Positions 1-38,940 of a DNA stretch of 38,940 bases are shown here, in pieces. The DNA is from Lachnospiraceae bacterium (GTDB lineage Bacteria > Bacillota > Clostridia > Lachnospirales > Lachnospiraceae). Position 1 is the first letter of the stretch. The number at the start of each line of letters is the position of its first letter. Where the stretch lies: assembly GCA_017461775.1 (NCBI GenBank), contig JAFTXD010000144.1:1-38940 (forward strand). The letters are read 5' to 3'. Both the position numbers and the translations under genes were made by a program. The notes beneath the pieces are model-generated. The model worked only from the letters and a program-made list of their open reading frames with translations. It was not told the origin of the DNA and did no database searches.

Positions 1-162
1 GATGACCATAATTATGTGGTGACTGTTCCAGGATGTGGTGGACAGGAGACAAAGTATACTTGTTCAGTTTGTGGTGATTCCAAGTTTGTTGAGGAATATT
101 TAAGGTGTTTGGATAGTAATGGAGACAACTACTGTGACATTGGAGGATGTTACCTTGAATAA
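1..162 (+). CDS. C-terminal end of a Cys-rich protein (5' cut by window)
   Basis: Frame 1 is open from the first base to a TAA at 160-162, giving 53 residues of the C-terminus of a gene that starts outside the window. The visible part has paired cysteines (a GCGG segment, CSVC, then three more Cys near the end) and an acidic DSNGDNYCD segment. Spaced CxxC pairs of this kind also occur in the next protein, so the two are probably related surface proteins of one cluster. The stop overlaps the TTG start of the next gene, which suggests translational coupling. A shadow frame is possible because the piece is short, but the Cys pattern and the overlap argue for a real gene. No function can be assigned. 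Confidence 0.6.
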   Translation, partial: DDHNYVVTVPGCGGQETKYTCSVCGDSKFVEEYLRCLDSNGDNYCDIGGCYLE

Positions 163-3100
163 GAGAAGAAAAAATAAATTATTTCGGCTGGCATTAGGAG
201 TTCTAATGTCAGTTTTTTTATGGACAAACAGTACAGCTGTAGCAGAAGCTGATACTTATACGGAGATGATGAGCCAGTTTCCAGGCGTAACTGTTTCGGA
301 TGACGGAACCGGCTGGACAACGGATTATAAGCTGCAGATTGCAGAACGTCATAACTATGGATATACGGTAACTACGGGAGCTACATCTACCAAGGCGGAG
401 GCTGGTCAGGGAGAACATTATTATTCCAAGGATGCCACCGGATTGATTCCTATCAGTAAGTGGACGTTAAGGCATCCGCCGGCACAGTGTATTCATGATC
501 ATGATTATCATCAAAATAAATATGGAGGATTTGAAATTGGAAACCAGATATGCGGAACCTCCTATAGCTCCGGCTGGTTTGCGACCTGTGCTAACTGTAA
601 TGAGGAGATAGAGCATTTCGTCTATTCCCGGGAGAGCACGGTAAGTGGAATTACCTTTATTCCGGCAGATTCCCTTTATGTGTATGTATGTCCATTCTGT
701 AATAACATGGAGCAGGGTGTAGAATATTCCCACAGATGCTTCAGCTATGTTTCCAAGAATTATTACCGGATACAGTACGTGGCAAATTATCCGGCTGATT
801 CTCCTAATACGGAAGGGTGGATGACGCCCACAAAACATATGGTAGATAATGCGACAGAGTATGAAGGAAAGCCAGCAACTGAGAGGGGATTTACGGATAC
901 CCATTTAAGAAAGAATACATATTACGCAGAAGGATATGTTTTTACTGGATGGAATACAGAGATTGATGGAAGTGGAACATCTTACGCGGATGAAGAAGCA
1001 ATAAATCTTTGCCCCGATGAAGATGGAAAACGATACATCCTTTTCGCCCAATGGGAACGCAAGTCCTCCACCCTCGTCATCGACGAAAACGGTGGTACCT
1101 ATTACGGCTATACTGGCCCCATCACCCAGGACTACGGTTCCACCTGGGAATTTGAGGAGAGTAAGATAACTCCTCCGGCCGGTCCTACCGTAACCTTTGA
1201 ACATAACGGTGGTAGTGGTACAGCCAGCATCCAGTCCACGAAGTCTTATAAGAGCTTCACCATCTCCACACCTACCCATGGTCTGCTCGTCGGCAACAGG
1301 TACACCTTCCTTGGAGCCAGTACCACGGATACCATCACCTTAAACTACAGGCAGAACAGCATCATCCTGCCCACCAGTACCCGCAGCGGCTACTCCTTTG
1401 CAGGTTGGTACTTCGATGAAGCCTGTACAAAGCCGGTGGGCGTGGCTGGAGATGAGTACATGCCGCCGGGGGATGTGACCTTATATGCCCTTTGGGCAGA
1501 CCTGGTTCTTACCAGCGTGGATGATTACGATTCCAACGGCGGAAAGGGTGCGGTAGATCTTAGCTGGATACAGGGAGATGGAGAGAACAAGATATACCAG
1601 GTGTACCAGTATTCGGAGCTGGATGCTGCGCCAAAGCAGGTAGGCTCTGCCACGGATACCGGCGTAGGAGAAAGTGTAAGTGAGACCTTCACCTTTACCG
1701 GGGATACCTCCAAAACCTATACGGTACCGGCCAGTGGTTACTATACCCTGGTTCTGGACGGTGCCCAGGGTGGAAATTACACGGATACCACTACCGGTAC
1801 CACTTATACCGGCGGTCTGGGCGGACGAACCACAGCTCGTATTTATCTAGAGCAGGGGGAAATCCTCACCTACAATATCGGTGGCCAGAACGGCTATAAC
1901 GGCGGTGGAAAAGCCACGGATTACGGAAATGGCGGAGGTTACAGTATTGTAAGCTCTAACTTAAAAGGTGAGCTTCTTATCGCCGGCGGTGGCGCAGGTG
2001 CTACCGACATAAGCAATGGTAATCCCGGAGGAGATGGAACCGGACTTACCACAGGCCGGGACGGCCAGGACGGCATGGCCGGAGGCGGTGGAGGTGCCCA
2101 GGGCGGCAGCTCAGAAGATAAAACGGAAGCTCCCCATGTCCACTCCGGAAATAAACTTCAGGGCGGCGGATGCTACACGGTTCCTATTTATGGGCATAGG
2201 GAGCATACGGAGGTAATGAGTGTTGCCGGCAGCTGTTATACTACTTTTGTGAATAAATCTTGTACAGTAACCCATTACTGTACACATACCATTGAAGACG
2301 CAGTCTGGACTTGTAATGTAAACAATTGCGGCACAACGGTTTACGGTAAAAAATGTTTTTACGGATGGGCTGATTGCGCCGGGAACTGGCAGCCATGTGG
2401 CGGTTCCACTTTATATAATGGTGTATGTTCTGTCTGTGGGGCAACACAGGGCACACCAACTGTGGCAAATGGTGGTATACAAAATGGTGGATGTAACCAG
2501 TCATGCAGCGGCCAAGGACACACCTGTGGCGGAATGAATGGTTACGCCTGTTCTCTTCAGGATTCCGATGTGGTGACAGAATGGGCTCTTGGATGCGGAC
2601 ATGAAGCATATGCCCCATACGTAATGGAAACCGAAGAATATGCCAATTTCACATATCAGAAAGGAACCGGTCACAGCCAGAAGGTATATTCCGGCTATTC
2701 TGCTATGGAGCAGGTATCCTACTATGGGGCTTATTATTATAAAACCACCGCCGGAAATCTGGTTTTGAAAAGTTCCGTAATTGAAACGCCGGATACAGGA
2801 AATCTGTTCTTTGATGTCAGCAATTATATTTATGAAGGAGAGAATGTTTATCAGACAGGTGCCCACTTATCCAATACTTCCTATACGGTGTCTGTATTAA
2901 ATGCAGATACCGGCACGATAATTGCAACCAGGGATATTATTTCTAATGGGATAGCTCATACAGAAACCGGTACGAGCACTAACATGACATGTACGGTTTC
3001 CGGATGTCCCGGAACCCATTCCATTACTGTATATGACTGGGAATATACAGAAAATGCGGCTGATATCTTTATATCAGGCACCCGTAAAAAATATGCAGCC

Positions 3101-5056
3101 TTGAGTACATATCACAACGGTTCCCAAGGTGCCGTTAAAGCCTATGATATAGTGGATGCTGCGGTGATGGTGCCGATTACGGATGATGTAAATAACGTGC
3201 AGATTGTTGTTGATATGGGTCTTAATTCTTCTGCCGGGAATGTTACCTCCTTTCTTTCTAATATCCAGTACCAGTGGAATGGAAACGGGGAAATGACTGA
3301 TACCCCAAAGGAGGCCGTTGCCTATGGAGGCAGCAACTATGTGAATGATACATACTGTACCACCTATGATTCCGAAAGCGGCGTTGTAACCGGTAACGGC
3401 TTGCTGTCCATCACCTCCGAGAGTACCGGATTTGTTACTTCTACAACCCTTAGTGATGTTGCTGCAACAGATATGGCTGCGCCGGATGCTGTGGATATAG
3501 ATACCGTGGTGAAAACCGGTATCAGTAAGACCCAGTACCGGATCACCTTTGATAAACCGGCCGACCATGGAACAGCTTATTACCACTACGTAAAAAGCTT
3601 TGATTCCTCGACCGGAGATGAATCCCTGACATCCAATACAACCCTAAATACGCTGACCAGCGGTGTGGCAAGGTATTATTACATTTATGATACCTCTTCA
3701 TCCACCGGTGTAACCTCGGCAGCATCCTATGTGACCACGGAGAGCATTACCGTGACCGTTCCGGCGGCAGGCACCACAAAGTACCTCCACATCGCCGCAG
3801 CGGATAAGGCCGGCAATTTAAGCCAGACCATTCATATCACCTTAAGAGAACCGGCGCTGGAGACGGATGTGGTGTATGAGCCGGAGCCGAATACGGAACA
3901 GATACAGATTACCTTGGGCGATGGCGTAGCTACCGGCGCAGATGACCGGACCTTCTATGTCAGAAGTGATGGAAATGCCGTCATCGAGCTTTCCGAATAT
4001 GCTTATCTGACCGACGACGGATCCCGGGCGGCGGCCCAGGTGGATACCGTAAGATGGAATGTATGTAATACGGCCTTTGGCATTTATGAATGGGCAGAGT
4101 CCATTATTCCGTATGCACCGGATACAGATACCATCGTATACGGTAACGATGAGCTCCAGACAGGTGCGTCCGCCCAGGACAGAATGCAGCTCTATGGGGT
4201 GGAGGCCAAGAGATACGGCGCAGATGCGGTGGATGTATTCCACAGGTACACGATACCAGGTACCTACAGCGGCCAGACCTTTGTGGTGTACCCGGGCGCG
4301 TATACCACCTATCAGCACAAGCTGTATGCTTCAGATGATGCTGCGGACAGGGGCAACTACATCAGCCTTATCTGTGATGGTGTGGCGCCGGTGATTAGTG
4401 GATTGGATGCGATTGTCGACGTGGATGTGCTGAATATGACGGAGGCGGAGAAGACCTTCACCATCACTGCTACGGATGACCTTAGCGGCCTGCAGGACTT
4501 TACCATCACCCTAAATAACCGGGACTGCGCTATGACCAAAATCTACCGGGATGAGGACGATGGTGCTAAGGATGGTGTAATAACCATTTTGGTGCCGAAG
4601 TTTGTGGAAGGAGATTTGACCGGAATAGAGTTTTGTGGTGATTTCACAGTGACGGGGAGCGCAGTGGATAAGGTTGGAAATGTGCGGCTGGAAAAGGTGG
4701 AGAGCTTGGAAGTAGCACTGACCGCGGATTTACAGCGGATGCTGGCCCCTCATGCCCCCATCTTCAAATGTGGAGAAAGCGGCATCTTGACAGTGAACAC
4801 ATGGGGATATGTGGAAAAGGTGCAGGTGCAGTTCCCGGAGTGTCTGGGGCTGGATACCATGTATGTTTATGAGGAGCCGCCATACACAAAGCAGGAGCAG
4901 CTGGAGTTTATGATACCCCTTGATTTTCCGGAAGGAGATTACACGGTGATAGTGACCGGATATAAAACGGGAACTATGCTGGAGCAAAGCCCGGAAATTT
5001 TACATTTTACAGTGCGAGGAAGTGTGCTTGATGAGTTACGGACCAGATTGCGTTAG
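155..5056 (+). CDS. Giant exported Cys/Gly-rich surface protein with InlB-type repeats
   Basis: 1633 residues if translation starts at TTG 155, which has a GGAGGA box at 142-147 with 7-nt spacing. The open frame begins earlier, at ATG 119, but that start has no comparable site and would bury the signal peptide. From TTG the protein begins with a basic stretch (NKRRKNK) and a hydrophobic core, a classic Sec signal. Visible parts in order: a Cys/His-rich region with CANC and CPFC pairs; two Listeria–Bacteroides (InlB B-type) repeats near residues 256-300 and 411-450, each with GW and ending in AQW or ALW; a glycine-rich ALK-like region near 530-668; a second Cys/His-rich region near 672-822; then beta-rich Ig- or FN3-like segments to the end. 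There is no LPXTG motif and no C-terminal membrane segment. Next to a prepilin peptidase it could be a pilus-associated adhesin (inference). Confidence 0.85.
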   Translation: MNKRRKNKLFRLALGVLMSVFLWTNSTAVAEADTYTEMMSQFPGVTVSDDGTGWTTDYKLQIAERHNYGYTVTTGATSTKAEAGQGEHYYSKDATGLIPISKWTLRHPPAQCIHDHDYHQNKYGGFEIGNQICGTSYSSGWFATCANCNEEIEHFVYSRESTVSGITFIPADSLYVYVCPFCNNMEQGVEYSHRCFSYVSKNYYRIQYVANYPADSPNTEGWMTPTKHMVDNATEYEGKPATERGFTDTHLRKNTYYAEGYVFTGWNTEIDGSGTSYADEEAINLCPDEDGKRYILFAQWERKSSTLVIDENGGTYYGYTGPITQDYGSTWEFEESKITPPAGPTVTFEHNGGSGTASIQSTKSYKSFTISTPTHGLLVGNRYTFLGASTTDTITLNYRQNSIILPTSTRSGYSFAGWYFDEACTKPVGVAGDEYMPPGDVTLYALWADLVLTSVDDYDSNGGKGAVDLSWIQGDGENKIYQVYQYSELDAAPKQVGSATDTGVGESVSETFTFTGDTSKTYTVPASGYYTLVLDGAQGGNYTDTTTGTTYTGGLGGRTTARIYLEQGEILTYNIGGQNGYNGGGKATDYGNGGGYSIVSSNLKGELLIAGGGAGATDISNGNPGGDGTGLTTGRDGQDGMAGGGGGAQGGSSEDKTEAPHVHSGNKLQGGGCYTVPIYGHREHTEVMSVAGSCYTTFVNKSCTVTHYCTHTIEDAVWTCNVNNCGTTVYGKKCFYGWADCAGNWQPCGGSTLYNGVCSVCGATQGTPTVANGGIQNGGCNQSCSGQGHTCGGMNGYACSLQDSDVVTEWALGCGHEAYAPYVMETEEYANFTYQKGTGHSQKVYSGYSAMEQVSYYGAYYYKTTAGNLVLKSSVIETPDTGNLFFDVSNYIYEGENVYQTGAHLSNTSYTVSVLNADTGTIIATRDIISNGIAHTETGTSTNMTCTVSGCPGTHSITVYDWEYTENAADIFISGTRKKYAALSTYHNGSQGAVKAYDIVDAAVMVPITDDVNNVQIVVDMGLNSSAGNVTSFLSNIQYQWNGNGEMTDTPKEAVAYGGSNYVNDTYCTTYDSESGVVTGNGLLSITSESTGFVTSTTLSDVAATDMAAPDAVDIDTVVKTGISKTQYRITFDKPADHGTAYYHYVKSFDSSTGDESLTSNTTLNTLTSGVARYYYIYDTSSSTGVTSAASYVTTESITVTVPAAGTTKYLHIAAADKAGNLSQTIHITLREPALETDVVYEPEPNTEQIQITLGDGVATGADDRTFYVRSDGNAVIELSEYAYLTDDGSRAAAQVDTVRWNVCNTAFGIYEWAESIIPYAPDTDTIVYGNDELQTGASAQDRMQLYGVEAKRYGADAVDVFHRYTIPGTYSGQTFVVYPGAYTTYQHKLYASDDAADRGNYISLICDGVAPVISGLDAIVDVDVLNMTEAEKTFTITATDDLSGLQDFTITLNNRDCAMTKIYRDEDDGAKDGVITILVPKFVEGDLTGIEFCGDFTVTGSAVDKVGNVRLEKVESLEVALTADLQRMLAPHAPIFKCGESGILTVNTWGYVEKVQVQFPECLGLDTMYVYEEPPYTKQEQLEFMIPLDFPEGDYTVIVTGYKTGTMLEQSPEILHFTVRGSVLDELRTRLR

Positions 5057-5672
5057 AGAAAGTATGTGGCAAGATGTTTTTTGGGGAGGTTTGACCGGAG
5101 CGCTTACCTTTGGTGTGGTGATGGCGCTGCTGTTTTATTTGCAGAAGAGAGACGAGGAGCTACGCATAGAAGTGAGCGAGTGTGGGTACATGGGACTGTT
5201 TGCGCTCTGTGTGTTTATGGGAGGTGGCATTTTTTGTCTGGAGCAGGGGAACTACGTGAGAATGGTAACCGGAATCCTGATGCTGGCATACCTCACTCTT
5301 TGTAGTATCACGGACCGGTATATGCAACAGGTCTATGACAACGTGCAGTTGTATGCAGGCATTCTTCTGGCTGCCTTGGCTTTTTGCAGGGAAATACCAC
5401 CCGGTGTGGGGGCAGAGCTGATTGTCTTTGGCATAGTGCAGGGGTTTTTGTTTCGTCGGATGTATGGGGAGGGGGATGTGATGGGATTTCTCATCTGTGC
5501 ATTATCACTTGTGGAAAAGGGCATTTTGATATGGATGGTGCACATGGCCATCACCTATATCCTGCTCGGAATCGTACAGGGGAGGAAGAAAAATGTGGGC
5601 AGAGATGGCAATTTAAGAGTTCCGGTTCCCCTATTTCCTTATATGGCCTGTGCCTACATATTTGTTTTTTAA
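5031..5672 (+). CDS. Prepilin peptidase, A24 (TadV/CpaA-like)
   Basis: About 213 residues with several hydrophobic helices. A24 aspartic peptidases cut the leader of type IV or Flp pilins at the inner face of the membrane and use two Asp. Both are visible: Asp95 in SITDRYMQQVYD at the end of a hydrophobic segment, and Asp149 in GEGDVMG, the family GxGD motif. The protein lacks the long N-terminal methylase domain of PilD and so resembles the short TadV/CpaA type. It overlaps the end of the giant surface protein. The frame opens at GTG 5022, but ATG 5031 has better spacing from GAGGA at 5015-5019; ATG 5064 is another possible start. The context suggests the tail of a Tad/Flp pilus locus lying mostly outside the window. 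Confidence 0.82.
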   Translation: MSYGPDCVRESMWQDVFWGGLTGALTFGVVMALLFYLQKRDEELRIEVSECGYMGLFALCVFMGGGIFCLEQGNYVRMVTGILMLAYLTLCSITDRYMQQVYDNVQLYAGILLAALAFCREIPPGVGAELIVFGIVQGFLFRRMYGEGDVMGFLICALSLVEKGILIWMVHMAITYILLGIVQGRKKNVGRDGNLRVPVPLFPYMACAYIFVF

Positions 5673-5685
5673 ACCGGTGCCGGTG

Positions 5686-5714
5686 TTGTGCCAAAGTTTT
5701 GAGTGTGGTATGAT
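5686..5714 (+). promoter_or_regulatory. Predicted sigma-A promoter of the GT2 gene
   Basis: TTGTGC at 5686-5691, a 17-nt spacer, then TATGAT at 5709-5714. It lies 66 nt upstream of the glycosyltransferase start. Confidence 0.6.
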
Positions 5715-5758
5715 TTAACTGTTCAGGGCCTGCAAGGTATGGGCCTTGGATAGTTAAA
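5714..5758 (+). promoter_or_regulatory. Two-tier inverted repeat in the GT2 leader
   Basis: TTTAACT (5714-5720) pairs perfectly with AGTTAAA (5752-5758). Inside it, after a 3x3 internal loop, CAGGGCC (5724-5730) pairs with GGCCTTG (5742-5748) with one G-U. No T-run follows, so it is not a normal terminator. It starts at the -10 box and covers the expected transcription start, so it could be an operator or a 5'-UTR hairpin. Confidence 0.5.
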
Positions 5759-5779
5759 GCAGATATAGAGAGGTATGGC

Positions 5780-6796
5780 ATGGTTTCTATCAGCTTGTGC
5801 ATGATTGTGAAAAATGAAGAGGCAATTCTTAGAAGATGCTTGGATTCTGTGGCAGATTTGATGGATGAGATTATTATCGTGGATACCGGTTCTGTGGATG
5901 GAACCAAGGCCATTGCCGCAGAATATACGGATAAGATATATGATTTTGCCTGGGTGGATGACTTCAGCGCTGCCAGAAATTTTGCCTTTTCCAAAGCGTC
6001 CATGGATTACATTTATTCTGCGGATGCGGACGAGGTGCTGAATCAGGAAAACAGAGAGCGGTTTAGAGTGCTGAAGGAGAGTCTCATACCGGAGATTGAG
6101 ATTGTGCAGATGAAGTATGGGAACCAGATGCATTTGGGCACGGTCTACAATTTTGATGAGGAGTATCGTCCTAAGCTGTTTAAGAGATTGCGGGAATTTC
6201 GCTGGATAGAGCCCATTCATGAGACCATTCAGACGGATCCGGTGGTGTATGACAGTGATATTGTGATTACCCATATGCCCACAAGTGCCCACGGAAGCCG
6301 GGATTTGTGCGCCTTCCGTAAGCAGATAGATGCCGGAATGGGTCTTTCCCGGAGACTGCGGGAGATGTATGCCCGGGAGCTTTTGATGGTGGGGGAAAGA
6401 GAGGATTTACTGGCAGCGGAGAATTACTTTGCACAGCTGTGCTGCGAGGAGGGGATTTCCGTGGAGGAAAGCAAGGAATGCTACAGTGTTCTGACCCGTA
6501 TCGCCATGGAGAAGGAGGATGCCGCCATGCTGATGAAATATGCGTTAAAAGCGGTTCTTACAGAAAGCTGTAGTGAGGTTTGTCTGGAGTTGGGGCATTT
6601 TTATGAGCGGGCACAGGATTTGGAGGAAGCAAGCATCTGGTATTACAATGCTGCATTTGAGACCGTTCCGGTGTTGGTTAAGGCAGCCGGAGATGAGCAG
6701 GCGCTGGAAGGATTGATACACATTTATGAACAGATGGGTCTTACAGAGCAGGCGGAGAGCTATCGTCAGGAGCTGCTGGGCCGCAGGGAGGCTTAG
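5780..6796 (+). CDS. GT2 glycosyltransferase with C-terminal TPR-like helices
   Basis: 338 residues. The N-terminal half is a GT-A fold family 2 glycosyltransferase: it opens with ISLCMIVKNEE and continues with IIVDTGSVDGT (nucleotide binding) and SADADEVL, the DxD-type metal/nucleotide-sugar site near residue 80. The C-terminal half is helical and TPR-like, with repeated alanine/tyrosine patterns (YERAQDLEEASIWYYNAA). GT2–TPR proteins of this type, including SunS-like enzymes, transfer sugars to proteins or peptides, but the acceptor here is unknown. There is no signal peptide or membrane segment, so it is probably cytoplasmic. It has its own predicted promoter and leader hairpin and seems monocistronic. 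Confidence 0.85.
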   Translation: MVSISLCMIVKNEEAILRRCLDSVADLMDEIIIVDTGSVDGTKAIAAEYTDKIYDFAWVDDFSAARNFAFSKASMDYIYSADADEVLNQENRERFRVLKESLIPEIEIVQMKYGNQMHLGTVYNFDEEYRPKLFKRLREFRWIEPIHETIQTDPVVYDSDIVITHMPTSAHGSRDLCAFRKQIDAGMGLSRRLREMYARELLMVGEREDLLAAENYFAQLCCEEGISVEESKECYSVLTRIAMEKEDAAMLMKYALKAVLTESCSEVCLELGHFYERAQDLEEASIWYYNAAFETVPVLVKAAGDEQALEGLIHIYEQMGLTEQAESYRQELLGRREA

Positions 6797-6810
6797 GTAG
6801 AAGGATATAT

Positions 6811-6838
6811 TTGCAAAATATATGCAAAATGATATAAT
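6811..6838 (+). promoter_or_regulatory. Predicted promoter of hisC
   Basis: TTGCAA at 6811-6816, a 16-nt spacer and a consensus TATAAT at 6833-6838, 35 nt upstream of the hisC start. The interval has no hairpin or T-box-like structure that I can see. Confidence 0.65.
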
Positions 6839-6873
6839 AAGTACTTAATGAACTGGAAAGGTATGGAAATACA

Positions 6874-7938
6874 ATGAAGTGGGAAGATAATGTACGTAAG
6901 GTGATTCCTTATGTTCCGGGCGAGCAGCCAAATAAAGAGAAAATGATTAAATTAAATACCAATGAGTGTCCTTATCCACCTGCACCGGCAGTGGAAAAGG
7001 CACTTCGTGAAATGGATATGAGTGAATTTCGTTTATATCCGGACCCGAATATTACCGGTCTGACAGAAGGGTTGGCAGATTACTACGGCTTAAAGAAAGA
7101 GCAGGTATTTGTTGGTGTGGGAAGCGATGATGTCCTTGCCATGGCATTCCTCACCTTCTTTAACAGTGACAAGCCCATTCTTTTCCCGGATATTACTTAT
7201 TCCTTCTACGATGTGTGGGCGGATGTGTTTAAGATTCCGTATAAGCTGTGCAAATTACAGGAGGACTGGCACATCAATCCGAAGGATTATAAGCAGGAAA
7301 ACGGTGGAGTGGTTATCGCAAATCCAAATGCGCCTACCGGTCTTCTGGAAAGTCTGGAAACCATAGAGGAAATCATTAAGGCGAATCCAGACGTCATCGT
7401 TATTGTGGATGAGGCCTATGTGGATTTCGGTGGTGTATCCGCCCTTCCACTGCTGGATAAATATGAGAATCTTTTAATTGTGCAGACCTTCTCCAAATCC
7501 AGAGCTATGGCAGGTATGCGTATCGGCTATGCCTTTGGTAACGAGAAACTGATAAAGTATTTAAATGACGTGAAGTTCTCCATCAATTCCTATACCATGA
7601 ATAAGCCCTCTCAGGTGCTTGGTCTGGAAATGCTGAAGGATAAGGCATATTTTGAGGAAATTGTAGGAAAAATTGTAAAGACCAGAGAGTGGACAAAGAA
7701 GGAGCTTGCGGCTCTGGGATTCACTTTCCCGGATTCCAAGACCAACTTCATCTTTGCAAGCCACGAATCCGTTCCGGCAAAGGAGCTGTTTGAGGCATTG
7801 CAGAAGGAAAACATTTTTGTGCGTTACTTTAATAAGGAGCGACTTTCTAACAGTCTACGTATCAGTATTGGTACGGACGAGGAAATGCAGACATTGGTGG
7901 AATTCGTAAAGAGTTATATGGAAGCGCGGAGGAAATAA
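6874..7938 (+). CDS. hisC: Histidinol-phosphate aminotransferase
   Basis: 354 residues, the usual HisC length. It is a PLP-dependent class I/II aminotransferase that converts imidazole-acetol phosphate and glutamate to histidinol phosphate, and in some bacteria also handles aromatic amino acids. The N-terminus has the family motif IKLNTNECPYPP and later YPDPN. Asp179 and Tyr182 (VDEAYVDF) contact the cofactor, and Lys208 in TFSKSRAMAGMRIGY is the Schiff-base lysine. It stands apart from other his genes and is joined directly to a methyltransferase, with no gap between its stop and the next start. Isolated hisC copies are common in Clostridia, so a broader aromatic role cannot be excluded. Confidence 0.93.
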   Translation: MKWEDNVRKVIPYVPGEQPNKEKMIKLNTNECPYPPAPAVEKALREMDMSEFRLYPDPNITGLTEGLADYYGLKKEQVFVGVGSDDVLAMAFLTFFNSDKPILFPDITYSFYDVWADVFKIPYKLCKLQEDWHINPKDYKQENGGVVIANPNAPTGLLESLETIEEIIKANPDVIVIVDEAYVDFGGVSALPLLDKYENLLIVQTFSKSRAMAGMRIGYAFGNEKLIKYLNDVKFSINSYTMNKPSQVLGLEMLKDKAYFEEIVGKIVKTREWTKKELAALGFTFPDSKTNFIFASHESVPAKELFEALQKENIFVRYFNKERLSNSLRISIGTDEEMQTLVEFVKSYMEARRK

Positions 7939-8736
7939 ATGGAAGCGTATACTGATTTTGCATCCGTATATGATGAATTCATGGACAATACGCCCTACGA
8001 AGAGTGGGCAGATTTTATTGAAAAGAAAATCCGGCAGTATGGTATCAGTGAGCCTAAGAGAGATAGTGAAGACCTTTTGGAATCAGAGAAAAATCTTGTG
8101 CTGGATTTGGGTTGTGGTACAGGTACCTTAACCCAGTCTTTGCATGACAGGGGCTATGATATGGTGGGGGTGGACTATTCCGAGGACATGCTCCGCATCG
8201 CCATGGAAAAGCGGGACGAGGCCGGTGCAGAAATACTTTACCTTTTGCAGGATATGCGTGAGCTGGAGCTGTACAGTACGGTAGGAACCGTGGTCAGTGT
8301 GTGTGACAGCGTGAATTATATTCTGGAAGAAGAGGAGCTACAGAGGGTTTTTGAACTGGTGAATAACTACCTTTATCCCGGTGGAATCTTTCTCTTTGAC
8401 TTTAATACCGTATATAAGTATGGGGAGGTTATCGGAGATACCACCATTGCGGAAAATCGGGAGGAATGCAGCTTTATCTGGGAAAACTACTACCATGAGG
8501 AAGAGGAAATTAACGAATATGACCTGACCATCTTCGTGGAAGAGGAGGAAGGGCTGTTTCGACGTTTCCAGGAGACCCACTATCAGAGAGGCTACACAGT
8601 GGAGACCATGCAGCGCCTGGTGGAAAATGCAGGAATGGAGATATTGGAAATTCTGGACGCTGACACTCATGAGGATGTGACCGAAGAGTCTGAGCGGATT
8701 TATATTATTGCAAAAGAGGTGCAGAAGGCACGATAG
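7939..8736 (+). CDS. SAM-dependent methyltransferase (class I)
   Basis: 265 residues. The SAM-binding motif I is clear (LVLDLGCGTGTL, near residue 55), followed by an acidic residue at the end of beta 2 (MVGVDYSEDM) and the motif region DMRELEL. The N-terminus YTDFASVYDEFMDNTPYEEW matches the family of small Methyltransf_25/11 proteins widespread in Firmicutes. The start codon follows the hisC stop directly, so the two are cotranscribed and probably translationally coupled. The substrate is not evident; the pairing with hisC is conserved in related organisms as far as I recall, but it does not show the substrate. Confidence 0.85.
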   Translation: MEAYTDFASVYDEFMDNTPYEEWADFIEKKIRQYGISEPKRDSEDLLESEKNLVLDLGCGTGTLTQSLHDRGYDMVGVDYSEDMLRIAMEKRDEAGAEILYLLQDMRELELYSTVGTVVSVCDSVNYILEEEELQRVFELVNNYLYPGGIFLFDFNTVYKYGEVIGDTTIAENREECSFIWENYYHEEEEINEYDLTIFVEEEEGLFRRFQETHYQRGYTVETMQRLVENAGMEILEILDADTHEDVTEESERIYIIAKEVQKAR

Positions 8737-8771
8737 TTTTGGTGAATTAAGTATTTAGAAAGAGTAAGAAA

Positions 8772-9653
8772 ATGAAAGATTATATTGTAAGAGCAACTGC
8801 AGCAAATGCCCAAATCAGGGCGTTTGCCTGTACAACAAAAAACTTGGTGGAAACTGCCAGAGGTGCCCATAATACCAGCCCGGTCGTAACTGCTGCATTG
8901 GGAAGACTTCTGACCGCCGGCAGCATGATGGGAAGCATGATGAAGGGGGAGAAGGATGTTCTTACCCTTCAGATTCATGGAAGTGGTCCGGTACAGGGAC
9001 TTACCGTTACCGCAGATTCCAAGGGAAATGTAAAGGGCTATGCCAATGTACCTGACGCTATGATGCCCCCCAATGCCAAGGGAAAACTGGACGTAGGCGG
9101 TGTCATCGGTATCGGATTTATGAATGTTATCAAGGACCTTGGTATGAAGGAGCCTTATGTGGGACAGACCGTGCTCCAGACCGGAGAAATCGGTGACGAT
9201 TTGACTTATTACTTTGTGACCTCCGAGCAGGTACCCTCTTCCGTAGGCTTAGGTGTCCTAATGGAGAAGGACAATACGGTGAAGCAGGCAGGCGGCTTTA
9301 TTATTCAGCTGATGCCCTTTGCAGAGGAGAGCGTGATTGCCAAGCTGGAGGAGAATCTGGCAAAGATTGCCTCCGTTACCAGTATGCTGGATGCGGGAAA
9401 TACCCCGGAGCAGATGCTGGAAATCGTATTAGAGGGCTTCGATGTAGAAATTACGGATACCATGGACACACAGTTTGTATGTGACTGTAGCAAGGGCAGA
9501 GTGGAAAAGGCCCTGATTGCGGTAGGAAAGAAAGAGCTGGAGGACATGATTGACGATGATAAGGAAATCGAGGTGAACTGTCATTTCTGTAGTAAGCATT
9601 ATGTATTCAGTGTGGAAGAATTAAAGGCATTATATCGAAAAGCACAGCGCTAA
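8772..9653 (+). CDS. hslO: Redox-regulated chaperone Hsp33
   Basis: 293 residues, the normal Hsp33 length. The protein holds unfolded proteins under oxidative stress and is switched on by disulfide formation and zinc release. The C-terminal redox switch is intact: Cys237 and Cys239 (VCDCS) and Cys270 and Cys273 (CHFC), the four zinc ligands. The N-terminal domain has family segments such as ALGRLLTAGSMMGSMMKG and GDLTYY-type sequence. It acts in the cytoplasm. Its stop overlaps that of the convergent gene, inside a bidirectional terminator. Confidence 0.95.
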   Translation: MKDYIVRATAANAQIRAFACTTKNLVETARGAHNTSPVVTAALGRLLTAGSMMGSMMKGEKDVLTLQIHGSGPVQGLTVTADSKGNVKGYANVPDAMMPPNAKGKLDVGGVIGIGFMNVIKDLGMKEPYVGQTVLQTGEIGDDLTYYFVTSEQVPSSVGLGVLMEKDNTVKQAGGFIIQLMPFAEESVIAKLEENLAKIASVTSMLDAGNTPEQMLEIVLEGFDVEITDTMDTQFVCDCSKGRVEKALIAVGKKELEDMIDDDKEIEVNCHFCSKHYVFSVEELKALYRKAQR

Positions 9654-9666
9654 GGCTGTGCTTTTT
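9638..9666. terminator. Bidirectional terminator inside two overlapping gene ends
   Basis: AAAAGCACAGC and GCTGTGCTTTTT form a perfect stem around a 7-nt loop, with A-run and T-run on both sides, so it can work on either strand. Both the hslO stop (9651-9653) and the stop of the convergent gene (9650-9652) lie in the loop. Confidence 0.85.
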
Positions 9667-10117
9667 CAATGGAGTTCTTTATGGATTCCAGAATAACCAA
9701 GGAGGTGTATTTACTGGTCGGCTCATAAGATATATCTTCCGGAGACTGGGTTAATAATACCTGGTCTTTGATAGAAGCAAAGGTAGGCTCAAGAAGGGGA
9801 TACATGGAAGCGATATCTTCGTCCAGCCCGGTTAATTCGATGGCGGTGATTTCGTTTTCGGATAGGGTTACTTCGATATTCACGGATCGGTCATTTAATA
9901 CCAGTTCGGTTGTATACAGCCCCGGCACATAAGAGTTAGTGGAGGATACACTTTCTGTAGAGGGGGGGTCTGTTTCGGGGGTGCCTGCATCGGTGTCAGC
10001 ATCCGAAGAAACTAAAAATAACAGAAAACAAATCAGTAAGATACCAAGAGCTGCCGCGATTAATGTAAAGACCAGCTCCTTCATATGTAATACCACAATT
10101 TTTGTTTTTGAACTCAT
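9650..10117 (-). CDS. Small membrane-anchored protein, FMN-binding-domain-like
   Basis: 155 residues. Residues 10-38 form one strong membrane segment, followed by an acidic Ser/Thr/Pro linker, so the rest should be outside the cell. The outer part (YVPGLYTTELVLNDRSVNIE, then VTLSENEITAIEL, ending with TSKYTSLVILESIKNSIEKA) resembles the FMN-binding/major-pilin-like fold found in RnfG-type proteins, but I do not see the usual threonine flavinylation motif clearly, so this is tentative. The ribosome site GGTGGGAA precedes the start. It is monocistronic and convergent with hslO. Confidence 0.75.
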   Translation of the reverse strand: MSSKTKIVVLHMKELVFTLIAAALGILLICFLLFLVSSDADTDAGTPETDPPSTESVSSTNSYVPGLYTTELVLNDRSVNIEVTLSENEITAIELTGLDEDIASMYPLLEPTFASIKDQVLLTQSPEDISYEPTSKYTSLVILESIKNSIEKAQP

Positions 10118-10147
10118 ACTTTCCCACCTTTTCTATTTCTTATTCTC

Positions 10148-10176
10148 ATTTTATGCAGGAAGAGTACAGATTAGAA
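10148..10176 (-). promoter_or_regulatory. Weak predicted promoter of the minus-strand membrane protein
   Basis: On the minus strand a TTCTAA box (10171-10176) and a TAAAAT box (10148-10153) are 17 nt apart, 31 nt upstream of the start. The -35 match is poor. Confidence 0.35.
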
Positions 10177-10185
10177 TAAAAAATC

Positions 10186-10214
10186 TTGTGCTTTATTCTT
10201 TCCTGCGTTAAACT
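10186..10214 (+). promoter_or_regulatory. Predicted promoter of glnA
   Basis: TTGTGC at 10186-10191, 17 nt, then TAAACT at 10209-10214, 40 nt before the glnA start. Confidence 0.5.
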
Positions 10215-10253
10215 ATTAGAGTGAATTTGCCTGATAGTAAGGAGGCTGCGAAT

Positions 10254-11546
10254 ATGAGAGAGAATTATTCCAAAGAAGATGTGATGCGACTGGTAGAGGA
10301 AGAGGATGTGGAGTTTATCCGTCTGCAATTTACCGATATCTTAGGCAATCTGAAAAACATTGCCATTACCTCCAGTCAGCTGGAAAAAGCATTGAACAAT
10401 AGATGCACCTTTGATTCCACAGCAATTGTAGGATTTGAAGATTGTGAAGAAGGGGAGCTGCTATTGGTTCCGGACCCGTCCACTCTGGCGATTTTCCCTT
10501 GGAGACCACAGCAGGGAAAGGTTGCCCGTATGATTTGTGATGTGTGCAGATTGGATGGTACCCCCTTTGCAGGAGATTCCAGAGTAGCACTGAAAAAAGC
10601 CATTGCAAAAGCCGGAGAGCTTGGATATACCTTTGAGGTGGGCCAGGAATCAGAATTTTTCTTATTCCATACCGATGATAATACCCTGCCCACAACCATT
10701 ACCCATGAGCAGGCGGGATATTTTGACTGTAGCCCTCTGGATTTTGGAGAAAATGCAAGACGTGATATGGTGCTGACCTTAGAGGATATGGGATTCGAAA
10801 TTGAATCCTCCCACCATGAGGCGGCAAGAGCCCAGCATGAAATTAAATTCAAAAGCGATGAGGCACTGGCTACAGCGGACAATATTCTGACCTTCCGTCT
10901 GGCAGTGAAGACCATCGCAAAGCGTCATGGTCTCCATGCCACCTTTATGCCTAAGCCCAAAGAGGATGAGAACGGCTCCGGCATGCATATCCGTATGGTT
11001 TTAAAAAAGGATGGGAAGAATATTTTCACAGATAAGAATGATGAGAAGGGACTTTCCAGAGAAGCATATTATTTTATCGGCGGACTTTTAAAGTATGTAA
11101 AAGGTATGTCTGCCATCACCAATCCTTTAGTGAATTCTTATAAACGACTGGTTCCCGGTGGCATCGTACCCAGGAATATCGGCTGGGGAATGAGAGTGAA
11201 GGACAGAGCTGTTTGTGTATACAGGGATTTAGATGGAGAAATCAGTATTGAGCTTCGAAGTCCTGACCCAGCGGCAAATCCTTATCTTACCCTTGGAGTT
11301 TGCCTACAAGCCGGTCTGTGGGGAATCACGCAGGAGATAATGCCCGAAAGAGATGCGCAGGGAACCATGCCGGAGTCCTTGTTGGAAGCTGTAAATTGGA
11401 TGGAGCAGGAGAAGGAATTCTTCACAGAAGGTATTGTGGGAGAATATTTATTTGAAAAATATATAACCAGAAAAAAGGAAGAATGGAGCAGGTACCGGAA
11501 GGTGGTCACTGCCTGGGAAGTGGACGAGTACTTATACAAATATTAG
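10254..11546 (+). CDS. glnA: Glutamine synthetase type I
   Basis: 430 residues, matching the short GSI-alpha class. It makes glutamine from glutamate, ammonia and ATP in the cytoplasm. Recognisable parts: an N-terminal beta-grasp domain (FIRLQFTDILGNLKNI), the metal-binding EVGQESEFFLF, SSHHEAARAQHEI (glutamate and metal ligands), HATFMPKP, GSGMHIRM with the key His, the ATP site NSYKRLVPG, and a C-terminal RSPDPAANPYL. The class is feedback-regulated rather than adenylylated. The open frame begins at GTG 10221, but ATG 10254 has AAGGAGG at 10239-10245 with 8-nt spacing and fits the family N-terminus. The ANTAR gene follows 12 nt downstream. Confidence 0.95.
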   Translation: MRENYSKEDVMRLVEEEDVEFIRLQFTDILGNLKNIAITSSQLEKALNNRCTFDSTAIVGFEDCEEGELLLVPDPSTLAIFPWRPQQGKVARMICDVCRLDGTPFAGDSRVALKKAIAKAGELGYTFEVGQESEFFLFHTDDNTLPTTITHEQAGYFDCSPLDFGENARRDMVLTLEDMGFEIESSHHEAARAQHEIKFKSDEALATADNILTFRLAVKTIAKRHGLHATFMPKPKEDENGSGMHIRMVLKKDGKNIFTDKNDEKGLSREAYYFIGGLLKYVKGMSAITNPLVNSYKRLVPGGIVPRNIGWGMRVKDRAVCVYRDLDGEISIELRSPDPAANPYLTLGVCLQAGLWGITQEIMPERDAQGTMPESLLEAVNWMEQEKEFFTEGIVGEYLFEKYITRKKEEWSRYRKVVTAWEVDEYLYKY

Positions 11547-11558
11547 GAGGACGGTCAA

Positions 11559-12107
11559 GTGACTAATATTTATGTAGTTTTCCGGGGGCAGGAAGAGGGG
11601 CGCAGCATTCGCCATATACTGATGAAAAATGGTTTTTCCGTGGCCGGAGTCAGTATGAGTGGGAGCCAGCTGCTTCAGCAAATTGAGGAAGTACCGGATC
11701 CCATCGTGGTGTGTGGCTACAAGCTGCCGGATATGTTGTATCAGGAGCTTTGGGAGTATCTGCCGGAGGATGCGCTGATGCTTCTTCTTGCACCGGCGGG
11801 CAGAGTTGGAGAGTATGATGAAAATGGAATTACCTGTCTGTCCATGCCGTTAAAAATCCACGCTCTTTTGGACGCCTTGCGTGCCATGGTGGAGCAGGTG
11901 GAGTGGCGAAGAAGAAAGCGTAGACAGCGTCCTAAGGTGCGGGCGGCTGCGGATGATGAGGTGCTTGGTAAGGCCAAAGCATTTCTTCAGGAGAACAGGG
12001 GCATGTCGGAGGCAGAGGCACATGCCTATCTGCAAAAATGCAGTATGAACAGCGGCACTGGTCTGGTGGAAGTGGCGAAGATGGTGCTGACATTAGGTTT
12101 ACAATAG
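11559..12107 (+). CDS. ANTAR-domain regulator with degenerate receiver
   Basis: 182 residues. The N-terminal ~120 residues have receiver-like order, but the position normally held by the phospho-accepting Asp is Gly53 (VVCGYKLPD), and the acidic pair after strand 1 is replaced by FRGQ, so phosphorylation is unlikely. A basic linker (RRRKRRQR) leads into the three-helix ANTAR domain near residues 128-182 (LGKAKAFLQENRGMSEAEAHAYLQ). ANTAR domains bind paired hairpins in RNA and prevent termination. The start is GTG 11559 with AGGAGG overlapping the glnA stop. The pairing with glnA is known in Clostridia and suggests nitrogen-linked antitermination. Confidence 0.85.
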   Translation: MTNIYVVFRGQEEGRSIRHILMKNGFSVAGVSMSGSQLLQQIEEVPDPIVVCGYKLPDMLYQELWEYLPEDALMLLLAPAGRVGEYDENGITCLSMPLKIHALLDALRAMVEQVEWRRRKRRQRPKVRAAADDEVLGKAKAFLQENRGMSEAEAHAYLQKCSMNSGTGLVEVAKMVLTLGLQ

Positions 12108-12122
12108 AGTTGGAGGAAGATT

Positions 12123-12968
12123 ATGAAATTTACGAAAATGCAGGGCTGCGGTAACGATTATGTATATGTGAACGGATTTACCGAGAAAATCGACCAGGAT
12201 AAAAAGCCGGAGGTGGTACGCTTTTTGAGCGACAGACACTTCGGTATCGGTGGGGATGGCGTGATTTTCATCAATCCCAGCGACAAGGCGGATTTTGAGA
12301 TGGAGATGTTCAACGCGGACGGTACCCGCTCAGAGATGTGTGGTAATGGTATCCGCTGCGTGGCAAAGTTTGTGTACGATTACGGTATGACCACAAAGAC
12401 TAAGGATTTACCCATCATCAGTGGTGGGCATGTGAAGTATCTGGATTTAACCGTGGGCGAGGAGGGTAAGGTATCCATGGTAAAGGTAAATATGGGAGCA
12501 CCCATTCTCACACCTTCCGAGATTCCGGTGGTTGCCGTGGGTGACCGTGCCATCAATTTACCCATTACCGTGCAGGGTGAGGAATATCATATGACCTGTG
12601 TATCCATGGGAAATCCCCATGCCATTATTTTTGTGGATGATGTGATGGCAATGAATTTGGAGAAAATCGGTCCTGACTTTGAGCATCACGGAATGTTCCC
12701 ACGCAGAACCAATACAGAGTTTGTGCAGATTGTGGACAGAAGCCACGTGAAGATGCGCGTGTGGGAGCGTGGAACCGGCGAAACCTTAGCCTGCGGAACC
12801 GGATGCTGTGCCACGGCGGTAGCCTGCGTGCTGAACGGTTATACCGAAAATAAGGTGGAGGTGGAAGTCCTGGGCGGTAAAATTTTTATCGAATGGGACA
12901 GAGACGCGAACTTGGTATATATGACAGGACCGGCAGTGACGGTGTTTGAGGGGGAAATTAATATTTAA
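12123..12968 (+). CDS. dapF: Diaminopimelate epimerase
   Basis: 281 residues, normal length. It is PLP-independent and converts LL- to meso-diaminopimelate for lysine and peptidoglycan synthesis. Both catalytic cysteines are present: Cys73 in EMCGNGIRC and Cys224 in ACGTGCCATAVA. The N-terminus FTKMQGCGNDYVYV and the RHFGIGGDG loop are family features. It follows the ANTAR gene by 15 nt with a GGAGGA site and ends at a strong terminator, so it is probably the last gene of the glnA transcript. Confidence 0.96.
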   Translation: MKFTKMQGCGNDYVYVNGFTEKIDQDKKPEVVRFLSDRHFGIGGDGVIFINPSDKADFEMEMFNADGTRSEMCGNGIRCVAKFVYDYGMTTKTKDLPIISGGHVKYLDLTVGEEGKVSMVKVNMGAPILTPSEIPVVAVGDRAINLPITVQGEEYHMTCVSMGNPHAIIFVDDVMAMNLEKIGPDFEHHGMFPRRTNTEFVQIVDRSHVKMRVWERGTGETLACGTGCCATAVACVLNGYTENKVEVEVLGGKIFIEWDRDANLVYMTGPAVTVFEGEINI

Positions 12969-12987
12969 GGAAATAGAAATGTGAAGA

Positions 12988-13022
12988 GACTTCAGCTTGA
13001 GCAAATAGGCTGGGGTCTTTTT
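12988..13022 (+). terminator. Terminator after dapF
   Basis: GACTTCAGCT (12988-12997) pairs over 10 positions, including three G-U, with GGCTGGGGTC (13008-13017), followed by a T-run. Confidence 0.8.
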
Positions 13023-13027
13023 ATTTT

Positions 13028-13040
13028 AAGAATCCGACGG
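13028..13040 (+). repeat. Copy 1 of 13-nt repeat AAGAATCCGACGG
   Basis: Identical to 22350-22362. The match continues with one mismatch into AAGG on the 3' side. It lies just after the dapF terminator and before the promoter of the accessory locus. Related but inexact forms are at 21628-21636 and near 15315. Confidence 0.6.
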
Positions 13041-13050
13041 GAAGGTGGTT

Positions 13051-13079
13051 TTGGAATGGGGCACTTGGTGTAATATGAT
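13051..13079 (+). promoter_or_regulatory. Predicted promoter opening the accessory locus
   Basis: TTGGAA at 13051-13056, a 17-nt spacer and TATGAT at 13074-13079, 69 nt upstream of the first gene of the locus. Confidence 0.55.
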
Positions 13080-13147
13080 AATAGAACGAGAAATACTTAT
13101 GATTTTACATAGTAGCAGAGAACACTGTATTTGTAAAGGAGCAGAGC

Positions 13148-13816
13148 ATGAAATTAACAGAATGGAGCTTAACAGAAGATTTTTGGGGGAATGTACAGGC
13201 CCATGGTTATGTAACCGGTCATCACAGACTGGCAGAGGGGGATTGGATTCATACCAGCAAGGTGCTTTCCATAGAATCCAGCGAGGTGCAGGGGAGTATT
13301 AAGATGCACACCTACTCAGGAAGCCTGTATGAGCTTTCCGTGGTTGATATAGATATTTCTGCTGCTGAAAAGACAAGCGAATTAGCACAAAAAATGGGGC
13401 TTTCCGAAAATGTTTGTCAGGAGATAATTCATTGCGGAAAAGAAAAAGTGGAAGACCTCCGAAGAAGTGTTTCAGAGCAAATAAAGGAGCGAGAGCTATA
13501 TTTGACATTTCGGGGAGTAAATGTGAAGAATGCCTTTTGGAAATCGGCATCGGGAGAGTGCCGGGAAGTGGGTATTTCCTGCCATGTAGGGATGATTCAG
13601 GATTCCATGCTGATTCGGGACAGTAAAGATCGAGAACTGGATTTTCGTTATTTCCCGGGATGGGGAGAAATCAGGCCTTACGCATGGAGTAATGGACGGG
13701 AGGCTGTATGGATTGATAATCAATCGGATGTGGATTTTATATTTCGGACAGAAACAGAGAGCATTACCTGCCCGGGAGGGGAGAAAATTAGAATTGAAAA
13801 GAAAGAAAAGGTATAA
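13148..13816 (+). CDS. Unknown protein, single copy of locus domain X
   Basis: 222 residues, no signal peptide or membrane segment. I do not recognise the family. Two segments match the N-terminal part of the 577-residue protein at 18243-19976: near residues 22-60 both have a His, then I-x-TSK and a later MHT/IHT box followed by a Tyr and an acidic pair; near residues 150-215 both have DSKD, an RY pair, a Tyr/Trp-rich strand and an NQS box. A shared beta-rich domain, here called X, is therefore likely. The middle (residues 70-115) is charged and helical. The start has AAGGAGC 7 nt upstream. It is the first gene after the locus promoter and overlaps the next small gene. Confidence 0.8.
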   Translation: MKLTEWSLTEDFWGNVQAHGYVTGHHRLAEGDWIHTSKVLSIESSEVQGSIKMHTYSGSLYELSVVDIDISAAEKTSELAQKMGLSENVCQEIIHCGKEKVEDLRRSVSEQIKERELYLTFRGVNVKNAFWKSASGECREVGISCHVGMIQDSMLIRDSKDRELDFRYFPGWGEIRPYAWSNGREAVWIDNQSDVDFIFRTETESITCPGGEKIRIEKKEKV

Positions 13817-13967
13817 GTTACTGGAAAAGCATAAGGCCTCGGCGGAGGAAAAACAGCGGTATGAAAAGATTTTTGCCACAGAAAAAGAAAAATTTGTCCG
13901 AGATTCTTTGGCGGGTGGCGTATCAGAAAATGGTCATTATGTGAGGTTACATGACCGATATATTTAG
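13794..13967 (+). CDS. Small basic unknown protein
   Basis: 57 residues from TTG 13794, preceded by a purine-rich GGGAGGGGAG box. It overlaps the end of the previous gene by 23 nt. The composition is very rich in Lys, Arg and Glu (first residues KRKKRYKLLEKHK), predicted helical, with a conserved-looking tail NGHYVRLHDRYI. The same tail, as NGQYVRAHDRYI, occurs in a decayed copy at 20022-20081, which supports the idea that this is a real gene. It could bind nucleic acid or a partner protein; no family is recognised. Confidence 0.6.
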   Translation: MKRKKRYKLLEKHKASAEEKQRYEKIFATEKEKFVRDSLAGGVSENGHYVRLHDRYI

Positions 13968-13997
13968 AAGGAACTATTGTCAAAGAAGGAGTAGAAA

Positions 13998-15209
13998 ATG
14001 GAAAAAAGATATGAAAATTTTATGTATTTGATGAAGATTCTGGATGATTCCGAGGGAGATAGAGATTCGGAGGTAGGCTCCTTTAGTTTTCTCTGGGACA
14101 AGTCCTATGTGCGGGAGGTAGTAAGTAGTCCCAGTATAAAGACGAGTATTGCTGGTCTGAAGACCTTTCTGGCTACGGAGGTGCTGGGGATTTTTGGTGC
14201 AAAAAATGAGTCCAATCTGACTTACAGAGATATGCAGGCACAGTTAAGTGGTGATAGCAAGGCGAAAAAGTACAGCTTTAATTTTGAATTTCTGGATGAT
14301 TGCTTTGATATTGAGAAGAATAGAGAGGCCATGCTTAGGGAGTGTCAGGAGCTTCCGGAGGAAGAAGGAATTCGTAAAAGCCTTGAGCAGGCGCAAATCT
14401 TGATACCATATCTGTTTATGGACAGACTGCGGGAGGTGGTGTGGAATAAGCTGAGAGCTTTTTTCAAGCTTTGTAACCAGACGACCTGTAGTGAATGCGA
14501 GAAAAAGAGTGAGGTGTATTTCCAGTTTATCCAGGCCGTTGCTCTGTATGAGATTTTTTACATCGAGTTTGTACAGGAAAAGGCGGCCTTTCTTGTAGAG
14601 GAAAGTATGGTATCTATCCGGAAAGCGGAAGAGGAGGTTGCAAGACTTGGAAAGCAGGGAGAACTGCTGGGCAACTGTGAAGATATGCCTGCGGAAGAGC
14701 TGGTACTTTCCGTGCAGGAGCTGGCAACAGGATATCAGAATATCTGGAATAATCTCCTGGAGGACAAGGTTTGGCATGTAGGGATATTCCAGCTGTTGAT
14801 TGCTGAGTTTGGCATCAGCTTAAACGCTATGTGTTATCTGTTGATGATTTTAGAGGCCATGAATGTGTGCAACGGGAAAATGCGAGGACTGAAGAATATC
14901 AGTGTGCAGATTCAGAAGAACCTGTCCAATATTTATGAAAAGGACTTAGAGATTTTACAGAATTACAATAAGAAAAGGGCAAAGCGTTATCGCCAGGTGA
15001 ATGTGAAGCTGGAATCGGTTTTGGAGAAGTATATCTGGTCGGAGTATCAGCAATATGATGAGGCAGCCATAATATATGCTTTTATGGAGGAGCTTTGCAT
15101 GCCCTTAAAGGAGCGAGACAAAAAAACACTTCGTGGCCTGGAATGTATGCTGGGATATCCGGTTTATAAGGAGCTTGAGAAGAAGGAGGATAATCCTTCG
15201 GAAAGGTGA
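13998..15209 (+). CDS. Unknown helical protein, paralog 1 of family Y
   Basis: 403 residues, largely helical, no signal peptide, no recognised family. It is clearly homologous along its whole length to the 413-residue protein at 16999-18240. Shared landmarks: an N-terminal FSFLWD segment; LDDC-DIEKN near residue 95; a cysteine cluster with spacing C-x4-C-x2-C (CNQTTCSEC here, CDQKTCSNC in the paralog); directly after it the identical FIQAVALYEIFYIE; and a C-terminal IYAFMEELC followed by YPVY. The Cys cluster may bind metal or form a redox site (inference). It follows the small basic gene by 30 nt and is closed by a strong terminator. A third, internally deleted copy is at 20169-20284. Confidence 0.85.
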   Translation: MEKRYENFMYLMKILDDSEGDRDSEVGSFSFLWDKSYVREVVSSPSIKTSIAGLKTFLATEVLGIFGAKNESNLTYRDMQAQLSGDSKAKKYSFNFEFLDDCFDIEKNREAMLRECQELPEEEGIRKSLEQAQILIPYLFMDRLREVVWNKLRAFFKLCNQTTCSECEKKSEVYFQFIQAVALYEIFYIEFVQEKAAFLVEESMVSIRKAEEEVARLGKQGELLGNCEDMPAEELVLSVQELATGYQNIWNNLLEDKVWHVGIFQLLIAEFGISLNAMCYLLMILEAMNVCNGKMRGLKNISVQIQKNLSNIYEKDLEILQNYNKKRAKRYRQVNVKLESVLEKYIWSEYQQYDEAAIIYAFMEELCMPLKERDKKTLRGLECMLGYPVYKELEKKEDNPSER

Positions 15210-15231
15210 TTTTCCAAAGGAAAAGGCATGG

Positions 15232-15268
15232 TACTGTAGCATTGGAAAAGGATGCTACAGTATTTTTT
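15232..15268 (+). terminator. Terminator, copy 1 of a locus-specific family
   Basis: TACTGTAGCAT (15232-15242) and ATGCTACAGTA (15252-15262) form a perfect 11-bp stem followed by six T. The 3' half and T-run are shared with the terminator at 21553-21599. Confidence 0.9.
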
Positions 15269-15330
15269 ACAGGACAATCAAATCAAAGAGGGAAGGGATG
15301 GAGTTTGATGCAAAATCCGAGCCATAGGGG

Positions 15331-15358
15331 GTGAAACTTAAGGGGAAATTATTATAAT
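15331..15358 (+). promoter_or_regulatory. Possible promoter of the ParA-like gene
   Basis: A consensus TATAAT at 15353-15358, 35 nt before the start; the -35 candidate GTGAAA (16-nt spacer) is poor. It lies after a terminator, so a promoter is expected here. Confidence 0.4.
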
Positions 15359-15393
15359 TAAGATATAGATAAAGCATAGGAGATGGGAGCTGG

Positions 15394-16125
15394 ATGAAGA
15401 CAATAACCTTTATGAACCAGCTTGGTGGTACCGGAAAGACTACCAGTGCATGGGCATTAGGAACCGGATTACAGAAAAAAGGCTATAAGGTTTTGTTGGT
15501 GGATTTGGATTGTCACAGAAATCTGACATCCAGAGCAGGTCTTGACCAGAAGGGCGTAGCAGACAGCATTTACGAGGTTTTTCAGGGAAAGGTTGATGTT
15601 GAGAATGCAATATATTTCCTGAACCCTGGTTTGGATATCCTAATAGGAAGTCTGCATTTATTCGGGGCAGGGCAGGAGTTTGTACAAGGGAACAAGGAGG
15701 CTATGCTGAAAGAGCAGCTGGAGAAGGTACAGACCGGATATGATTACTGCATTATTGATACAGAATCACGTATAAATCTGCTGCTGGTCAGTGCGCTGAC
15801 GGCAAGTGATGGTGTGATAATACCTATGCAGGATGAGGAATATGCTCTGAACGTTATGGAGGATTTGATGAAGATCATGGATTATGTTACTAAGGAGTGC
15901 AATCCTATCCTAAAGATAGAAGGCTTTCTGATGATGAATTTCAGAAAGGTGGTCCCACAAGAGGTATTGCTTAGAACAGAGGAAATAGCAAAACAAATCG
16001 GTACAAAGGTATTTCATACCATAATACGTTCTACTGTTCGGGCAGAAGAACTGGCATTATGTGACTATAAGAACTTTGTAGAGGAATTTCTGGAAAATCA
16101 GAAGGAAGGAGGGACTGGGCAATGA
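15394..16125 (+). CDS. ParA/MinD-type P-loop ATPase with altered signature lysine
   Basis: 243 residues. The N-terminus is MKTITFMNQLGGTGKTT: the deviant Walker A of ParA/MinD proteins is KGGxGKT, but here the first (signature) Lys is Leu while the P-loop Lys is kept. LLVDLDCHRN gives the usual switch I/A' Asp, and DYCIIDTESRINLL is the Walker B region with the typical PP-type loop replaced. ParA proteins move DNA or protein cargo through ATP-dependent dimerisation; without the signature Lys dimer-dependent hydrolysis may be altered (inference). No parB is nearby, so partition is unlikely. Its stop overlaps the next start by 4 nt. Confidence 0.85.
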   Translation: MKTITFMNQLGGTGKTTSAWALGTGLQKKGYKVLLVDLDCHRNLTSRAGLDQKGVADSIYEVFQGKVDVENAIYFLNPGLDILIGSLHLFGAGQEFVQGNKEAMLKEQLEKVQTGYDYCIIDTESRINLLLVSALTASDGVIIPMQDEEYALNVMEDLMKIMDYVTKECNPILKIEGFLMMNFRKVVPQEVLLRTEEIAKQIGTKVFHTIIRSTVRAEELALCDYKNFVEEFLENQKEGGTGQ

Positions 16126-16817
16126 TTTACCTGGTAGGTGACACTCATGGCACATTTGATTTGGACAAGGTACTGGACTTTTTCGAGATAGAAGTGCTAC
16201 TCAGAGACGTTAGCAAGGAGGATTATTTGATAATTTTGGGGGATGTGGGCGTCTGCTGGGATGGCGGAGAAAAGGATGCCTGGGTGCTTAAAAAGTTGCG
16301 GGAGCTTCCGGTGACGGTGCTGTGGCTGGATGGCAACCATGAGAATTTCGACCTGCTTAGGGAATATCCGGTGACAGAGTGGAATGGTGGCAAGGTACAG
16401 CGGATTGCACCGGATGTGATTCATTTGATGCGGGGCTACGTTTATTATATTGAGGGGAAGCTTTTTTGGGTATTTGGCGGTGGTATGTCCGTGGATAAGA
16501 TATGGCGAAGGGAAGGCATCAGCTGGTGGAAGGAAGAGATGCCCTCCTACGAGGAGTATGACAGAGGCCTGGATAATTTGCAGAAGGCAGAGTTTCAGGT
16601 GGATTATATTCTGACCCACACCGCACCCCGGAAGGTGGCGGAGCAGCTGGTGGATGTAATGCTGCCCGGAGAAGAGGCGTTGCAGTATTATTTGCAGGAT
16701 GTGGCCGAGAGAACCAGCTTTGCAGGGTGGTATTTTGGTCACTGGCATATGGACAAAGTAGTGGATGAGAAATTTTATGGATTGATGGAAGAGATTGTCA
16801 GACTTCTAGAGCAGTAG
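16122..16817 (+). CDS. Calcineurin-like metallophosphoesterase
   Basis: 231 residues with all the metal motifs of the family in order: GDTHG (Asp7, His9), LGDVGVCW, GNHEN, THTAP and GHWHMD. Such enzymes hydrolyse phosphomono- or diesters (proteins, nucleotides or nucleic acids) using two metal ions. The substrate cannot be told. An ATGA overlap with the ParA-like gene shows a two-gene operon. No signal peptide, so cytoplasmic. It ends 20 nt before the antisense tRNA gene. Confidence 0.9.
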   Translation: MIYLVGDTHGTFDLDKVLDFFEIEVLLRDVSKEDYLIILGDVGVCWDGGEKDAWVLKKLRELPVTVLWLDGNHENFDLLREYPVTEWNGGKVQRIAPDVIHLMRGYVYYIEGKLFWVFGGGMSVDKIWRREGISWWKEEMPSYEEYDRGLDNLQKAEFQVDYILTHTAPRKVAEQLVDVMLPGEEALQYYLQDVAERTSFAGWYFGHWHMDKVVDEKFYGLMEEIVRLLEQ

Positions 16818-16837
16818 GGGATTTGAGCAATAAAAAA

Positions 16838-16907
16838 GCAGATAACGGGAGTCGAACCCGCCTCTCCGGCTTGGGAAGCCAGCGTTCTACCGATGAACCA
16901 TATCTGC
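16838..16907 (-). tRNA. tRNA-Gly (anticodon CCC)
   Basis: The reverse strand folds as a standard 70-nt tRNA: a 7-bp acceptor stem (GCAGATA/TATCTGC), D stem GTTC/GAAC, anticodon stem CTGGC/GCCGG with loop TTCCCAA (anticodon CCC, reading GGG), a 4-nt variable loop and T arm GCGGG/CCCGT around TTCGACT. CCA is not encoded. A T-run lies directly downstream on the minus strand and can end transcription. Confidence 0.93.
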
Positions 16908-16915
16908 ATGAGATT

Positions 16916-16943
16916 ATTATAGCACTTAGGCAGGCAACTGCAA
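16916..16943 (-). promoter_or_regulatory. Promoter of tRNA-Gly
   Basis: On the minus strand TTGCAG (16938-16943), a 16-nt spacer and TATAAT (16916-16921), just upstream of the tRNA. Confidence 0.65.
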
Positions 16944-16998
16944 GTAAAAAATGAAAAGAAGGTCGCAGGAATAGACATAAAGAGAGGAAATAGACTAT

Positions 16999-18240
16999 AT
17001 GAAAGATGCAAGAAGCAGTTTTTTTAATGCGTTGATGAGAATTTTGGATAATGCAGAGGGAACAAGAGACACCACATACGGCCCCTTTAGCTTTCTTTGG
17101 GATAATTCCTATGTGAAAAAGGCTGTTGTCAGCAGCTTTGAAACAAGCACCAGTATTACCGGTCTGAAAATGTTTTTGGCAAAGAATGTTTTAAAAATGT
17201 ATACAGAAAGAAATAAGAGGAAAGAGGATAAGAAGGGGGGAGATATCACTCTGAGCCAGCTTACGGCAATTGTAAATGGGACTGCAAAGGATCATAAATA
17301 CTATATTGATTATACTATTTTAGATGATTGTATTGATATTGAAAAGAATAAGAAGGCTATGCTGGAAAAAATGCATGCACCTATCGATGATGCAGATATG
17401 ATCAAGTTTGTTCAAGACAGTAATATGTGGTTTCCTTACATTTTTGTGGACAGGCTTAGGGATGAGGTATGGTTTTGGCTGAGAGAATTTTTCAAGCTTT
17501 GTGACCAGAAAACCTGTAGTAACTGTGTAAACAAGAGTTTGGTTTATTTTAAATTTATCCAGGCTGTTGCGCTGTATGAGATTTTTTATATTGAGCTGGT
17601 GCAGGAATACGCGGCGGAGTATGTGGAGCAGGTGTTGTCCTTCCCAAAGAGTGCATTACAGAAAATGGAGAGCATTAATTGGCTGGTAGAGGGACTGGAA
17701 AAGGATGAACGAAATCAGCAGATGGAAAAGGTTTTGCAGACACAGGAGCTTCTTGAAGAGATAAAGGATATTTTTGGAGAAGACACAGAAGAGGAAAGCA
17801 TGGAAATGTGTATACATAAACTGCTGGTTTTTCAGCTGCTGGATATAGAATTTGCTGTAAGCCTTCTCGCCATGTGTGACTTGTTGATGATTTTTGAAGC
17901 CATGCATGTGTGTGACCCCAGTATGAGAGGGATGGAACACCTTAGTTTTGAGATTGGCAAAAGATTGGATAAAATTTTTGAAAAGGAGCTGGCGACTTTA
18001 GAAAACTCCAATGCAAAAAGATATAAGCGTTATCGGGAAGTGAACCTGAAGCTGGAGGAAATGCAGAAAAATCAGTTTCCGTCCCAGGAGGATTTGGACA
18101 TTGCAACAACAATTTACGCATTTATGGAGGAGCTTTGTAAGCCTGTGGGAATGCGGGATAGAGATCTGTTTAGAGGCTATGAGATGCTTTTGGCATATCC
18201 GGTTTACAGAGGTGCGGATTCGTTTGGGAAGAAGGAATAG
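16999..18240 (+). CDS. Unknown helical protein, paralog 2 of family Y
   Basis: 413 residues, full-length paralog of the protein at 13998-15209. The shared features are FSFLWD near residue 30, LDDC-DIEKN, the C-x4-C-x2-C cluster (CDQKTCSNC), the identical FIQAVALYEIFYIE, AMCDLLMIFEAMHVC and the IYAFMEELC/YPVY end. It differs mainly by an insertion near residues 72-85 (charged, KEDKKGG). GAGAGGAAA lies about 9 nt upstream of ATG. It begins a new gene group after the antisense tRNA and is followed 2 nt later by the large domain-X protein. No function is known to me. Confidence 0.85.
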   Translation: MKDARSSFFNALMRILDNAEGTRDTTYGPFSFLWDNSYVKKAVVSSFETSTSITGLKMFLAKNVLKMYTERNKRKEDKKGGDITLSQLTAIVNGTAKDHKYYIDYTILDDCIDIEKNKKAMLEKMHAPIDDADMIKFVQDSNMWFPYIFVDRLRDEVWFWLREFFKLCDQKTCSNCVNKSLVYFKFIQAVALYEIFYIELVQEYAAEYVEQVLSFPKSALQKMESINWLVEGLEKDERNQQMEKVLQTQELLEEIKDIFGEDTEEESMEMCIHKLLVFQLLDIEFAVSLLAMCDLLMIFEAMHVCDPSMRGMEHLSFEIGKRLDKIFEKELATLENSNAKRYKRYREVNLKLEEMQKNQFPSQEDLDIATTIYAFMEELCKPVGMRDRDLFRGYEMLLAYPVYRGADSFGKKE

Positions 18241-18242
18241 AC

Positions 18243-19976
18243 ATGGAAACTGTATTAAAGCACTGGTACATAGAAATGCAGTTCGGAGGTAGGACAAAGA
18301 TTGCCAGAGGAAATGTATTTCATTCTCCTAAATTTGTAAACAATCAAAATATATCAACGTCCAAAATCGCAAAAATTGTTAAAGACGATATTAGGGAGTG
18401 TTTAGAAATTCATACGAAAAACTCTATCTATTACTGCTATTGGAGAGACTGTGATTTTGAAAGCTGCCGTGCAGATAGCAAATATATACCGGATTTTGAG
18501 AAGTATCGGAAGCGCTATGTGGAGGAGGCATTGCTTCCGATAGAAAAAGATAGCATTGTACTTGTCTCTCGCAGTAGGGAGAATTATTTTCCCTATGTCT
18601 TTTATTGTCAGGAAAAAGGCGTGTGTATGCAGGATTTGTATCTGGAGAATGTACCGATTATTATCCCCTTGGATTCGAAAGATGAGGCACCTTTGGAGGC
18701 AGAGATTCGCTATAGTTATCAGCAAAGAAAACAGTATTGCATATACTACATGGATATACCGGATGGAGTGACCTTGTATGTGGAGAATCAAAGTGAAAAA
18801 GCAATTCAAGTCTGTAATGGTGGGGACATTATTGACATTGCAGCAGGAGCGCGCAAAGAGGTAATGACCGGCTACCAACCGGATTATTTGGAGCTTGCAA
18901 GGGATAGTAGAATGCTGCCAAAGAAGATGGAGCAGTTTGATGAGAGAGCTGTTATTCAGGAGCTGAATCATAATGGTGGTACAAATCTCTATAAAACATA
19001 TATGATTACCCGCAAATGGTATGAAAAGAATGAAGACGGGGTACAGGATGAGAGAATTCAGTTACTTGCCGCTGGTGCTGTGGCAATGGCGTTACTCACC
19101 CATAATTACGAGCTTGCAAAGCAGCTTGTGGAAGCAGGGGTCTCTTTTGCATTGGAAGATTCTATTATACTGCAGTTTTATAATACAAACGGACTGCGAA
19201 TGGCATCCACAGAGCTTGTACTGATGGAGTGGCTGGCAAGTAATTGGGAAATACCAGAGGATATATATACATTTCTTTGGTCCAAGGCAAGAGAGCATAG
19301 TATGCTACCATTACAGAGTCCGCTGGAGCTTCGGCTCAATTATGAGGCAGTGGGTGACAGCGTACATAATGATATGATAAAGCAGCTACTGATATTGGAC
19401 AAGGTATGGAAGGAGGCCGCTGCGGAGTATCTTATGGCAGTGGCAGGATATTTTTTGAAAACAAAGCTCTCACCAAGCGAGGAAGTGTGGGATATAATGT
19501 TCGAAAAATTTTTGGATATGCGAAGATGCCTGATACAAAAAATAGTTTCGTTTTATATGCCGTGCCACCGTTACGGAGGTAGGGAAAAGATCATAGCATT
19601 TTGGAAAATATATATGCAGCATGAGGAGGCTGAGCAGGTAAAAATAACGCAAATCTATGTATTCCGAGAACAGCTGTCGGATCTATGCTCGGAGAAGGAA
19701 GATATGACATGGTTTCTTTCCATGCTTTTGGAGAAGGGAAGTAGTTTTGAAGAGCTGGAGCTTGGTGCAAGAGATGCCTGCGTACGATTTTTGCTGTTGC
19801 ACAAAGAAACATGTAATTATGTATGGAGCAGTTTGCTTTCTACGGATTTTATTCCTGCCATATATGTGGATGATTATATTACCAGTGTAAAGAATTCCAC
19901 TAAAAAATATTTGATTCCCCTTCTCGTATCTGCAAAATTTAAGGCAAAGGAGAATCCGGCTAAGATGATAACATAG
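18243..19976 (+). CDS. Unknown two-part protein: domain X plus helical-repeat tail
   Basis: 577 residues. The first ~215 residues match the whole of the protein at 13148-13816 (domain X: ISTSK near residue 38, LEIHT, DSKD near 142, NQSE near 182). The rest is helical, with the segment MALLTHNYELAKQLVEAG near residue 280, which matches MALLMGEYELAIALCEAG in the 396-residue protein at 22458-23648; both resemble ankyrin/HEAT-type repeats. A fusion of two modules that occur separately elsewhere in the locus is the simplest reading. No signal peptide or membrane helix. It starts 2 nt after the previous stop, with AAGGAA as ribosome site. Confidence 0.85.
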   Translation: METVLKHWYIEMQFGGRTKIARGNVFHSPKFVNNQNISTSKIAKIVKDDIRECLEIHTKNSIYYCYWRDCDFESCRADSKYIPDFEKYRKRYVEEALLPIEKDSIVLVSRSRENYFPYVFYCQEKGVCMQDLYLENVPIIIPLDSKDEAPLEAEIRYSYQQRKQYCIYYMDIPDGVTLYVENQSEKAIQVCNGGDIIDIAAGARKEVMTGYQPDYLELARDSRMLPKKMEQFDERAVIQELNHNGGTNLYKTYMITRKWYEKNEDGVQDERIQLLAAGAVAMALLTHNYELAKQLVEAGVSFALEDSIILQFYNTNGLRMASTELVLMEWLASNWEIPEDIYTFLWSKAREHSMLPLQSPLELRLNYEAVGDSVHNDMIKQLLILDKVWKEAAAEYLMAVAGYFLKTKLSPSEEVWDIMFEKFLDMRRCLIQKIVSFYMPCHRYGGREKIIAFWKIYMQHEEAEQVKITQIYVFREQLSDLCSEKEDMTWFLSMLLEKGSSFEELELGARDACVRFLLLHKETCNYVWSSLLSTDFIPAIYVDDYITSVKNSTKKYLIPLLVSAKFKAKENPAKMIT

Positions 19977-20021
19977 GGAGCGTTATTTCGGATAAATCAT
20001 CTAAGGAGGAAATGGAAGCTA

Positions 20022-20081
20022 TTGGCAAGCGGAGTAGCGGTAAACGGTCAATATGTGAGAGCGCATGACCGATATATTTAG
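20022..20081 (+). pseudogene. Remnant of the small basic gene
   Basis: Between two genes a short frame encodes LASGVAVNGQYVRAHDRYI then TAG. It matches the last ~19 residues of the small gene at 13794-13967 (LAGGVSENGHYVRLHDRYI), and the DNA is nearly identical over the last 30 bases. There is no start codon or full-length frame upstream, so only the 3' end survives. Confidence 0.75.
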
Positions 20082-20168
20082 AGGAAGAAATCATGGAGAA
20101 AGAATTGGGGTGGATATCCTTGGGGAAGTGGGATGACCGCAGATAATACAACAAGGAGGAGCGCAATA

Positions 20169-20284
20169 ATGGAAGCAAGATGTAAATTTTTTTCAGATTT
20201 AATTGAAAAAATGTTCTTCGTGGATTCGAAGTAATGCTGGGATATCCGATTTACAAAGATCTTGGTGAAAGTAGGAAATCGTAA
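20169..20284 (+). pseudogene. Internally deleted third copy of family Y
   Basis: ATG 20169, with GGAGG upstream, begins MEARCKFFSDLIEKM, like the starts of both family Y proteins. After about 15 codons the sequence jumps, in another frame, to LRGFEVMLGYPIYKDLGES (20216-20272), which matches the C-terminal LRGLECMLGYPVYKELEK of paralog 1. About 1.1 kb of the middle is missing. The order remnant of small gene, then remnant of family Y, repeats that at 13794-15209. The rest of the 19977-20297 interval shows only a 17-codon frame at 20093 that I cannot assign. Confidence 0.8.
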
Positions 20285-20297
20285 GAGAGGGATTAAT

Positions 20298-21548
20298 ATG
20301 GATTTTAGAAAGAAATTTGTTTTTAAACAGAAATTTTTTGCATATGAGTTTTTAGTTCACGAATATAAAGATGGGAATTTTGAGTGTTGGTTTCAACCAG
20401 AAGGGTATCAGCAGGAGGGTTATGAATTAACTCCCAGATTGCTTCAAGTTGTAGACGGCAAGACATTAAAAAGAGCTCTCGAGTATATATCGGAAGAAGG
20501 TTACAGGGGGGTACCTAATGATGCCGGTTTCAGTAGTCCGTTTTGTTGTGATTATGGAGAAAGTAGTCCACTGTACACCAATCCATACCCTACAAAGAGG
20601 AGTCTCATATACTATGAATTGCCAAATATAGAAAAAAGATTCTCGGCCCTGCACGCAAGTGCTACGGAGTATCATAAAGCTACCATATTTTTGTCGGACT
20701 TAAAGGGAAAAATGTGCACAGTATTGCATCACTCTCCTACAGTTTTTCTTCTGTCCAGTCTAAATGAACCTGATGTTTACCATACTTATAGCGGAGAATT
20801 GGAACAATGGGATTTTTATCGCGAGCTGGATGACGCAAAGCTGTTTGCTGTTCCTATCGATGAGTATCAAGACTGCCAAGCTTTCTTCCGTTATTATCTC
20901 TGCGATGAGGAGGAATACGATAGTGGTGAATGCTATAATAAGTTAAAAATCGGTCAGGAATGGTGTTTTAATAAAAAAGATATTGCTTTGATGGATCCCC
21001 ATGATTTGTTATATTTCTTCTATTTGTATGAGGTCTATTTACTTGATTATTTATACACAAATGAAGAAATAACGGATCTTTCTAATGGTGATTATGATGA
21101 TTATAGCAAGATTGCTTGCGTTTTTTGGATTGCAGATGTAGAAGATGACCTTTATTTCCGGTTTTGTAAAAAATGGAATGATGAGTCCACCGGTAAGAGG
21201 TTTAAAGAACATTTGACGAACCTAATTCTAGAGGATTCCAAAGATGTATTTCGCAATTTAGGTAATAATAACTTTGGCAAATGTATGCAGCTTCGTTATT
21301 TGAAGCAGGTGCATTATGTTGTAAAAACAATGATTGCACCATTTAAGAGTATTTGGAGCAATATTTTGTACAATCCCAACGATGAAAAGCATGACTTTAA
21401 AGATGACACCAAAGAACTTTATGATTTTATCGAACGGCTTATAAATAAATATGGCATGTTACCTAGCTATAATGACCCAATAAGTAATGAGATTGCAAGA
21501 CTTGCAGAAGAAACTAAGAATTTGTTAGCTCCACCAAAGATGCAATAG
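20298..21548 (+). CDS. Unknown acidic protein
   Basis: 416 residues, rich in Tyr, Asp and Glu, no signal peptide or obvious membrane segment, and no family that I recognise. ATG 20298 is preferred over the upstream TTG/ATG at 20262 because GAGAGG stands 7 nt before it. The N-terminal half looks beta-rich with many aromatic residues; the C-terminal half is helical. A cluster of Cys (CCDYGE, CDEEEYDSGEC) may bind metal. The base composition is more AT-rich than in neighbouring genes, which hints at separate acquisition. It is closed by a long terminator. Confidence 0.8.
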   Translation: MDFRKKFVFKQKFFAYEFLVHEYKDGNFECWFQPEGYQQEGYELTPRLLQVVDGKTLKRALEYISEEGYRGVPNDAGFSSPFCCDYGESSPLYTNPYPTKRSLIYYELPNIEKRFSALHASATEYHKATIFLSDLKGKMCTVLHHSPTVFLLSSLNEPDVYHTYSGELEQWDFYRELDDAKLFAVPIDEYQDCQAFFRYYLCDEEEYDSGECYNKLKIGQEWCFNKKDIALMDPHDLLYFFYLYEVYLLDYLYTNEEITDLSNGDYDDYSKIACVFWIADVEDDLYFRFCKKWNDESTGKRFKEHLTNLILEDSKDVFRNLGNNNFGKCMQLRYLKQVHYVVKTMIAPFKSIWSNILYNPNDEKHDFKDDTKELYDFIERLINKYGMLPSYNDPISNEIARLAEETKNLLAPPKMQ

Positions 21549-21552
21549 ATTA

Positions 21553-21599
21553 TACTGTAGTATTGGAAGGTATTACCTTCGAATGCTACAGTATTTTTT
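21553..21599 (+). terminator. Terminator, copy 2 of the locus-specific family
   Basis: A stem of about 18 pairs with one mismatch around a 5-nt loop (TACTGTAG ... CTACAGTA), then six T. Its 3' arm and T-run equal those of the terminator at 15232-15268. Confidence 0.9.
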
Positions 21600-21707
21600 A
21601 CCTAAAATGCAGAAGGAGAAAGGGAATAGTCCGACGCAGGGGCGTAGTTTGCAGAGAGAACAGGGGTTAAAATAAGTAATGTAAATAGAGGGAAAGGGGG
21701 AAACAGG

Positions 21708-21869
21708 ATGGAAGTGATAAGAATATTTTTGGGAGTGTATTGTTTTTTGTCCTGTCTTGCATGTCCCATACATATGTGGCGATATCGTAAAAGTAAGGAA
21801 ATGGTTGAGATATATTTTTTGACATTTCTCATCTGCCTATTAGGGGTTGTTTCATTCTTTTTTCTGTGA
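21708..21869 (+). CDS. Small two-helix membrane protein (possibly the first part of a split gene)
   Basis: 53 residues: helix 1 IFLGVYCFLSCLACPI, a basic turn (RYRKSK), helix 2 VEIYFLTFLICLLGVVSFFFL, ending in TGA. A GGAAAGGGGG ribosome site is 7 nt upstream. The same reading frame stays open after the TGA to 22331 and encodes an acidic linker plus the domain annotated next, so this may be the N-terminal anchor of one protein split by a single stop codon. Confidence 0.65.
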   Translation: MEVIRIFLGVYCFLSCLACPIHMWRYRKSKEMVEIYFLTFLICLLGVVSFFFL

Positions 21870-22010
21870 AAGGAGAGGAGGCGGAATGATGAAGCAGAAT
21901 ACGGGTATCATGAGTTTGCAAAAAATGACACTGATAATCAGGAGGCGTGTCCACTTACTTCTGATGCAGAAGAGCTTTCAAGAGAGGTTCCTTGTCCGGA
22001 GGAGGAGGAG

Positions 22011-22331
22011 TTGATAGCTGGACTTGGAACGGAAGATGTAACGCTTAGCTTTGAAATACCGCTTGTTGCCAAGCGTGAATTTAAAACATACCATCATGTA
22101 TATAAGGTAGGGGATACCTTAGTTCTTATTCGAAAAGACTGGGATAAGAAGGTTAGAGAAGGATTCAATATGAGGCTGATGACACGGCTGGCTGTGAAGA
22201 AAAAGGTCTATTTAAATAGTGGGTACTGGTATGATGCTATATTAAAAATCATAGACTGCCGAGAGGAAAAATATCGGGAAATACTAACACCGGAGGCTTA
22301 CAGCCTTTATAAGGAAATGTGGAGTGAATAG
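22011..22331 (+). CDS. Unknown soluble domain protein (downstream half of a possible split gene)
   Basis: 106 residues from TTG 22011, preceded by a run of GGAGGAGGAG. The frame itself is open back to the TGA at 21867-21869, and the intervening 47 codons encode an acidic linker (NDEAEYGYHEFA ...). The domain has a beta-rich pattern (REFKTYHHVYKVGDTLVLIRK) and a helical C-terminus (TPEAYSLYKEM). I do not recognise it. Either it is translated separately or it is the cytoplasmic part of the membrane protein just upstream. Confidence 0.6.
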   Translation: MIAGLGTEDVTLSFEIPLVAKREFKTYHHVYKVGDTLVLIRKDWDKKVREGFNMRLMTRLAVKKKVYLNSGYWYDAILKIIDCREEKYREILTPEAYSLYKEMWSE

Positions 22332-22349
22332 CCCATTTGGATGAAGGAG

Positions 22350-22362
22350 AAGAATCCGACGG
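22350..22362 (+). repeat. Copy 2 of 13-nt repeat AAGAATCCGACGG
   Basis: Identical to 13028-13040; see that entry. Here it lies between a gene end and a terminator. Confidence 0.6.
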
Positions 22363-22391
22363 TAAGGGTACGAAAAATGCGTAAGAATATG

Positions 22392-22430
22392 ATACTGTAA
22401 CATCAGAAAATGGTGTTACAGTATTTTTTT
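22392..22430 (+). terminator. Terminator, copy 3 of the locus-specific family
   Basis: ATACTGTAACA and TGTTACAGTAT form a perfect 11-bp stem around an 11-nt loop, followed by T-run. It resembles the two earlier copies (TACTGTA start, TACAGTATTTTTT end). Confidence 0.88.
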
Positions 22431-22457
22431 GATGAGAAAATGGAGTGATTTATCCCT

Positions 22458-23648
22458 ATGGAAAACTATAGAGAGTACATGGAGTCTTGTCTTTCAAATG
22501 GTGAGAGGATGCCCTATCCCTATGAATTACACTGTATAGAACAAGTATTATCGAGGTTACAAGAGCTGCTGCTTGCTGCGGAGCCGGGATATGAAGCACC
22601 CTATATGCGGGAGGAAGCGTGCTTGCCTGAGCTGCTTTGGATAATCGCAGAGGGAGAAGTGCAGGAAAAGGGTTTTTATAGCTGGAATAAACCGGAGGGG
22701 GAGTTGGCGGTGGTTGCACCTCCCGGCCTTATGGCACTTCTAATGGGGGAATATGAACTGGCTATAGCACTTTGTGAAGCTGGGTTTGGCGGTGGTAGAA
22801 ATGATATTGCCTCTGAGCTTAGGCAGGAAGGGCAGACCTCCTTTCTGGGAGGAGGCTCCATCCGTTTTTGTGAGGCGTGTCTTTTGTGCCGGGATATGAC
22901 GAAAGAGCAGATTGCTTATTTTAAGGGGAAGGATTTTCTGGATGTTCTGAACCTTTGGCGGGAAAATGGAGACCAGTTTGCGGATGTATGCTTTTTTGTG
23001 GATAAACAGGTAGTGTGGGAGAATTTGTTTGGGATTTTGCAGAGAGTGAAGGAGGACGGGGAAGTATATGGTGATGTGGAGGATGTCCTCATCCTGATTT
23101 TATGGTACGCCTTGCGGATGGAGATGGATGTGGGAAATCCGACCTTTTGGTTAAGGCTATACAGCTTGTTTGCAGAGTCCGAGGTCTTGCCGGCGATTCC
23201 TCACACGCTTCACGCCTATGCAAAGGCTTACTACAGGGGTGAGGCGGGAATTTATAAGGAGCAGCATAGACTGCTTAACGGTATGGATATGTATTTTCGA
23301 TTTGCGGAGGCTATTAATATTCAGCATGTGGAGCTTTATATAACGGAGATTATTTTGAAGAAATGCGGCACCGGGAAAAAGGCAAGAGAATTTCGGCGGG
23401 TATATTTTTCTGTAATGAAGAAAATCGAGGGAGATATCACGGCAGAGTGGCTGGAGCATATGTTAGAGCTACTGAAAACAAAAGATTTTCCGCTGTTAGA
23501 GCAGGCGTTTCGAAGCGGCTTTCTGCGGGATGACTGTGTGGAGGATTATATCAGGTATTTCTTCCGGCATAAGGAGTATGCAGGGATAATACCTTATCTG
23601 CTACAGAGAAGGTGGAGAACGAAGGAGGATGCAAATGGGTGTGTATAG
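22458..23648 (+). CDS. Unknown helical-repeat protein related to the tail of the 577-residue protein
   Basis: 396 residues, helical, no signal peptide. Near residue 94 the segment MALLMGEYELAIALCEAG matches MALLTHNYELAKQLVEAG of the protein at 18243-19976, and the overall helix pattern is similar, so both share an ankyrin/HEAT-like scaffold. No enzyme motif is visible. It begins the gene group that continues with the two AAA+ ATPases and the VWA protein, overlapping the next start by 14 nt. A scaffold or adaptor for the ATPases is a reasonable guess, not shown by sequence. The ribosome site is weak (GGAG, 12 nt). Confidence 0.82.
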   Translation: MENYREYMESCLSNGERMPYPYELHCIEQVLSRLQELLLAAEPGYEAPYMREEACLPELLWIIAEGEVQEKGFYSWNKPEGELAVVAPPGLMALLMGEYELAIALCEAGFGGGRNDIASELRQEGQTSFLGGGSIRFCEACLLCRDMTKEQIAYFKGKDFLDVLNLWRENGDQFADVCFFVDKQVVWENLFGILQRVKEDGEVYGDVEDVLILILWYALRMEMDVGNPTFWLRLYSLFAESEVLPAIPHTLHAYAKAYYRGEAGIYKEQHRLLNGMDMYFRFAEAINIQHVELYITEIILKKCGTGKKAREFRRVYFSVMKKIEGDITAEWLEHMLELLKTKDFPLLEQAFRSGFLRDDCVEDYIRYFFRHKEYAGIIPYLLQRRWRTKEDANGCV

Positions 23649-25284
23649 AGAAAAACTGTCTGAATTGGCACCGGTAATTCGGCGCAGATATGAACGGAAG
23701 GGATCCGATGTAATGTGTCAGGTGCTCACCGTGGAGGGGTGGCTTAAGAAGTACTATGAATTAGAGTATTTAAAGGCTGTTACAGAGTATTTTGATTACA
23801 GTGATGGCTCACTTAATGATAAGCGTTTTTTTCTGATAACAGAGGAGGAGAATGTAGGAATAAAGGCAGCTTTTGCCATTATAAATTATCCTCTGTACGG
23901 ATGCTTGCAGGAGGATTATTGGTATGAAACAAAGGAGGAAGGTTCTGGCAATACGCTTACAAGGCTTGAAAGCATGAAGGAATATTCCTTTCTGCTGACC
24001 GGTGGGGTACCGGAAAAGGAGATTATGTACTTTACCGGATTAATGGAGGAGGAAAAGGATTTTGAACTGGGGACGAAGCTTCGCTGTATTATGGGGTGCC
24101 AGGCATCGCTTCAGTTTGTCCAGCTAAAGGAGGAGCAGCTGGATATGCCGTGGGCAAGAGAATTGTTAAAGAGTAAGGAGTGTGAAATTATTTACCTTCC
24201 GAAGTGTTCTGCTTCCTACTATCTGAGCGTTGCAGAACGATTGTTGGAGGGGGAGAGATATCGTTTGGATGAAGCCTTAAGCTTGGCAAAAATAGTACAC
24301 CATATTCAGAAGAAAAGTGGTAGTAAATTTGGAGAAGAGGATATGGCATGGAGTTTTGACCAGGCGGAGAAAAGCGCAAGGTGCAGGGGGGACTATCGCT
24401 ATATGATAATGAAGGATTTTAAGCTTGATTTTGGGAGTATCAGGTCCCCTTTGCAGGTGCTAAATGAGATGACAGGGCTCAGGGAGATAAAGCTGCTGGC
24501 CCGGGAAGTTGCGGCACTTCAAAGGGAGCAACTCCGCAATGAGAAACTGAAGGAGATTTGTAAGCATGTGATATTTGAGGGAAAACCGGGAACTGGCAAG
24601 ACCTTGTGCGGAAAACTTTTGGCGCAGATTATGTCGGAGCAGGGGCAGGCAAGTGGCAGCTTTGTACAGGCAACCCGGAAGGATATTATCGGAGAATATG
24701 TGGGCCAGACGGCACCCAAGGTAGCGAGTCTCTTTGCCAAGGCAAGGAGAGGAGTACTTTTTGTGGATGAGGCAGGTTTTTTTCTGCATGAGACAAGAAA
24801 CTCCTTCAATCAGGAAGCCGTGAAGGAGTTTGTAAGATATATGGAGCTATATCAGGATGTGATGGTTATCTTTGCCCTTTATCCCGGTGAGGTGGAGGAT
24901 TTCTTGGAGCTTGATGTGGGGCTTTCTTCCCGTATCAGCAGGGTGGTACCTTTTGAGGATTACTCAGAGCAGGAGCTTTTGGACATTACCAGAGGAATGT
25001 GTGAGACAAAGGGGTATCAGTTGGCAGAGGATTGTGAAGAAATGATTTGCGCTTATATGAAGGAGCGAAGAAGGAAGCTGGGAGATGAGTTTGGGAATGC
25101 CAGAGAGGGGCGCAAACTGGTGGAGGCAGCTGTCATTGCCAGAAGTATCCGGTGCTATGAAAAGGAGCCACCGGAGGAGATGCCATCTCTGACACCGGAG
25201 GATTTTTCCTATGGTATTAGGAGGCTTTATAAGGAATCCGGCAGAAAGGCGGCATCCATCGGATTCTTGGCAGGAGGAGTGTAG
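23635..25284 (+). CDS. AAA+ ATPase, CbbX/SpoVK type, with unknown N-terminal domain
   Basis: 549 residues from ATG 23635, which has AAGGAGG with 6-nt spacing; ATG 23629 touches that site and is less likely. Residues 1-270 match nothing I recognise. The C-terminal AAA+ module begins near residue 275 (LNEMTGLREIK), with Walker A GKPGTGKT at 316-323, a pore-type segment (IGEYVGQT), Walker B VLFVDEA (Asp378, Glu379), and an Arg-rich sensor region (LSSRISRVVPFEDYS). CbbX/SpoVK-type proteins are ring-forming remodelling ATPases, for example the Rubisco activase CbbX. Here the target is unknown. Tightly coupled with the preceding and following genes. Confidence 0.9.
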   Translation: MGVYREKLSELAPVIRRRYERKGSDVMCQVLTVEGWLKKYYELEYLKAVTEYFDYSDGSLNDKRFFLITEEENVGIKAAFAIINYPLYGCLQEDYWYETKEEGSGNTLTRLESMKEYSFLLTGGVPEKEIMYFTGLMEEEKDFELGTKLRCIMGCQASLQFVQLKEEQLDMPWARELLKSKECEIIYLPKCSASYYLSVAERLLEGERYRLDEALSLAKIVHHIQKKSGSKFGEEDMAWSFDQAEKSARCRGDYRYMIMKDFKLDFGSIRSPLQVLNEMTGLREIKLLAREVAALQREQLRNEKLKEICKHVIFEGKPGTGKTLCGKLLAQIMSEQGQASGSFVQATRKDIIGEYVGQTAPKVASLFAKARRGVLFVDEAGFFLHETRNSFNQEAVKEFVRYMELYQDVMVIFALYPGEVEDFLELDVGLSSRISRVVPFEDYSEQELLDITRGMCETKGYQLAEDCEEMICAYMKERRRKLGDEFGNAREGRKLVEAAVIARSIRCYEKEPPEEMPSLTPEDFSYGIRRLYKESGRKAASIGFLAGGV

Positions 25285-25288
25285 AGTG

Positions 25289-26572
25289 ATGAAAGAGGAA
25301 AACAGGCAGGCGCGGGAGTGGTTAAATATGGTATTGCTGGAGCTGAAAAGTCATTACAGTGAGCTGTTATATCCGCTGTCTGTTCTGATGTTTAAGGAGG
25401 CACCGGCGGGGAAAAGGGTGGATGGTATTGCTACGGATGGTGTTACCCTCTACTATGACCCGGATATCATTTTGCGGCAGGGCAGGGCACAGACGATGAA
25501 GCAAATCATGCATATCATGCTCCATGGATTATTGGGACATTTCCAGATAAAGGATGATTATAAGCAGCATATGCTTCGGGATTTGATGATGGATATACAG
25601 GCAGAGTACCTGCTTTCGAGGATAGGAGGAGTGGCTGCCGGACAAAGAGATTTTAGGGCTAACCAGTGGGATTCTTTGGTTCAGGGAGACTATTCCATGG
25701 GGAGCTATTATTGCCTGCTGGAAAAGAAAGAGCTGCATTCCAGGTTGGCACATTATCAATATGGATTGCGCGTGGATGACCATAGTATGTGGGATGAGGA
25801 TATGAGTGAAGGACACAGGCAAAAGGTCATGGAGCTGTGGGGAGAGATTCAGCAGGTCGTACTGGGGGAAAACGGGGAGGAAATGGATGGTTTAGCGGTC
25901 CTTGCGGGGACTTTTATGGGTAAGGGAAAAGGTGATAATGAGGAAAGCTTTGGCGTTGGGAAAGGAAGCGGGCGGAATTATAAGGAGCTTTTGGCAGAGT
26001 TATTTCGCCCTAAGGAAATCTGCCGTGAAGAGCCGGATTCCATTGACCATATGTTTTACAGCTATGGTCTGGAGCTTTACGGAGATGTTCCACTAATTGA
26101 ACCACTGGAGATAACGGAAAGGCCTGCACTCCATACACTGGCCATAGCAGTGGACGTAAGTGGCTCCTGCGTGTGTGATGAAATTATGGAGAAATTTTGG
26201 GGAGAGACATATGATTGTATCTCGCAGATAAAGGCTCAGCATGTAGAGGGTGAGGTGCTGCTTTTGCAGTGTGATGCTGGGATACAGGAGGAACAGAGGA
26301 TATGTCTGGCGGATTTTAATGAGAAGCCCGCAAAGATTGAGGTGAAGGGCTGGGGTGGCACCAGCTTTGTTCCTGTTTTTGAGAGACTTAAGGAGCTGGA
26401 AGCAGAGGATGGAAAGGTGGACGCACTGATTTATCTGACGGATGGGGATGGTGAATATCCGAAAGAAAAGCCGGATTATCCGGTGTATTTTGTACTTCCC
26501 AAGGAGGCGCTATCAAGTTGGTATGTAAAAGAGAAGATGCCGGAATGGATAAATAAGATTTGCCTGGAGTAG
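25289..26572 (+). CDS. Metallopeptidase-like/VWA protein (DUF2201-like)
   Basis: 427 residues. The N-terminal half resembles the putative metallopeptidase domain of DUF2201-type proteins: HIMLHGLLGH at residues 75-84 fits HExxH-x4-H in spacing, but the catalytic Glu is Ile76, so it may bind zinc without cutting. The C-terminal half is a VWA domain: MIDAS DVSGS at 289-293, the Thr in GWGGTSF and the Asp in YLTDGDGEYP. VWA proteins of this type work with MoxR ATPases, and one follows 15 nt downstream. GTG 25286 is an alternative start. No signal peptide, so cytoplasmic. Confidence 0.88.
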   Translation: MKEENRQAREWLNMVLLELKSHYSELLYPLSVLMFKEAPAGKRVDGIATDGVTLYYDPDIILRQGRAQTMKQIMHIMLHGLLGHFQIKDDYKQHMLRDLMMDIQAEYLLSRIGGVAAGQRDFRANQWDSLVQGDYSMGSYYCLLEKKELHSRLAHYQYGLRVDDHSMWDEDMSEGHRQKVMELWGEIQQVVLGENGEEMDGLAVLAGTFMGKGKGDNEESFGVGKGSGRNYKELLAELFRPKEICREEPDSIDHMFYSYGLELYGDVPLIEPLEITERPALHTLAIAVDVSGSCVCDEIMEKFWGETYDCISQIKAQHVEGEVLLLQCDAGIQEEQRICLADFNEKPAKIEVKGWGGTSFVPVFERLKELEAEDGKVDALIYLTDGDGEYPKEKPDYPVYFVLPKEALSSWYVKEKMPEWINKICLE

Positions 26573-26587
26573 AATGGAGGAATGTGA

Positions 26588-27763
26588 ATGAGCACAATAG
26601 CAGAAGCAAAAATGCATATTACAAACACAGTCAGACAGTATTTGTACAAGGATGAAAGTGGAAATTATGTCATGGTAGAGAGGAACCGTCAGCCCATTTA
26701 TCTGGAGGGGCCGCCGGGAATAGGCAAGACGGAGATTGTGGAGCAGGTAAGCAGGGAGCTGGGAATTGGCTATGTGGGAAGTAGTCTGGCTCACCTGACC
26801 CGCAATTCTCTGCTGGGACTTCCGGTGATTGAGGAGCTTGGAGACAGTAGGAAGTATACTACTTACACGGTTTCAGAGGTTCTTGCCATGGTTTATGAGA
26901 AGGTAGAACAGGGGTATAAGGAGGGAATTTTGCTGTTGGATGAGTTTGCCAGCACATCAGAAACCATTATGCCTACGATGCTGGGCTTTTTGCAGACGAA
27001 GAATATCGGAGTGCATACTCTTCCGGAGGGCTGGGTCATCGTTTTGTGTGGTAATCCTCCGGAGTATAACAGGACGGCGAGAAAATTTGACTGCGCGGTG
27101 CTGGATCGCATCCGCAAGATAACCATCGAATTTGATGCAAAGACATTTATTACCTATGGAAGGGAAATTGGCCTTGATAAGACGATTCTGGACTATCTGG
27201 AAGTACAGCCCACCCATGCATACAGATGTGTGGATAATGGCGGCGAGAAGGAGCTGGTAACCTGCAGGGGCTGGGAGAATTTGAGTCGTGCATACTCTAT
27301 TTACACGAGGCTGGAGCAGACCATAGATTTACAGATGGTAAAGCAGTTTATCAAGTCGGATGAGATTGCAGACAGCTTTATGGCTTATGTGAGACAGTGT
27401 AGCGTAGGAGTGAGCATTGAGGAAATGGATGAGATTCTTCGGGGAAGAGGCTTTGAGAAGAATCTGGAAAAGGTAAAGGGACTTACCTACAGGCAGCAGT
27501 GGCTGCTTTCCGAATATCTCTGCGAGCGGATGCTTACCAAGGAAACCAAGGAAGAGGCAGGACTTGGCAGGTATAAGGAGATTGCAGGCTGGATTGATAA
27601 TGTGCTGGATATGCTTTATGAGGTGGATGAGAAGGGTGTATTGTCAGAGAAGGTCTTTGGGTTTATTAATAAAAATGAGGAGCTTTTGAAGGTGGTGAGT
27701 AATGTGAAGTGTAGGAGGTATCTGGAGATGTGTGAGAAGGTGCTGGGGGACGTGGGAGCGTAA
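26588..27763 (+). CDS. MoxR-type AAA+ ATPase
   Basis: 391 residues. Walker A GPPGIGKT at 41-48, Walker B ILLLDEF at 114-120 and sensor 1 in VLCGNPPEYN, followed by LDRIRKITIEF with the likely arginine finger, all as in MoxR/AAA_5 proteins. These form hexamers that remodel complexes or insert cofactors together with VWA partners. The adjoining VWA gene supports a pair. The ribosome site is GGAGG with 7-nt spacing. It is the last gene of the tightly coupled group 22458-27763. Confidence 0.93.
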   Translation: MSTIAEAKMHITNTVRQYLYKDESGNYVMVERNRQPIYLEGPPGIGKTEIVEQVSRELGIGYVGSSLAHLTRNSLLGLPVIEELGDSRKYTTYTVSEVLAMVYEKVEQGYKEGILLLDEFASTSETIMPTMLGFLQTKNIGVHTLPEGWVIVLCGNPPEYNRTARKFDCAVLDRIRKITIEFDAKTFITYGREIGLDKTILDYLEVQPTHAYRCVDNGGEKELVTCRGWENLSRAYSIYTRLEQTIDLQMVKQFIKSDEIADSFMAYVRQCSVGVSIEEMDEILRGRGFEKNLEKVKGLTYRQQWLLSEYLCERMLTKETKEEAGLGRYKEIAGWIDNVLDMLYEVDEKGVLSEKVFGFINKNEELLKVVSNVKCRRYLEMCEKVLGDVGA

Positions 27764-27784
27764 GGAGCGGACTGGATACGTGTA

Positions 27785-27813
27785 TTGTCAGAGTGATTGA
27801 ATGGAGGTATAAT
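27785..27813 (+). promoter_or_regulatory. Strong predicted promoter within the locus
   Basis: TTGTCA at 27785-27790, 17 nt, TATAAT at 27808-27813, 87 nt before the next start. The last two genes of the locus can thus be expressed separately. Confidence 0.75.
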
Positions 27814-27899
27814 TTACATAAAGAGGTGTGATTTATGCAATATGGTTGTATAATATCAATTATAGCATTGGGAAGTCTGAAAAACGGAGGTGGCAGACA

Positions 27900-29198
27900 A
27901 TGATTCAGCGTCCAGAGATAATTTATGTGGAAGGTAAGCAACGAGATGCTATGCGGTCAGAGGGGTATGGCATAAAAATGTATGATGCGATAGGAGAAGA
28001 TAAAAGAGAGTTAACGTACGAAGTAGAGGAACTGAAGGAGTGGATAAGACTTGATAGAATAGTTGTATCTAACTTATGGTTGGATGCAAAGGGGATATTC
28101 AGACAGAAATCCTACGACGGAGATAGAGTAAAAAATGTGGCAGATGTGATAAATCGTGATTGCGCCGGCATGTTTGTGGCTATGTTGCATGAAGCGAAAA
28201 CGGATGCTGAAATGTGGAGGAAAATAGAGGAGAATAGTAAGGACGGTTTTGACATTGAAGCTGCTGAATGTTTTGAGGCATCAACGCGCATGGAAGGAGA
28301 CGTTTATAAATATTTCTATGGGTTGAAATTTAAGAATAAGCAGTGGGTTTGGTCATGTGCATTGGTTAAATGGAATAATGGTAACCCTGAAGTATCCAAA
28401 GATTCTATTAATGAAATAGTGAAATTAATGTTTTTGGCGTTTTATGTGCCCCAAAAGGAAGTAACCCTAGAAAATCTTATGTGCAGAAGAGGGCTACCGA
28501 TTACGTGTGAAATTCTGAAAGGTTATCAAGAAGAGTCAGGCTATACATACGGGTATGATATTAAGGGGCGCATGGAAGGTGAGGAGTATATACTAGAAAA
28601 GCTTCACGTCAGTGAACTGTGGAAGCTGGTTGACGAAGACAAAATTGTTTTTCCGGAATACTTTTTTAGAAAAGATAGAGATGGTAGCATCACGACTAAT
28701 AAATTATATAAGCGTGATCCGAAAAGAAAATTTGGAAAGGTTAAGCATGTGTTACAGGAGATTGGTTCTTATCTGCATAATATTAAAGATATTGACAGAA
28801 ACGAATACTATAAAGGGCCTAGGGACGATTGGGATAAGGCTCATAATAGAGCCAATTCTCTGAAAGATGCTAGGCAGGTTTCCTTTGATGGTTACGTATA
28901 TTTATCGGAATTACGGCCTAAAATGCTTGGAGAGAAGCTTATATTATATGTCAAGGATATTCCACTTGTCACGTTGATGGTAGGCGAGTTGTCTATTGAT
29001 AGGAGGTATTTGCTTACAATGGACATCAGTGGAAGGTCTGTCCTGCATATGCGTTTAGAAGAAGAATGGGATCGTTTTTACCAGCAGTATTGTCTGGTGG
29101 AGAGAGACATAGGGGCGATGTTGGAAGTACTGGATACTGAGGTGATGATAGCGATGGAAAGTATCGTAGAGAATGAGGGAGCAGTATACAAGGAGTGA
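27900..29198 (+). CDS. Unknown protein upstream of the cold-shock-domain gene
   Basis: 432 residues from ATG 27900 (GGAGG 9 nt upstream; the open frame extends to 27828 but over promoter sequence). No signal peptide, no membrane helix, no family that I recognise. The composition is charged and Trp/Tyr-rich, mixed alpha/beta, with a basic region near residues 265-300 (LYKRDPKRKFGK). It is AT-richer than the ATPase genes before it. It is cotranscribed with the cold-shock-domain gene 6 nt downstream, which suggests a role linked to nucleic acid, but this is inference. Confidence 0.8.
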   Translation: MIQRPEIIYVEGKQRDAMRSEGYGIKMYDAIGEDKRELTYEVEELKEWIRLDRIVVSNLWLDAKGIFRQKSYDGDRVKNVADVINRDCAGMFVAMLHEAKTDAEMWRKIEENSKDGFDIEAAECFEASTRMEGDVYKYFYGLKFKNKQWVWSCALVKWNNGNPEVSKDSINEIVKLMFLAFYVPQKEVTLENLMCRRGLPITCEILKGYQEESGYTYGYDIKGRMEGEEYILEKLHVSELWKLVDEDKIVFPEYFFRKDRDGSITTNKLYKRDPKRKFGKVKHVLQEIGSYLHNIKDIDRNEYYKGPRDDWDKAHNRANSLKDARQVSFDGYVYLSELRPKMLGEKLILYVKDIPLVTLMVGELSIDRRYLLTMDISGRSVLHMRLEEEWDRFYQQYCLVERDIGAMLEVLDTEVMIAMESIVENEGAVYKE

Positions 29199-29204
29199 TG
29201 TGGT

Positions 29205-30176
29205 ATGAGGGATAAGCCAAGAAAGAATATAATATTTGTTTCTAAGCCATCATGTGCAAATAGGGAAATTAAGGAAGAAAACAAAGTGGTTGTGCAGCAG
29301 GCGGAGGCTGAGGAAGATAAGTACGTGGAGGGCACAATAAAGTTTTTCAATAAGGAAAAGGGATACGGTTTTATCAAAGAGCAGGCGAAAGCTACGGATG
29401 TATTTTTTCACATTTCGAAAGTGAATATCAATGAAAAGGATTTCTTTTATTCCTGGTATGATAAGGAACAGAAATATGCAAAGGTACTATATAAAGTGCT
29501 GGATGGAACAAAAGGATCGGAAGCAAGCGATATTTATTTTTGTGGTGGGGGTTCTGAGGGAAGACGGTTCTGGTATGATAGAGAGGGGAAGCTTCGATAC
29601 TATTCAGGAAAGGATTGCAAGCTGAGGGAAGTTCTTACCTTTTACGATGGAACTGTGTATGCTGAGAAGAATGGTAGCGTTTTAGAAAAGGATTCTGTGA
29701 GTACAACAAATATTGAGATGCTGTTTGAAAAAGGGGAAATCGACACACTGCGGAGCTTTTCAAATCAGGAGAATAAGCTTGAACTTAGGGAGGGCCGATT
29801 TAATTTTGTGTCCTCATGCAATCGGGAAAAATTCTTTAAGTGGGCAAACATCCCACTGGATAGCGAGGAAGCACTAGATTTCGCAAAGCAAAAGGGAGGC
29901 TATATTCTCAGAAGGGCCATAACTTTTTATTTGCAAACAAAGGATTGGGATGCAGATGGCTGGGGGTTAGAAGATTTGGAATCAACAAAAACAGAAGCTA
30001 TCGTTGAGATTCATTCACTGGTTTATTATAATATCGTTAAGTCATGGGGAGATGGTTATGTTTTAGATTCTCATGACGTAAAGCGTATCTGTGACACAAA
30101 GGTTTTTCGAGCGTATCATAGAATTCCTTTGGAAGAGGGACTTTCTACTTTGTTGGATATATTGTTCGAGAATTAA
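29205..30176 (+). CDS. Cold-shock-domain protein with large unknown C-terminal part
   Basis: 323 residues. After a ~40-residue charged N-terminus, residues 41-75 form a cold-shock (OB-fold) domain: EGTIKFFNKEKGYGFI contains RNP1 (KGYGFI, 52-57) and VFFHI (66-70) is RNP2, the two single-strand nucleic-acid binding motifs. Ordinary CspA proteins have ~67 residues, so the remaining ~245 residues are an extra part that I do not recognise; it is mixed alpha/beta, with strands such as YFCGGGSEGRRFWYDREGKL and a helical end. Binding RNA or single-stranded DNA is likely. Last gene of the accessory locus. Confidence 0.85.
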   Translation: MRDKPRKNIIFVSKPSCANREIKEENKVVVQQAEAEEDKYVEGTIKFFNKEKGYGFIKEQAKATDVFFHISKVNINEKDFFYSWYDKEQKYAKVLYKVLDGTKGSEASDIYFCGGGSEGRRFWYDREGKLRYYSGKDCKLREVLTFYDGTVYAEKNGSVLEKDSVSTTNIEMLFEKGEIDTLRSFSNQENKLELREGRFNFVSSCNREKFFKWANIPLDSEEALDFAKQKGGYILRRAITFYLQTKDWDADGWGLEDLESTKTEAIVEIHSLVYYNIVKSWGDGYVLDSHDVKRICDTKVFRAYHRIPLEEGLSTLLDILFEN

Positions 30177-30184
30177 ACGAAGAC

Positions 30185-30261
30185 GTTTTTGGGAATAATG
30201 ATATAATAGTGAGGGCAAATTGTAATTAGGATGTACATGCTACAATTTGCCCTCACTATTT
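30185..30261. repeat. Palindromic repeat, copy 1
   Basis: About 77 bp. It contains TATAAT (30202-30207) running into a perfect 20-bp inverted repeat, AATAGTGAGGGCAAATTGTA (30205-30224) and its complement (30241-30260), with a 16-nt loop and a short T-run. Nearly identical to 30482-30560. Confidence 0.9.
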
Positions 30262-30266
30262 CATAA

Positions 30267-30467
30267 GAAGAAAGAGGAATCGGCCGCGAGGAAGGGCTGA
30301 AGGCTGGTCATGAGACAGGGTTAAGGGAAGGCATCGAGAGTGGTTTGAAAGCACTCGTTGATTCGATGAAGCAGTTCTGTAGTGATTTTGATGCGTTGTA
30401 TGCGGCAGTGATAGCAAATGAATGCTACAAGGATGTCACAAGGGAGCATGTGATGGAGTATGTGTAA
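30267..30467 (+). pseudogene. 3' remnant of a Rpn/PD-(D/E)XK transposase-like gene
   Basis: 66 codons without a start, ending in TAA. The sequence begins with the GREEG-type repeats (GIGREEGLKAGHETGLREGI) and goes on to LKALVDSMKQFCSDFDALYA and KDVTREHVMEYV, a pattern I associate with the C-terminus of Rpn-family recombination-promoting nucleases/putative transposases of Clostridia. The catalytic part is missing. It lies exactly between the two palindromic repeats. The rest of the 30177-30584 interval is made of these repeats. Confidence 0.65.
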
Positions 30468-30481
30468 GAAACTTTATTTCC

Positions 30482-30560
30482 GTTTTTGGGGAATAATGTT
30501 ATAATAGTGAGGGCAAATTGTAATTAAGGTGTACACGCTACAATTTGCTCTCACTATTTT
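30482..30560. repeat. Palindromic repeat, copy 2 (leader of potA)
   Basis: Same structure as copy 1: TATAAT (30500-30505), 20-bp arms at 30503-30522 and 30539-30558 with one G-U pair, then T-run. It sits 25 nt before potA, so it may act as promoter plus terminator/attenuator of the transporter operon. Confidence 0.9.
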
Positions 30561-30584
30561 TATACTAAGGGAGATTATATTTCT

Positions 30585-31577
30585 TTGAAAGACATAATAT
30601 TAAGACTGGAAAATATAAAGAAAGCCTTTGGAGACACGCAGGTCTTAAAGGGAATTCATTTAGAAATTCACCGGGGAGAGTTTATCACGCTGCTGGGTTC
30701 TTCGGGCTGCGGAAAAACGACTACTTTGCGTATTATTGCAGGGCTGGAGGATGCCGATGAGGGCAGGGTGATTCTAGAAGGAGAGGACATCACCCATGCA
30801 GTGCCTAATAAGCGGGATGTGAATACGGTGTTTCAGAATTATGCCCTGTTCCCACATATGACCGTGGCGGAGAATATCGGGTATGGTCTAAAAATCCGCA
30901 AAAAATCCAAGGAGGAGATTCGTCGTAAGGTAGAGGAGATGCTTTCTTTGGTGCAGCTGGAGGGCTTCGGGGACCGCTATCCTGACCAGTTATCCGGTGG
31001 GCAACGGCAGCGTATCGCCATTGCCAGAGCGGCAGTGCTTGAGCCGAAGGTGCTTTTATTGGACGAGCCCTTGGGGGCGCTGGATTTAAAACTGCGCAGG
31101 CAGATGCAGTTAGAGCTTAAGAGACTGCAGAAGTCTCTTGGGATTACCTTTATTTATATTACCCATGACCAGGAAGAAGCTATCAATATGTCAGATAGAA
31201 TCGCTATTATGAATCATGGTGTATTTGAACAGATTGGCACACCCAATGAGATTTATTATCATCCCGAGACAAGCTATGTGGCAAGTTTTGTGGGAGATGC
31301 TAATATTTATAGAGAAGACGGCAAATTATATGCAGTTCGTAGTGAAAATGTGTTGATTCATGAAGAAGAGGAATGTACTCATGAAGCGGTTGTTTTGGAA
31401 AAGAGCTTTGCGGGTGGTCAGCTCCGCATCCTCTTTGAACTCTCTGACGGGCAGAGGATAACTGCTTCCCGCTATGGTATTGATGCAGAGGTAGCGGTGG
31501 GACAGCGGATGAAAATCGGCTGGAAAGTCGCCGTAGAGGTAAAGGAGCAGAAGGGAGGAAGCGATGAAGAAGACTAA
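30585..31577 (+). CDS. potA: Spermidine/putrescine ABC transporter ATPase PotA
   Basis: 330 residues from TTG 30585 (AGGGAG 11 nt upstream). ABC ATPase motifs are complete: Walker A GSSGCGKTT, Q-loop in NTVFQNYALFPHMTV, signature LSGGQRQRIAIARA, Walker B LLLDEPLGALD and switch His in YITHDQEEA. The C-terminal ~90 residues are the TOBE-type regulatory domain, as in PotA/MalK proteins. It powers uptake of polyamines with the PotB/PotC permeases and the PotD binding protein encoded next. It overlaps potB by 14 nt. Confidence 0.94.
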   Translation: MKDIILRLENIKKAFGDTQVLKGIHLEIHRGEFITLLGSSGCGKTTTLRIIAGLEDADEGRVILEGEDITHAVPNKRDVNTVFQNYALFPHMTVAENIGYGLKIRKKSKEEIRRKVEEMLSLVQLEGFGDRYPDQLSGGQRQRIAIARAAVLEPKVLLLDEPLGALDLKLRRQMQLELKRLQKSLGITFIYITHDQEEAINMSDRIAIMNHGVFEQIGTPNEIYYHPETSYVASFVGDANIYREDGKLYAVRSENVLIHEEEECTHEAVVLEKSFAGGQLRILFELSDGQRITASRYGIDAEVAVGQRMKIGWKVAVEVKEQKGGSDEED

Positions 31578-32415
31578 GGGATGTATCTGGCTTGTGATGC
31601 CCATGTATATTTTTACCCTGATTTTTGTGGCCTTTCCCTTTCTTTACATGTTCCTTTTAAGCTTTATGTCCAGAGCCAAGGTGTGGGGCGTGGATTTCAC
31701 TTTTACACTGGCAAACTATGAGAAGATATTGGATCCGTTGTATCTAGGGACCTTTGTGGATTCCTTCAAACTGGCGTTTTTGTCTACGGGGATTATTGTG
31801 CTTTTGGGATATCCCTATGGGTATTTTATGGCGCGGATGAGCGAGAAGTGGAAAAAGCGGATGATGCTCCTTATCATGATTCCCTTCTGGACAAGTGCGT
31901 TAATCAGACTCTATGGCTGGATTATTGTGTTTCGTAGCAATGGTATTTTAGATAAGGTATTGACGGGAATTGGTCTGACGGATTCGCCTTTAAAGCTCCT
32001 TTACACCTATCCGGCAGTGGTGGTGGGAATGGTGTATGGTTTGTTTCCCTTTATGGTGCTGGCGGTGTATTCCAGTGCAGAGAAGATGGATTATCGTCTG
32101 GTGGAGGCAGCAAGGGATTTGGGGGCCTCTTCGGTGAAGGCGTTTTTTACGGTCACGCTTCGTCTTACCTTGCCGGGGCTTTTGTCCGGTGTGATTCTGA
32201 CCTTTGTACCCTCCATGGGATTGTTTTTTATCGCAGATATCCTAGGCGGAAATAAGATTTTGCTGGTGGGAAATGTAATTCAGGAGCAGATGACCAAGGG
32301 AAGGAATATTCCTTTTGCGGCGGCAATGTCGGTGATACTGATGATTCTGACATCCCTTATGATGGCTCTGTATCGTAGGGTCAGCGGCACCACGGAATTG
32401 GAGGGGATAATGTAA
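31564..32415 (+). CDS. potB: Polyamine ABC transporter permease PotB
   Basis: 283 residues with six predicted membrane helices and the binding-protein-dependent permease EAA loop (VEAARDLGASSVKAFFTVTLRLTLPG), which contacts PotA. PotB-type features include the FPFLYMFLLSF first helix. The ribosome site is GGGAGG. It overlaps potA by 14 nt and potC by one base, consistent with coupled translation in the potABCD operon. Confidence 0.93.
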   Translation: MKKTKGCIWLVMPMYIFTLIFVAFPFLYMFLLSFMSRAKVWGVDFTFTLANYEKILDPLYLGTFVDSFKLAFLSTGIIVLLGYPYGYFMARMSEKWKKRMMLLIMIPFWTSALIRLYGWIIVFRSNGILDKVLTGIGLTDSPLKLLYTYPAVVVGMVYGLFPFMVLAVYSSAEKMDYRLVEAARDLGASSVKAFFTVTLRLTLPGLLSGVILTFVPSMGLFFIADILGGNKILLVGNVIQEQMTKGRNIPFAAAMSVILMILTSLMMALYRRVSGTTELEGIM

Positions 32416-33221
32416 TGAAGAAGAAAAAAACGTTCTCCGGGATTTATGTGGCGGTGCTTACCATTATTACCTATGTGCCCATAATACTTACGGTGATTTA
32501 CTCCTTTAACGAATCCAAGTCCTCTGTTAGCTGGACGGGCTTTTCTTTAAAGTGGTATGAGGAGCTTTTCCGTGACAGGGAGATTAAGGAGGCGCTGATA
32601 AATAGTCTGATACTGGCTGGCAGCAGCTGTTTTTTGGCAGTGGTACTGGGAACTTTAGGTGCCCTTGGTATCTTTAAAATGTTGGAAAAGCCAGAGCAGT
32701 ATAAAGCGTTTGCGAAGATAAATAATGTAATGGGATATATCAGTATGTTGCCCATTATGATTCCGGAAATTATTCTGGGTATGGTATTTCTGGCAGTATT
32801 TTCCTTTATGGATTTGCCCTTTGGTATGTTGACGTTGATTATTGCCCACACTACCTTTTGTATTCCCTATGTGTTTTCCATGGTGAAGGCAAGGCTGGTG
32901 GGGATGGATAAAGCGCTGGCAGAAGCAGCGCTGGATATGGGGGCTACACCTTTTCAGGTATTTTGGGATATTACCCTGCCTCTGATTATGCCGGCGGTAC
33001 TTTCCGGAACGATGCTGGCCTTTGCCATGTCCTTTGATGATGTGGTGATCAGTATTTTTGTCACGGGAGCCAAGGTGAATACCCTGCCGGTGAAGATTTA
33101 TACGAAACTGAAAACCGGTGTCACTCCGGAAATTAATGCGCTTGCCACCATGATGCTGTTGGTGACCTTGATTCTTTTGATGATATCAAGTATACTAAGC
33201 AAAAAATGGAAGAAAAAATAA
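32415..33221 (+). CDS. potC: Polyamine ABC transporter permease PotC
   Basis: 268 residues, six membrane helices, EAA loop AEAALDMGATPFQVFWDITLPLI-type with the conserved Gly. The N-terminus (YVPIILTVIYSFNESKS) is typical PotC. Pairs with PotB to form the channel. Starts by a TAATG overlap with potB and ends 20 nt before the potD start. Confidence 0.93.
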   Translation: MKKKKTFSGIYVAVLTIITYVPIILTVIYSFNESKSSVSWTGFSLKWYEELFRDREIKEALINSLILAGSSCFLAVVLGTLGALGIFKMLEKPEQYKAFAKINNVMGYISMLPIMIPEIILGMVFLAVFSFMDLPFGMLTLIIAHTTFCIPYVFSMVKARLVGMDKALAEAALDMGATPFQVFWDITLPLIMPAVLSGTMLAFAMSFDDVVISIFVTGAKVNTLPVKIYTKLKTGVTPEINALATMMLLVTLILLMISSILSKKWKKK

Positions 33222-33241
33222 TACGTTTAAGGAGGCTTATT

Positions 33242-34285
33242 GTGAAAAAATTACTTGCTTTGCTTTTGACCGGAGCTCTGGCTGTAGGGAGCCTTACCGG
33301 ATGCGGTGGAAAAGAGGAGAAGGGGGAGCTGAACCTCTTTACCTGGGATGGTATGTTTCCACAGGAGATTCTGGACGGTTTCGAGGAAGAAACCGGATAT
33401 ATTATCAATTATTCTAATTTTGATTATGACGAGACCATGCTTGCCAAGCTGGAGGAAACGGAAGGCGGAGAGTATGACCTTGTGATTGCGGACGATTATA
33501 TTATTGAAGTGGTGATTGCGGAGGGACTGGCACAGAAGCTGGATACTTCCAAGATTGCTACCTATGACTATTTGAATCCGGTATTTATGTCACAGTTCTA
33601 TGATCCGGCCAACGAGTACACCGTGCCTCATGGTGCCGGGATTCCGCTGATTGTATATGACCCGACGCTCACCGATGTGGAGATTACCGGGTATGAGTCC
33701 CTGTGGAATCCTGCACTGGAGGATAATATTGCCATTACCGCAAATTATCGTGTGATTAATGGTATCACGTTACTTACCATGGGTGAGTCCATGAATACTG
33801 AGGATTTGGACAAAATTGCTGCAGCTGGTGAGAAACTGAAGGAGCTGGCACCCAATATCCGTGTTATCAATGATTCCAATACTCAGGATTTTATTTTGAG
33901 CGGTGAGGCTGCAGTTGGATTTTTATACACCTCTCAGGTGGTAGCTGCCCTGATGACCAATCCGGAGCTGGAGCTGGTGGTTCCGAAGGAAGGACTTGGC
34001 TTTGGTATTATGGCAAGCTTTATTCCATCCCAGGCACCCAACCCGGATGCTGCTTATGCGTTCCTTGAGTACATCAACAGACCGGAAAATGCAGCAAAGT
34101 GCTTTGAGTACTTAGGTTACTACTGCACGAACAAGGCCGCAGAGCAGTATATTTCAGAGGATATGAAGAGACTTCTGGTGCTTCCCGAGGATGCAGCAGC
34201 AGGGGAAATTATTCAGAATATCTCCGTGGAGGCAGAGGATTTACATTCTAAGAACTGGAATGAATTTATGAATGCCTGCGACTAA
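33242..34285 (+). CDS. potD: Polyamine-binding lipoprotein PotD
   Basis: 347 residues from GTG 33242, which has AAGGAGG 6 nt upstream. The N-terminus is a lipoprotein signal ending in the lipobox LTGC (Cys21 would be lipidated), so the protein is anchored outside the membrane. LNLFTWDGMFPQEILDGFEE and the FIPSQAPNPDAAYAFLEYI segment match PotD-type solute-binding proteins. Polyamine specificity is inferred from family and operon; the usual acidic/aromatic ligand residues seem present (YDETMLAKLE, DYIIEVVI). Confidence 0.92.
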   Translation: MKKLLALLLTGALAVGSLTGCGGKEEKGELNLFTWDGMFPQEILDGFEEETGYIINYSNFDYDETMLAKLEETEGGEYDLVIADDYIIEVVIAEGLAQKLDTSKIATYDYLNPVFMSQFYDPANEYTVPHGAGIPLIVYDPTLTDVEITGYESLWNPALEDNIAITANYRVINGITLLTMGESMNTEDLDKIAAAGEKLKELAPNIRVINDSNTQDFILSGEAAVGFLYTSQVVAALMTNPELELVVPKEGLGFGIMASFIPSQAPNPDAAYAFLEYINRPENAAKCFEYLGYYCTNKAAEQYISEDMKRLLVLPEDAAAGEIIQNISVEAEDLHSKNWNEFMNACD

Positions 34286-34313
34286 GTAAATTTGTAGATG
34301 GAAGATTGTTAGT

Positions 34314-35966
34314 GTGAAAAAGCAGAAGATAAAAAAACGGTATTTTTATGCAATTATTCTGGTGTTTATACTTCTTTTGGTTACGAAGGTAGGGTATGAA
34401 AAATTGCAAAGGGATATGCAACCGGCAGTGGTGCCTGTAGCGACTGCGGCTCCGGCTGAGCCGGAGAGTATATCTGTACCGGTGGCGACATCGGAGCCCG
34501 AGGCTACAACAGAACCCGTGGTGACCCCAGAGCCGGAACCTACGTTAGAGCCGGTGACTACGGTACCACCCACAGTGGTACCACAGGAGACCAAAGAAGA
34601 GATACAGGGGGAAGAGATTATGGCAAATGCTTTAAGTCCACTTCATGTGGAAGGAACTTCTATTGTAAACGAGCAGGGGGAGAAGGTGCAGCTTCGAGGT
34701 ATCAGTACCCATGGTATTGCATGGTTCCCTCAATATATTAATCTGGATTTTTTCAAGCAGATGCATGAGGAATGGAATGCGGATGTGGTGCGACTTGCTA
34801 TGTACACAGCAGAAAATGGTGGCTACTGTACGGACGGGGATAAGGAAGCTACAAAGCAGCTGATTCGTGACGGTGTGGCATATGCGGAAGAAGCAGGAAT
34901 GTATGTGATTGTGGACTGGCATATTTTGTCGGATTTCAATCCTCACACAAACAAGGCGGAAGCGATGAAGTTTTTTGAGGAGATGTCTGAGGAATTTGCA
35001 GATAAAACACATGTAATCTATGAAATTTGTAATGAACCTAATGGCGGCATTTCTTGGTCGGAGATTAAGTCCTATGCAGAGGAAGTCATCGGTGTCATCC
35101 GGGAAAAGGATGCGGATGCCATTATCTTAGTGGGTACTCCTAATTGGTCGCAGATGGTGGACCAGGCAGCCAAGGACCCGATTACAGATTATGAGAATAT
35201 TATGTATACACTGCATTATTATGCAGGAACTCATAAGGAATCCCTGCGTAATACCATGGTGCAGGCGATAAAGGATGGACTGCCTGTTTTTGTATCTGAG
35301 TATGGTATCTGTGATGCCAGCGGAAACGGAGCTCTGGATTATGACCAGGCAAATAAGTGGGTAGAAACCATGAACAGCTATGGTGTAAGCTATGTGGCAT
35401 GGAATATCTCCAATAAGAGTGAATCCTCTGCTATGTTTAAGGCGGAGTGTAACAAAATCAGCGGTTTTAATGAGGCGGACTTGAATCCTTCCGGTAAGTG
35501 GCTGATTGAGATGCTGACCGGAGAGGCCACATCTACATTGCCAACCCATGAGGGTGTGGAAAATCCAAATGAAAGTGCGGACCGCAGTACGCCTACGACC
35601 ATGGATAATACACCTGCTCCCCAGCCAAGCCCTTACACCGCACCTGTCGGTGTGACTGAGGCAGATCTTAATATTACCACCAATAATAATGCCCTCACTG
35701 TGACCTTGAAGACCACGGACACCTGGAGCTCTAACGGTGGCAACTATTATAATTGCAACATTACCCTGACCAATACCTCCGGCAATGATATCACCGGCTG
35801 GGAAATCTATATCGATTTATCCGGCAAGGACTTTAAGCTGGACACCGGCTGGAATGGGGATTACGTTTCCGAGGGAAATGTACTGAAGATTACCAATAAG
35901 GACTATAATGGCACGGTTTCCGCAGGGGGAAGCGTGGGGGATATTGGATTTATCATAAAGATGTAA
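34314..35966 (+). CDS. GH5 endoglucanase with C-terminal CBM2-like domain
   Basis: 550 residues from GTG 34314 (GGAAG 9 nt upstream). Residues 8-27 form a signal anchor, followed by a Pro/Thr/Glu-rich linker (to ~100). The GH5 catalytic domain (about 105-400) starts LHVEGTSIVNEQGEKVQLRGIS; the acid/base Glu is in YEICNEPNGG and the nucleophile Glu in VFVSEYGICD. A second linker leads to a ~95-residue C-terminal domain (NITLTNTSGNDITGWEIYIDL) like cellulose-binding CBM2. It cleaves beta-1,4-glucans outside the cell. It lies after potD with only 28 nt between, so partial cotranscription is possible. Confidence 0.92.
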   Translation: MKKQKIKKRYFYAIILVFILLLVTKVGYEKLQRDMQPAVVPVATAAPAEPESISVPVATSEPEATTEPVVTPEPEPTLEPVTTVPPTVVPQETKEEIQGEEIMANALSPLHVEGTSIVNEQGEKVQLRGISTHGIAWFPQYINLDFFKQMHEEWNADVVRLAMYTAENGGYCTDGDKEATKQLIRDGVAYAEEAGMYVIVDWHILSDFNPHTNKAEAMKFFEEMSEEFADKTHVIYEICNEPNGGISWSEIKSYAEEVIGVIREKDADAIILVGTPNWSQMVDQAAKDPITDYENIMYTLHYYAGTHKESLRNTMVQAIKDGLPVFVSEYGICDASGNGALDYDQANKWVETMNSYGVSYVAWNISNKSESSAMFKAECNKISGFNEADLNPSGKWLIEMLTGEATSTLPTHEGVENPNESADRSTPTTMDNTPAPQPSPYTAPVGVTEADLNITTNNNALTVTLKTTDTWSSNGGNYYNCNITLTNTSGNDITGWEIYIDLSGKDFKLDTGWNGDYVSEGNVLKITNKDYNGTVSAGGSVGDIGFIIKM

Positions 35967-35973
35967 GCACGCA

Positions 35974-36017
35974 AAAAGCGCTTCCGGCATCATGACAGAT
36001 TGGCCGGAGGCGCTTTT
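35974..36017. terminator. Bidirectional terminator between convergent genes
   Basis: AAAAGCGCTTCCGGC (35974-35988) and GCCGGAGGCGCTTTT (36003-36017) pair over 15 positions with one G-U, A-run and T-run on the sides. It serves the cellulase gene and the minus-strand membrane protein. Confidence 0.9.
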
Positions 36018-36027
36018 AAAATGCAAT

Positions 36028-36819
36028 CTATTCAAATAAATAATCCAGGAACATCACTGCGTCTTCCACATGAGTAGAATTCACTACAAAGCCCATGGGA
36101 ACAACCTCTTCTCTGAACCAGTAAGCCTCCATGGCTTTGTCACTGTTGTTAATGCAGATAGCGATGGGGACCGGGTCTACGCAGGTACTTGGGTCTAAGG
36201 GGTCATATACTCTTCCTACATAGCTGTCAGCTTCCAGATTCTGTGCGGCTTCGTTAGCCTTTGCAACCTCGTCCATATCCACATAGTAGAAATAGGGTTC
36301 ATACTTCTCAAGCTGCTCGGGAGTGAGAATATTTCTTAAGTCATGGAAAGTTTCCGTTGTAGCATACCTTAAAAAAGTGGTGGAATCCGCTGCGATAAAG
36401 TCCAAATCTCCTGCGGCGATAAATACCATCAGTTTTTGTTCTGAATTGTAGGATACCTCACTGGCGGTCATACCTGTTACATCCATGCTGCTGGAGCTGC
36501 CGATGGAGAGGGAATTGTCGATGTCTACCACATATTTCTCCGTATCAATTTCCAGACGGGTGGCCATTTCATCCATCAGGGCCTGTCCCTTGATGGTGCC
36601 ATCCTCGTTTTCATAAGCATATGCATTCAGAAAGGTGCCGAATAAGGCATAATCCTTAGCGGAAAGAATGTCTCTGACAAAGATGCATAGGAAAAAGATG
36701 GCAAGACCGCCTCCAATGACATACCATTTATAATAATCCAGAAAATATTGCCATTTTTCTTTAAAACCGGCGTTTTTCAGTGCTGCACGCTCCTCTTTAA
36801 ATTCATCCATTACAGGCAT
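36028..36819 (-). CDS. Unknown membrane-anchored protein
   Basis: 263 residues with one membrane segment near residues 33-51 (WYVIGGGLAIFFLCIFV), preceded by a charged cytoplasmic tail with a Lys/Glu-rich helix. The remaining ~210 residues should be outside; they include an acidic, Ser-rich part and a substrate-binding-protein-like mixed fold (GDLDFIAADSTTFLRYATTETFHDL). Proteins of this layout are common in Lachnospiraceae without known function. The ribosome site is GGAGGA 7 nt before the start, with its own promoter. Monocistronic. Confidence 0.85.
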   Translation of the reverse strand: MPVMDEFKEERAALKNAGFKEKWQYFLDYYKWYVIGGGLAIFFLCIFVRDILSAKDYALFGTFLNAYAYENEDGTIKGQALMDEMATRLEIDTEKYVVDIDNSLSIGSSSSMDVTGMTASEVSYNSEQKLMVFIAAGDLDFIAADSTTFLRYATTETFHDLRNILTPEQLEKYEPYFYYVDMDEVAKANEAAQNLEADSYVGRVYDPLDPSTCVDPVPIAICINNSDKAMEAYWFREEVVPMGFVVNSTHVEDAVMFLDYLFE

Positions 36820-36874
36820 GATGTATCCTCCGTTTCTGCCAAAAGCAAAAAATACAAATTAAAATTACTGCTCT

Positions 36875-36903
36875 ATCATAAATAAAAAAGAAAAGCCTGT
36901 CAA
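36875..36903 (-). promoter_or_regulatory. Strong predicted promoter, minus strand
   Basis: On the minus strand TTGACA (36898-36903), 17 nt, TATGAT (36875-36880), 56 nt before the membrane protein start. Confidence 0.75.
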
Positions 36904-36952
36904 TGAAGCAATCCTAAGAAGAAAGTTAAAAAAGAATAAACTGTGTCTGCCC

Positions 36953-36981
36953 TTGAAAGTTTTGCGTTTCTGTATTATAGT
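36953..36981 (+). promoter_or_regulatory. Predicted promoter, plus strand
   Basis: TTGAAA (36953-36958), 17 nt, TATAGT (36976-36981), 38 nt before the next start. Confidence 0.7.
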
Positions 36982-37018
36982 TTTCTCATAAACTTTTTTA
37001 GATAAAGAGGAATGAAGA

Positions 37019-37516
37019 ATGAGTGATATGTATGTAGAATGCCTTGTGAAGGCGAAATCCAATGCTTTGGGTAAATTTTTCAAAGTGTTCTTAATTATTG
37101 TAACTGTGATTATGTTGTTCTTTACCCTGCTGGGGGTAACGGTAGCATTTATTGCAGCGGTTGCCTGTGGTGTGGGTGCCTATTTTGTAAATCTGTATAC
37201 AGATATCGAGTATGAGTATTTATATCTGGACAGAGAGCTTACCATTGATAAGGTAATGGCGAAGACGAAGAGAAAACGTGTGGCAACCTACAATTTAGAC
37301 CGTATCGAGGTGATGGCACCGGTATTTTCCTATCATTTGGACAATTATAAGAACCGTCAGGTAAAAGTGAAGGATTACAGTATTGGTTATGAGGAAAAGC
37401 CGGACAAGCGCTATGCCGTTTATTATGAGGGCGGCGAGAAGCTGATTTTGAGTCCTTCCGAGGATATGGTAAAAGTTATGAAAAATACTTCTCCAAGAAA
37501 AATTTTTATGGACTAA
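37019..37516 (+). CDS. Unknown two-helix membrane protein (DUF6106-like)
   Basis: 165 residues. The N-terminal ~65 residues carry two membrane helices (FFKVFLIIVTVIMLFFTLLG and VAFIAAVACGVGAYFVNLY), the rest is a cytoplasmic domain with a PH-like strand pattern (DIEYEYLYLDRELTIDKVM, YNLDRIEVMAPVFSY, YAVYYEGGEKLILSPS). The layout matches a short protein family conserved in Lachnospiraceae which I believe is DUF6106, but I cannot verify the number. It has its own promoter and lies upstream of guaB, which has a separate promoter. Confidence 0.82.
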   Translation: MSDMYVECLVKAKSNALGKFFKVFLIIVTVIMLFFTLLGVTVAFIAAVACGVGAYFVNLYTDIEYEYLYLDRELTIDKVMAKTKRKRVATYNLDRIEVMAPVFSYHLDNYKNRQVKVKDYSIGYEEKPDKRYAVYYEGGEKLILSPSEDMVKVMKNTSPRKIFMD

Positions 37517-37523
37517 ATTCCGA

Positions 37524-37552
37524 TTGACATGAAGCATTAAGTTTGATAAACT
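37524..37552 (+). promoter_or_regulatory. Promoter of guaB
   Basis: A perfect TTGACA (37524-37529), 17 nt, TAAACT (37547-37552). The leader to the guaB start is only about 40 nt, too short for a riboswitch. Confidence 0.75.
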
Positions 37553-37568
37553 CACAAGAAACTTTTAA

Positions 37569-38940
<1,372 letters not shown>

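Follow-up and report, generated by a model that had tools for sequence, protein, structure and literature searches.

The 17-kb block between dapF and potA in the 38,940-nt stretch of Lachnospiraceae DNA analysed here (the window) is a composite accessory island and not one system. Its functional core, E396–CbbX–VWA–MoxR (22458–27763), is a rare module of the Lachnospiraceae and possibly a defence or quality-control system that has yet to be described.

The dapF–potA island and its genes

Alignment with the nearest relative found, G231 (L094), covers window positions 12120-12975 and picks up again at 30469, which delimits an accessory insertion at 12976..30468. Because the dapF and potA ORFs of G231 are 789 bp (∼0.8 kb) apart, with no such block between them, we regard the block as inserted, in agreement with a sequence-only reading that had called it accessory. 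The dapF–potA interval differs among relatives. The features of the block are as follows:

13148..13816, +, A222, A-domain protein; matches a 430-aa protein of L059 (E 9e-12)
13998..15209, +, B403, B-family protein; family present in 5 of the 138 genus genomes, counting the window's own
15394..16125, +, ParA-like ATPase (Pfam AAA_31, 1.7e-42)
16122..16817, +, metallophosphoesterase, MPE (Pfam Metallophos, 2.5e-11)
16837..16907, -, tRNA-Gly(CCC)
16999..18240, +, B413, paralogue of B403 (45% identity, E 5e-111)
18243..19976, +, A577, with an A-domain-like N-terminus, an ankyrin-like stretch, and a C-terminal adaptor module
20207..20264, +, 3' remnant of a third B-family gene
20262..21548, +, C428, without a Pfam or PHROG family; a single PADLOC match (0.043)
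22458..23648, +, E396, repeat-type partner with a ∼50-aa adaptor module at its end (leave-one-out HMM)
23629..25284, +, CbbX/SpoVK-type AAA+ (Pfam/NCBIfam) with a ∼270-aa N-domain and a C-terminal IGF tripeptide
25289..26572, +, DUF2201-type VWA protein (Pfam DUF2201, 2.4e-14) with the MIDAS motif DVSGS kept
26588..27763, +, short MoxR-type AAA+, 391 aa (Pfam AAA_22, 4.5e-7)
27828..29198, +, F456, seen only in the window's genome
29205..30176, +, cold-shock-domain protein, CSD (Pfam CSD, 4e-13)

The genes named in the sequence-only reading are real ORFs, with Pfam support for ParA, Metallophos, both AAA+ proteins, the VWA-like protein, and the CSD; only the start of the second AAA+ gene had to be moved, from 23635 to 23629. 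Its description of a plus-strand block is true of the ORFs, the exception being the tRNA gene, and the duplicated and decayed copies that it reported were borne out by the B403/B413 pair and the third-gene remnant. Furthermore, a 61-nt tail occurs at 13908 and again at 20022 (79%), and the hairpin/T-run stretches at 15228 and 22389 are alike (78%). Pfam searches (E ≤ 0.1) gave no family for eight ORFs (those at 13148, 13998, 16999, 18243, 20262, 22011, 22458, and 27828) and, as that reading had noted, no nuclease or toxin family in the block; nor did Pfam, PADLOC, or PHROG reveal an effector domain in any of the unknown proteins.

The suggestion that all block genes form one system found no support in the neighbourhood comparison: the ParA, MPE, C428, and CSD proteins had no match within the ten other core loci, and the F456 family was counted in 1 of 200 family genomes and 1 of 101 genus genomes, both the window's own. 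The A/B cassettes are tied to the core only via an incomplete locus, L059, in a single further genome and via the C-terminal module that A577 shares. In A577, the adaptor HMM match (E 2e-4; domain 0.0071) was the top non-seed match among 746 ORFs, and the N-terminus weakly resembles A222 (E 0.028); A577 is thus a possible accessory part of the core system.

A viral origin of the block was rejected: the window MoxR, a two-MoxR alignment, and the B family, each scanned against viral_contigs, turned up no relative there, and phages (305 records) and plasmids (20 records) gave MoxR matches only, all below 60% identity. The best of these in the phage collection (39-45%) were to short 'Bacteriophage sp.' records that derive from faecal samples and carry no annotation. 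Ten window proteins (a set without ParA, MPE, and CSD) searched against PADLOC for a known anti-phage system returned weak generic AAA matches only, the best being IetA (5.6e-7) for the CbbX-type protein.

The core proteins

E396 matched a leave-one-out adaptor HMM at aa 338-383 (E 2.7e-4; domain 0.0012) and the adaptor profile of its relatives alone at E 0.28, while its own profile aligned with a 559-aa neighbour in L100 over 38 columns (E 3.7e-5, probability 71%). These weak profile scores hint at a relationship between E396 and the repeat proteins of the other loci, and they count against the adaptor part of the mechanism proposed below. Searches found no adaptor in L100 or L109, nor on the contigs of L101 (3.3 kb) and L108 (6.9 kb).

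The CbbX-type protein matches Pfam AAA (1.5e-12) and AAA_lid_6 (2.1e-8), and its nearest NCBIfam models are SpoVK and CbbX (3e-49 and 6.7e-43), with both scores far under the curated cut-offs; the NCBIfam FtsH models reached just 5.9e-6. It shares 33-41% identity with its relatives. Its N-domain aligned with its own AAA domain over the lid (hhalign E 0.0015, probability 17%; reversed control 0.12) and had one match among solved structures (E 0.16). At the C-terminus, a hydrophobic-Gly-Phe tripeptide occupies a single alignment column in all eight complete core copies (three IGF, the window's among them, two FGF, and three YGF). By comparison, 15 of 381 other ORFs (CbbX proteins excluded, Tyr allowed) have [ILVMFY]GF among their 35 C-terminal residues, and none of the seven other complete CbbX-type proteins from the genus does. 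In ClpX, the loop that docks on ClpP is internal in the chain. Its motif is given as (L/I/V)-G-(F/L) in the excerpted text of PMC8745299, and the window IGF fits this motif; the core tripeptide thus resembles a ClpP-docking motif, and docking itself is predicted. Three points argue against this reading of the tail: (i) the tripeptide lies in a C-terminal tail and not in a loop; (ii) its first residue is F or Y, outside the published L/I/V, in five of the eight copies; and (iii) the copies amount to about six independent cases, because L102/L103 and L106/L107 are close pairs.

The VWA protein, scanned with Pfam as a longer frame from a start at 25211, carries an HxxxHxxxxH motif (HIMLH in the window) without the catalytic Glu, so that the HExxH motif of DUF2201_N metallopeptidases is absent. 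The same motif is present in 43 of the 45 different sequences among 63 VWA rows, the remaining two being N-truncated, and Glu stands at its second place in 1 of the 43, the second VWA of L109. The DUF2201 match ends at residue 432 of the 453-residue frame, with no Pfam family, and hence no effector domain, C-terminal to the vWA. One PHROG labelled 'HNH endonuclease' matches residues 279-406 (1.7e-24); we take this label to be wrong, since these residues are the VWA domain. The VWA alignment had no match among solved structures (E ≤ 0.1).

Recurrence of the core and comparison with known systems

Scanning named genomes with the window and G228 MoxRs yielded ten further loci, all from Lachnospiraceae. 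Among the 11 loci including the window, VWA and MoxR are present in 11 each, the CbbX N-domain in 10, an adaptor/repeat protein in 7, a WYL regulator in 5, and ClpP in 3. The locus lacking the N-domain, L108, lies on a contig that ends in the VWA gene, and plain BLAST with the window protein recovered the CbbX gene in 8 of the 10 other loci. The VWA–MoxR–CbbX trio recurs in nine of these ten, and a repeat/adaptor protein in six, with small changes of order. ClpP itself was recognised by Pfam (2.5e-74, 4.1e-61); L105 has the genes arranged MoxR, ClpP, CbbX, separated by 14-15 bp. A search of 397 family genomes for the CbbX N-domain found it in a single one, that of the window.

The MoxR tree and the neighbourhoods led us to reject the idea that the core is no more than the common Lachnospiraceae VWA–MoxR pair. 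The common pair has homologous VWA and MoxR proteins with an identical His motif, but its MoxR is mostly ∼500 aa, whereas the window MoxR has 391 aa, and its 20 loci, searched in all six frames, contain no CbbX N-domain, adaptor/repeat protein, WYL regulator, or ClpP. In 17 of the 20, a third protein from one cluster lies nearby (LRR_5 in the one scanned), to which neither E396 (hhalign E 0.027, probability 1.8%) nor c5 (E 0.0065, probability 5.8%) bears a useful likeness. In a 39-row tree that leaves out L060, L061, L062, and L109, nine core MoxRs are set apart by a 100/100 branch. Against a separate module, the L109 MoxR grouped with the common ones (82/80) in a first tree of 43 rows, in which the variant label required two changes and L060, a 185-aa fragment, lay at the root. 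The L103 MoxR, masked by a reverse-strand ORF, is in neither tree.

The kinship with vWA–MoxR systems that the sequence-only reading had proposed stands in part. As in the systems of Kaur et al. 2020, which combine a MoxR + vWA chaperone pair with further conserved components (PMC7159879, in the sections covered), MoxR and vWA genes lie together in the window (25289-27763) and in all 11 core loci. The extra components, however, differ. The FtsH subtype, as described there, likewise brings in a second classical AAA+ protein, in which an inactive AAA domain precedes another AAA domain; in the core AAA+, the active AAA domain is of CbbX/SpoVK and not FtsH type, and the N-domain has the low-probability likeness to an AAA domain given above. 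The same sections define (i) the VMAP subtype by a VMAP third component and the MoxR N-terminal motifs WxhapG and PsWRxa, whereas Pfam found no VMAP family in the block and the window MoxR has no Trp before its P-loop; (ii) the iSTAND subtype by an inactive STAND, which takes profile or fold comparison to recognise; at the level of Pfam the block shows no STAND gene, the one sub-cut-off nSTAND3 match being the CbbX-type AAA; and (iii) the beta-propeller subtype by a bpMoxR domain (PF20030) and a propeller fused to the vWA, whereas bpMoxR reached 14.3 bits, short of its cut-off of 27, and the VWA protein has no propeller family in Pfam. They also place effector domains C-terminal to the vWA in the VMAP and iSTAND subtypes, whereas the DUF2201-type core protein has no fused effector. 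The core additionally has repeat/adaptor proteins and, in some loci, the WYL regulator and ClpP; the main text of PMC7159879 makes no mention of CbbX, SpoVK, ClpP, leucine-rich, ankyrin, or clostridia.

Proposed mechanism and alternatives

The reading that we prefer, at a little under even chances, is that within the composite island MoxR–VWA and a repeat adaptor deliver client proteins to ClpP by way of a CbbX-type unfoldase. Repeat proteins would hold together a complex that is remodelled by the MoxR ring with its VWA partner; they would bind a client by their repeats and dock by means of the shared ∼50-aa C-terminal module. The client would then go to the CbbX-type AAA+ and be unfolded there; this protein may dock on a locus-encoded ClpP or on the cell's own through its (I/F/Y)GF tripeptide, and the client would therefore be degraded. 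Phage or stress could act as the trigger. Like ClpXP/ClpCP-type proteases, the core has an AAA+ with a GF docking-like tripeptide and, in 3 of 11 loci, an encoded ClpP; unlike them, its AAA+ is of CbbX type, with the tripeptide in the tail, a MoxR–VWA pair attached, and ClpP docking predicted. It counts against this mechanism that neither a ClpP nor a WYL gene lies close to the core in the window. MoxR–VWA pairs occur widely, yet targets are known for few, and one with a candidate ClpP unfoldase, sometimes with ClpP itself, would offer a concrete proteolysis pathway in place of a vague 'chaperone pair'. If so, CbbX/SpoVK-type AAA+ proteins can serve as protease partners. A defence role is hinted at by the neighbours in three loci (below) and, if that context is causal, bacterial immunity would gain a ClpP-coupled system.

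A Kaur-type conflict system, in which MoxR–VWA and the CbbX-type AAA+ restrain an effector (A577, B403/B413, or F456) and release it on invasion, with ClpP only regulatory, is a credible but unlikely alternative. It would accommodate the multi-gene known systems found ≤3 kb from the core in three of the seven loci with flanking proteins, namely PsyrTA (L100), Azaca (L107), and a two-gene restriction set (L105); none such was recognised in 13 common-pair loci, although this control likewise gave single strong PADLOC matches. Also in its favour, the genes after the core vary from locus to locus, five of the 11 loci have the WYL regulator, and B-family genes adjoin STAND NTPases (L059, L092) or, in L091, lie close to a type IV restriction enzyme. 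The unknown proteins, however, lack a recognised effector domain, and the VWA protein ends with its VWA domain, where VMAP systems carry effectors (PMC7159879, sections covered). The boldest reading, to which we give a rather low chance, is a new kind of ATP-driven immune protease: MoxR–VWA with a pseudo-metallopeptidase domain, swappable invader-sensing repeat proteins with a common adaptor, and a CbbX-type unfoldase that co-opts ClpP via its IGF-like tail, with A/B cassettes and STAND proteins as plug-in modules.

Improbable, in our judgement, is a chaperone that matures a dedicated enzyme or complex and has no conflict role. RavA–ViaA and NorQ–NorD likewise pair a MoxR ring with a VWA partner, but their clients are known, and no CbbX, repeat protein, or ClpP is known to accompany them. 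MoxR–VWA pairs studied to date do work in this manner (RavA–ViaA; NorQD, PMC13036017, in excerpt), whereas the core is patchily spread, as its CbbX N-domain count illustrates, its sites vary among species, and no candidate enzyme was seen travelling with it.

Very improbable is a mere insertion hotspot of unrelated neighbours, which suits the variable dapF–potA interval and the ParA, MPE, C428, F456, and CSD genes, never seen with the core elsewhere, but which the recurrence of the VWA–MoxR–CbbX trio refutes for the trio itself.

The insertion between dapF and potA

The closest relative found is G231, whose ANTAR protein, dapF, and potA are 88%, 94%, and 90% identical to those of the window, respectively; there, dapF is followed by a single 183-aa ORF and then, 789 bp on, by potA. 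DNA similarity between the two ends at 12975, 7 bases past dapF, and restarts at 30469; the block between these points is an insertion. G231 has no MoxR match and is also absent from the five genomes bearing B-family genes (relatives of ORFs B403 and B413 of the block). The interval holds different genes in two further relatives (L096 and L097), and dapF–potA is therefore a variable site. A hairpin-bearing ~76-nt element upstream of potA occurs twice in the window (30186-30261 and 30484-30559; 92% alike) and once in the G231 stretch (1741-1819); the window copies flank an apparent short gene remnant, seen by eye, just upstream of potA.

The genes that the sequence-only reading had named all lie where it placed them, and each recognized gene was backed by Pfam; eight ORFs of the block had no Pfam family (E≤0.1). 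PHROGs added matches for the ParA, metallophosphoesterase, and cold-shock proteins of the block, and also matched the VWA domain to a family labeled HNH endonuclease, a label that we took as wrong because the matched part is the VWA domain. Defense models run against ten window proteins gave nothing beyond weak generic AAA scores. The decayed copies proposed in the same reading were borne out by (i) a third B-family copy reduced to a 3' remnant (20207-20264), (ii) a repeated tail (at 13908 and 20022), and (iii) similar hairpin/T-run stretches (at 15228 and 22389); B403 and B413 themselves share 45% identity.

The window is one entire contig of a draft genome (82% complete, 172 contigs). A tRNA-Gly(CCC) at 16837-16907 on the - strand lies inside the island, opposite to the gene direction; it is the sole match found in this draft genome, and none was found at E≤0.001 in G231 (draft, 85% complete). 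The contig start (119-5056) encodes a 1645-aa protein that looks secreted and contains repeats of the List_Bact_rpt type (Pfam Flg_new, 9.7e-13).

The core module and the common MoxR–VWA pair

Four genes make up the core of the block:

22458..23648, + strand, ORF E396
23629..25284, + strand, CbbX-type AAA+ protein
25289..26572, + strand, DUF2201-type VWA protein
26588..27763, + strand, short MoxR

MoxR matches (E≤0.001), some of them weak and of other MoxR types, occurred in 116 of 200 family genomes, and a VWA gene lay within ~2.1 kb of MoxR in all 20 regions read; MoxR–VWA alone is therefore ordinary in Lachnospiraceae. The MoxRs of this common pair are mostly ~500 aa long and align to the window MoxR over approximately residues 4-320. 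A protein of one further cluster lay near the pair in 17 of the 20 regions, the single one scanned being LRR_5-type, and the trio of this third protein, VWA, and ~500-aa MoxR is common in Lachnospiraceae genomes (e.g., L033, 7493-11285).

Among 101 genus genomes, the single close match to the window MoxR was in G228 (44% over nearly the full protein), where the operon runs from three repeat proteins through VWA and MoxR to CbbX. With the MoxRs of the window and of G228 as queries, a scan of named genomes matched 190 stretches, 10 of which encode a relative, all in Lachnospiraceae (core loci L100-L109; L102 is the G228 contig). Plain BLAST with the window protein found a CbbX-type gene in eight of these ten loci; at contig ends, L104 carries just the start of this gene and L108 stops within the VWA gene. 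With the window included (n=11), HMMs detected VWA in 11 loci, MoxR in 11, the CbbX N-domain in 10, the adaptor/repeat module in 7, WYL in 5, and ClpP in 3, and the last four were each found in none of the 20 common-pair loci, six-frame search included. Since these HMMs were made from the core loci themselves, gene neighborhood, and not detection, counts as evidence. The full CbbX model matched in one common-pair locus, L048 (2e-10), via a protein reading as FtsH. Two WYL proteins were scanned by Pfam, giving 2.6e-6 (L102) and 2.7e-4, just below the cut-off (L104); the remainder were assigned through their BLAST cluster with these two.

The position of the CbbX-type gene varies: it precedes VWA in the window, L100, and L109, follows MoxR in L101-L105, and lies between VWA and MoxR in L106-L107. 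The sites of the loci vary as well (addAB, secA/prfB, ribosomal genes, and murF, named by eye from sequence). In a 39-row tree, nine core MoxRs formed one side of a 100/100 branch; the L103 MoxR is absent from this tree, and that of L109 was dropped after leaning to the common ones (82/80) in a first tree. In L109, the core is followed by a further MoxR–VWA pair of a different type (14151-16813), whose VWA protein has HExxH and a strong DUF2201_N match (7e-34). Across 397 family genomes (a sample of about one per genus), the CbbX N-domain occurred only in the window's own, and the module is therefore rare and patchy.

In its workings, the core module resembles a MoxR–vWA system, but it lacks several features that define the subtypes described by Kaur et al. 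(PMC7159879). No prior report of it was found among the listed open-licence papers on MoxR/vWA with CbbX, ClpP, WYL, or defense, or in passages of PMC7159879 and PMC12839542.

Candidate functions of the core proteins

ClpP is encoded in three core loci, in each of which the ClpP triad (Ser, His, and Asp) can be read; the two copies scanned gave Pfam 2.5e-74 and 4.1e-61. In L105, ClpP has MoxR on one side and CbbX on the other, separated from each by 14-15 bp. All eight complete CbbX-type proteins contain, 8-16 residues before their end, a hydrophobic-Gly-Phe tripeptide that falls in a single alignment column (L101 cut and L104 left out) within a varying tail. By comparison, [ILVMFY]GF was found in the last 35 residues of 15 of 381 other ORFs (≥200 aa, core and common-pair loci), and the tripeptide in none of the seven other CbbX-type genus proteins that were retrieved with a complete end. 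ClpX uses an (L/I/V)-G-(F/L) motif to dock on ClpP (PMC8745299). These observations together suggest that the CbbX-type AAA+ is a ClpP unfoldase. In the window, the tail is present but there is no ClpP gene, and the CbbX-type AAA+ would therefore need the ClpP of the cell. Compared with the AAA domain that these proteins also carry, the CbbX N-domain aligns in the lid region (E 0.0015, probability 17%; reversed control 0.12), which hints at a degenerate AAA domain, as occurs in the FtsH subtype of Kaur et al. (PMC7159879).

The VWA protein keeps the MIDAS motif DxSxS, and its N-domain contains HxxxHxxxxH, a downstream His, and two Trp, with no variation among the 15 rows aligned. Of 43 different motif-bearing sequences, 42 lack the Glu of the metallopeptidase HExxH. 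Two loci of genus relatives, L059 (9531-10496) and L060 (1434-3453), hold remnants in which the VWA N-domain is fused to or near the MoxR C-terminal part. Neither retains the VWA domain or the ATPase domain of MoxR, yet both keep the N-domain histidines and the MoxR tail; the N-domain and this tail may therefore serve a function by themselves, and the remnants could represent a minimal working form instead of decay.

A ~50-aa C-terminal module, the adaptor, is common to the repeat proteins of the relatives and to small 153-167-aa proteins adjoining the core. Against 746 ORFs, the best non-seed match of its profile was ORF A577 of the window (E 2e-4; domain 0.0071), followed by a protein of the decayed L060 locus (0.11), an unrelated ORF (0.22), and E396 (0.28; domain 5). 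Four sequences were then added by eye and each left out in turn, yielding 1.4e-4 (A577), 2.7e-4 (E396), 1.8e-4 (a 430-aa L059 protein), and 0.0056 (the L060 protein), against unrelated ORFs of up to 0.0076 (L038) and 0.049 (window metallophosphoesterase). Pairwise hhalign scores among adaptor proteins were mostly weak. This signal, though modest, ties A577 to the core, and E396 with less certainty, much as effector-associated domains join parts in the Kaur systems.

Defense context and the A/B cassettes

At most 3 kb from the core, PADLOC matched PsyrT (1.4e-250) and PsyrA (1.4e-86) in L100; ZacA (1.4e-5), ZacB (1e-23), and ZacC (2.5e-146), which together make up Azaca, in L107; and a two-gene restriction set (2.6e-47 and 5.6e-11) in L105. 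L106 has a GIY-YIG protein (2.9e-7) at the same distance. The 40 flanking proteins of seven core loci matched 33 families; among the 25 listed were the three systems, as well as generic helicases (GajB and DpdF) and one IetA match. The control set comprised 110 proteins that flank 13 common-pair loci; at 1e-20, nine families matched one protein each, namely SspA, DndA, three RtcR models, dGTPase, MzaA, mad3, and PDC-S33, which, judged from their names, are single genes or housekeeping relatives. Known systems thus lie near three of seven core loci versus none of 13 common-pair loci, a difference that is suggestive only.

The ParA, metallophosphoesterase, C428, and CSD proteins of the block had no match in the ten core loci, and ORF F456 was absent from every other genome searched; an apparent F456 relative in L107 (E 0.009) is a match to the ZacB-like protein and was taken as chance.

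B-family genes occur in five of 138 genus genomes, the window's included. They lie near a type IV restriction enzyme (4.2e-103) in L091, among neighbors without anything telling in L090, and adjoining a STAND protein in L059 and L092. These STAND-type NTPases (L059, 5272-9462; L092, 10947-15404), next to or near the B-family genes, are ~1400-1485 aa long and 52% identical over 936 aa, and matched no PADLOC model at 1e-3. In L059, the B-family genes also stand beside the fused VWA/MoxR remnant and an adaptor-bearing A-domain protein; outside the window, no other locus was seen to link the A/B cassettes to the core.
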